Shown: one piece after another, positions 1 through 64,000 of the stretch
Position numbering within the stretch: the stretch's first letter is position 1
Layout: every line of letters begins with the position of its first letter
Assembly (NCBI GenBank): GCA_964036665.1
Contig: OZ038526.1
Location: forward strand, 16,244,001-16,308,000
DNA length: 64,000 nt
Direction: 5' to 3'
Source: Gordius sp. MW1
Taxonomy: Eukaryota; Nematomorpha; Gordioida; Gordea; Gordiidae
Notes under the pieces: model-generated
Seen by the model: the letters and a program-made list of their open reading frames with translations, nothing else
Database searches by the model: none
Told to the model about the DNA's origin: nothing
Translations under genes and position numbers: made by a program

Positions 1-251
1 AAATTTTTCACATATTTTTCTTTGAACCGTATATTCATCCGATGAAAGTTGTCGTTTTCAGACGTGGTTTCTATAATCCCAAGTAAAAATTTATCAGAAT
101 CTAAAAACTATTACTTTAAAATCATGATCGCATAGAGCAGTTTTCAAAAATAAAGCACCCACGTTGCGATACAACAAACTAATCGCAACAATAAAACGTT
201 GTCTTTTGTCAAAATGATAGTTCTCGCAGCTTAAAACCTCTTTTCGGATGT

Positions 252-3020
252 CAATCGAGGATAATAGGATTCTCAAATTGGCTTACTTTTATATATTTTT
301 TCATGCTCTTTCACATAGAATCGAAAAAAATAAATATTTTTACCTCAAAATTTTTCACATATTTTTCTTTGAACCGTATTCATCCGATGAAAGTTGTCGT
401 TTTCAGATGTGGTTTCTATGATCCCAAGTAAAAATTTATCAGAATCTAAAAACTATTACTTTGAAATCATGATCGCATAGAGCAGTTTTCAAAAATTAAG
501 CACCCACGTTGCGATACAACAAACTAATCGCAACAATAAAACGTTGTCTTTTGTCAAAATGATAGTTCTCGCAGCTTAAAACCTCTTTTCGGATGTCAAT
601 CGAGGATAATAGGATTCTCAAATTGGCTTACTTTTATATATTTTTTCATGCTCTTTCACATAGAATCGAAAAAAATAAATATTTTTACCTCAAAATTTTT
701 CACATATTTTTCTTTGAACCGTATTCATCCGATGAAAGTTGTCGTTTTCAGACGTGGTTTCTATGATCCCAAGTAAAAATTTATCAGAATCTAAAAACTA
801 TTACTTTGAAATCGTGATCGCATAAAGCAGTTTTCAAAAATTAAGCAATCAAGTTGCGATACAACAAACTAATCGCAACAATAAAACGTTGTCTTTTGTC
901 AAAATGATAGTTCTCGCAGCTTAAAACCTCTTTTCGGAAGTCAATCGAGGATAATAGGATTCTCAAATTGGCTTACTTTTATATATTTTTCCATGCTCTT
1001 TCACATAGAATCGAAAAAAATAAAAAAATTTACGTCAAAATTTTTCACATATTTTTTGAACCGTATTCATCCGATGAAAGTTGTCGTTTTCAGACGTGGT
1101 TTCAATGATCCCAAGTAAAAATTTATCAGAATCTAAAAACTATTACTTTGAAATCATGATCGCATAGAGCAGTTTTCAAAAATTAAGCACTCACGTTGCG
1201 ATATAACAAACTAATCGCAACAATAAAACGTTGTCTTTTGTCAAAATGATAGTTCTCGCAGCTTAAAACCTCTTTTCGGAAGTCAATCGAGGATTATAGG
1301 ATTCTCAAATTGGCTTACTTTTATATATTTTTTCATGCTCTTTCACATAGAATCGAAAAAAATAAAAAATTTTACCTCAAAAATTTTCACATATTTTTCT
1401 TTGAACCGTATTCATCCGATGAAAGTTGTCGTTTTCAGACGTGGTTTCTATGATCCCAAGTAAAAATTTATCAGAATTTAAAAACTATTACTTTGAAATT
1501 ATGATCGCATAGAGCAGTTTTCAAAAATTAAGCACCCACGTTGCGATACAACAAACTAATCGCAACAATAAAACGTTGTCTTTTGTCAAAATGATAGTTC
1601 TCGCAGCTTAAAACCTCTTTTCGGAAGTCAATCGAGGATAATAGGATTCTCAAATTGGCTTACTTTTATATATTTTTTCATGCTCTTTCACATAGAATCG
1701 AAAAAAATAAATATTTTTACCTCAAAATTTTTCACATATTTTTCTTTGAACCGTATTCATCCGATGAAAGTTGTCGTTTTCAGATGTGGTTTCTATGATC
1801 CCAAGTAAAAATTTATCAGAATCTAAAAACTATTACTTTGAAATCATGATCGCATAGAGCAGTTTTCAAAAATTAAGCACCCACGTTGCGATACAACAAA
1901 CTAATCGCAACAATAAAACGTTGTCTTTTGTAAAAATGATAGTTCTCGCAGCTTAAAACCTCTTTTCGGATGTCAATCGAGGATAATAGGATTCTCAAAT
2001 TGGCTTACTTTTATATATTTTTTCATGCTCTTTCACATAGAATCGAAAAAAATAAATATTTTTACCTCAAAATTTTTCACATATTTTTCTTTGAACCGTA
2101 TTCATCCGATGAAAGTTGTCGTTTTCAGACGTGGTTTCTATGATCCCAAGTAAAAATTTATCAGAATCTAAAAACTATTACTTTGAAATCGTGATCGCAT
2201 AAAGCAGTTTTCAAAAATTAAGCAATCAAGTTGCGATACAACAAACTAATCGCAACAATAAAACGTTGTCTTTTGTCAAAATGATAGTTCTCGCAGCTTA
2301 AAACCTCTTTTCGGAAGTCAATCGAGGATAATAGGATTCTCAAATTGGCTTACTTTTATATATTTTTCCATGCTCTTTCACATAGAATCGAAAAAAATAA
2401 AAAAATTTACGTCAAAATTTTTCACATATTTTTTGAACCGTATTCATCCGATGAAAGTTGTCGTTTTCAGACGTGGTTTTAATGATCCCAAGTAAAAATT
2501 TATCAGAATCTAAAAACTATTACTTTGAAATCATGATCGCATAGAGCAGTTTTCAAAAATTAAGCACTCACGTTGCGATATAACAAACTAATCGCAACAA
2601 TAAAACGTTGTCTTTTGTCAAAATGATAGTTCTCGCAGCTTAAAACCTCTTTTCGGAAGTCAATCGAGGATAATAGGATTCTCAAATTGGCTTACTTTTA
2701 TATATTTTTTCATGCTCTTTCACATAGAATCGAAAAAAATAAAAAATTTTACCTCAAAAATTTTCACATATTTTTCTTTGAACCGTATTCATCCGATGAA
2801 AGTTGTCGTTTTCAGACGTGGTTTCTATGATCCCAAGTAAAAATTTATCAGAATTTAAAAACTATTACTTTGAAATTATGATCGCATAGAGCAGTTTTCA
2901 AAAATTAAGCACCCACGTTGCGATACAACAAACTAATCGCAACAATAAAACGTTGTCTTTTGTCAAAATGATAGTTCTCGCAGCTTAAAACCTCTTTTCG
3001 GAAGTCAATCGAGGATAATA
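252..3020 (+). repeat. 4-mer HOR, 1377-bp period, two copies
   Basis: Positions 252-1628 and 1629-3005 are near-identical blocks of four monomers. Shared marks at a constant 1377-bp shift include CAGATGTGG (404 and 1781) and ATCGTGATCGCATAAAG (811 and 2188), as well as TTTACGTC and GATATAAC. I saw about three differences: GTC/GTA near 551/1928, TTTCAATG/TTTTAATG near 1101/2478, and GGATTATAGG/GGATAATAGG near 1291/2668. Resemblance stops near 252 (GGATGTC against GGAAGTC) and after about 3020. Confidence 0.85.
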
Positions 3021-4031
3021 GAATTCTCAAATTGGCTTACTTTTATATATTTTTTCATGCTCTTTCACATAGAATCGAAAAAAATAAATATTTTTACCTC
3101 AAAAATTTTCATATATTTTTCTTTGAACCGTATTCATCCGATGAAAGTTGTCGTTTTCAGACGTGGTTTCTATGATTCCAATTAAAAATTTATCAGAATC
3201 TAAAAACTATTACTTTGAAATCATGATCGCATAGAGCAGTTTTCAAAAATTAAGCACTCACGTTGCGTTACAACAAACTAATCGCAACAATAAAACGTTG
3301 TCTTTTGTCAAAATGATAGTTCTCGCAGCTTAAAACCTCTTTTCGGAAGTAAATCGAGGATAATAGGATTCTCAAATTGGCTTACTTTTATATATTTTTT
3401 CATGCTCTTTCACATAGAATCGGAAAAATAAATATTTTTACCTCAAAATTTTTCACATATTTTGAACTGTATTCATCCGATGAAAGTTGTCGTTTTCAGA
3501 CGTGGTTTCTATGATCCCAAGTAAAAATTTATCAGAATCTAAAACTATTACTTTGAAATCATGATCGCATAGAGCAGTTTTCAAAAATTAAGCACACACG
3601 TTGCGATACAACAAACTAATCGCAACAATAAAACGTTGTCTTTTGTCAAAATGATAGTTCTCGCAGCTTAAAACCTCTTTTCGGAAGTAAATCGAGGATA
3701 ATAGGATTCTCAAATTGGCTTACTTTTATATATTTTTTCATGCTCTTTCACATAGAATCGGAAAAATAAATATTTTTACCTCAAAATTTTTCACATATTT
3801 TTCTTTGAACCGTATTCATCCGATGAAAGTTGTCGTTTTCAGACGTGGTTTCTATGATCCCTAGTAAAAATTTATCAGAATCTAAAAACTATTACTTTGA
3901 AATCATGATCGCATAGAGCAGTTTTCAAAAATAAAGCAATCACGTTGCGATCCAACAAACTAATCGCAACAATAAAACGTTGTCTTTTGTCAAAATGATA
4001 GTTCTCGCAGCTTAACCTCTTTTCGGAAGTC
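3020..4031 (+). repeat. Mixed A monomers, with an adjacent near-duplicate pair
   Basis: About three ordinary monomers. GGAAGTAAATCGAGG followed by AATCGGAAAAATAAAT appears in two neighbours (near 3343 and 3684), so one copy was duplicated recently. The same GTAAATC plus CGGAAAAATAAAT type recurs near 7812, 10556, 24652 and 28432. No gene is visible. Confidence 0.7.
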
Positions 4032-4636
4032 AATCGAGGATAATAGGATTCTCAAATTGGCTTACTTTTATATATTTTTTCATGCTCTTTCACATAGAAT
4101 CGAAAAAAATAAATATTTTTACCTCAAAATTTTTCACATATTTTTCTTTGAACCGTATTCATCCGATGAAAGTTGTCGTTTTCAGACGTGGTTTCTATGA
4201 TCCCAAGTAAAAATTTATCAGAATCTAAAAACTATTACTTTGAAATCGTGATCGCATAAAGCAGTTTTCAAAAATTAAGCAATCAAGTTGCGATACAACA
4301 AACTAATCGCAACAATAAAACGTTGTCTTTTGTCAAAATGATAGTTCTCGCAGCTTAAAACCTCTTTTCGGAAGTCAATCGAGGATAATAGGATTCTCAA
4401 ATTGGCTTACTTTTATATATTTTTCCATGCTCTTTCACATAGAATCGAAAAAAATAAAAAAATTTACGTCAAAATTTTTCACATATTTTTTGAACCGTAT
4501 TCATCCGATGAAAGTTGTCGTTTTCAGACGTGGTTTCAATGATCCCAAGTAAAAATTTATCAGAATCTAAAAACTATTACTTTGAAATCATGATCGCATA
4601 GAGCAGTTTTCAAAAATTAAGCACTCACGTTGCGAT
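4032..4636 (+). repeat. Partial third copy of the first 4-mer HOR
   Basis: This ~600-bp stretch repeats the marks of 598-1203 and 1975-2579: ATCGTGATCGCATAAAG at 4245, AGCAATCAAGTTGCG, the TTTTTCCATGC form and TTTACGTC. It lies 2057 bp (six monomers) after the second copy. GTTTCAATG at 4534 matches the first copy rather than the second. Confidence 0.75.
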
Positions 4637-5344
4637 ACAACAAACTAATCGCAACAATAAAACGTTGTCTTTTGTCAAAATGATAGTTCTCGCAACTTAA
4701 AACCTCTTTTCGGAAGTCAATCGAGGATAATAGGATTCTCAAATTGGCTTACTTTTATATATTTTTTCATGCTCTTTCACATAGAATCGAAAAAAATAAA
4801 TATTTTTACGTCAAAATTTTTCACATATTTTTCTTTGAACCGTATTCATCCGATGAAAGTTGTCGTTTTCAGACGTGGTTTCTATGATCCCAAGTAAAAA
4901 TTTATCAGAATCTAAAAACTATTACTTTGAAATCATGATCGCATAGAGCAGTTTTCAAAAATAAAGCACTCACGTTGCGATACAACAAACTAATCGCAAC
5001 AATAAAACGTTGTCTTTTGTCAAAATGATAGTTCTCGCAGCTTAAAACCTCTTTTCGGAAGTCAATCGAGGATAATAGGATTCTCAAATTGGCTTACTTT
5101 TATATATTTTTCCATGCTCTTTCACATAGAATCGAAAAAAATAAAAAATTTTACGTCAAAATTTTTCACATATTTTTCTTTGAACCGTATTCATCCGATG
5201 AAAGTTGTCGTTTTCAGACGTGGTTTCAATGATCCCAAGTAAAAATTTATCAGAATCTAAAAACTATTACTTTGAAATCATGATCGCATAGAGCAGTTTT
5301 CAAAAATAAAGCACTCACGTTGCGATACAACAGACTAATCGCAA

Positions 5345-7252
5345 CAATAAAACGTTGTCTTTTGTCAAAATGATAGTTCTCGCAGCTTAAAACCTCTTTT
5401 CGGAAGTCAATCGAGGATAATAGGATTCTCAAATTGGCTTACTTTTATATATTTTTTCATGCTCTTTCACATAGAATCGAAAAAAATAAATATTTTTACC
5501 TCAAAATTTTTCACATATTTTTCTTTGAACCGTATATTCATCCGATGAAAGTTGTCGTTTTCAGAAGTGGTTTCTATGATCCCAAGTAAAAATTTATCAG
5601 AATTTAAAAACTATTACTTTGAAATCATGATCGCATAGAGCAGTTTTCAAAAATAAAGCACTCACGTTGCGATACAACAAACTAATCGCAACAATAAAAC
5701 GTTGTCTTTTGTCAAAATGATAGTTCTCGCAGCTTAAAACCTCTTTTCGGAAGTCAATCGAGGATAATAGGATTCTCAAATTGGCTTACTTTTATATATT
5801 TTTTCATGCTCTTTCACATAGAATCGAAAAAATAAATATTTTTACCTCAAAATTTTTCACATATTTTTCTTTGAACCGATGAATCATCCGATGAAAGTTG
5901 TCGTTTTCAGACGTGGTTTCTATGATCCCAAGTAAAAATTTATCAGAATTTAAAAACTATTACTTTGAAATCATGATCGCATAGAGCAGTTTTCAAAAAT
6001 AAAGCACTCACGTTGCGATACAACAAACTAATCGCAACAATAAAACGTTGTCTTTTGTCAAAATGATAGTTCTCGCAGATTAAAACCTCTTTTCGGAAGT
6101 CAATCGAGGATAATAGGATTCCCAAATTGGCTTACTTATATATATTTTTTCATGCTCTTTTACATAGAATCGAAAAAAATAAAAAATTTTACCTCAAAAT
6201 TTTTCACATAATTTCTTTGAACCTTATTCATTCGATGAAAGTTGTCGTTTTCAGACGTGGTTGATCCCTAGTAAAAATTTATCAGAATTTAAAAACTATT
6301 ACTTTGAAATCATGATCGCATAGAGCAGTTTTCAAAAATTAAGCACTCACGTTGCGATACAACAAACTAATCGCAACAATAAAACGTTGTCTTTTGTCAA
6401 AATGATAGTTCTCGCAGCTTAAAACCTCTTTTCGGAAGTCAATCGAGGATAAAAGGATTCTCAAATTGGCTTACTTTTATATATTTTTTCATGCTCTTTC
6501 ACATAGAATCGAAAAAAATAAAAAATTTTACCTCAAAAATTTTCACATATTTTTCTTTGAACCGTATTCATCCGATGAAAGTTGTCGTTTTCAGACGTGG
6601 TTTCTATGATCCCAAGTAAAAATTTATCAGAATCTAAAAACTATTACTTTGAAATCATGATCGCATAGAGCAGTTTTCAAAAATTAAGCAATCAAGTTGC
6701 GATACAACAAACTAATCGCAACAATAAAACGTTGTCTTTTGTCAAAATGATAGTTCTCGCAGCTTAAAACCTCTTTTCGGAAGTCAATCGAGGATAATAG
6801 GATTCTCAAATTGGCTTACTTTTATATATTTTTTCATGCTCTTTCACATAGAATCGAAAAAAATAAATATTTTTACCTCAAAATTTTTCACATATTTTTC
6901 TTTGAACCGTATATTCATCCGATGAAAGTTGTCGTTTTCAGAAGTGGTTTCTATGATCCCAAGTAAAAATTTATCAGAATTTAAAAACTATTACTTTGAA
7001 ATCATGATCGCATAGAGCAGTTTTCAAAAATAAAGCACTCACGTTGCGATACAACAAACTAATCGCAACAATAAAACGTTGTCTTTTGTCAAAATGATAG
7101 TTCTCGCAGCTTAAAACCTCTTTTCGGAAGTCAATCGAGGATAATAGGATTCTCAAATTGGCTTACTTTTATATATTTTTTCATGCTCTTTCACATAGAA
7201 TCGAAAAAATAAATATTTTTACCTCAAAATTTTTCACATATTTTTCTTTGAA
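5345..7252 (+). repeat. 4-mer-spaced duplication, 1377 bp apart (5345-5875 and 6722-7252)
   Basis: The two arms share GTATATTCATCC (two extra bases), GAAGTGGTTTC in place of GACGTGGTTTC, and AATAAAGCACTC. Between them lie monomers with CATTCGATG, GAACCTTATTC and a 5-bp deletion in GTGGTTGATCCC (6256). The GTATATTC form also occurs at 29, 7256, 8284 and 11028. Confidence 0.75.
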
Positions 7253-8810
7253 CCGTATATTCATCCGATGAAAGTTGTCGTTTTCAGACGTGGTTTCTAT
7301 GATCCCAAGTAAAAATTTATCAGAATTTAAAAACTATTACTTTGAAATCATGATCGCATAGAGCAGTTTTCAAAAATTAAGCACCCACGTTGCGATACAA
7401 CAAACTAATCGCAACAATAAAACGTTGTCTTTTGTCAAAATGATAGTTCTCGCAGCTTAAAACCTCTTTTCGGAAGTCAATCGAGGATAATAGGATTCTC
7501 AAATTTGCTTACTTTTATATATTTTTTCATGCTCTTTCACATAGAATCAAAAAAAAAAAAATTTACCTCAAAAATTTACACATATTTTTCTTTGAACGGT
7601 ATTCATCCGATGAAAGTTGTCGTTTTCAGACGTGGTTTCTATGATCCCAAGTAAAAATTTATCAGAATCTAAAAACTATTACTTTGAAATCATGATCGCA
7701 TAGAGCAGTTTTCAAAAATTACTCACGTTGCGATACAACAAACTAATCGCAACAATAAAACGTTGTCTTTTGTCAAAATGATAGTTCTCGCAGCTTAAAA
7801 CCTCTTTTCGGAAGTAAATCGAGGATAATAGGATTCTCAAATTGGCTTACTTTTATATATTTTTTCATGCTCTTTCACATAGAATCGGAAAAATAAATAT
7901 TTTTACCTCAAAATTTTTCACATATTTTTCTTTGAACCGTATTCATCCGATGAAAGTTGTCGTTTTCAGACGTGGTTTCTATGATCCCTAGTAAAAATTT
8001 ATCAGAATCTAAAAACTATTACTTTGAAATCATGATCGCATAGAGCAGTTTTCAAAAATAAAGCACTCACGTTGCGATACAACAAACTAATCGCAACAAT
8101 AAAACGTTGTCTTTTGTCAAAATGATAGTTCTCGCAGCTTAAAACCTCTTTTCGGAAGTCAATCGAGGATAATAGGATTCTCAAATTGGCTTACTTTTAT
8201 ATATTTTTTCATGCTCTTTCACATAGAATCGAAAAAATAAATATTTTTACCTCAAAATTTTTCACATATTTTTCTTTGAACCGTATATTCATCCGATGAA
8301 AGTTGTCGTTTTCAGACGTGGTTTCTATGATCCCAAGTAAAAATTTATCAGAATTTAAAAACTATTACTTTGAAATCATGATCGCATAGAGCAGTTTTCA
8401 AAAATTAAGCACCCACGTTGCGATACAACAAACTAATCGCAACAATAAAACGTTGTCTTTTGTCAAAATGATAGTTCTCGCAGCTTAAAACCTCTTTTCG
8501 GAAGTCAATCGAGGATAATAGGATTCTCAAATTGGCTTACTTTTATATATTTTTTCATGCTCTTTCACATAGAATCAAAAAAAAAAAAAAATTTACCTCA
8601 AAAATTTTCACATATTTTTCTTTGAACGGTATTCATCCGATGAAAGTTGTCGTTTTCAGACGTGGTTTCTATGATCCCAAGTAAAAATTTATCAGAATCT
8701 AAAAACTATTACTTTGAAATCATGATCGCATAGAGCAGTTTTCAAAAATTACTCACGTTGCGATACAACAAACTAATCGCAACAATAAAACGTTGTCTTT
8801 TGTCAAAATG
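6985..8810 (+). repeat. 3-mer duplication, 1028-1030 bp apart
   Basis: 6985-7780 and 8013-8810 share a long A run after AGAATC, GAACGGTATTC in place of GAACCG, and the short form AAAATTACTCACG (four bases missing). The shift grows from 1028 to 1030 because the second copy has two more A in the homopolymer. This duplication overlaps the start of the 2744-bp HOR, so the events are nested. Confidence 0.75.
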
Positions 8811-11800
8811 TTAGTTCTCGCAGATTAAAACCTCTTTTCGGAAGTCAATCGAGGATAATAGGATTCTCAAATTGGCTTACTTATATATATTTTTTCATGC
8901 TCTTTTACATAGAATCGAAAAAAATAAAAAAATTTTACCTCAAAATTTTTCACATAATTTCTTTGAACCGTATTCATTCGATGAAAGTTGTCGTTTTCAG
9001 ACGTGGTTTCTATGATCCCTAGTAAAAATTTATCAGAATTTAAAAACTATTACTTTGAAATCATGATCGCATAGAGCAGTTTTCAAAAATTAAGCACTCA
9101 CGTTGCGATACAACAAACTAATCGCAACAATAAAACGTTGTCTTTTGTCAAAATGATAGTTCTCGCAGCTTACAACCTCTTTTCGGAAGTCAATCGAGGA
9201 TAATAGGATTCTCAAATTGGCTTACTTTTATATATTTTTCCATGCTCTTTCACATAGAATCGAAAAAAATAAAAAATTTTACGTCAAAATTTTTCACATA
9301 TTTTTTGAACCGTATTCATCCGATGAAAGTTGTCGTTTTCAGACGTGGTTTCAATGATCCCAAGTAAAAATTTATCAGAATCTAAAAACTATTACTTTGA
9401 AATCATGATCGCATAGAGCAGTTTTCAAAAATAAAGCACTCACGTTGCGATACAACAAACTAATCGCAACAATAAAACGTTGTCTTTTGTCAAAATGATA
9501 GTTCTCGCAGCTTAAAACCTCTTTTCGGAAGTCAATCGAGGATAATAGGATTCTCAAATTGGCTTACTTTTATATATTTTTTCATGCTCTTTCACATAGA
9601 ATCGAAAAAATAAATATTTTTACCTCAAAATTTTTCACATATTTTTCTTTGAACCGTATTCATCCAATGAAAGTTGTCGTTTTCAGACGTGGTTTCTATG
9701 ATTCCAATTAAAAATTTATCAGAATCTAAAAACTATTACTTTGAAATCATGATCGCATAGAGCAGTTTTTAAAAATAAAGCACTCACGTTGCGATACAAC
9801 AAACTAATCGCAACAATAAAACGTTGTCTTTTGTCAAAATGATAGTTCTCGCAGCTTAAAACCTCTTTTCGGAAGTCAATCGAGGATAATAGGATTCTCA
9901 AATTGGCTTACTTTTATATATTTTTTCATGCTCTTTCACATAGAATCGAAAAAAATAAATATTTTTACCTCAAAAATTTTCACATATTTTTCTTTGAACC
10001 GTATTCATCCGATGAAAGTTGTCGTTTTCAGACGTGGTTTCTATGATCCCAAGTAAATTTTATCAGAATCTAAAAACTATCACTTTGAAATCATGATCGC
10101 ATAGAGCTTTTCAAAAATTAAGCACTCACGTTGCGATACAACAAACTAATCGCAACAATAAAACGTTGTCTTTTGTCAAAATGATAGTTCTCGCAGCTTA
10201 AAACCTCTTTTCGGAAGTCAATCGAGGATAATAGGATTCTCAAATTGGCTTACTTATATATATTTTTTCATGCTCTTTCACATAGAATCGAAAAAAATAA
10301 AAAATTTTACCTCAAAATATTTCACATATTTTTCTTTGAACCGTATTCATCCGATGAAAGTTGTCGTTTTCAGACGTGGTTTCTATGATCCCAAGTAAAA
10401 ATTTATCAGAATCTAAAAACTATTACTTTGAAATCATGATCGCATAGAGCAGTTTTCAAAAATTACTCACGTTGCGATACAACAAACTAATCGCAACAAT
10501 AAAACGTTGTCTTTTGTCAAAATGATAGTTCTCGCAGCTTAAAACCTCTTTTCGGAAGTAAATCGAGGATAATAGGATTCTCAAATTGGCTTACTTTTAT
10601 ATATTTTTTCATGCTCTTTCACATAGAATCGGAAAAATAAATATTTTTACCTCAAAATTTTTCACATATTTTTCTTTGAACCGTATTCATCCGATGAAAG
10701 TTGTCGTTTTCAGACGTGGTTTCTATGATCCCTAGTAAAAATTTATCAGAATCTAAAAACTATTACTTTGAAATCATGATCGCATAGAGCAGTTTTCAAA
10801 AATAAAGCACTCACGTTGCGATACAACAAACTAATCGCAACAATAAAACGTTGTCTTTTGTCAAAATGATAGTTCTCGCAGCTTAAAACCTCTTTTCGGA
10901 AGTCAATCGAGGATAATAGGATTCTCAAATTGGCTTACTTTTATATATTTTTTCATGCTCTTTCACATAGAATCGAAAAAATAAATATTTTTACCTCAAA
11001 ATTTTTCACATATTTTTCTTTGAACCGTATATTCATCCGATGAAAGTTGTCGTTTTCAGACGTGGTTTCTATGATCCCAAGTAAAAATTTATCAGAATTT
11101 AAAAACTATTACTTTGAAATCATGATCGCATAGAGCAGTTTTCAAAAATTAAGCACCCACGTTGCGATACAACAAACTAATCGCAACAATAAAACGTTGT
11201 CTTTTGTCAAAATGATAGTTCTCGCAGCTTAAAACCTCTTTTCGGAAGTCAATCGAGGATAATAGGATTCTCAAATTGGCTTACTTTTATATATTTTTTC
11301 ATGCTCTTTCACATAGAATCAAAAAAAAAAAAAAATTTACCTCAAAAATTTTCACATATTTTTCTTTGAACGGTATTCATCCGATGAAAGTTGTCGTTTT
11401 CAGACGTGGTTTCTATGATCCCAAGTAAAAATTTATCAGAATCTAAAAACTATTACTTTGAAATCATGATCGCATAGAGCAGTTTTCAAAAATTACTCAC
11501 GTTGCGATACAACAAACTAATCGCAACAATAAAACGTTGTCTTTTGTCAAAATGTTAGTTCTCGCAGATTAAAACCTCTTTTCGGAAGTCAATCGAGGAT
11601 AATAGGATTCTCAAATTGGCTTACTTATATATATTTTTTCATGCTCTTTTACATAGAATCGAAAAAAATAAAAAAATTTTACCTCAAAATTTTTCACATA
11701 ATTTCTTTGAACCGTATTCATTCGATGAAAGTTGTCGTTTTCAGACGTGGTTTCTATGATCCCTAGTAAAAATTTATCAGAATTTAAAAACTATTACTTT

Positions 11801-13155
11801 GAAATCATGATCGCATAGAGCAGTTTTCAAAAATTAAGCACTCACGTTGCGATACAACAAACTAATCGCAACAATAAAACGTTGTCTTTTGTCAAAATGA
11901 TAGTTCTCGCAGCTTACAACCTCTTTTCGGAAGTCAATCGAGGATAATAGGATTCTCAAATTGGCTTACTTTTATATATTTTTCCATGCTCTTTCACATA
12001 GAATCGAAAAAAATAAAAAATTTTACGTCAAAATTTTTCACATATTTTTTGAACCGTATTCATCCGATGAAAGTTGTCGTTTTCAGACGTGGTTTCAATG
12101 ATCCCAAGTAAAAATTTATCAGAATCTAAAAACTATTACTTTGAAATCATGATCGCATAGAGCAGTTTTCAAAAATAAAGCACTCACGTTGCGATACAAC
12201 AAACTAATCGCAACAATAAAACGTTGTCTTTTGTCAAAATGATAGTTCTCGCAGCTTAAAACCTCTTTTCGGAAGTCAATCGAGGATAATAGGATTCTCA
12301 AATTGGCTTACTTTTATATATTTTTTCATGCTCTTTCACATAGAATCGAAAAAATAAATATTTTTACCTCAAAATTTTTCACATATTTTTCTTTGAACCG
12401 TATTCATCCAATGAAAGTTGTCGTTTTCAGACGTGGTTTCTATGATTCCAATTAAAAATTTATCAGAATCTAAAAACTATTACTTTGAAATCATGATCGC
12501 ATAGAGCAGTTTTTAAAAATAAAGCACTCACGTTGCGATACAACAAACTAATCGCAACAATAAAACGTTGTCTTTTGTCAAAATGATAGTTCTCGCAGCT
12601 TAAAACCTCTTTTCGGAAGTCAATCGAGGATAATAGGATTCTCAAATTGGCTTACTTTTATATATTTTTTCATGCTCTTTCACATAGAATCGAAAAAAAT
12701 AAATATTTTTACCTCAAAAATTTTCACATATTTTTCTTTGAACCGTATTCATCCGATGAAAGTTGTCGTTTTCAGACGTGGTTTCTATGATCCCAAGTAA
12801 ATTTTATCAGAATCTAAAAACTATCACTTTGAAATCATGATCGCATAGAGCTTTTCAAAAATTAAGCACTCACGTTGCGATACAACAAACTAATCGCAAC
12901 AATAAAACGTTGTCTTTTGTCAAAATGATAGTTCTCGCAGCTTAAAACCTCTTTTCGGAAGTCAATCGAGGATAATAGGATTCTCAAATTGGCTTACTTA
13001 TATATATTTTTTCATGCTCTTTCACATAGAATCGAAAAAAATAAAAAATTTTACCTCAAAATATTTCACATATTTTTCTTTGAACCGTATTCATCCGATG
13101 AAAGTTGTCGTTTTCAGACGTGGTTTCTATGATCCCAAGTAAAAATTTATCAGAA
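7605..13155 (+). repeat. 8-mer HOR, 2744-bp period, two copies
   Basis: About 7605-10348 and 10349-13092 are two blocks of eight monomers, running on about 60 bp before similarity drops. The shift is exactly 2744 bp throughout, e.g. ACTCACG after the 4-base deletion at 7721 and 10465. Rare variants are shared one for one: GCTTACAACC, CAGTTTTTAAAAATAAAG, AAGTAAATTTTATC, TATCACTTTG, AGAGCTTTTC and CAAAATATTTC. I found no difference at any variant site compared, so this is among the youngest amplifications here. Confidence 0.9.
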
Positions 13156-13660
13156 TTTAAAAACTATTACTTTGAAATCATGATCGCATAGAGCAGTTTT
13201 CAAAAATTAAGCACTCACGTTGCGATACAACAAACTAATCGCAACAATAAAACGTTGTCTTTTGTCAAAATGATAGTTCTCGCAGATTAAAACCTCTTTT
13301 CGGAAGTCAATCGAGGATAATAGGATTCTCAAATTGGCTTACTTATATATATTTTTTCATGCTCTTTTACATAGAATCGAAAAAAATAAAAAATTTTACC
13401 TCAAAATTTTTCACATAATTTCTTTGAACCTTATTCATTCGATGAAAGTTGTCGTTTTCAGACGTGGTTGATCCCTAGTAAAAATTTATCAGAATTTAAA
13501 AACTATTACTTTGAAATCATGATCGCATAGAGCAGTTTTCAAAAATTAAGCACTCACGTTGCGATACAACAAACTAATCGCAACAATAAAACGTTGTCTT
13601 TTGTCAAAATGATAGTTCTCGCAGCTTAAAACCTCTTTTCGGAAGTCAATCGAGGATAAT
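13130..13660 (+). repeat. Long-range copy of 5923-6453 (7207 bp, 21 monomers away)
   Basis: Just where the 8-mer HOR ends, the sequence switches to the marks of 5923-6453: CGCAGATTAAAACC, GAACCTTATTCATTCGATG and the 5-bp deletion GTGGTTGATCCCTAG (6256 and 13463). The match ends near 13660, where AAATTTGCTTAC and a longer T run appear. Confidence 0.8.
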
Positions 13661-13709
13661 AGGATTCTCAAATTTGCTTACTTTTATATATTTTTTTATG
13701 CTCTTTCAC

Positions 13710-16700
13710 ATAGAATCGAAAAAAATAAAAAATTTTACCTCAAAAATTTTCACATATTTTTCTTTGAACCGTATTCATCCGATGAAAGTTGTCGTTTTCA
13801 GACGTGGTTTCTATGATCCCAAGTAAAAATTTATCAGAATTTAAAAACTATTACTTTGAAATCATGATCGCATAGAGCAGTTTTCAAAAATTAAGCACTC
13901 ACGTGGCGATACAACAAACTAATCGCAACAATAAAACGTTGTCTTTTGTCAAAATGATAGTTCTCGCAGCTTAAAACCTCTTTTCGGAAGTCAATCGAGG
14001 ATAATAGGATTCTCAAATTGGCTTACTTTTATATATTTTTTCATGCTCTTTCACATAGAATCGAAAAAAATAAAAAATTTTACCTCAAAAATTTTCACAT
14101 ATTTTTCTTTGAACCGTATTCATCCGATGAAAGTTGTCGTTTTCAGACGTGGTTTCTATGATCCCAAGTAAAAATATATCAGAATCTAAAAACTATTACT
14201 TTGAAATCATGATCGCATAGAGCAGTTTTCAAAAATTAAGCAATCAAGTTGCGATACAACAAACTAATCGCAACAATAAAACGTTGTCTTTTGTCAAAAT
14301 GATAGTTCTCGCAGTTTAAAACCTCTTTTCGGAAGTCAATCGAGGATAATAGGATTCTCAAATTGGCTTACTTTTATATATTTTTTTATGCTCTTTCACA
14401 TAGAATCGAAAAAAATAAAAAATTTTACCTCAAAAATTTTCACATATTTTTCTTTGAACCGTATTCATCCGATGAAAGTTGTCGTTTTCAGACGTGGTTT
14501 CTATGATCCCAAGTAAAAATTTATCAGAATTTAAAAACTATTACTTTGAAATCATGATCGCATAGAGCAGTTTTCAAAAATTAAGCACCCACGTTGCGAT
14601 ACAACAAACTAATCGCAACAATAAAACGTTGTCTTTTGTCAAAATGATAGTTCTCGCAGCTTAAAACCTCTTTTCGGAAGTCAATCGAGGATAATAGGAT
14701 TCTCAAATTGGCTTACTTTTATATATTTTTTCATGCTCTTTCACATAGAATCAAAAAAAAAAAAAAATTTTACCTCAAAAATTTTCACATATTTTTCTTT
14801 GAACCGTATTCATCCGATGAAAGTTCTCGTTTTCAGACGTGGTTTCTATGATCCCAAGTAAAAATTTATCAGAATCTAAAAACTATTACTTTGAAATCAT
14901 GATCGCATAGAGCAGTTTTCAAAAATTACTCACGTTGCGATACAACAAACTAATCGCAACAATAAAACGTTGTCTTTTGTCAAAATGTTAGTTCTCGCAG
15001 ATTAAAACCTCTTTTCGGAAGTCAATCGAGGATAATAGGATTCCCAAATTGGCTTACTTATATATAATTTTTCATGCTCTTTTACATAGAATCGAAAAAA
15101 ATAAAAAAATTTTACCTCAAAATTTTTCACATAATTTCTTTGAACCGTATTCATTCGATGAAAGTTGTCGTTTTCAGACGTGGTTTCTATGATCCCTAGT
15201 AAAAATTTATCAGAATTTAAAAACTATTACTTTGAAATCATGATCGCATAGAGCAGTTTTCAAAAATTAAGCACTCACGTTGCGATACAACAAACTAATC
15301 GCAACAATAAAACGTTGTCTTTTGTCAAAATGATAGTTCTCGCAGCTTAAAACCTCTTTTCGGAAGTCAATCGAGGATAATAGGATTCTCAAATTGGCTT
15401 ACTTTTATATATTTTTTCAAGCTCTTTCACATAGAATCGAAAAAAATAAAAAATTTTACCTCAAAAATTTTCACATATTTTTCTTTGAACCGTATTCATC
15501 CGATGAAAGTTGTCGTTTTCAGACGTGGTTTCTATGATCCCAAGTAAAAATTTATCAGAATTTAAAAACTATTACTTTGAAATCATGATCGCATAGAGCA
15601 GTTTTCAAAAATTAAGCACTCACGTTGCGATACAACAAACTAATCGCAACAATAAAACGTTGTCTTTTGTCAAAATGATAGTTCTCGCAGCTTAAAACCT
15701 CTTTTCGGAAGTCAATCGAGGATAATAGGATTCTCAAATTGGCTTACTTTTATATATTTTTTCATGCTCTTTCACATAGAATCGAAAAAAATAAAAAATT
15801 TTACCTCAAAAATTTTCACATATTTTTCTTTGAACCGTATTCATCCGATGAAAGTTGTCGTTTTCAGACGTGGTTTCTATGATCCCAAGTAAAAATTTAT
15901 CAGAATTTAAAAACTATTACTTTGAAATCATGATCGCATAGAGCAGTTTTCAAAAATTAAGCACTCACGTTGCGATACAACAAACTAATCGCAACAATAA
16001 AACGTTGTCTTTTGTCAAAATGATAGTTCTCGCAGCTTAAAACCTCTTTTCGGAAGTCAATATAGGATAATAGGATTCTCAAATTGGCTTACTTTTATAT
16101 ATTTTTTCATGCTCTTTCACATAGAATCGAAAAAAATAAAAAATTTTACCTCAAAAATTTTCACATATTTTTCTTTGAACCGTATTCATCCGATGAAAGT
16201 TGTCGTTTTCAGACGTGGTTTCTATGATCCCAAGTAAAAATTTATCAGAATCTAAAAACTATCATTTTGAAATCATGATCGCATAGAGCAGTTTTCAAAA
16301 ATTAAGCACCCACGTTGCGATACAACAAACTAATCGCAACAATAAAACGTTGTCTTTTGTCAAAATGATAGTTCTCGCAGCTCAAAACCTCTTTTCGGAA
16401 GTCAATCGAGGATAATAGGATTCCCAAATTGGCTTACTTATATATATTTTTTCATGCTCTTTTACATAGAATCGAAAAAAATATTTTACACTCAAAAATT
16501 TTCACATATTTTTCTTTGAACCGTATTCATCCGATGAAAGTTCTCGTTTTCAGACGTGGTTTCTATGATCCCAAGTAAAAATTTATCAGAATCTAAAAAC
16601 TATTACTTTGAAATCATGATCGCATAGAGCAGTTTTCAAAAATTACTCACGTTGCGATACAACAAACTAATCGCAACAATAAAACGTTGTCTTTTGTCAA

Positions 16701-19700
16701 AATGTTAGTTCTCGCAGATTAAAACCTCTTTTCGGAAGTCAATCGAGGATAATAGGATTCCCAAATTGGCTTACTTATATATAATTTTTCATGCTCTTTT
16801 ACATAGAATCGAAAAAAATAAAAAAATTTTACCTCAAAATTTTTCACATAATTTCTTTGAACCGTATTCATTCGATGAAAGTTGTCGTTTTCAGACGTGG
16901 TTTCTATGATCCCTAGTAAAAATTTATCAGAATTTAAAAACTATTACTTTGAAATCATGATCGCATAGAGCAGTTTTCAAAAATTAAGCACTCACGTTGC
17001 GATACAACAAACTAATCGCAACAATAAAACGTTGTCTTTTGTCAAAATGATAGTTCTCGCAGCTTAAAACCTCTTTTCGGAAGTCAATCGAGGATAATAG
17101 GATTCTCAAATTGGCTTACTTTTATATATTTTTTCAAGCTCTTTCACATAGAATCGAAAAAAATAAAAAATTTTACCTCAAAAATTTTCACATATTTTTC
17201 TTTGAACCGTATTCATCCGATGAAAGTTGTCGTTTTCAGACGTGGTTTCTATGATCCCAAGTAAAAATTTATCAGAATTTAAAAACTATTACTTTGAAAT
17301 CATGATCGCATAGAGCAGTTTTCAAAAATTAAGCACTCACGTTGCGATACAACAAACTAATCGCAACAATAAAACGTTGTCTTTTGTCAAAATGATAGTT
17401 CTCGCAGCTTAAAACCTCTTTTCGGAAGTCAATCGAGGATAATAGGATTCTCAAATTGGCTTACTTTTATATATTTTTTCATGCTCTTTCACATAGAATC
17501 GAAAAAAATAAAAAATTTTACCTCAAAAATTTTCACATATTTTTCTTTGAACCGTATTCATCCGATGAAAGTTGTCGTTTTCAGACGTGGTTTCTATGAT
17601 CCCAAGTAAAAATTTATCAGAATTTAAAAACTATTACTTTGAAATCATGATCGCATAGAGCAGTTTTCAAAAATTAAGCACTCACGTTGCGATACAACAA
17701 ACTAATCGCAACAATAAAACGTTGTCTTTTGTCAAAATGATAGTTCTCGCAGCTTAAAACCTCTTTTCGGAAGTCAATATAGGATAATAGGATTCTCAAA
17801 TTGGCTTACTTTTATATATTTTTTCATGCTCTTTCACATAGAATCGAAAAAAATAAAAAATTTTACCTCAAAAATTTTCACATATTTTTCTTTGAACCGT
17901 ATTCATCCGATGAAAGTTGTCGTTTTCAGACGTGGTTTCTATGATCCCAAGTAAAAATTTATCAGAATCTAAAAACTATCATTTTGAAATCATGATCGCA
18001 TAGAGCAGTTTTCAAAAATTAAGCACCCACGTTGCGATACAACAAACTAATCGCAACAATAAAACGTTGTCTTTTGTCAAAATGATAGTTCTCGCAGCTC
18101 AAAACCTCTTTTCGGAAGTCAATCGAGGATAATAGGATTCCCAAATTGGCTTACTTATATATATTTTTTCATGCTCTTTTACATAGAATCGAAAAAAATA
18201 TTTTACACTCAAAAATTTTCACATATTTTTCTTTGAACCGTATTCATCCGATGAAAGTTCTCGTTTTCAGACGTGGTTTCTATGATCCCAAGTAAAAATT
18301 TATCAGAATCTAAAAACTATTACTTTGAAATCATGATCGCATAGAGCAGTTTTCAAAAATTACTCACGTTGCGATACAACAAACTAATCGCAACAATAAA
18401 ACGTTGTCTTTTGTCAAAATGTTAGTTCTCGCAGATTAAAACCTCTTTTCGGAAGTCAATCGAGGATAATAGGATTCCCAAATTGGCTTACTTATATATA
18501 TTTTTTCATGCTCTTTTACATAGAATCGAAAAAAATAAAAAAACTTTACCTCAAAATTTTTCACATAATTTCTTTGAACCGTATTCATTCGATGAAAGTT
18601 GTCGTTTTCAGACGTGGTTTCTATGATCCCTAGTAAAAATTTATCAGAATTTAAAAACTATTACTTTGAAATCATGATCGCATAGAGCAGTTTTCAAAAA
18701 TTAAGCACTCACGTTGCGATACAACAAACTAATCGCAACAATAAAACGTTGTCTTTTGTCAAAATGATAGTTCTCGCAGCTTAAAACCTCTTTTCGGAAG
18801 TCAATCGAGGATAATAGGATTCTCAAATTGGCTTACTTTTATATATTTTTTCATGCTCTTTCACATAGAATCGAAAAAAATAAAAAATTTTACCTCAAAA
18901 ATTTTCACATATTTTTCTTTGAACCGTATTCATCCGATGAAAGTTGTCGTTTTCAGACGTGGTTTCTATGATCCCAAGTAAAAATTTATCAGAATTTAAA
19001 AACTATTACTTTGAAATCATGATCGCATAGAGCAGTTTTCAAAAATTAAGCACTCACGTTGCGATACAACAAACTAATCGCAACAATAAAACGTTGTCTT
19101 TTGTCAAAATGATAGTTCTCGCAGCTTAAAACCTCTTTTCGGAAGTCAATCGAGGATAATAGGATTCTCAAATTGGCTTACTTTTATATATTTTTTCATG
19201 CTCTTTCACATAGAATCGAAAAAAATAAAAAATTTTACCTCAAAAATTTTCACATATTTTTCTTTGAACCGTATTCATCCGATGAAAGTTGTCGTTTTCA
19301 GACGTGGTTTCTATGATCCCAAGTAAAAATATATCAGAATCTAAAAACTATTACTTTGAAATCATGATCGCATAGAGCAGTTTTCAAAAATTAAGCAATC
19401 AAGTTGCGATACAACAAACTAATCGCAACAATAAAACGTTGTCTTTTGTCAAAATGATAGTTCTCGCAGTTTAAAACCTCTTTTCAGAAGTCAATCGAGG
19501 ATAATAGGATTCTCAAATTGGCTTACTTTTATATATTTTTTTATGCTCTTTCACATAGAATCGAAAAAAATAAAAAATTTTACCTCAAAAATTTTCACAT
19601 ATTTTTCTTTGAACCGTATTCATCCGATGAAAGTTGTCGTTTTCAGACGTGGTTTCTATGATCCCAAGTAAAAATTTATCAGAATTTAAAAACTATTACT

Positions 19701-19900
19701 TTGAAATCATGATCGCATAGAGCAGTTTTCAAAAATTAAGCACCCACGTTGCGATACAACAAACTAATCGCAACAATAAAACGTTGTCTTTTGTCAAAAT
19801 GATAGTTCTCGCAGCTTAAAACCTCTTTTCGGAAGTCAATCGAGGATAATAGGATTCTCAAATTGGCTTACTTTTATATATTTTTTCATGCTCTTTCACA
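13710..19900 (+). repeat. 15-monomer-spaced duplication flanking the 5-mer HOR (13710-14750 and 18865-19900)
   Basis: AAAAATATATCAG, AGCAATCAAG, GCAGTTTAAAACC (14311 and 19466) and GCACCCACG recur at a constant 5155-bp shift, on either side of the 1717-bp HOR. 5155 is three times 1717 plus 4, so the flanks keep the same 5-monomer phase as the block between them. This fits an internal expansion that pushed apart what had been neighbours. Confidence 0.7.
14780..18830 (+). repeat. 5-mer HOR, 1717-bp period, about 2.4 copies
   Basis: AAGTTCTCG in place of AAGTTGTCG occurs at 14821, 16538 and 18255, each 1717 bp apart. TCAATATAGG (16061, 17778), TTTTTCAAGCTC, TATCATTTTG and GCAGCTCAAAACC occur once in each of the first two copies at the same shift. 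The third copy runs about 600 bp (from about 18214) with small differences, such as an AAAACTTTACC form, and then gives way to the flanking type. Confidence 0.88.
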
Positions 19901-22170
19901 TAGAATCGAAAAAAATAAAAAATTTTACCTCAAAAATTTTCACATATTTTTCTTTGAACCGTATTCATCCGATGAAAGTTGTCGTTTTCAGACGTGGTTT
20001 CTATGATCCCAAGTAAAAATTTATCAGAATTTAAAAACTATTACTTTGAAATCATGATCGCATAGAGCAGTTTTCAAAAATTAAGCACTCACGTTGCGAT
20101 ACAACAAACTAATCGCAACAATAAAACGTTGTCTTTTGTCAAAATGATAGTTCTCGCAGCTTAAAACCTCTTTTCGGAAGTCAATCGAGGATAATAGGAT
20201 TCTCAAATTGGCTTACTTTTATATATTTTTTCATGCTCTTTCACATAGAATCGAAAAAAATAAAAAATTTTACCTCAAAAATTTTCACATATTTTTCTTT
20301 GAACCGTATTCATCCGATGAAAGTTGTCGTTTTCAGACGTGGTTTCTATGATCCCAAGTAAAAATTTATCAGAATTTAAAAACTATTACTTTGAAATCAT
20401 GATCGCATAGAGCAGTTTTCAAAAATTAAGCACTCACGTTGCGATACAACAAACTAATCGCAACAATAAAACGTTGTCTTTTGTCAAAATGATAGTTCTC
20501 GCAGCGTAAAACCTCTTTTCGGAAGTCAATCGAGGATAATAGGATTCTCAAATTGGCTTACTTTTATATATTTTTTCATGCTCTTTCACATAGAATCGAA
20601 AAAAATAAAAAATTTTACCTCAAAAATTTTCACATATTTTTCTTTGAACTTCATCCGATGAAAGTTGTCGTTTTCAGACGTGGTTTCTATGATCCCAAGT
20701 AAAAATTTATCAGAATCTAAAAACTATCATTTTTAAATCATGATCGCATAGAGCAGTTTTCAAAAATTAAGCACCCACGTTGCGATACAACAAACTAATC
20801 GCAACAATAAAACGTTGTCTTTTGTCAAAATGATAGTTCTCGCAGCTTAAAACCTCTTTTCGGAAGTCAATCGAGGATAATAGGATTCTCAAATTGGCTT
20901 ACTTTTATATATTTTTTCATGCTCTTTCACATAGAATCGAAAAAAATAAAAAATTTTACCTCAAAAATTTTCACATATTTTTCTTTGAACCGTATTCATC
21001 CGATGAAAGTTGTCGTTTTCAGACGTGGTTTCTATGATCCCAAGTAAAAATTTATCAGAATTTAAAAACTATTACTTTGAAATCATGATCGCATAGAGCA
21101 GTTTTCAAAAATTAAGCAATCAAGTTGCGATACAACAAACTAATCGCAACAATAAAACGTTGTCTTTTGTCAAAATGATAGTTCTCGCAGCTTAAAACCT
21201 CTTTTCGGAAGTCAATCGAGGATAATAGGATTCTCAAATTGGCTTACTTTTATATATTTTTTCATGCTCTTTTACATAGAATCGAAAAAAATAAAAAATT
21301 TTACACTCAAAAATTTTCACATATTTTTCTTTGAACCGTATTCATCCGATGAAAGTTGTCGTTTTCAGACGTGGTTTCTATGATCCCAAGTAAAAATATA
21401 TCAGAATCTAAAAACTATTACTTTGAAATCATGATCGCATAGAGCAGTTTTCAAAAATAAAGCAATCACGTTGCGATACAACAAACTAATCGCAACAATA
21501 AAACGTTGTCTTTGTCAAAATGATAGTTCTCGCAGCTTAAAACCTCTTTTCGGAAGTCAATCGAGGATAATAGGATTCCCAAATTGGCTTACTTATATAT
21601 ATTTTTTCATGCTCTTTTACATAGAATCGAAAAAAATAAAAATTTTACACTCAAAAATTTTCACATATTTTTCTTTGAACCGTATTCATCCGATGAAAGT
21701 TGTCGTTTTCAGACGTGGTTTCTATGATCCCAAGTAAAAATATATCAGAATCTAAAAACTATTACTTTGAAATCATGATCGCATAGAGCAGTTTTCAAAA
21801 ATTAAGCACTCACGTTGCGATACAACAAACTAATCGCAACAATAAAACGTTGTCTTTTGTCAAAATGATAGTTCTCGCAGCTTAAAACCTCTTTTCGGAA
21901 GTCAATCGAGGATAATAGGATTCTCAAATTGGCTTACTTTTATATATTTTTTCATGCTCTTTCACATAGAATCGAAAAAAATAAAAAATTTTACCTCAAA
22001 AATTTTCACATATTTTTCTTTGAACCGTATTCATCCGATGAAAGTTGTCGTTTTCAGACGTGGTTTCTATGATCCCAAGTAAAAATTTATCAGAATCTAA
22101 AAACTATTACTTTGAAATCATGATCGCATAGAGCAGTTTTCAAAAATTAAGCAATCAAGTTGCGATACAA
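18865..22170 (+). repeat. Mixed A monomers, mostly the TAAAAAATTTT type
   Basis: About ten monomers without one clear HOR. Marks: GAACTTCATCC (4 bases missing, 20647), TATCATTTTTAAATC near 20727, GCAGCGTAAAACC near 20502, and two neighbouring monomers with TTTTACACTC (about 21299 and 21643) and AAATATATC. One copy has lost a base in TTGTCTTTGTC near 21508, which by chance opens a frame of 88 codons over 21471-21737; it is repeat sequence and I do not call it a gene. Confidence 0.75.
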
Positions 22171-24310
22171 CAAACTAATCGCAACAATAAAACGTTGTCT
22201 TTTGTCAAAATGATAGTTCTCGCAGCTTAAAACCTCTTTTCGGAAGTCAATCGAGGATAATAGGATTCTCAAATTGGCTTACTTTTATATATTTTTTCAT
22301 GCTCTTTCACATAGAATCGAAAAAAATAAAAAATTTTACCTCAAAAATTTTCACATATTTTTCTTTGAACCGTATTCATCCGATGAAAGTTGTCGTTTTC
22401 AGACGTGGTTTCTATGATCCCAAATAAAATTATCAGAATTTAAAAACTATTACTTTGAAATCATGATCGCATAGAGCAGTTTTCAAAAATTAAGCAATCA
22501 AGTTGCGATACAACAAACTAATCGCAACAATAAAACGTTGTCTTTTGTCAAAATGATAATTCTCGCAGATTAAAACCTCTTTTCGGAAGTCAATCGAGGA
22601 TAATAGGATTCTCAAATTGGCTTACTTTTATATATTTTTTCATGCTCTTTCACATAGAATCGAAAAAAATAAAAAATTTTACCTCAAAAATTTTCACATA
22701 TTTTTCTTTGAACCGTATTCATCCGATGAAAGTTGTCGTTTTCAGACGTGGTTTCTATGATCCCAAGTAAAAATTTATCAGAATTTAAAAACTATTACTT
22801 TGAAATCATGATCGCGTAGAGCAGTTTTCAAAAATTAAGCACCCACGTTGCGATACAACAAACTAATCGCAACAATAAAACGTTGTCTTTTGTCAAAATG
22901 ATAGTTCTCGCAGCTTAAAACCTCTTTTCGGAAGTCAATCGAGGATAATAGGATTCTCAAATTGGCTTACTTTTATATATTTTTTCATGCTCTTTCACAT
23001 AGAATCGAAAAAAATAAATATTTTTACCTCAAAATTTTTCATATATTTTTCTTTGAACCGTATTCATCCGATGAAAGTTGTCGTTTTCAGACGTGGTTTC
23101 TATGATTCCAAGTAAAAATTTATCAGAATCTAAAAACTATTACTTTGAAATCATGATCGCATAGAGCAGTTTTCAAAAATTAAGCACTCACGTTGCGATA
23201 CAACAAACTAATCGCAACAATAAAACGTTGTCTTTTGTCAAAATGATAGTTCTCGCAGCTTAAAACCTCTTTTCGGAAGTCAATCGAGGATAATAGGATT
23301 CTCAAATTGGCTTACTTTTATATATTTTTTCATGCTCTTTCACATAGAATCGAAAAAAATAAAAAATTTTACCTCAAAAATTTTCACATATTTTTCTTTG
23401 AACCGTATACATCCGATGAAAGTTGTCGTTTTCAGACGTGGTTCCTATGATCCCAAATAAAATTATCAGAATTTAAAAACTATTACTTTGAAATCATGAT
23501 CGCATAGAGCAGTTTTCAAAAATTAAGCAATCAAGTTGCGATACAACAAACTAATCGCAACAATAAAACGTTGTCTTTTGTCAAAATGATAATTCTCGCA
23601 GATTAAAACCTCTTTTCGGAAGTCAATCGAGGATAATAGGATTCTCAAATTGGCTTACTCTTATATATTTTTTCATGCTCTTTCACATAGAATCAAAAAA
23701 AATAAAAAATTTTACCTCAAAAATTTTCACATATTTTTCTTTGAACCGTATTCATCCGATGAAAGTTGTCGTTTTCAGACGTGGTTTCTATGATCCCAAG
23801 TAAAAATTTATCAGAATTTAAAAACTATTACTTTGAAATCATGATCGCATAGAGCAGCTTTCAAAAATTAAGCACCCACGTTGCGATACAACAAACTAAT
23901 CGCAACAATAAAACGTTGTCTTTTGTCAAAATGATAGTTCTCGCAGCTTAAAACCTCTTTTCGGAAGTCAATCGAGGATAATAGGATTCTCAAATTGGCT
24001 TACTTTTATATATTTTTTCATGCTCTTTCACATAGAATCGAAAAAAATAAATATTTTTACCTCAAAATTTTTCATATATTTTTCTTTGAACCGTATTCAT
24101 CCGATGAAAGTTGTCGTTTTCAGACGTGGTTTCTATGATTCCAAGTAAAAATTTATCAGAATCTAAAAACTATTACTTTGAAATCATGATCGCATAGAGC
24201 AGTTTTCAAAAATTAAGCACTCACGTTGCGATACAACAAACTAATCGCAACAATAAAACGTTGTCTTTTGTCAAAATGATAGTTCTCGCAGCTTAAAACC
24301 TCTTTTCGGA
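22170..24310 (+). repeat. 3-mer HOR, 1033-bp period, two copies
   Basis: A shortened CCCAAATAAAATTATC occurs at about 22419 and 23452. TGATAATTCTCGCAGATT, then GCACCCACG, then TTTTCATATATTTTT with ATGATTCCAAG follow in each copy at a 1033-bp shift. The second copy has a few private changes (GTATACATCC, GTGGTTCCTATG, GCAGCTTTC). Confidence 0.82.
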
Positions 24311-25593
24311 AGTAAATCGAGGATAATAGGATTCTCAAATTGGCTTACTTTTATATATTTTTTCATGCTCTTTCACATAGAATCGAAAAAAATAAATATT
24401 TTTACCTCAAAATTTTTCACATATTTTTTGAACTGTATTCATCCGATGAAAGTTGTCGTTTTCAGACGTGGTTTCTATGATCCTAAGTAAAAATTTATCA
24501 GAATCTAAAAACTATTACTTTGAAATCATGATCGCATAGAGCAGTTTTCAAAAATTAAGCACTCACGTTGCGATACAACAAACTAATCGCAACAATAAAA
24601 CGTTGTCTTTTGTCAAAATGATAGTTCTCGCAGCTTAAAACCTCTTTTCGGAAGTAAATCGAGGATAATAGGATTCTCAAATTGGCTTACTTTTATATAT
24701 TTTTTCATGCTCTTTCACATAGAATCGGAAAAATAAATGTTTTTACCTCAAAATTTTTCACATATTTTTTGAACTGTATTCATCCGATGAAAGTTGTCGT
24801 TTTCAGACGTGGTTTCTATGATCCCAAGTAAAAATTTATCAGAATCTAAAAACTATTACTTTGAAATCATGATCGCATAGAGCAGTTTTCAAAAATTAAG
24901 CACTCTCGTTGCGATACAACAAACTAATCGCAACAATAAAACGTTGTCTTTTGTCAAAATGATAGTTCTCGCAGCTTAAAACCTCTTTTCGGAAGTCAAT
25001 CGAGGATAATAGGATTCTCAAATTGGCTTACTTTTATATATTTTTTCATGCTCTTTCACATAGAATCGGAAAAATAAATATTTTTACCTCAAAATTTTTC
25101 ACATATTTTTTGAACCGTATTCATCCGATGAAAGTTGTCGTTTTCAGACGTGGTTTCTATGATCCCTAGTAAAAATTTATCAGAATCTAAAAACTATTAC
25201 TTTGAAATCATGATCGCATAGAGCAGTTTTCAAAAATAAAGCACTCACGTTGCGATACAACAAACTAATCGCAACAATAAAACGTTGTCTTTTGTCAAAA
25301 TGATAGTTCTCGCAGCTTAAAACCTCTTTTCGGAAGTCAATCGAGGATAATAGGATTCTCAAATTGGCTTACTTTTATATATTTTTTCATGCTCTTTCAC
25401 ATAGAATCGAAAAAAATAAATATTTTTACCTCAAAATTTTTCACATATTTTTCTTTGAACCGTATTCATCCGATGAAAGTTGTCGTTTTCAGACGTGGTT
25501 TCTATGATCCCAAGTAAAAATTTATCAGAATCTAAAAACTATTACTTTGAAATCATGATCGCATAGAGCAGTTTTCAAAAATAAAGCACTCAC

Positions 25594-25620
25594 GTTGCGA
25601 TACAACAAACTAATCGCAAC
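25594..25620. other. Perfect 8-bp inverted repeat within each monomer (representative copy)
   Basis: GTTGCGAT is followed after an 11-base spacer by its exact reverse complement ATCGCAAC. The dyad is intact in the great majority of monomers. It could form a small hairpin or cruciform, or be a binding site for a dimeric protein. Copies with one damaged arm include GTTGCTAT at about 55511, 55858, 63080 and 63421, and ATAGCAAC at about 26650, 30421, 31112 and 32488. Confidence 0.75.
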
Positions 25621-25670
25621 AATAAAACGTTGTCTTTTGTCAAAATGATAGTTCTCGCAGCTTAAAACCT
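25594..25670 (+). other. Conserved core block of the monomer
   Basis: From GTTGCGAT to CTTAAAACC the sequence is almost invariant among the ~186 copies, including the diverged B monomers, where the usual changes here are few (AACGTT to AACCTT, and CCTC to CTTC just beyond). The leader and A/T-tract parts of the monomer differ much more between subfamilies. Conserved boxes inside otherwise drifting satellites are known in other families as protein-binding sites (the CENP-B box of alpha satellite is the classic case), so this block is the best candidate for a binding site. The function is inference. Confidence 0.6.
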
Positions 25671-25752
25671 CTTTTCGGAAGTCAATCGAGGATAATAGGA
25701 TTCTCAAATTGGCTTACTTTTATATATTTTTTCATGCTCTTTCACATAGAAT

Positions 25753-25800
25753 CGAAAAAAATAAATATTTTTACCTCAAAATTTTTCACATATTTTTCTT
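25753..25800 (+). other. Clustered A/T tracts at the monomer end (representative copy)
   Basis: A run of seven A, then a T5 tract, an AAAATTTTT tract and another T5 follow each other roughly every 11-13 bases. A tracts spaced near the helical repeat bend DNA, a common property of satellites. This stretch also holds most of the length variation between monomers: the first A run varies from about 5 to 15 (long forms near 7551, 8578, 11321 and 14752), TAAATATTTTT alternates with TAAAAAATTTT, and the last tract loses or gains bases. Confidence 0.6.
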
Positions 25801-28800
25801 TGAACCGTATTCATCCGATGAAAGTTGTCGTTTTCAGACGTGGTTTCTATGATCCCAAGTAAAAATTTATCAGAATCTAAAAACTATTACTTTGAAATCA
25901 TGATCGCATAGAGCAGTTTTCAAAAATTAAGCACTCACGTTGCGATACAACAAACTAATCGCAACAATAAAACCTTGTCTTTTGTCAAAATGATAGTTCT
26001 CGCAGCTTAAAACCTCTTTTCGGAAGTCAATCGAGGATAATAGGATTCTCAAATTGGCTTACTTTTATATATTTTTTCATGCTCTTTCACATAGAATCGA
26101 AAAAAATAAATATTTTTACCTCAAAATTTTTCACATATTTTTCTTTGAACCGTATTCATCCGATGAAAGTTGTCGTTTTCAGACGTGGTTTCTATGATCC
26201 CAAGTAAAAATTTATCAGAATCTAAAAACTATTACTTTGAAATCATGATCGCATAGAGCAGTTTTCAAAAATTAAGAAATCAAGTTGCGATACAACAAAC
26301 TAATCGCAACAATAAAACGTTGTCTTTTGTCAATATGATAGTTCTCGCAGCTTAAAACCTCTTTTCGGAAGTCAATCGAGGATAATAGGATTCTCAAATT
26401 AGCTTACTTTTATATATTTTTTCATGCTCTTTCACATAGAATCGAAAAAAATAAAAATTTTACCTCAAAATTTTTCACATGATTTTCTTTGAACCGTATT
26501 CATCCGATGAAAGTTGTCGTTTTCAGACGTGGTTTCTATGATCCCAAGTAAAAATTTATCAGAATTTAAAAACTATTACTTTGAAATCATGATCGCATAG
26601 AGCAGTTTTCATAAATTAAGCACTCACGTTGCGATACAACAAACTAATAGCAACAATAAAACGTTGTCTTTTGTCAAAATGATAGTTCTCGCAGCTTAAA
26701 ACCTCTTTTCGGAAGTCAATCGAGGATAATAGGATTCTCAAATTGGCTTACCTTTAATATTTTTTCATGCTCTTTCACATAGAATCGAAAAAAATAAATA
26801 TTTTTACCTCAAAATTTTTCACATATTTTTTGAACCGTATTCATCCGATGAAAGTTGTCGTTTTCAGACGTGGTTTCAATGATCCCAAGTAAAAATTTAT
26901 CAGAATCTAAAAACTATTACTTTGAAATCATGATCGCATAGAGCAGTTTTCAAAAATTAAGCACTCACGTTGCGATACAACAAACTAATCGCAACAATAA
27001 AACGTTGTCTTTTGTCAAAATGATAGTTCTCGCAGCTTAAAACCTCTTTTCGGAAGTCAATCGAGGATAATAGGATTCTCAAATTGGCTTACTTTTATAT
27101 ATTTTTTCATGCTCTTTCACATAGAATCGAAAAAAATAAATATTTTTACCTCAAAATTTTTTACATATTTTTCTTTGAACCGTATTCATCCGATGAAAGT
27201 TGTCGTTTTCAGACGTGGTAACTATGATCCCAAGTAAAAATTTATCAGAATCTAAAAACTATTACTTTGAAATCATGATCCCATAGAGCAGTTTTCAAAA
27301 ATTAAGCACTCACGTTGCGATACAACAAACTAATCGCAACAATAAAACGTTGTCTTTTGTCAAAATGATAGTTCTCGCAGCTTAAAACCTCTTTTCGGAA
27401 GTCAATCGAGGATAATAGGATTCTCAAATTGGCTTACTTTTATATATTTTTTCATGCTCTTTCACATAGAATCGAAAAAAATAAAAAATTTTACCTCAAA
27501 AATTTTCACATATTTTTCTTTGAACCGTATTCATCCGATGAAAGTTGTCGTTTTCAGACGTGGTTTCTATGATCCCAAGTAAAAATTTATCAGAATTTAA
27601 AAACTATTACTTTGAAATCATGATCCCATAGAGCAGTTTTCAAAAATTAAGCACCCACGTTGCGATACAACAAACTAATCGCAACAATAAAACGTTGTCT
27701 TTTGTCAAAATGATAGTTCTCGCAGCTTAAAACCTCTTTTCGGAAGTCAATCGAGGATAATAGGATTCTCAAATTGGCTTACTTTTATATATTTTTTCAT
27801 GCTCTTTCACATAGAATCGAAAAAAATAAATATTTTTACCTCAAAATTTTTCATATATTTTTCTTTGAACCGTATTCATCCGATGAAAGTTGTCGTTTTC
27901 AGACGTGGTTTCTATGATTCCAAGTAAAAATTTATCAGAATCTAAAAACTATTACTTTGAAATCATGATCGCATAGAGCAGTTTTCAAAAATTAAGCACT
28001 CACGTTGCGATACAACAAACTAATCGCAACAATAAAACGTTGTCTTTTGTCAAAATGATAGTTCTCGCAGCTTAAAACCTCTTTTCGGAAGTAAATCGAG
28101 GATAATAGGATTCTCAAATTGGCTTACTTTTATATATTTTTTCATGCTCTTTCACATAGAATCGAAAAAAATAAATATTTTTACCTCAAAATTTTTCACA
28201 TATTTTTTGAACTGTATTCATCCGATGAAAGTTGTCGTTTTCAGACGTGGTTTCTATGATCCCAAGTAAAAATTTATCAGAATCTAAAAACTATTACTTT
28301 GAAATCATGATCGCATAGAGCAGTTTTCAAAAATTAAGCACTCACGTTGCGATACAACAAACTAATCGCAACAATAAAACGTTGTCTTTTGTCAAAATGA
28401 TAGTTCTCGCAGCTTAAAACCTCTTTTCGGAAGTAAATCGAGGATAATAGGATTCTCAAATTGGCTTACTTTTATATATTTTTTCATGCTCTTTCACATA
28501 GAATCGGAAAAATAAATATTTTTACCTCAAAATTTTTCACATATTTGAACTGTATTCATCCGATGAAAGTTGTCGTTTTCAGACGTGGTTTCTATGATCC
28601 CAAGTAAAAATTTATCAGAATCTAAAAACTATTACTTTGAAATCATGATCGCATAGAGCAGTTCAAAAATTAAGCACTCTCGTTGCGATACAACAAACTA
28701 ATCGCAACAATAAAACGTTGTCTTTTGTCAAAATGATAGTTCTCGCAGCTTAAAACCTCTTTTCGGAAGTCAATCGAGGATAATAGGATTCTCAAATTGG

Positions 28801-29474
28801 CTTACTTTTATATATTTTTTCATGCTCTTTCACATAGAATCGGAAAAATAAATATTTTTACCTCAAAATTTTTCACATATTTTTTGAACCGTATTCATCC
28901 GATGAAAGTTGTCGTTTTCAGACGTGGTTTCTATGATCCCTAGTAAAAATTTATCAGAATCTAAAAACTATTACTTTGAAATCATGATCGCATAGAGCAG
29001 TTTTCAAAAATAAAGCACTCACGTTGCGATACAACAAACTAATCGCAACAATAAAACGTTGTCTTTTGTCAAAATGATAGTTCTCGCAGCTTAAAACCTC
29101 TTTTCGGAAGTCAATCGAGGATAATAGGATTCTCAAATTGGCTTACTTTTATATATTTTTTCATGCTCTTTCACATAGAATCGAAAAAAATAAATATTTT
29201 TACCTCAAAATTTTTCACATATTTTTCTTTGAACCGTATTCATCCGATGAAAGTTGTCGTTTTCAGACGTGGTTTCTATGATCCCAAGTAAAAATTTATC
29301 AGAATCTAAAAACTATTACTTTGAAATCATGATCGCATAGAGCAGTTTTCAAAAATAAAGCACTCACGTTGCGATACAACAAACTAATCGCAACAATAAA
29401 ACGTTGTCTTTTGTCAAAATGATAGTTCTCGCAGCTTAAAACCTCTTTTCGGAAGTCAATCGAGGATAATAAGA

Positions 29475-32400
29475 TTCTCAAATTGGCTTACTTTTATATA
29501 TTTTTTCATGCTCTTTCACATAGAATCGAAAAAAATAAATATTTTTACCTCAAAATTTTTCACATATTTTTCTTTGAACCGTATTCATCCGATGAAAGTT
29601 GTCGTTTTCAGACGTGGTTTCTATGATCCCAAGTAAAAATTTATCAGAATCTAAAAACTATTACTTTGAAATCATGATCGCATAGAGCAGTTTTCAAAAA
29701 TTAAGCACTCACGTTGCGATACAACAAACTAATCGCAACAATAAAACCTTGTCTTTTGTCAAAATGATAGTTCTCGCAGCTTAAAACCTCTTTTCGGAAG
29801 TCAATCGAGGATAATAGGATTCTCAAATTGGCTTACTTTTATATATTTTTTCATGCTCTTTCACATAGAATCGAAAAAAATAAATATTTTTACCTCAAAA
29901 TTTTTCACATATTTTTCTTTGAACCGTATTCATCCGATGAAAGTTGTCGTTTTCAGACGTGGTTTCTATGTACCCAAGTAAAAATTTATCAGAATCTAAA
30001 AACTATTACTTTGAAATCATGATCGCATAGAGCAGTTTTCAAAAATTAAGCAATCAAGTTGCGATACAACAAACTAATCGCAACAATAAAACGTTGTCTT
30101 TTGTCAATATGATAGTTCTCGCAGCTTAAAACCTCTTTTCCGAAGTCAATCGAGGATAATAGGATTCTCAAATTAGCTTACTTTTATATATTTTTTCATG
30201 CTCTTTCACATAGAATCGAAAAAAATAAAAATTTTACCTCAAAATTTTTCACATGATTTTCTTTGAACCGTATTCATCCGATGAAAGTTGTCGTTTTCAG
30301 ACGTGGTTTCTATGATCCCAAGTAAAAATTTATCAGAATTTAAAAACTATTACTTTGAAATCATGATCGCATAGAGCAGTTTTCATAAATTAAGCACTCA
30401 CGTTGCGATACAACAAACTAATAGCAACAATAAAACGTTGTCTTTTGTCAAAATGATAGTTCTCGCAGCTTAAAACCTCTTTTCGGAAGTCAATCGAGGA
30501 TAATAGGATTATCAAATTGGCTTACTTTTATATATTTTTTCAAGCTCTTTCACATAGAATAACAAAAAAAATGAGTATTTTTACCTCAAAATTTTTCATA
30601 TTTTTTTCTTTCAACCGTATTGATCCGATGAAAGTTGTCGTTTTCAGACGTGGTTTCTATGATCCCAAGTAAAAATTTATCAGAATCTAAAAACTATTAC
30701 TTTGAAATCATGATCGCATAGAGCAGTTTTCAAAAATTAAGCAATCAAGTTGCGATACAACAAACTAATCGCAACAATAAAACGTTGTCTTTTGTCAAAA
30801 TGATAGTTCTCGCAGCTTAAAACCTCTTTTCGGAAGTAAATCGAGGATAATAGGATTCTCAAATTAGCTTACTTTTATATATTTTTTCATGCTCTTTCAC
30901 ATAGAATCGAAAAAAATAAAAATTTTACCTCAAAATTTTTCACATGATTTTCTTTGAACCGTATTCATCCGATGAAAGTTGTCGTTTTCAGACGTGGTTT
31001 CTATGATCCCAAGTAAAAATTTATCAGAATTTAAAAACTATTACTTTGAAATCATGATCGCATAGAGCAGTTTTCATAAATTAAGCACTCACGTTGCGAT
31101 ACAACAAACTAATAGCAACAATAAAACGTTGTCTTTTGTCAAAATGATAGTTCTCGCAGCTTAAAACCTCTTTTCGGAAGTCAATCGAGGATAATAGGAT
31201 TCTCAAATTGGCTTACTTTTATATATTTTTTCATGCTCTTTCACATAGAATCGAAAAAAATAAATATTTTTACCTCAAAATTTTTCACATATTTTTTGAA
31301 CCGTATTCATCCGATGAAAGTTGTCGTTTTCAGACGTGGTTTCAATGATCCCAAGTAAAAATTTATCAGAATCTAAAAACTATTACTTTGAAATCATGAT
31401 CGCATAGAGCAGTTTTCAAAAATTAAGCACTCACGTTGCGATACAACAAACTAATCGCAACAATAAAACGTTGTCTTTTGTCAAAATGATAGTTCTCGCA
31501 GCTTAAAACCTCTTTTCGGAAGTAAATCGAGGATAATAGGATTCTCAAATTGGCTTACTTTTATATATTTTTTCATGCTCTTTCACATAGAATCGAAAAA
31601 AATAAATATTTTTACCTCAAAATTTTTCACATATTTTTCTTTGAACCGTATTCATCCGATGAAAGTTGTCGTTTTCAGACGTGGTTTCTATGATCCCAAG
31701 TAAAAATTTATCAGAATCTAAAAACTATTACTTTGAAATCATGATCGCATAGAGCAGTTTTCAAAAATTAAGCACTCACGTTGCGATACAACAAACTAAT
31801 CGCAACAATAAAACCTTGTCTTTTGTCAAAATGATAGTTCTCGCAGCTTAAAACCTCTTTTCGGAAGTCAATCGAGGATAATAGGATTCTCAAATTGGCT
31901 TACTTTTATATATTTTTTCATGCTCTTTCACATAGAATCGAAAAAAATAAATATTTTTACCTCAAAATTTTTCACATATTTTTCTTTGAACCGTATTCAT
32001 CCGATGAAAGTTGTCGTTTTCAGACGTGGTTTCTATGTACCCAAGTAAAAATTTATCAGAATCTAAAAACTATTACTTTGAAATCATGATCGCATAGAGC
32101 AGTTTTCAAAAATTAAGCAATCAAGTTGCGATACAACAAACTAATCGCAACAATAAAACGTTGTCTTTTGTCAATATGATAGTTCTCGCAGCTTAAAACC
32201 TCTTTTCGGAAGTCAATCGAGGATAATAGGATTCTCAAATTAGCTTACTTTTATATATTTTTTCATGCTCTTTCACATAGAATCGAAAAAAATAAAAATT
32301 TTACCTCAAAATTTTTCACATGATTTTCTTTGAACCGTATTCATCCGATGAAAGTTGTCGTTTTCAGACGTGGTTTCTATGATCCCAAGTAAAAATTTAT

Positions 32401-33135
32401 CAGAATTTAAAAACTATTACTTTGAAATCATGATCGCATAGAGCAGTTTTCATAAATTAAGCACTCACGTTGCGATACAACAAACTAATAGCAACAATAA
32501 AACGTTGTCTTTTGTCAAAATGATAGTTCTCGCAGCTTAAAACCTCTTTTCGGAAGTCAATCGAGGATAATAGGATTATCAAATTGGCTTACTTTTATAT
32601 ATTTTTTCAAGCTCTTTCACATAGAATAACAAAAAAAATGAGTATTTTTACCTCAAAATTTTTCATATTTTTTTCTTTCAACCGTATTGATCCGATGAAA
32701 GTTGTCGTTTTCAGACGTGGTTTCTATGATCCCAAGTAAAAATTTATCAGAATCTAAAAACTATTACTTTGAAATCATGATCGCATAGAGCAGTTTTCAA
32801 AAATTAAGCAATCAAGTTGCGATACAACAAACTAATCGCAACAATAAAACGTTGTCTTTTGTCAAAATGATAGTTCTCGCAGCTTAAAACCTCTTTTCGG
32901 AAGTAAATCGAGGATAATAGGATTCTCAAATTAGCTTACTTTTATATATTTTTTCATGCTCTTTCACATAGAATCGAAAAAAATAAAAATTTTACCTCAA
33001 AATTTTTCACATGATTTTCTTTGAACCGTATTCATCCGATGAAAGTTGTCGTTTTCAGACGTGGTTTCTATGATCCCAAGTAAAAATTTATCAGAATTTA
33101 AAAACTATTACTTTGAAATCATGATCGCATAGAGC
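29475..33135 (+). repeat. 6-mer HOR, 2067-bp period, nearly two copies
   Basis: 29475-31541 is repeated at 31542-33135. Shared marks at 2067 bp are AAAACCTTGTC (29743, 31810), CTATGTACCCAAG (29967, 32034), the AATAACAAAAAAAATGAG leader with TTTCAACCGTATTGATCC (30559, 32626), AGTAAATCGAGG with AAATTAGC, and CACATGATTTTC. It overlaps the tail of the 11-mer block, so part of the 11-mer was itself re-amplified. Confidence 0.85.
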
Positions 33136-34379
33136 AGTTTTCAAAAATTAAGCACTCACGTTGCGATACAACAAACTAATCGCAACAATAAAACGTTGTC
33201 TTTTGTCAAAATGATAGTTCTCGCAGCTTAAAACCTCTTTTCGGAAGTCAATCGAGGATAATAGGATTCTCAAATTGGCTTACTTTTATATATTTTTTCA
33301 TGCTCTTTCACATAGAATCGAAAAAAATAAATATTTTTACCTCAAAATTTTTCACATATTTTTCTTTGAACCGTATTCATCCGATGAAAGTTGTCGTTTT
33401 CAGACGTGGTTTCTATGATCCCAAGTAAAAATTTATCAGAATCTAAAAACTATTACTTTGAAATCGTGATCGCATAGAGCAGTTTTCAAAAATTAAGCAC
33501 TCACGTTGCGATACAACAAACTAATCGCAACAATAAAACGTTGTCTTTTGTCAAAATGATAGTTCTCGCAGCTTAAAACCTCTTTTCGGAAGTCAATCGA
33601 GGATAATAGGATTCTCAAATTGGCTTACTTTTATATATTTTTTCAAGCTCTTTCACATAGAATAACAAAAAAAAATGAGTATTTTTACCTCAAAATTTTT
33701 CATATTTTTTTCTTTCAACCGTATTGATCCGATGAAAGTTGTCGTTTTCAGACGTGGTTTCTATGATCCCAAGTAAAAATTTATCAGAATCTAAAAACTA
33801 TTACTTTGAAATCATGATCGCATAGAGCAGTTTTCAAAAATTAAGCTCACGTTGCGATACAACAAACTAATCGCAACAATAAAACGTTGTCTTTTGTCAA
33901 AATGATAGTTCTCGCAGCTTAAAACCTCTTTTCGGAAGTCAATCGAGGATAATAGGGTTCTCAAATTGGCTTAATTTTATATATTTTTTCAAGCTCTTTC
34001 ACATAGAATAACAAAAAAAAATGAGTATTTTTACCTCAAAATTTTTCATATTTTTTTCTTTCAACCGTAATGATCCGATGAAAGTTGTCGTTTTCAGACG
34101 TGGTTTCTATGATCCCAAGTAAAAATTTATCAGAATCTAAAAACTATTACTTTGAAATCATGATCGCATAGAGCAGTTTTCAAAAATTAAGCACTCACGT
34201 TGCGATACAACAAACTAATCGCAACAATAAAACGTTGTCTTTTGTCAAAATGATAGTTCTCGCAGCTTAAAACCTCTTTTCGGAAGTCAATCGAGGATAA
34301 TAGGATTCTCAAATTGGCTTACTTTTAAATATTTTTTCATGCTCTTTCACATAGAATCGAAAAAAATAAAAAATTTTAT
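33136..34379 (+). repeat. Mixed monomers with two adjacent chimeric E-type copies
   Basis: After two ordinary monomers, two neighbours (from about 33640 and 33985) carry the leader AATAACAAAAAAAAATGAG with TTTCAACCGTATTGATCC or TTTCAACCGTAATGATCC, joined to an ordinary GACGTGGTTTCTATG body. The first has lost three bases in AATTAAGCTCACG. No gene is visible. Confidence 0.75.
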
Positions 34380-37300
34380 CTCAAAATTTTTCACATATTT
34401 TTCTTTGAACCGTATTCATCCGATGAAAGTTGTCGTTTTCAGACGTGGTTTCTATGATCCCAAGTAAAAATTTATCAGAATTTAAAAACTATTACTTTGA
34501 AATCATGATCGCATAGAGGAGTTTTCAAAAATTAAGCACTCACGTTGCGATACAACAAACTAATCGCAACAATAAAACGTTGTATTTTGTCAAAATGATA
34601 GTTCTCGCAGCTTAAAACCTCTTTTCGGAAGTGAATCGAGGATAATAGGATTCTCAAAATGGCTTACTTTTATATATTTTTTCATGCTCTTTCACATAGA
34701 ATCGAAAAAAATAAATATTTTTACCTCAAAATTTTTCACATATTTTTCTTTAAACCGTATTCATCCGATGAAAGTTGTCGTTTTCAGACGTGGTTTCTAT
34801 GATCCCAAGTAAAAATTTTTCAGAATCTAAAAACTATTACTTTGAAATCATGATCGCATAGAGCAGTTTTCAAAAATTAAGCACTCACGTTGCGATACAA
34901 CAAACTAATCGCAACAATAAAACGTTGTCTTTTGTCAAAATGATAGTTCTCGCAGCTTAAAACCTCTTTTCGGAAGTCAATCGAGGATAATAGGATTCTC
35001 AAATTGGCTTACTTTTATATATTTTTTCATGCTCTTTCACTTAGAATCGAAAAAAATAAATATTTTTACTTCAAAATTTTTCACATATTTTTCTTTGAAC
35101 CGTATTCATCCGATGAAAGTTGTCGTTTTCAGACGTGGTTTCTATGATCCCAAGTAAAAATTTATCAGAATCTAAAAACTATTACTTTGAAATCGTGATC
35201 GCATAGAGCAGTTTTCAAAAATTAAGCAATCAAGTTGCGATACAACATACTAATCGCAACAATAAACCGTTGTCTTTTGTCAAAATGATAGTTCTCGCAG
35301 CTTAAAACCTCTTTTCGGAAGTCAATCGAGGATAATAGGATTCTCAAATTGGCTTACTTTTATATATTTTTTCATGCTCTTTCACATAGAATCGAAAAAA
35401 ATAAGTATTTTTACCTCAAAATTTTTCACATATTTTTCTTTGAACCGTATTCATCCGATGAAAGTTGTCGTTTTCAGACGTGGTTTCTATGATCCCAAGT
35501 AAAAATTTATCAGAATTTAAAAACTATTACTTTGAAATCATGATCGCATAGAGCAGTTTTCAAAAATTAAGCAATCAAGTTGCGATACAACAAACTAATC
35601 GCAACAATAAAACGTTGTCTTTTGTCAAAATGATAGTTCTCGCAGCTTAAAACCTCTTTTCGGAAGTCAATCGAGGATAATAGGATTCTCAAATTAGCTT
35701 ACTTTTATATATTTTTTCATGCTCTTTCACATAGAATCGAAAAAAATAAAAAATTTTACCTCAAAATTTGTCACATATTTTTCTTTGAACCGTATTCATC
35801 CGATGAAAGTTGTCGTTTTCAGACGTGGTTTCTATGATCCCAAGTAAAAATTTATCAGAATTTAAAAACTATTACTTTGAAATCATGATCGCATAGAGCA
35901 GTTTTCAAAAATTAAGCACTCACGTTGCGATACAACAAACTAATCGCAACAATAAAACGTTGTCTTTTGTCAAAATGATAGTTCTCGCAGCTTAAAACCT
36001 CTTTTCGGAAGTCAATCGAGGATAATAGGATTCTCAAATTGGCTTACTTTTAAATATTTTTTCATGCTCTTTCACATAGAATCGAAAAAAATGAAAAATT
36101 TTACCTCAAAATTTTTCACATATTTTTCTTTGAACCGTATTCATCCGATGAAAGTTGTCGTTTTCAGACGTGGTTTCTATGATCCCAAGTAAATATTTAT
36201 CAAAATCTAAAAACTATTACTTTGAAATCATGATCGCATAGAGCAGTTTTCAAAAATTAAGCACTCACGTTGCGATACAACAAACTAATCGCAACAATAA
36301 AACGTTGTCTTTTGTCAAAATGATAGTTCTCGCAGCTTAAAACCTCTTTTCGGAAGTCAATCGAGGATAATAGGATTCTCAAATTGGCTTACTTTTAAAT
36401 ATTTTTTCATGCTCTTTCACATAGAATCGAAAAAAATAAAAAATTTTACCTCAAAATTTTTCACATATTTTTCTTTGAACCGTATTCATCCGATGAAAGT
36501 TGTCGTTTTCAGACGTGGTTTCTATGATCCCAAGTAAAAATTTATCAGAATCTAAAAACTATTACTTTGAAATCATGATCGCATAGAGCAGTTTTCAAAA
36601 ATTAAGCACTCACGTTGCGATACAACAAACTAATCGCAACAATAAAACGTTGTCTTTTGTCAAAATGATAGTTCTCGCAGCTTAAAACCTCTTTTCGAAA
36701 GTCAATCGAGGATAATAGGATTCTCAAATTTACTTACTTTTATATATTTTTTCATGCTCTTTCACATAGAATCGAAAAAAATAAAAAAATTTACCTCAAA
36801 ATTTTTCACATATTTTTCTTTGAACCGTATTCATCCGATGAAAGTTGTCGTTTTCAGACGTGGTTTCTATGATCCCAAGTAAAAATTTATCAGAATCTAA
36901 AAACTATTACTTTGAAATCATGATCGCATAGAGCAGTTTTCAAAAATTAAGCACTCACGTTGCGATACAACAAACTAATCGCAACAATAAAACGTTGTCT
37001 TTTGTCAAAATGATAGTTCTCGCAGCTTAAAACCTCTTTTCGGAAGTCAATCGAGGATAATAGGATTCTCAAATTGGCTTACTTTTAAATATTTTTTCAT
37101 GCTCTTTCACATAGAATCGAAAAAAATGAAAAATTTTACCTCAAAATTTTTCACATATTTTTCTTTGAACCGTATTCATCCGATGAAAGTTGTCGTTTTC
37201 AGACGTGGTTTCTATGATCCCAAGTAAATATTTATCAAAATCTAAAAACTATTACTTTGAAATCATGATCGCATAGAGCAGTTTTCAAAAATTAAGCACT

Positions 37301-40300
37301 CACGTTGCGATACAACAAACTAATCGCAACAATAAAACGTTGTCTTTTGTCAAAATGATAGTTCTCGCAGCTTAAAACCTCTTTTCGGAAGTCAATCGAG
37401 GATAATAGGATTCTCAAATTGGCTTACTTTTAAATATTTTTTCATGCTCTTTCACATAGAATCGAAAAAAATGAAAAATTTTACCTCAAAATTTTTCACA
37501 TATTTTTCTTTGAACCGTATTCATCCGATGAAAGTTGTCGTTTTCAGACGTGGTTTCTATGATCCCAAGTAAATATTTATCAAAATCTAAAAACTATTAC
37601 TTTGAAATCATGATCGCATAGAGCAGTTTTCAAAAATTAAGCACTCACGTTGCGATACAACAAACTAATCGCAACAATAAAACGTTGTCTTTTGTCAAAA
37701 TGATAGTTCTCGCAGCTTAAAACCTCTTTTCGGAAGTCAATCGAGGATAATAGGATTCTCAAATTGGCTTACTTTTAAATATTTTTTCATGCTCTTTCAC
37801 ATAGAATCGAAAAAAATAAAAAATTTTACCTCAAAATTTTTCACATATTTTTCTTTGAACCGTATTCATCCGATGAAAGTTGTCGTTTTCAGACGTGGTT
37901 TCTATGATCCCAAGTAAAAATTTATCAGAATCTAAAAACTATTACTTTGAAATCATGATCGCATAGAGCAGTTTTCAAAAATTAAGCACTCACGTTGCGA
38001 TACAACAAACTAATCGCAACAATAAAACGTTGTCTTTTGTCAAAATGATAGTTCTCGCAGCTTAAAACCTCTTTTCGAAAGTCAATCGAGGATAATAGGA
38101 TTCTCAAATTTACTTACTTTTATATATTTTTTCATGCTCTTTCACATAGAATCGAAAAAAATAAAAAAATTTACCTCAAAATTTTTCACATATTTTTCTT
38201 TGAACCGTATTCATCCGATGAAAGTTGTCGTTTTCAGACGTGGTTTCTATGATCCCAAGTAAAAATTTATCAGAATCTAAAAACTATTACTTTGAAATCA
38301 TGATCGCATAGAGCAGTTTTCAAAAATTAAGCACTCACGTTGCGATACAACAAACTAATCGCAACAATAAAACGTTGTCTTTTGTCAAAATGATAGTTCT
38401 CGCAGCTTAAAACCTCTTTTCGGAAGTCAATCGAGGATAATAGGATTCTCAAATTAGCTTACTTTTATATATTTTTTCATGCTCTTTCACATAGAATCGA
38501 AAAAAATAAAAAATTTTACCTCAAAATTTGTCACATATTTTTCTTTGAACCGTATTCATCCGATGAAAGTTGTCGTTTTCAGACGTGGTTTCTATGATCC
38601 CAAGTAAAAATTTATCAGAATTTAAAAACTATTACTTTGAAATCATGATCGCATAGAGCAGTTTTCAAAAATTAAGCACTCACGTTGCGATACAACAAAC
38701 TAATCGCAACAATAAAACGTTGTCTTTTGTCAAAATGATAGTTCTCGCAGCTTAAAACCTCTTTTCGGAAGTCAATCGAGGATAATAGGATTCTCAAATT
38801 GGCTTACTTTTAAATATTTTTTCATGCTCTTTCACATAGAATCGAAAAAAATGAAAAATTTTACCTCAAAATTTTTCACATATTTTTCTTTGAACCGTAT
38901 TCATCCGATGAAAGTTGTCGTTTTCAGACGTGGTTTCTATGATCCCAAGTAAATATTTATCAAAATCTAAAAACTATTACTTTGAAATCATGATCGCATA
39001 GAGCAGTTTTCAAAAATTAAGCACTCACGTTGCGATACAACAAACTAATCGCAACAATAAAACGTTGTCTTTTGTCAAAATGATAGTTCTCGCAGCTTAA
39101 AACCTCTTTTCGGAAGTCAATCGAGGATAATAGGATTCTCAAATTGGCTTACTTTTAAATATTTTTTCATGCTCTTTCACATAGAATCGAAAAAAATAAA
39201 AAATTTTACCTCAAAATTTTTCACATATTTTTCTTTGAACCGTATTCATCCGATGAAAGTTGTCGTTTTCAGACGTGGTTTCTATGATCCCAAGTAAAAA
39301 TTTATCAGAATCTAAAAACTATTACTTTGAAATCATGATCGCATAGAGCAGTTTTCAAAAATTAAGCACTCACGTTGCGATACAACAAACTAATCGCAAC
39401 AATAAAACGTTGTCTTTTGTCAAAATGATAGTTCTCGCAGCTTAAAACCTCTTTTCGAAAGTCAATCGAGGATAATAGGATTCTCAAATTTACTTACTTT
39501 TATATATTTTTTCATGCTCTTTCACATAGAATCGAAAAAAATAAAAAAATTTACCTCAAAATTTTTCACATATTTTTCTTTGAACCGTATTCATCCGATG
39601 AAAGTTGTCGTTTTCAGACGTGGTTTCTATGATCCCAAGTAAAAATTTATCAGAATCTAAAAACTATTACTTTGAAATCATGATCGCATAGAGCAGTTTT
39701 CAAAAATTAAGCACTCACGTTGCGATACAACAAACTAATCGCAACAATAAAACGTTGTCTTTTGTCAAAATGATAGTTCTCGCAGCTTAAAACCTCTTTT
39801 CGGAAGTCAATCGAGGATAATAGGATTCTTAAATTAGCTTACTTTTATATATTTTTTCATGCTCTTTCACATAGAATCGAAAAAAATAAAAAATTTTACC
39901 TCAAAGTTTTTCACATATTTTTCTTTGAACCGTATTCATCCGATGAAAGTTGTCGTTTTCAGACGTGGTTTCTATGATCCCAAGTAAAAATTTATCAGAA
40001 TTTAAAAACTATTACTTTGAAATCATGATCGCATAGAGCAGTTTTCAAAAATTAAGCACTCACGTTGCGATACAACAAACTAATCGCAACAATAAAACGT
40101 TGTCTTTTGTCAAAATGATAGTTCTCGCAGCTTAAAACCTCTTTTCGGAAGTGAATCGAGGATAATAGGATTCTCAAATTGGCTTACTTTTATATATTTT
40201 TTTAAGCTCTTTCACATAGAATAACAAAAAATAAATATTTTTACCTCAAAATTTTTCACATTTTTTTCTTTCAACCGTATTGATCCGATGAAAGTTGTCG

Positions 40301-40920
40301 TTTTCAGACGTGGTTTCTATGATCCCAAGTAAAAATTTATCAGAATCTAAAAACTATTACTTTGAAATCATGATCGCATAGAGCAGTTTTCAAAAATTAA
40401 GCACTCACGTTGCGATACAACAAACTAATCGCAACAATAAAACGTTGTCTTTTGTCAAAATGATAGTTCTCGCAGCTTAAAACCTCTTTTCGGAAGTCAA
40501 TCGAGGATAATAGGATTCTCAAATTGGCTTACTTTTAAATATTTTTTCATGCTCTTTCACATAGAATCGAAAAAAATAAAAAATTTTACCTCAAAATTTT
40601 TCACATATTTTTCTTTGAACCGTATTCATCCGATGAAAGTTGTCGTTTTTAGACGTGGTTTCTATGATCCCAAGTAAAAATTTATCAGAATTTAAAAACT
40701 ATTACTTTGAAATCATGATCGCATAGAGGAGTTTTCAAAAATTAAGCACTCACGTTGCGATTCAACAAACTAATCGCAACAATAAAACGTTGTCTTTTGT
40801 CAAAATGATAGTTCTCGCAGCTTAAAACCTCTTTTCGGAAGTGAATCGAGGATAATAGGATTCTCAAATTGGCTTACTTTTATATATTTTTTTATGCTCT
40901 TTCACATAGAATCGAAAAAA
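34380..40920 (+). repeat. Run of ~19 monomers in exact 345-bp register
   Basis: Across this stretch every landmark recurs at exact multiples of 345 bp, with substitutions but no net insertion or deletion; elsewhere monomers drift between about 339 and 347 bp. The register is lost at about 40920, where an A-run variant is one base shorter. It includes the A-B-C-D HOR. Confidence 0.8.
35686..39825 (+). repeat. 4-mer HOR (A-B-C-D), exactly 1380 bp, three copies with one swapped monomer
   Basis: Counting from TTCTCAAATT, twelve 345-bp monomers read A-B-C-D, B-B-C-D, A-B-C-D. Type A has AAATTAGC, TTTGTCAC and CAGAATTT. Type B has TTTTAAATATT, AAAAATGAAAAATTT and AAATATTTATCAAAATC. Type C has TTTTAAATATT with CAGAATCT and ends in TTTTCGAAAGTC (36694, 38074, 39454, exactly 1380 bp apart). 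Type D starts TCAAATTTACTTAC. In the second copy a B sits where A is expected, a simple sign of conversion or misaligned exchange. A variant A (TTCTTAAATTAGC) follows at 39826. Confidence 0.9.
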
Positions 40921-41204
40921 AAAATATTTTTACCTCAAAATTTTTCACATATTTTTCTTTGAACCGTATTCATCCGATGAAAGTTGTCGTTTTCAGACGT
41001 GGTTTCTATGATCCCAAGTAAAAATTTATCGGAATCAAAAAACTATTACTTTGAAATCATGATCGCATAGAGCAGTTTTCAAAAATTAAGCACTCACGTT
41101 GCGATACAACAAACTAATCGCAACAATAAAACGTTGTCTTTTGTCAAAATGATAGTTCTCGCAGCTTAAAACCTCTTTTCGGAAGTCAATCGAGGATAAT
41201 AGGA
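40171..41204 (+). repeat. E-F-G three-monomer cassette, copy 1
   Basis: Three consecutive marked monomers, 1034 bp. E has a B-type leader on an A-type body. F has GTTTTTAGACG, ATAGAGGAG, GCGATTCAAC and AGTGAATCG. G has the long-T TTTTTTTATGCTC form and a private CGGAATCAAAAAAC. Confidence 0.8.
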
Positions 41205-41549
41205 TTCTTAAATTAGCTTACTTTTATATATTTTTTCATGCTCTTTCACATAGAATCGAAAAAAATAAAAAATTTTACCTCAAAATTTTTCACATATTTT
41301 TCTTTGAACCGTATTCATCCGATGAAAGTTGTCGTTTTCAGACGTGGTTTCTATGATCCCAAGTAAAAATTTATCAGAATTTAAAAACTATTACTTTGAA
41401 ATCATGATCGCATAGAGCAGTTTTCAAAAATTAAGCACTCACGTTGCGATACAACAAACTAATCGCAACAATAAAACGTTGTCTTTTGTCAAAATGATAG
41501 TTCTCGCAGCTTAAAACCTCTTTTCGGAAGTGAATCGAGGATAATAGGA

Positions 41550-42583
41550 TTCTCAAATTGGCTTACTTTTATATATTTTTTTAAGCTCTTTCACATAGAA
41601 TAACAAAAAATAAATATTTTTACCTCAAAATTTTTCACATTTTTTTCTTTCAACCGTATTGATCCGATGAAAGTTGTCGTTTTCAGACGTGGTTTCTATG
41701 ATCCCAAGTAAAAATTTATCAGAATCTAAAAACTATTACTTTGAAATCATGATCGCAGGAGCAGTTTTCAAAAATTAAGCACTCACGTTGCGATACAACA
41801 AACTAATCGCAACAATAAAACGTTGTCTTTTGTCAAAATGATAGTTCTCGCAGCTTAAAACCTCTTTTCGGAAGTCAATCGAGGATAATAGGATTCTCAA
41901 ATTGGCTTACTTTTAAATATTTTTTCATGCTCTTTCACATAGAATCGAAAAAAATAAAAAATTTTACCTCAAAATTTTTCACATATTTTTCTTTGAACCG
42001 TATTCATCCGATGAAAGTTGTCGTTTTTAGACGTGGTTTCTATGATCCCAAGTAAAAATTTATCAGAATTTAAAAACTATTACTTTGAAATCATGATCGC
42101 ATAGAGGAGTTTTCAAAAATTAAGCACTCACGTTGCGATTCAACAAACTAATCGCAACAATAAAACGTTGTCTTTTGTCAAAATGATAGTTCTCGCAGCT
42201 TAAAACCTCTTTTCGGAAGTGAATCGAGGATAATAGGATTCTCAAATTGGCTTACTTTTATATATTTTTTTATGCTCTTTCACATAGAATCGAAAAAAAA
42301 AAATATTTTTACCTCAAAATTTTTCACATATTTTTCTTTGAACCGTATTCATCCGATGAAAGTTGTCGTTTTCAGACGTGGTTTCTATGATCCCAAGTAA
42401 AAATTTATCAGAATCAAAAAACTATTACTTTGAAATCATGATCGCATAGAGCAGTTTTCAAAAATAAAGCAATCACGTTGCGATACAACAAACTAATCGC
42501 AACAATAAAACGTTGTCTTTTGTCAAAATGATAGTTCTCGCAGCTTAAAACCTCTTTTCGGAAGTCAATCGAGGATAATAGGA
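41550..42583 (+). repeat. E-F-G three-monomer cassette, copy 2
   Basis: Also 1034 bp. It matches copy 1 in GTTTTTAGACG (42022), ATAGAGGAG and GCGATTCAAC. Its G monomer has AAATAAAGCAATCACG, the form later seen with AACATTGTC in copies 3-5. Confidence 0.8.
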
Positions 42584-44276
42584 TTCTCAAATTGGCTTAC
42601 TTTTATATATTTTTTCATGCTCTTTCACATAGAATCGAAAAAAATAAAAAAATTTACTTTAAAAATTTTCACATATTTTTCTTTGAACCGTATTCATCCG
42701 ATAAAAGTTGTCGTTTTCAGACGTGGTTTCTATGATCCCAAGTAAAAATTTATCAGAATCTAAAAACTATTACTTTGAAATCATGATCGCATAGAGCAGT
42801 TTTCAAAAATTAAGCACTCACGTTGCGATACAACAAACTAATCGCAACAATAAAACGTTGTCTTTTGTCAAAATGATAGTTCTCGCAGCTTAAAACCTCT
42901 TTTCGGAAGTCAAACTCTTAAATATTTTTTCATGCTCTTTCACATAGAATCGAAAAAAATAAAAAATTTTACCTCAAAATTTTTCACATATTTTTCTTTG
43001 AACCGTATTCATCCGATGAAAGTTGTCGTTTTCAGACGTGGTTTCTATGATCCCAAGTAAAAATTTATCAGAATCTAAAAACTATTACTTTGAAATCATG
43101 ATCGCATAGAGCAGTTTTCAAAAATAAAGCAATCACGTTGCGATACAACAAACTAATCGCAACAATAAAACATTGTCTTTTGTCAAAATGATAGTTCTCG
43201 CAGCTTAAAACCTCTTTTCGGAAGTCAATCGAGGATAATAGGATTCTCAAATTGGCTTACTTTTATATATTTTTTCATGCTCTTTCACATAGAATCGAAA
43301 AAATAAATATTTTTACCTCAAAATTTTTCACATATTTTTCTTTGAACCGTATTCATCCGATGAAAGTTGTCGTTTTCAGACGTGGTTTCTATGATCCCAA
43401 GTAAAAATTTATCAGAATCTAAAAACTATTACTTTGAAATCATGATCGCATAGAGCAGTTTTCAAAAATTAAGCACTCACGTTGCGATACAACAAACTAA
43501 TCGCAACAATAAAACGTTGTCTTTTGTCAAAATGATAGTTCTCGCAGCTTAAAACCTCTTTTCGGAAGTCAATCGAGGATAATAGGATTCTCAAATTGGC
43601 TTACTTTTATATATTTTTTCATGCTCTTTCACATAGAATCGAAAAAAATAAAAAATTTTACCTCAAAATTTTTCACATATTTTTCTTTGAACCGTATTCA
43701 TCCGATGAAAGTTGTCGTTTTCAGACGTGGTTTCTATGATCCCAAGTAAAAATTTATCAGAATTTAAAAACTATTACTTTGAAATCATGATCGCATAGAG
43801 CAGTTTTCAAAAATTAAGCACTCACGTTGCGATACAACAAACTAATCGCAACAATAAAACGTTGTCTTTTGTCAAAATGATAGTTCTCGCAGCTTAAAAC
43901 CTCTTTTCGGAAGTGATTTGAGGATAATAGGATTCTCAAATTGGCTTACTTTTATATATTTTTTTAAGCTCTTTCACATAGAATAACAAAAAATAAATAT
44001 TTTTACCTCAAAATTTTTCACATTTTTTTTTTCAACCGAATTGATCCGATGAAAGTTGTCGTTTTCAGACGTGGTTTCTATGATCCCAAGTAAAAATTTA
44101 TCACAATCTAAAAACTATTACTTTGAAATCATGATCGCATAGAGCAGTTTTCAAAAATTAAGCACTCACGTTGCGATACAACAAACTAATCGCAACAATA
44201 AAACGTTGTCTTTTGTCAAAATGATAGTTCTCGCAGCTTAAAACCTCTTTTCGGAAGTCAATCGAGGATAATAGGA
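42584..44276 (+). repeat. Irregular monomers between cassettes, with a 30-bp deletion and an E-G pair lacking F
   Basis: It includes a monomer with TTTACTTTAAAAATTTTC and CCGATAAAAG (about 42650-42711), a 30-bp deletion at 42913/42914, a monomer with AAATAAAGCAATCACG and AACATTGTC, one ending AGTGATTTGAGG (43913), and an E monomer (from about 43932, TTCAACCGAATTGATCC and ATCACAATC) followed directly by a G monomer. The F unit is missing there, probably by loss of one monomer. Confidence 0.75.
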
Positions 44277-45308
44277 TTCTCAAATTGGCTTACTTTTATA
44301 TATTTTTTTATGCTCTTTCACATAGAATCGAAAAAAAAAATATTTTTACCTCAAAATTTTTCACATATTTTTCTTTGAACCGTATTCATCCGATGAAAGT
44401 TGTCGTTTTCAGACGTGGTTTCTATGATCCCAAGTAAAAATTTATCAGAATCTAAAAACTATTACTTTGAAATCATGATCGCATAGAGCAGTTTTCAAAA
44501 ATAAAGCAATCACGTTGCGATACAACAAACTAATCGCAACAATAAAACATTGTCTTTTGTCAAAATGATAGTTCTCGCAGCTTAAAACCTCTTTTCGGAA
44601 GTCAATCGAGGATAATAGGATTCTCAAATTGGCTTACTTTTATATATTTTTTCATGCTCTTTCACATAGAATCGAAAAAATAAATATTTTTACCTCAAAA
44701 TTTTTCACATATTTTTCTTTGAACCGTATTCATCCGATGAAAGTTGTCGTTTTCAGACGTGATTTCTATGATCCCAAGTAAAAATTTATCAGAATCTAAA
44801 AACTATTACTTTGAAATCATGATCGCATAGAGCAGTTTTCAAAAATTAAGCACTCACGTTGCGATACAACAAACTAATCGCAACAATAAAACGTTGTCTT
44901 TTGTCAAAATGATAGTTCTCGCAGCTTAAAACCTCTTTTCGGAAGTCAATCGAGGATAATAGGATTCTCAAATTGGCTTACTTTCATATATTTTTTCATG
45001 CTCTTTCACATAGAATCGAAAAAAATAAAAAATTTTACCTCAAAATTTTCACATATTTTTCTTTGAACCGTATTCATCCGATGAAAGTTGTCGTTTTCAG
45101 ACGTGGTTTCTATGATCACAAGTAAAAATTTATCAGAATTTAAAAACTATTACTTTGAAATCATGATCGCATAGAGCAGTTTTCAAAAATTAAGCAATCA
45201 CGTTGCGATACAACAAACTAATCGCAACAATAAAACGTTGTCTTTTGTCAAAATGATAGTTCTCGCAGCTTAAAACCTCTTTTCGGAAGTGAATCGAGGA
45301 TAATAGGA

Positions 45309-46342
45309 TTCTCAAATTGGCTTACTTTTATATATTTTTTTAAGCTCTTTCACATAGAATAACAAAAAATAAATATTTTTACCTCAAAATTTTTCACATT
45401 TTTTTCTTTCAACCGTATTGATCCGATGAAAGTTGTCGTTTTCAGACGTGGTTTCTATGATCCCAAGTAAAAATTTATCACAATCTAAAAACTATTACTT
45501 TGAAATCATGATCGCATAGAGCAGTTTTCAAAAATTAAGCACTCACGTTGCGATACAACAAACTAATCGCAACAATAAAACGTTGTCTTTTGTCAAAATG
45601 ATAGTTCTCGCAGCTTAAAACCTCTTTTCGGAAGTCAATCTAGGATAATAGGATTCTCAAATTGGCTTACTTTTAAATATTTTTTCATGCTCTTTCACAT
45701 AGAATCGAAAAAAATAAAAAATTTTACCTCAAAATTTTTCATATATTTTTCTTTGAACCGTATTCATCCGATGAAAGTTGTCGTTTTTAGACGTGGTTTC
45801 TATGATCCCAAGTAAAAATTTATCAGAATTTAAAAACTATTACTTTGAAATCATGATCGCATAGAGGAGTTTTCAAAAATTAAGCACTCACGTTGCGATA
45901 CAACAAACTAATCGCAACAATAAAACGTTGTCTTTTGTCAAAATGATAGTTCTCGCAGCTTAAAACCTCTTTTCGGAAGTGAATCGAGGATAATAGGATT
46001 CTCAAATTGGCTTACTTTTATATATTTTTTTATGCTCTTTCACATAGAATCGAAAAAAAAAATATTTTTACCTCAAAATTTTTCACATATTTTTCTTTGA
46101 ACCGTATTCATCCGATGAAAGTTGTCGTTTTCAGACGTTGTTTCTATGATCCCAAGTAAAAATTTATCAGAATCTAAAAACTATTACTTTGAAATCATGA
46201 TCGCATAGAGCAGTTTTCAAAAATAAAGCAATCACGTTGCGATACGACAAACTAATCGCAACAATAAAACATTGTCTTTTGTCAAAATGATAGTTCTCGC
46301 AGCTTAAAACCTCTTTTCGGAAGTCAATCGAGGATAATAGGA
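45309..46342 (+). repeat. E-F-G three-monomer cassette, copy 3
   Basis: 1034 bp, with ATCACAATC in E; AATCTAGG, GTTTTTAGACG (45782) and AGTGAATCG in F; and GACGTTGTTTC, GATACGACAAAC and AACATTGTC in G. Confidence 0.8.
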
Positions 46343-47031
46343 TTCTCAAATTGGCTTACTTTTATATATTTTTTCATGCTCTTTCACATAGAATCGAAAA
46401 AATAAATATTTTTACCTCAAAATTTTTCACATATTTTTCTTTGAACCGTATTCATCCGATGAAAGTTGTCGTTTTCAGACGTGGTTTCTATGATCCCAAG
46501 TAAAAATTTTTCAGAATCTAAAAACTATTACTTTGAAATCATGATCGCATAGAGCAGTTTTCAAAAATTAAGCACTCACGTTGCGATACAACAAACTAAT
46601 CGCAACAATAAAACGTTGTCTTTTGTCAAAATGATAGTTCTCGCAGCTTAAAACCTCTTTTCGGAAGTCAATCGAGGATAATAGGATTCTCAAATTGGCT
46701 TACTTTTATATATTTTTTCATGCTCTTTCACATAGAATCGAAAAAAATAAATATTTTTACCTCAAAATTTTTCACATATTTTTCTTTGAACCGTATTCAT
46801 CCGATGAAAGTTGTCGTTTTCAGACGTGGTTTCTATGATCCCAAGTTAAAATTTATCAGAATCTAAAAACTATTACTTTGAAATCGTGATCGCATAGAGC
46901 AGTTTTCAAAAATTAAGCAATCAAGTTGCGATACAACAAACTAATCGCAACAATAAAACGTTGTCTTTTGTCAAAATGATAGTTCTCGCAGCTTAAAATC
47001 TCTTTTCGGAAGTCAATCGAGGATAATAGGA

Positions 47032-48067
47032 TTCTCAAATTGGCTTACTTTTATATATTTTTTCATGCTCTTTCACATAGAATAACAAAAAAAATGAGTA
47101 TTTTTACCTCAAAATTTTTCATATTTTTTTCTTTCAACCGTATTGATCCGATGAAAGTTGTCGTTTTCAGACGTGGTTTCTATGATCCCAAGTAAAAATT
47201 TATCAGAATCTAAAAACTATTACTTTGAAATCATGATCGCATAGAGCAGTTTTCAAAAATTAAGCACTCACGTTGCGATACAACAAACTAATCGCAACAA
47301 TAAAACGTTGTCTTTTGTCAAAATGATAGTTCTCGCAGCTTAAAACTTCTTTTCGGAAGTCAATCGAGGATAATAGGATTCTCAAATTGGCTTACTTTTA
47401 AATATTTTTTCATGCTCTTTCACATAGAATCGAAAAAAATAAAAAATTTTACCTCAAAATTTTTCATATATTTTTCTTTGAACCGTATTCATCCGATGAA
47501 AGTTGTCGTTTTTAGACGTGGTTTCTATGATCCCAAGTAAAAATTTATCAGAATTTAAAAACTATTACTTTGAAATCATGATCGCATAGAGGAGTTTTCA
47601 AAAATTAAGCACTCACGTTGCGATACAACAAACTAATCGCAACAATAAAACGTTGTCTTTTGTCAAAATGATAGTTCTCGCAGCTTAAAACCTCTTTTCG
47701 GAAGTGAATCGAGGATAATAGGATTCTCAAATTGGCTTACTTTTATATATTTTTTTATGCTCTTTCACATAGAATCGAAAAAAAAAATATTTTTACCTCA
47801 AAATTTTTCACATATTTTTCTTTGAACCGTATTCATCCGATGAAAGTTGTCGTTTTCAGACGTTGTTTCTATGATCCCAAGTAAAAATTTATCAGAATCT
47901 AAAAACTATTACTTTGAAATCATGATCGCATAGAGCAGTTTTCAAAAATAAAGCAATCACGTTGCGATACAACAAACTAATCGCAACAATAAAACATTGT
48001 CTTTTGTCAAAATGATAGTTCTCGCAGCTTAAAACCTCTTTTCGGAAGTCAATCGAGGATAATAGGA
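47032..48067 (+). repeat. E-F-G three-monomer cassette, copy 4
   Basis: 1036 bp. E has the ATGAG leader form (AATAACAAAAAAAATGAG) rather than the TAAAT form, so the leader was exchanged while F and G stayed the same (GTTTTTAGACG at 47507, GACGTTGTTTC, AACATTGTC). Confidence 0.8.
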
Positions 48068-49447
48068 TTCTCAAATTGGCTTACTTTTATATATTTTTTC
48101 ATGCTCTTTCACATAGAATCGAAAAAATAAATATTTTTACCTCAAAATTTTTCACATATTTTTCTTTGAACCGTATTCATCCGATGAAAGTTGTCGTTTT
48201 CAGACGTGGTTTCTATGATCCCAAGTAAAAATTTATCAGAATCTAAAAACTATTACTTTGAAATCATGATCGCATAGAGCAGTTTTCAAAAATTAAGCAC
48301 TCACGTTGCGATACAACAAACTAATCGCAACAATAAAACGTTGTCTTTTGTCAAAATGATAGTTCTCGCAGCTTAAAACCTCTATTCGGAAGTCAATCGA
48401 GGATAATAGGATTCTCAAATTGGCTTACTTTTATATATTTTTTCATGCTCTTTCACATAGAATAACAAAAAAAATGAGTATTTTTACCTCAAAATTTTTC
48501 ATATTTATTTCTTTCAACCGTATGGATCCGATGAAAGTTGTCGTTTTCAGACGTGGTTTCTATGATCCCAAGTAAAAATTTATCAGAATCTAAAAACTAT
48601 TACTTTGAAATCATGATCGCATAGAGCAGTTTTCAAAAATTAAGCACTCACGTTGCGATACAACAAACTAATCGCAACAATAAAACGTTGTCTTTTGTCA
48701 AAATGATAGTTCTCGCAGCTTAAAACCTCTTTTCGGAAGTCAATCGAGGATAATAGGATTCTCAAATTGGCTTACTTTTATATATTTTTTCATGCTCTTT
48801 CACATAGAATCGAAAAAAATAATAAATTTACCTCAAAATTTTTCACATATTTTTCTTTGAACCGTATTCATCCGATGAAAGTTGTCGTTTTCAGACGTGG
48901 TTTCTATGATCCCAAGTAAAAATTTATCAGAATCTAAAAACTATTACTTTGAAATCATGATCGCATAGAGCAGTTTTCAAAAATTAAGCACTCACGTTGC
49001 GATACAACAAACTAATCGCAACAATAAAACGTTGTCTTTTGTCAAAATGATAGTTCTCGCAGCTTAAAACCTCTTTTCGGAAGTCAATCGAGGATAATAA
49101 GATTCTCAAATTAGCTTACTTTTATATATTTTTTCATGCTCTTTCACATAGAATCGAAAAAAATAAAAAATTTTACCTCAAAATTTTTCACATATTTTTC
49201 TTTGAACCGTATTCATCCGATGAAAGTTGTCGTTTTCAGACGTGGTTTCTATGATCCCAAGTAAAAATTTATCAAAATTTAAAAACTATTACTTTGAAAT
49301 CATGATCGCATAGAGCAGTTTTCAAAAATTAAGCACTCACGTTGCGATACAACAAACTAATCGCAACAATAAAACGTTGTCTTTTGTCAAAATGATAGTT
49401 CTCGCAGCTTAAAACCTCTTTTCGGAAGTGAATCGAGGATAATAGGA

Positions 49448-50488
49448 TTCTCAAATTGGCTTACTTTTATATATTTTTTTAAGCTCTTTCACATAGAATA
49501 ACAAAAAATAAATATTTTTACCTCAAAATTTTTCACATTTTTTTCTTTCAACCGTATTGATCCGATGAAAGTTGTCGTTTTCAGACGTGGTTTCTATGAT
49601 CCCAAGTAAAAATTTATCAGAATCTAAAAACTATTACTTTGAAATCATGATCGCATAGAGCAGAGCAGTTTTCAAAAATTAAGCACTCACGTTGCGATAC
49701 AACAAACTAATCGCAACAATAAAACGTTGTCTTTTGTCAAAATGATAGTTCTCGCAGCTTAAAACCTCTTTTCGGAAGTCAATCGAGGATAATAGGATTC
49801 TCAAATTGGCTTACTTTTAAATATTTTTTCATGCTCTTTCACATAGAATCGAAAAAAATAAAAAATTTTACCTCAAAATTTTTCACATATTTTTCTTTGA
49901 ACCGTATTCATCCGATGAAAGTTGTCGTTTTTAGACGTGGTTTCTATGATCCCAAGTAAAAATTTATCAGAATTTAAAAACTATTACTTTGAAATCATGA
50001 TCGCATAGAGGAGTTTTCAAAAATTAAGCACTCACGTTGCGATACAACAAACTAATCGCAACAATAAAACGTTGTCTTTTGTCAAAATGATAGTTCTCGC
50101 AGCTTAAAACCTCTTTTCGGAAGTGAATCGAGGATAAAAGGATTCTCAAATTGGCTTACTTTTATATATTTTTTTATGCTCTTTCACATAGAATCGAAAA
50201 AAAAAAAATATTTTTACCTCAAAATTTTTCACATATTTTTCTTTGAACCGTATTCATCCGATGAAAGTTGTCGTTTTCAGACGTGGTTTCTATGATCCCA
50301 AGTAAAAATTTATCAGAATCTAAAAACTATTACTTTGAAATCATGATCGCATAAAGCAGTTTTCAAAAATAAAGCAATCACGTTGCGATACAACAAACTA
50401 ATCGCAACAATAAAACATTGTCTTTTGTCAAAATGATAGTTCTCGCAGCTTAAAACCTCTTTTCGGAAGTCAATCGAGGATAATAGGA
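49448..50488 (+). repeat. E-F-G three-monomer cassette, copy 5
   Basis: 1041 bp. E contains a 5-bp tandem duplication (GAGCAGAGCAG, about 49659). F has GTTTTTAGACG (49926), ATAGAGGAG and AGTGAATCG. G has a longer A run before TATTTTT, CATAAAGCAG and AACATTGTC. Confidence 0.8.
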
Positions 50489-51169
50489 TTCTCAAATTGG
50501 CTTACTTTTATATATTTTTTCATGCTCTTTCACATAGAATCGAAAAAATAAATATTTTTACCTCAAAATTTTTCACATATTTTTCTTTGAACCGTATTCA
50601 TCCGATGAAAGTTGTCGTTTTCAGACGTGGTTTCTATGATCCCAAGTAAAAATTTATCAGAATCTAAAAACTATTACTTTGAAATCATGATCGCATAGAG
50701 CAGTTTTCAAAAATTAAGCACTCACGTTGCGATACAACAAACTAATCGCAACAATAAAACGTTGTCTTTTGTCAAAATGATAGTTCTCGTCCTTAAAACC
50801 TCTTTTCGGAAGTCAAAGGATAATAGGATTCTCAAATTGGCTTACTTTTATATATTTTTTCATGCTCTTTCACATAGAATCGAAAAAAATAAATATTTTT
50901 ACCTCAAAATTTTTCACATATTTTTCTTTGAACCGTATTCATCCGATGATAGTTGTCGTTTTCAGACGTGGTTTCTATGATCCCAAGTAAAAATTTATCA
51001 GAATTTAAAAACTATTACTTTGAGAGCAGTTTTCAAAAATTAAGCACTCACGTTGCGATACAACAAACTAATCGCAACAATAAAACGTTGTCTTTTGTCA
51101 AAATGATAGTTCTCGCAGCTTAAAACCTCTTTTCGGAAGTCAATCGAGGATAATAGGATTCTCAAATTG
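50489..51169 (+). repeat. Damaged A monomers before the first B cluster
   Basis: One copy reads TTCTCGTCCTTAAAACC and has lost three bases in GTCAAAGGATAATAGG (about 50780-50820). The next has CCGATGATAG and a 15-bp deletion (TTTGAGAGCAG, at 51023/51024) removing the ATCATGAT palindrome. Small losses like these are rarer in the homogeneous HOR blocks. Confidence 0.75.
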
Positions 51170-51940
51170 GCTTACTTTTATATATTTTTTCAAGCTCTTT
51201 CACATAGAATATCAAAAAAAATGAGTATTTTTACCTCAAAATTTTTCATATTTTTTTCTTTCAACCGTATTCATCCGATGAAAGTTGTCGTTTTCAGACA
51301 CGATTTCCATGATAAAAAGTTAAAATTTAATAGAAACCAGATAACTATTACTTTGAAATCATGATCGCATAGAGCAGTTTTTAAAAATTAAGCCCTCACG
51401 TTGCGATACAACAAACTAATCGCAACAATAAAGCCTTGTCTTTTGTCAAAATCATAGTTCTCGCAGCTTAAAACTTCTTTTCCGAAGTCAATCGAGGATA
51501 ATAGATTCTCAAATTGGCTTACTTTTATATATTTTTTCAAGCTCTTTCACATAGAATAACAAAAAATAAATATTTTTACCTCAAAATTTTTCACATTTTT
51601 TTCTTTCAACCGTATTCATCCGATAAAAGTTGTCGTTTTCAGACACGATTTCCATGATAAAAAGTTAAAATATATCAGAATCAGAAAACTATTACTTTGA
51701 AATCATGATCGCATACAGCAGTTTTCAAAAAGTAAGCACTCACGTTGCGATACAACAAACTAATCGCAACAATAAAACCTTGTCTTTTGTCAAAATCATA
51801 GTTCTCGCAGCTTAAAACTTCTTTTCGGAAGTCAATCGAGGATACTAGGATTCTCAAATTGGCTTATTTATATATTTTTAAGCTCTTTCACATAGAATAA
51901 CAAAAAATAAATATTTTTACCTCAAAATTTTCACATATTT
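51170..51940 (+). repeat. B-type cluster 1 (two monomers)
   Basis: Two B bodies (GACACGATTTCC at 51297 and 51642). The first has TTTAATAGAAACCAG, AGCCCTCACG and AAAGCCTTGTC; the second CCGATAAAAG, AAAATATATCAG and CATACAGCAG. The pair recurs at 61476-62246, 10306 bp (30 monomers) away. After about 51915 the B leader (AATAACAAAAAATAAAT) runs into an A-type end (TTTGAACCGTATCC), a chimeric junction. Confidence 0.85.
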
Positions 51941-53140
51941 TTCTTTGAACCGTATCCATCCGATGAAAGTTGTCGTTTTCAGACGTGGTTTCTATGATCC
52001 CAAGTAAAAATTTATCAGAATTTAAAAACTATTACTTTGAAATCATGATCGCATATAGCAGTTTTCAAAAATTAAGCACTCACGTTGCGATACAACAAAC
52101 TAATCGCAACAATAAAACGTTGTCTTTTGTCAAAATGATAGTTCTCGCAGCTTAAAACCTCTTTTCGGAAGTCAATCGAGGATAATAGGATTCTCAAATT
52201 GGCTTACTTTTATATATTTTTTCATGCTCTTTCACATAGAATCGAAAAAAATAAATATTTTTACCTCAAAATTTTTCACATATTTTTCTTTCAACCGTAT
52301 TCATCCGATGAAAGTTGTCGTTTTCAGACGTGGTTTCTATGATCCCAAGTAAAAATTTATCAGAATCTAAAAACTATTACTTTGAAATCGTGATCGCATA
52401 GAGCAGTTTTCAAAAATTAAGCAATCAAGTTGCGATACAACAAAATAATCGCAACAATAAAACGTTGTCTTTTGTCAAAACGATAGTTCTCGCAGCTTAA
52501 AACCTCTTTTCGGAAGTCAATCGAGGATAATAGGATTCTCAAATTGGCTTACTTTTATATATTTTTTCATGCTCTTTCACATAGAATCGAAAAAAATAAA
52601 TATTTTTACCTCAAAATTTTTCACATATTTTTCTTTGAACCGTATTCATCCGATGAAAGTTGTCGTTTTCAGACGTGGTTTCTATGATCCCAAGTAAAAA
52701 TTTATCAAAATCTAAAAACTATTACTTTGAAATCATGATCGCATAGAGCAGTTTTCAAAAATTAAGCACTCACGTTGCGATACAACAAACTAATCGCAAC
52801 AATAAAACGTTGTCTTTTGTCAAAATGATAGTTCTCGCAGCTTAAAACCTCTTTTCGGAAGTCAATCGAGGATAATAGGATTCTCAAATTGGCTTACTTT
52901 TATATATTTTTTCATGCTCTTTCACATAGAATCGAAAAAAATAAATATTTTTACCTCAAAATTTTTCACATATTTTTCTTTGAACCGTATTCATCCGATG
53001 AAAGTTGTCGTTTTCAGACGTGGTTTCTATGATCCCAAGTAAAAATTTATCAGAAATTAAAAACTATTACTTTGAAATCATGATCGCATAGAGCAGTTTT
53101 CAAAAATAAAGCAATCAAGTTGCGATACAACAAACTAATC
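51940..53140 (+). repeat. A-type monomers between B clusters
   Basis: About three and a half ordinary monomers. One has ATCGTGATCG, AGCAATCAAG, ACAAAATAATCG and CAAAACGATAG (near 52388-52490), another TTATCAAAATC (52704) and another CAGAAATTAAAAAC. No gene is visible. Confidence 0.75.
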
Positions 53141-53670
53141 GCAACAATAAAGCCTTGTCTTTTGTCAAAATGATAGTTCTCGCAGCTTAAAACTTCTTTT
53201 CCGAAGTCAATCGAGGATAATAGGATTCTCGAATTGGCTTACTTTTATATATTTTTTCAAGCTCTTTCACATAGAATAACAAAAAATAAATATTTTTACC
53301 TCAAAATTTTTCACATTTTTTTCTTTCAACCGTATTCATCCGATAAAAGTTGTCGTTTTCAGACACGATTTCCATGATAAAAAGTTAAAATATATCAGAA
53401 TCAGAAAACTATTACTTTGAAATCATGATCGCATACAGCAGTTTTCAAAAAGTAAGCACTCACGTTGCGATACAACAAACTAATCGCAACAATAAAACCT
53501 TGTCTTTTGTCAAAATCATAGTTCTCGCAGCTTAAAACTTCTTTTCAGAAGTCAATCGAGGATACTAGGATTCTCAAATTGGCTTATTTATATATTTTTA
53601 AGCTCTTTCACATAGAATAACAAAAAATAAATATTTTTACCTCAAAATTTTCACATATTTTTCTTTGAAC
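53140..53670 (+). repeat. B-type cluster 2 (one full body and flanking pieces)
   Basis: It opens with AAAGCCTTGTC and CTTTTCCGAAG in an otherwise A monomer, then an AATAACAAAAAATAAAT leader, a B body at 53362, the short TTATTTATATATTTTTAAG form and the switch back to A. Confidence 0.8.
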
Positions 53671-53929
53671 CGTATTCATCCGATGAAAGTTGTCGTTTTC
53701 AGACGTGGTTTCTATGATCCCAAGTAAAAATTTATCAGAATTTAAAAACTATTACTTTGAAATCATGATCGCATAGAGCAGTTTTCAAAAATTAAGCACT
53801 CACGTTGCGATACAACAAACTAATCGCAACAATAAAACGTTGTCTTTTGTCAAAATGATAGTTCTCGCAGCTTAAAACCTCTTCGGAAGTCAATCGAGGA
53901 TAATAGGATTCTCAAATTGGCTTACTTTT

Positions 53930-54300
53930 ATATATTTTTTCAAGCTCTTTCACATAGAATAACAAAAAAAAATGAGTATTTTTACCTCAAAATTTTTCAT
54001 ACTTTTTTCTTTCAACCGTATTCATCCGATGAAAGTTGTCGTTTTCAGACACGATTTCCATGATAAAAAGTTAAAATTTAATAGAAACCAGAAAACTATT
54101 ACTTTGAAATCATGATCGCATAGAGCAGTTTTTAAAAATTAAGCCCTCACGTTGCGATACAACAAACTAATCGCAACAATAAAGCCTTGTCTTTTGTCAA
54201 AATGATAGTTCTCGCAGCTTACAAACTTCTTTTCCGAAGTCAATCGAGGATAATAGGATTCTCAAATTGGCTTACTTTTATATATTTTTTCAAGCTCTTT
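53930..54300 (+). repeat. B-type cluster 3 (one monomer)
   Basis: A single B monomer (GACACGATTTCC at 54048, TTTAATAGAAACCAG, AGCCCTCACG, AAAGCCTTGTC, CTTACAAACTTC). The monomers on both sides have A bodies but B-like AATAACAAAAAAAATGAG leaders with TTTCTTCTTTTTTTC (about 54345 and 54690), so it sits among chimeras. Confidence 0.8.
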
Positions 54301-54885
54301 CACATAGAATAACAAAAAAAATGAGTATTTTTACCTCAAAATTTTTCTTCTTTTTTTCTTTCAACCGTATTCATCCGATGAAAGTTGTCGTTTTCAGACG
54401 TGGTTTCTATGATCCCAAGTAAAAATTTATCAGAATCTAAAAACTATTACTTTGAAATCGTGATCGCATAGAGCAGTTTTCAAAAATTAAGCACTCACGT
54501 TGCGATACAACAAACTAATCGCAACAATAAAACGTTGTCTTTTGTCAAAATGATAGTTCTCGCAGCTTAAAACCTCTTCGGAAGTCAATCGAGGATAATA
54601 GGATTCTCAAATTGGCTTACTTTTATATATTTTTTCAAGCTCTTTCACATAGAATAACAAAAAAAATGAGTATTTTTACCTCAAAATTTTTCTTCTTTTT
54701 TTCTTTCAACCGTATTGATCCAATGAAAGTTGTCGTTTTCAGACGTGGTTTCTATGATCCCAAGTAAAAATTTATCAGAATCTAAAAACTATTACTTTGA
54801 AATCATGATCGCATAGAGCAGTTTTCAAAAATTAAGCACTCACGTAGCGATACAACAAACTAATCGCAACAAAAAAGCCTTGTCT
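54300..54885 (+). repeat. Chimeric E-type monomers between B clusters 3 and 4
   Basis: Two monomers combine AATAACAAAAAAAATGAG leaders with A-type GACGTGGTTTC bodies. The first has ATCGTGATCG and lost three bases in CCTCTTCGGAAG; the second has TTGATCCAATG and ACGTAGCGATAC, which changes one base in the inverted repeat. Confidence 0.75.
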
Positions 54886-56510
54886 TTTGTCAAAATCATA
54901 GTTCTTGCAGCTTAAAACTTCTTTTCGGAAGTCAATCGAGGATACTAGGATTCTCAAATTGGCTTATTTATATATTTTTAAGCTCTTTCACATAGAATAA
55001 CAAAAAATAAATATTTTTACCTCAAAATTTTTCACATTTTTTTCTTTCAACCGTATTCATCCGATAAAAGTTGTCCCTTTTAGACACGATTTCCATGATA
55101 AAAAGTTAAAATTTGTCAGAATGAGAAATTTGAAATCATGATCGTATAGAGAAAAATTAAGCACTCACGTTGCGATACAACAAACTAATCGCAACAATAA
55201 AACCTTTTCTTTTGTCAAAATGATAGTTCTAGCAGCTTAAAACTTCTTTTCCGAAGTCAATCGAGGATAATAGGATTCCCAAATTGGCTTACTTTTATAT
55301 ATTTTTTTAAGCTCTTACACATAGAATACAAAAAATAAATATTTTTACCTCAAAATTTTTCACATTTTTTTCTTTCAACCGTATTGATCCGATGAAAGTT
55401 GTCGTTTTCAGATACGATTTTGATGATAAAAAGTTAAAATTTATCAGAATAAGAAAACTATTACTTTGAAATCATGATCGCATAGAGCAGTTTTCAAAAA
55501 TGAAGCACTCACGTTGCTATACAACAAACTAATCGCAACAATAAAACCTTGTCTTTTGTCAAAATGATAGTTCTCGCAGCTTGAAACTTCTTTTCCGAAG
55601 TCAATCGAGGATAATAGGATTCCCAAATTGGCTTACTTTTATATATTATTTCAAGCTCTTTCACATAGAATAACAAAAAATAAATATTTTTACCTCAAAA
55701 TTTTTCACATTTTTTTCTTTCAACCGTATTCATCCGATGAAAGTTGTCGTTTTCAGATACGATTTTGATGATAAAAAGTTAAAATTTATCAGAATAAGAA
55801 AACTATTACTTTGAAATCATGATCGCATAGAGCAGTTTTCAAAAATGAAGCACTCACGTTGCTATACAACAAACTAATCGCAACAATAAAACCTTGTCTT
55901 TTGTCAAAATGATAGTTCTCGCAGCTTAAAACTTCTTTTCCGAAGTCAATCGAGGATACTAGGATTCTCAAATTGGCTTATTTATATATTTTTAAGCTCT
56001 TTCTCATAGAATAACAAAAAATAAATATTTTTACCTCAAAATTTTTCACATTTTTTTCTTTCAACCGTATTCATCCGATAAAAGTTGTCGTTTTTAGACA
56101 CGATTTCCATGATAAAAAGTTAAAATTTGTCAGAATCAGAAAACTATTACTTTGAAATCATGATCGCATAGAGCAGTTTTCAAAAATTAAGCACTCACGT
56201 TGCGATACAACAAACTAATCGCAACAATAAAACCTTTTCTTTTGTCAAAATGATAGTTCTAGCAGCTTAAAACTTCTTTTCCGAAGTCAATCGAGGATAA
56301 TAGGATTCCCAAATTGGCTTACTTTTATATATTTTTTTAAGCTCTTACACATAGAATACAAAAAATAAATATTTTTACCTCAAAATTTTTCACATTTTTT
56401 TCTTTCAACCGTATATATGATGAAAGTTGTCGTTTTCAGACACGATTTCCATGATAAAAAGTTAAAATTTATCAGAGACATAATATTATTACTTTGAAAT
56501 CATGATCGCA
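54885..56510 (+). repeat. B-type cluster 4 (five monomers of types P, Q and S)
   Basis: Three sub-types recur. P: TTATTTATATATTTTTAAG leader, CCGATAAAAG, TTTGTCAGAAT. Q: CTCTTACACATAGAATAC leader, ATCAGAGACATAATATTATT. S: TATATTATTTCAAGC leader, GATACGATTTTGATG, CAGAATAAGAAAAC, AAATGAAGC and GTTGCTATAC. The order is P, a Q leader on an S body, S, P, Q. The first P monomer has two 8-bp deletions (near 55127 and 55152). TTCTAGCAG marks two monomers (55228, 56258). Confidence 0.82.
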
Positions 56511-59500
56511 TAGAGCAGTTTTCAAAAATTAAGCACTCACGTTGCGATACAACAAACTAATCGCAACAATAAAACGTTGTCTTTTGTCAAAATGATAGTT
56601 CTCGCAGCTTAAAACCTCTTTTCGGAAGTCAATCGAGGATAATAGGATTCTCAAATTGGCTTACTTTTATATATTTTTTCATGCTCTTTCACATAGAATC
56701 GAAAAATGCAAAAAAAATTTTACCTCAAAATTTTTCACATATTTTTCTTTGAACCGTATTCATCCGATGAAAGTTGTCGTTTTCAGACGTGGTTTCTATG
56801 ATCCCAAGTAAAAATTTATCAGAATCTAAAAACTATTACTTTGAAATCATGATCGCATAGAGCAGTTTTCAAAAATTAAGCACTCACGTTGCGATACAAC
56901 AAAATATTCGCAACAATAAAACGTTGTCTTTTGTCAAAATGATAGTTCTCGCAGCTTAAAACCTCTTTTCGGAAGTCAATCGAGGATAATAGGATTCTCA
57001 AATTAGCTTACTTTTATATATTTTTTCATGCTCTTTCACATAAAATCGAAAAAAATAAAAAAATTTACCTCAAAATTTTTCACATATTTTTCTTTGAACC
57101 GTATTCATCCGATGAAAGTTGTCGTTTTCAGACGTGGTTTCTATGATCCCAAGTAAAAATTTATCAGAATTTAAAAACTATTACTTTGAAATCATGATCG
57201 CATAGAGCAGTTTTCAAAAATTAAGCACTCACGTTGCGATACAACAAACTAATCGCAACAATAAAACGTTGTCTTTTGTCAAAATGATAGTTCTCGCAGC
57301 TTAAAACCTCTTTTCGGAAGTCAATCGAGGATAATAGGATTCTCAAATTGGCTTACTTTTATATATTTTTTCAAGCTCTTTCACATAGAATAACAAAAAA
57401 AATGAGTATTTTTACCTCAAAATTTTTCATATTTTTTTCTTTCAACCGTATTGATCCGATGAAAGTTGTCGTTTTCAGACGTGGTTTCTATGATCCCAAG
57501 TAAAAATTTATAAGAATCTAAAAACTGATCGCATAGAGCAGTTTTCAAAAATTAAGCACTCACGTTGCGATAACACAAACTAATCGCAACAATAAAACGT
57601 TGTCTTTTGTCAAAATGATAGTTCTCGCAGCTTAAAACCTCTTTTCGGAAGTCAATCGAGGATAATAGGATTCTCAAATTGGCTTACTTTTAAATATTTT
57701 TTCATGCTCTTTCACATAGAATCGAAAAAAATAAAAAATTTTACCTCAAAATTTTTCACATATTTTTCTTTGAACTGTATTCATCCGATGAAAGTTGTCG
57801 TTTTCAGACGTGGTTTCTATGATCCCAAGTAAAAATTTATCAGAATTTAAAAACTATTACTTTGAAATCATGATCGCATAGAGGAGTTTTCAAAAATTAA
57901 GCACTCACGTTGCGATACAACAAACTAATCGCAACAATAAAACGTTGTCTTTTGTCAAAATGATAGTTCTCGCAGCTTAAAACCTCTTTTCGGAAGTGAA
58001 TCGAGGATAATAGGATTCTCAAATTGGCTTACTTTTATATATTTTTTCATGCTCTTTCACATAGAATCGAAAAAAATAAAAAATTTTACCTCAAAATTTT
58101 TCACATATTTTTCTTTGAACCGTATTCATCCGATGAAAGTTGTCGTTTTCAGACATGGTTTCTATGATCCCAAGTAAAAATTTATCAGAATCTAAAAACT
58201 ATTACTTTGAAATCATGATCGCATAGAGCAGTTTTCAAAAATTAAGCACTCACGTTGCGATACAACAAACTAATCGCAACAATAAATCCTTGTCTTTTGT
58301 CAAAATGATAGTTCTCGCAGCTTAAAACCTCTATTCGGAAGTCAATCGAAGATAATAGGATTCTCAAATTGGCTTACTTTTATATATTTTTTCAAGCTCT
58401 TTCACATAGAATAACAAAAAATAAATATTTTTACCTCAAAATTTTTCACATTTTTTTCTTTCAACCGTATTGATCCGATGAAAGTTGTCGTTTTCAGACG
58501 TGGTTTCTATGATCCCAAGTAAAAAATTATCAGAATCTAAAAACTATTACTTTGAAATCATGATCGCATAGAGCAGTTTTCAAAAATTAAGCACTCACGT
58601 TGCGATACAACAAACTAATCGCAACAATAAAGCCTTGTCTTTTGTCAAAATGATAGTTCTCGCAGCTTAAAACCTCTATTCGGAAGTCAATCGAGGATAA
58701 TAAGATTCTCAAATTGGCTTACTTTTATATATTTATTCATGCTCTTTCACATAGAATCGAAAAAAATAAATATTTTTACCTCAAAATTTTTCACATATTT
58801 TTCTTTGAACCGTATTCATCCGATGAAAGTTGTCGTTTTCAGACGTGGTTTCTATGATCCCAAGTAAAAATTTATCAGAATCTAAAAACTATTACTTTGA
58901 AATCGTGATCGCATAGAGCAGTTTTCAAAAATTAAGCAATCAAGTTGCGATACAACAAACTAATCGTAACAATAAAACGTTGTCTTTTGTCAAAATGATA
59001 GTTCTCGCAGCTTAAAACCTCTTTTCGGAAGTCAATCGAGGATAATAGGATTCTCAAATTGGCTTACTTTTATATATTTTTTCATGCTCTTTCACATAGA
59101 ATCGAAAAAAATAAATATTTTTACCTCAAAATTTTTCACATATTTTTCTTTGAACCGTATTCATCCGATGAAAGTTGTCGTTTTCAGACGTGGTTTCTAT
59201 GATCCCAAGTAAAAATTTATCAGAATCTAAAAACTATTACTTTGAAATCATGATCGCATAGAGCAGTTTTCAAAAATTAAGCACTCACGTTGCGATACAA
59301 CAAACTAATCGCAACAATAAAACGTTGTCTTTTGTCAAAATGATAGTTCTCGCAGCTTAAAACCTCTTTTCGGAAGTCAATCGAGGATAATAGGATTCTC
59401 AAATTGGCTTACTTTTATATATTATTTCATGCTCTTTCACATAGAATCGAAAAAAATAAAAAATTTTACCTCAAAATTTTTCACATATTTTTCTTTGAAC

Positions 59501-61490
59501 CGTATTCATCCGATGAAAGTTGTCGTTTTCAGACGTGGTTTCTATGATCCCAAGTAAAAATTTATCAGAATCTAAAAACTATTACTTTAAAATCGTGATC
59601 GCATAGAGCAGTTTTCAAAAATTAAGCAATCAAGTTGCGATACAACAAACTAATCGCAACAATAAAACGTTGTCTTTTGTCAAAATGATAGTTCTCGCAG
59701 CTTAAAACCTCTTTTCGGAAGTCAATCGAGGATAATAGGATTCTCAAATTGGCTTACTTTTATATATTATTTCATGCTCTTTCACATAGAATCGAAAAAA
59801 ATAAAAAATTTTACCTCAAAATTTTTCACATATTTTTCTTTGAACCGTATTCATCCGATGAAAGTTGTCGTTTTCAGACGTGGTTTCTATGATCCCAAGT
59901 AAAAATTTATCAGAATTTAAAAACTATTACTTTTAAATCATGATCGCATAGAGCAGTTTTCAAAAATTAAGCAATCAAGTTGCGATACAACAAACTAATC
60001 GCAACAATAAAACGTTGTCTTTTGTCAAAATGATAGTTCTCGCAGCTTAAAACCTCTTTTCGGAAGTCAATCGAGGATAATAGGATTCTCAAATTGGCTT
60101 ACTTTTATATATTATTTCATGCTCTTTCACATAGAATCGAAAAAAATAAAAAATTTTACCTCAAAATTTTTCACATATTTTTCTTTGAACCGTATTCATC
60201 CGATGAAAGTTGTCGTTTTCAGACGTGGTTTCTATGATCCCAAGTAAAAATTTATCAGAATCTAAAAACTATTACTTTGAAATCGTGATCGCATAGAGCA
60301 GTTTTCAAAAATTAAGCAATCAAGTTGCGATACAACAAACTAATCGCAACAATAAAACGTTGTCTTTTGTCAAAATGATAGTTCTCGCAGCTTAAAACCT
60401 CTTTTCGGAAGTCAATCGAGGATAATAGGATTCTCAAATTGGCTTACTTTTATATATTTTTTCATGCTCTTTCACATAGAATCGAAAAAATAAAAAATTT
60501 TACCTCAAAATTTTTCACATATTTTTCTTTGAACCGTATTCATCCGATGAAAGTTGTCGTTTTCAGACGTGGTTTCTATGATCCCAAGTAAAAATTTATC
60601 AGAATTTAAAAACTATTACTTTGAAATCATGATCGCATAGAGCAGTTTTCAAAAATTAAGCACTCACGTTGCGATACAACAAACTAATCGCAACAATAAA
60701 ACGTTGTCTTTTGTCAAAATGATAGTTCTCGCAGCTTAAAACCTCTTTTCGGAAGTCAATCGAGGATAATAGGATTCTCAAATTGGCTTACTTTTATATA
60801 TTTTTTCATGCTCTTTCACATAGAATCGAAAAAAATAAATATTTTTACCTCAAAATTTTTCACATATTTTTCTTTGAACCGTATTCATCCGATGAAAGTT
60901 GTCGTTTTCAGACGTGGTTTCTATGATCATAAGTAAAAATTTATCAGAATCTAAAAACTATTACTTTGAAATCATGATCGCATAGAGCAGTTTTCAAAAA
61001 TTAAGCAATCAAGTTGCGATACAACAAACTAATCGCAACAATAAAACGTTGTCTTTTGTCAAAATGATAGTTCTCGCAGCTTAAAACCTCTTTTCGGAAG
61101 TCAATCGAGGATAATAGGATTCTCAAATTAGCTTACTTTTATATATTTTTTCATGCTCTTTCACATAGAATCGAAAAAAATATAAAATTTTACCTCAAAA
61201 TTTTTCACATATTTTTCTTTGAACCGTATTCATCCGATGAAAGTTGTCGTTTTCAGACGTGGTTTCTATGATCCCAAGTAAAAATTTATCAGAATTTAAA
61301 AACTATTACTTTGAAATCATGATCGCATAGAGCAGTTTTCAAAAATTAAGCACTCACGTTGCGATACAACAAACTAATCGCAACAATAAAACGTTGTCTT
61401 TTGTCAAAATGATAGTTCTCGCAGCTTAAAACCTCTTTTCGGAAGTCAATCGAGGATAATAGGATTCTCAAATTGGCTTACTTTTATATA
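56510..61490 (+). repeat. Mostly A-type monomers; E chimeras and a 690-bp dimer repeat
   Basis: About 14 monomers. E-type chimeras lie at about 57375 and 58412. One copy has a 16-bp deletion at 57526/57527 and GATAACACAAAC for GATACAACAAAC. F-like ATAGAGGAG with AGTGAATCG recurs near 57880-57996. TATATTATTTCATGC occurs in three neighbours exactly 345 bp apart (59417, 59762, 60107), and AATCGTGATC at 59591 and 60281 (690 bp) shows a two-monomer repeat. No gene is visible. Confidence 0.78.
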
Positions 61491-64000
61491 TTTTTTCAAG
61501 CTCTTTCACATAGAATAACAAAAAAAATGAGTATTTTTACCTCAAAATTTTTCATATTTTTTTCTTTCAACCGTATTCATCCGATGAAAGTTGTCGTTTT
61601 CAGACACGATTTCCATGATAAAAAGTTAAAATTTAATAGAAACCAGAAAACTATTACTTTGAAATCATGATCGCATAGAGCTGTTTTTAAAAATTAAGCC
61701 CTCACGTTGCGATACAACAAACTAATCGCAACAATAAAGCCTTGTCTTTTGTCAAAATGATAGTTCTCGCAGCTTAAAACTTCTTTTCCGAAGTCAATCG
61801 AAGATAATAGGATTCTCAAATTGGCTTACTTTTATATATTTTTTCAAGCTCTTTCACATAGAATAACAAAAAATAAATATTTTTACCTCAAAATTTTTCA
61901 CATTTTTTTCTTTCAACCGTATTCATCCGATAAAAGTTGTCGTTTTCAGACACGATTTCCATGATAAAAAGTTAAAATATATCAGAATCAGAAAACTATT
62001 ACTTTGAAATCATGATCGCATGCAGCAGTTTTCAAAAATTAAGCACTCACGTTGCGATACAACAAACTAATCGCAACAATAAAACCTTGTCTTTTGTCAA
62101 AATCATAGTTCTCGCAGCTTAAAACTTCTTTTCGGAAGTCAATCGAGGATACTAGGATTCTCAAATTGGCTTATTTATATATTTTTAAGCTCTTTCACAT
62201 AGAATAACAAAAAATAAATATTTTTACCTCAAAATTTTTCACATTTTTTTCTTTCAACAGTATTCATCCGATAAAAGTTGTCCTTTTAGACACGATTTCC
62301 ATGATAAAAAGTTAAAATTTGTCAGAATGAGAAAATTATTACTTTGAAATCATGATCGCATAGAGCAGTTTTCAAAAATTAAGCACTCACGTTGCGATAC
62401 AACAAACTAATCGCAACAATAAAACCTTTTCTTTTGTCAAAATGATAGTTCTAGCAGCTTAAAACTTCTTTTCCGAAGTCAATCGAGGATAATAGGATTC
62501 CCAAATTGGCTTACTTTTATATATTTTTTTAAGCTCTTACACATAGAATACAAAAAATAAATATTTTTACCTCAAAATTTTTCACATTTTTTTCTTTCAA
62601 CCGTATTGATCCGATGAAAGTTGTCGTTTTCAGACACGATTTCCATGATAAAAAGTTAAAATTTATCAGAGACATAATATTATTACTTTGAAATCATGAT
62701 CGCATAGAGCAGTTTTCAAAAATTAAGCACTCACGTTGCGATACAACAAACTAATCGCAACAATAAAACCTTGTCTTTTGTCAAAATGATAGTTCTCGCA
62801 GCTTTAAACTTCTTTTCCGAAGTCAATCGAGGATAATAGGATTCTCAAATTGGCTTACTTTTATATATTATTTCAAGCTCTTTCACATAGAATAACAAAA
62901 AATAAATATTTTTACCTCAAAATTTTCCACATTTTTTTCTTTCAACCGTATTCATCCGATGAAAGTTGTCGTTTTCAGATACGATTTTGATGATAAAAAG
63001 TTAAAATTTATCAGAATAAGAAAACTATTACTTTGAAATCATGATCGCATAGAGCAGTTTTCAAAAATGAAGCACTCACGTTGCTATACAACAAACTAAT
63101 CGCAACAATAAAACCTTGTCTTTTGTCAAAATGATAGTTCTCGCAGCTTAAAACTTCTTATCCGAAGTCAATCGAGGATACTAGGATTCTCAAATTGGCT
63201 TATTTATATATTTTTAAGCTCTTTCTCATAGAATAACAAAAATAAATATTTTTACCTCAAAATTTTTCACATTATTTTCTTTCAACCGTATTCATCCGAT
63301 AAAAGTTGTCGTTTTTAGACACGATTTCCATGATAAAAAGTTAAAATTTGTCAGAATCAGAAAACTATTACTTTGAAATCATGATCGCATAGAGCAGTTT
63401 TCAAAAATTAAGCACTCACGTTGCTATACAACAAACTAATCGCAACAATAAAACCTTGTCTTTTGTCAAAATGATAGTTCTCGCAGCTTAAAACTTCTTT
63501 TCCGAAGTCAATCGAGGATACTAGGATTCTCAAATTGGCTTATTTATATATTTTTAAGCTCTTTCACATAGAATAACAAAAAATAAATATTTTTACCTCA
63601 AAATTTTTCACATTTTTTTCTTTCAACCGTATTGATCGGATGAAAGTTGTCGTTTTCAGACACGATATCCATGATAAAAAGTTAAAATTTATCAGAGACA
63701 TAATATTATTACTTTGAAATCATGATCGCATAAAGCAGTTTTCAAAAATTAAGCACTCACGTTGCGATACAACAAACTAATCGCAACAATAAAACCTTGT
63801 CTTTTGTCAAAATGATAGTTCTCGCAGCTTAAAACTTCTTTTCCGAAGTCAATCGAGGATAATAGTTCTCAAATTGGCTTACTTTTATATATTTTTTTAA
63901 GCTCTTTCACATAGAATAACAAAATGTAAATATTTTTACCTCAAAATTTTTCACATTTTTTTCTTTCAACCGTATTCATCCGATGAAAGTTGTCGTTTTC
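61490..64000 (+). repeat. B-type cluster 5 (seven monomers, runs off the window)
   Basis: Bodies at about 61605, 61951, 62291, 62635, 62980, 63320 and 63661. The first two copy 51170-51940. The rest reuse the P, Q and S types of cluster 4 in a different order: P, Q, S, P, then a P-leader on a Q body. Shifts against cluster 4 are 7206 bp (55085 to 62291) and 7221-7222 bp (55758 to 62980, 56099 to 63320), about 21 monomers. The last partial monomer at 63860-64000 has a B-type leader with TAACAAAATGTAAAT. Confidence 0.85.
61918..62258 (+). repeat. Representative diverged (B-type) monomer, 341 bp
   Basis: This copy aligns with the A monomer over its whole length but carries a fixed set of differences: GACACGATTTCC for GACGTGGTTTC, ATGATAAAAAGTTAAAAT for ATGATCCCAAGTAAAAAT, CAGAAAACTATT for CTAAAAACTATT, AACCTTGTC for AACGTTGTC, CTTATTTATATATTTTTAAG for the usual TTACTTTTATATATTTTTTC, and AATAACAAAAAATAAAT with a TTTCAACCG end in place of AATCGAAAA and TTTGAACCG. 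The core with the inverted repeat is unchanged. Sixteen bodies of this group occur, at about 51299, 51644, 53364, 54050, 55085, 55413, 55758, 56099, 56441, 61605, 61951, 62291, 62635, 62980, 63320 and 63661. Confidence 0.9.

Follow-up and report, generated by a model that had tools for sequence, protein, structure and literature searches.

The window, by which we mean the whole 64,000-bp stretch of DNA analysed, is part of a mostly monomeric, putatively (peri)centromere-like array in which in-register homologous exchange very probably (about 85% in our estimate) yields tandem duplications of a few monomers, ~3-11 here. The blocks, their sizes, register, locality and nesting, as well as hybrids between two subfamilies, A and B, are directly visible.

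Throughout the window the array is a single head-to-tail satellite with a 345 bp monomer and 30% GC. Monomers were cut at 186 anchor positions, and no interval was dropped from the window set. All 185 complete monomers had an anchor-to-anchor spacing of 315-350 bp and none was out of register, in agreement with a sequence-only reading that had described one array across the window. The array also extends past both window ends. Alpha satellite, with its ~171-bp monomer, was ruled out because TRF gives one unit, of 345 bp. A search of window positions 1-4000 against Rfam gave no match, and literature searches on this satellite or its host group turned up no paper recognisable as a description of it.

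The sequence-only reading had also proposed blocks of 3, 4, 5, 6, 8 and 11 monomers at periods of 1028-1033, 1377-1380, 1717, 2067, 2744 and 3774-3779 bp. Self-BLAST (pieces of at least 600 bp at at least 99% identity) and permutation tests bear this out: all six sizes were present, with copies that were 99.3-99.9% identical. Except where noted, the following features were mapped by self-BLAST.

1..64000, + strand: 345-bp satellite array, subfamily A to ~51 kb (TRF, 186.2 copies, 95% match; anchor spacing)
124..3176, + strand: 4-monomer tandem duplication, period 1377, 2.22 copies, 99.46%
6912..8589, + strand: 3-monomer-offset duplication (1028 bp), 650-bp copies at 6912-7561 and 7940-8589
7579..13209, + strand: 8-monomer tandem duplication, period 2744, 2.05 copies, 99.93%
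14774..19397, + strand: 5-monomer tandem duplication, period 1717, 2.69 copies, 99.83%
22159..24396, + strand: 3-monomer tandem duplication, period 1033, 2.17 copies, 99.42%
about 23200..30510, + strand: 11-monomer tandem duplication, period 3774-3779, ~1.9 copies
29228..33363, + strand: 6-monomer tandem duplication, period 2067, 2.00 copies, 99.66%
35579..39997, + strand: 4-monomer duplication, period 1380 (2760 over two), ~3.2 copies, 99.6-99.9%
39550..41757, + strand: partial, weaker 4-monomer duplication, period 1379, 829 bp, 99.64%
45374..48463, + strand: partial, weaker 5-monomer duplication, period 1725, 1365 bp, 99.49%

Because the block periods are whole multiples of the monomer and 185/185 spacings are 315-350 bp, every duplication junction keeps the register; these whole-monomer duplications with intact phase are what is expected of a satellite under in-register unequal exchange. 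The 6-mer overlaps the tail of the 11-mer, as had been proposed: positions 29475-30510 are 99.9% identical to the sequence at +2067 and 99.6% to that at -3774. The halves of the 11-mer differ in identity (right, 99.9%; left, 99.35%). A 3-mer nested in the 8-mer at 7605-8810 had likewise been claimed, and this stands in part. The right copy (7940-8589) is inside the 8-mer and recurs at 10684-11333, within the second 8-mer copy; however, the duplication measures merely 650 bp, its left copy stops just 5' of the 8-mer, and positions 7605-8810 compared ungapped with those at -1028 are 68% identical.

The window blocks are tandem duplications of ~1.9-3.2 copies, and are higher-order repeats (HORs) only in a loose, pairwise sense. 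The label HOR used for them earlier is thus apt for pairs of blocks but not for long HOR arrays, since each block has 2-3 copies. By the pairwise definition (TRASH: at least 3 monomers, at most 5 variants per pair), which we reimplemented ourselves rather than running the TRASH software, the window holds 30 pairs. A dominating, many-copy unit of the classical human type was not found in the window, the whole array having been sampled only: 71/185 monomers lie outside any block, and the commonest shortest period (4) covers 26/185.

The blocks exceed what chance would give. The best diagonal score was 30, whereas 30 random reorderings of the monomers never scored above 10. In 100 permutations, the 13 block pairs with at least 3 monomers and at most 3 differences compared with a mean of 0.2 and a maximum of 2, and the 30 pairs with at most 5 differences with a mean of 6.6 and a maximum of 23. 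The amplifications are local, as the sequence-only reading had it: 26/30 pairs in the wider set and 11/13 in the stricter set are at most 15 monomers apart, where 16% is expected of uniform pairs. When 184 window monomers were compared with 300 from elsewhere, the latter being samples only, the nearest relative was in the window for 174/185, tied for 7 and outside for 4. The mean difference was nearly flat up to 80 monomers apart (12.3 to 13.9 changes) and climbed to 22.5 changes at the largest separations, where A meets B.

An identity of 99.3-99.9% is also in the range of alleles, as would be found if the assembly had produced false tandem duplications, e.g. by placing two haplotypes side by side. 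We consider such an artefact highly improbable: every period corresponds to a whole number of monomers, lengths of 1.0 to 3.8 kb should be short relative to long reads, the blocks nest and overlap, and block duplication recurs in 7/12 sampled loci.

The window crosses the border of two subfamilies, with a core of type A and a flank of type B, a feature beyond those in the sequence-only reading. Monomers were assigned by 19 diagnostic columns, which were picked using the very samples for which B shares were afterwards tabulated.

51070..61723, + strand: border zone in which A monomers, B monomers and hybrids of the two are interspersed (19 diagnostic columns)
51070..52101, + strand: A-to-B hybrid, full B and B-to-A hybrid monomers in series (diagnostic columns, nearest partners)
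61724..64000, + strand: B subfamily, complete monomers classified to ~63.8 kb, continuing past the window (diagnostic columns)

Within monomers 148-184 there was no block run of at least 3 monomers with at most 3 or at most 5 differences. Monomers with 12-50% B sites numbered 17/185, and of 16 monomers with more than half B sites, three were A-to-B hybrids. The latter, whose left part is a mosaic and whose remainder is B, lie at 51070, 53822 and 61376, so that one junction is present three times; B-to-A hybrids with one switch along the monomer lie at 51762 and 53482. Such chimeric monomers between subfamilies, one junction occurring threefold, point to in-register unequal exchange, and recurrent junctions would arise when duplications span the border. 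Old shared polymorphism could be an alternative source of the recurrent mosaic type with 4-5 sites. Full-length matches of one B monomer all (48/48) fell at 16.295-16.791 Mb of the window's contig.

Blocks that differ in length, as claimed earlier for the window, also occur elsewhere. In 10-kb samples, 12 further block runs with 10 different periods were detected at 7/12 loci (~0.65 expected in all from permuted order), although a locus with just one or two runs is weak taken alone; the other 5/12 loci had no recent block. From these loci, 13 odd intervals in 7/12 (missed anchor, short insertions, other sequence) were dropped, and the monomer counts leave out two samples (L032, L033) with a second satellite and 7/20 samples lacking satellite anchors. 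Another contig besides the window's own is among the sampled loci, and blocks were seen there too.

Several samples had longer-running periods (TRF, 95-97% match), namely 1034 bp (9.7 copies, L036), 1035 bp (8.3 copies, L030), 1376 bp (7.3 copies, L038), 1719 bp (4.1 copies, L034) and 1722 bp (5.8 copies, L040), suggesting that a single repeated block may have occupied some stretches. These periods, which run over 10 kb, would also fit an older, formerly regular HOR array that has decayed to fragments of several derived lengths, as would a mean distance that dips at offset 5 in both L034 and L040 and at offset 10 in L034. Nevertheless, we regard decay as quite unlikely, because no common period underlies the window blocks, A monomers are ~6 changes from one consensus, and block copies are far closer than other monomer pairs.

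The satellite consensus is common to sites megabases apart and to another contig. Monomer pairs differed on average by 7-19 changes per locus, and the local consensus equalled the global one in 6/8 loci, the other two being off by 2 changes (8/13 loci tested; L029, L034, L035, L040 and L041 left out). Of nine C8 samples lying outside the B flank, eight were at a mean distance of 9.6-11.8 from the C5 sample, against 15.2 for L034 and 14.0 for the window; within the C5 sample the mean was 10.0 with and 10.4 without self-pairs, similar to the between-sample values. Thus, consensus and distances are alike across loci, and a wider process accounts for the homogeneity, the small duplications being superimposed on it; the earlier proposal that small exchanges renew the array is not supported.

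A common consensus calls for some long-range transfer, which might be provided by circular copies (rolling-circle or extrachromosomal circular DNA) that are amplified and then return to the array; satellite circles are reported in Tribolium freemani (PMC13081366). Circles are an unlikely source of the blocks: these adjoin their source and have only 2-3 copies, window pieces at least 99% identical and more than 6 kb apart reach 941 bp at most, and there was no exact monomer copy between sampled loci.

Under in-register homologous exchange, sister chromatids or nearby repeats would duplicate a few monomers in tandem, either by unequal exchange or by break-induced re-replication that restarts at a repeat behind the fork. 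As event lengths vary, blocks would differ in length, overlap and nest; as few blocks are amplified again, the mapped window blocks would remain at ~2-3 copies. In favour of this reading, substitution variants are confined: 41/88 of those carried by 3-8 of the 223 A-type sample monomers were limited to one 10-kb sample, against 0.37 if scattered. Because similarity is nearly flat with distance, purely local exchange would be insufficient without a recent wider spread, and the common consensus may go back to a single monomer that had spread more widely at an earlier time.

We simulated a neutral array from a uniform start with 6 substitutions per monomer and balanced duplications and deletions (mean 6 monomers, 0.05 per monomer per substitution). 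Over 40 repeats it gave 12.8 runs (5-95%: 5-22) and 9.3 periods (4-15), compared with 13 runs and 8 periods observed. The settings were hand-chosen after a coarse grid (15 settings, 4 repeats each), and the agreement therefore indicates consistency only. Two misfits count against the simulation: a nearest-neighbour distance of 2.88 versus 2.0 observed and a short-offset share of 0.71 versus 0.85.

Possibly, though at less than even odds, a special case of this scheme applies, in which fork collapse and break-induced replication build the blocks instead of reciprocal unequal exchange, with duplication favoured over deletion. The window blocks overlap and nest, and break-induced replication is proposed for nested human HORs in a model reviewed in PMC8997354. 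However, the two are inseparable from one assembled sequence, and the simulation with balanced duplication and deletion already gives a similar mix. More tentatively, and with some doubt, turnover may have two scales: a genome-wide process would hold one consensus on several chromosomes, while local duplications, at a measurable rate, almost never win, which would keep chromosome-specific HORs from arising and leave only the edge (subfamily B) specific to a chromosome.

The array is ordinary satellite evolution, and no new mechanism is needed. Its contrast with known arrays dominated by one HOR had been overstated: human centromere 8 is reported to mix 4-, 7-, 8- and 11-mer HORs in one layer (PMC8997354), and HORs of Arabidopsis CEN178 are analysed as pairs of blocks (TRASH definition, PMC10199239). 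Like CEN178 there described, the array is long and monomeric with HORs that are multi-monomer block pairs; unlike CEN178, its monomer is 345 bp rather than 178 bp. With human alpha-satellite it shares local homogenisation, divergent edge monomers and mixed HOR lengths in array parts (PMC8997354, PMC11062924), but the monomer is twice as long, the window lacks a dominant many-copy HOR, and the samples, one 10-kb sample being from the other contig, show no chromosome-specific HOR. By description it also resembles the Drosophila ananassae subgroup, with satellite arrays up to 2 Mb, 99-411 bp monomers and HORs (PMC11917152).

The array region contains a second, related satellite of 352/353 bp, ~67% identical (L032, L033), and its orientation by sample is + at 12.5-13.5, - at 14.6-15.5 and + at 15.8-16.6 Mb. 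An orientation-changing region with a second, related satellite recalls the Tribolium major/minor satellites (macro-dyads, PMC13081366); by contrast, the switches here show only between samples hundreds of kb apart and the dyads there are tens of kb. The Tribolium TCAST satellite is 361 bp (PMC10218199).

The assembly also contains a telomerase frame, 976 aa open, of which 906 aa were translated for a PDB search. Only five sequences reached E <= 0.001, each bearing the name telomerase reverse transcriptase; we take them to be human and fish, and none to be from T. castaneum. A T. castaneum telomerase structure is present in the PDB. T. castaneum, considered as a source because it has satellites of 361 and 359 bp, was set aside on this result. 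TTAGG x6 was not found in a sequence search, a weak negative since simple repeats may be skipped; its absence would fit an ichneumonoid wasp (PMC8977481), a mere guess.

In total, the array shows unequal-exchange dynamics in clean form, with few-copy duplications of known sizes and relative ages. In the stretch seen, no HOR has taken over, and the subfamily border is mapped, with recurrent hybrid junctions as marks of exchange. The array could therefore help to calibrate exchange models beyond primates and Arabidopsis.

The whole window (C8:16244001-16308000, on contig C8 of an assembly of 211.8 Mb in 12 contigs) is one tandem array of 64,000 bp, built from 186.2 copies of a 345-bp unit at 95% match (TRF), with ~30% GC. 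Cutting at a conserved 28-base anchor, present at 186 positions, gave 185 complete monomers (0-184) with spacings of 315-350 bp, exactly 345 in 97 of the 185. These monomers differ pairwise by a mean of 14.9 changes and from their neighbours by 12.0; 123 sequences occur once, and 26 others occur as 2-5 identical copies each. The best-conserved part of the monomer (consensus index 327-353, wrapping) reaches 99.6% over 25 bases vs 97.3% overall. It is overlapped by a perfect 8-bp dyad, GTTGCGAT-N11-ATCGCAAC, which with a spacer of 8-14 has 173 occurrences in the window vs 186 of the anchor, and is possibly a binding site or a short dyad.

A diagonal scan of the monomer matrix for blocks, i.e. 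tandem duplications of n monomers (n-mers), reached a score of 30; with monomer order permuted 30 times, the score never exceeded 10. Base-level self-comparison located blocks of 4 (1377 bp), 8 (2744 bp), 5 (1717 bp), 3 (1033 bp), 11 (3774-3779 bp), 6 (2067 bp) and 4 (1380 bp) monomers as well as partial blocks of 4 (1379 bp) and 5 (1725 bp) monomers; block copy number is ~1.9 to 3.2. Using a re-implementation of the TRASH pairwise-block definition, as given in PMC10199239, we counted 30 block pairs at ≤5 differences (permuted mean 6.6, maximum 23) and 13 at ≤3 differences (permuted mean 0.2, maximum 2; 100 permutations each), and 114/185 monomers lie in some block at ≤5 differences. By scan, self-comparison and pair counts, the block periods of the sequence-only reading were right, and the 6-mer does overlap the 11-mer tail. 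The 3-mer that it had placed inside the 8-mer extends over no more than 650 bp, at 6912-8589.

The right copy of this 1028-bp duplication recurs in the second 8-mer copy at 10684-11333 (99.385% to 6912-7561), and most simply the 3-monomer event therefore preceded the 8-monomer event. The two 8-mer copies have 2 differences in 2887 bp. Copy divergence is 0.07% in the 8-mer, 0.17% in the 5-mer, 0.34% in the 6-mer, 0.54% in the first 4-mer and 0.58% in the 3-mer at 22 kb, which would roughly be their order from young to old; conversion could blur this order. It could also blur the pattern in the 11-mer and the 4-mer at 35.6-40.0 kb, where divergence is uneven along the block (1 of 1309 bp and 8 of 1233 bp, and 1 of 1283 to 6 of 1659 bp, respectively).

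The core subfamily A and the flank subfamily B were told apart by nineteen columns (nine A-type core samples vs L040 and L041, sampled at 16.4 and 16.6 Mb). The share of B sites is ≤12% in 152 window monomers, 12-50% in 17, and more than half in 16, three of which are A-to-B hybrids. Mostly-B monomers start at 51.07 kb, mixed with A; from 61.7 kb on, all complete monomers are of this kind.

Hybrid monomers by pattern in the nineteen diagnostic columns
51070, 53822, 61376: one A-to-B pattern
51762, 53482: one B-to-A pattern

Nearest partners match these patterns (148 and 156 with 178, 149 with 154, 150 with 155; 3-4 differences). Thirteen monomers at 30.4-57.3 kb share a mosaic type in which 4-5 of the 19 sites carry B letters; it may stem from exchange or from old polymorphism. 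A search with one B monomer returned 128 matches, none of them off C8; the 48 that are full-length all fall within C8 16295418-16790711 (40 of 3350 candidates scored). Thus, as far as scored, B is a flank of the C8 array. L034, an interior sample, speaks against a strictly confined B, with ≥20% B letters in 5 of its 27 monomers. Recent block duplications end at the A/B border, with 13 recent runs in monomers 0-147 and 0 in 148-184.

In a wider survey of twenty 10-kb C8 samples, 11 contained the 345-bp satellite, and no satellite anchor was found in those at 10, 11, 12, 16.9, 17.2, 18 and 20 Mb.

Satellite orientation in C8 samples
12.5, 13.0, 13.5 Mb: +
14.6, 14.9, 15.2, 15.5 Mb: -
15.8, 16.1, 16.4, 16.6 Mb: +

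Array orientation switches between samples, from + (12.5-13.5 Mb) to - (14.6-15.5 Mb) to + (15.8-16.6 Mb). Inside the array region, L032 and L033 (C8 14.0 and 14.3 Mb) hold a 352/353-bp satellite, ~67% identical to the 345-bp one, in opposite orientations. The 345-bp satellite is also on C4, C5 and C7 (40 of 1943 candidates scored). On C5, anchors lie 39 bp apart in four places in L046 (C5:14018001-14028000) and a 377-bp satellite match was seen, which suggests a small duplication inside some monomers. Elsewhere, C4 carries two copies of a telomerase reverse transcriptase frame ~9 kb apart (L024 and L025; 9.709 and 9.719 Mb), uninterrupted, with 976 aa open. Two tandem clusters of histone-family matches lie on C2 (12.99-13.21 Mb, with two orientation changes, and 15.18-15.28 Mb), with differing unit lengths of ~5.2 and 6.3 kb.

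Of the 12 samples with the satellite (11 from C8 and one from C5), 7 contain recent block runs; these are 12 runs with 10 different periods, vs ~0.65 runs expected across all 12 samples (200 permutations per locus). For several loci the top permuted count matches the observed one, and single loci are weak by themselves.

Run periods in satellite samples, monomers
2, 4, 4, 5, 7, 7, 9, 10, 11, 19, 21, 25

Some samples have longer-running periods (TRF); therefore, repeated blocks may have been present in some stretches of the array.

The nearest relative of a window monomer is in the window for 174/185, tied for 7 and elsewhere for 4; in 11/12 other samples the own locus is also more often nearest (exception L029), and no exact monomer copies shared between sampled loci were found. 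Interior samples L030, L031 and L037 are most uniform (7.3-8.0 changes), others are intermediate (9.2-12.2), and the window (14.9), L040 (18.8) and, as an interior exception, L034 (17.2) are more diverse. Local and global consensus are equal in 6/8 loci tested and 2 changes apart in L030 and in window A monomers. Pairwise distance divided by distance to consensus gives a ratio of 1.52-1.87, tending towards the 2 of a star. The C5 sample differs by a mean of 9.6-11.8 from eight of nine C8 samples outside the B flank, 15.2 from L034, 14.0 from the window, and 10.0-10.4 within itself. Because the consensus is common to loci, the ratio tends towards that of a star and most C5-C8 distances resemble the within-C5 distance, it appears that one monomer spread widely and its copies later diverged, with small duplications on top. 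Thus, of an array "renewed by many small exchanges", the small duplications stand, while renewal goes too far, since the majority sequence is the same across loci. A Populus centromeric satellite, according to PMC12046899, has greater likeness within than between chromosomes.

That the periods are whole monomers and the phase is intact suggests that the blocks arose by homology-directed exchange rather than end joining, and short offsets together with locus-private variants (41/88 vs 0.37 expected) point to local exchange. Unequal exchange and break-induced replication, both covered in PMC8997354, cannot be separated with the present data. A neutral simulation with duplications and deletions of random length, at hand-picked settings, gives the observed number and variety of periods and fits nearest-neighbour distance and short-offset share less well. 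Therefore, a single array can carry many block lengths without any special cause. Mixed HOR lengths also occur at human centromere 8, according to PMC8997354, as in the array here; the 345-bp array belongs to an already known kind of satellite array.
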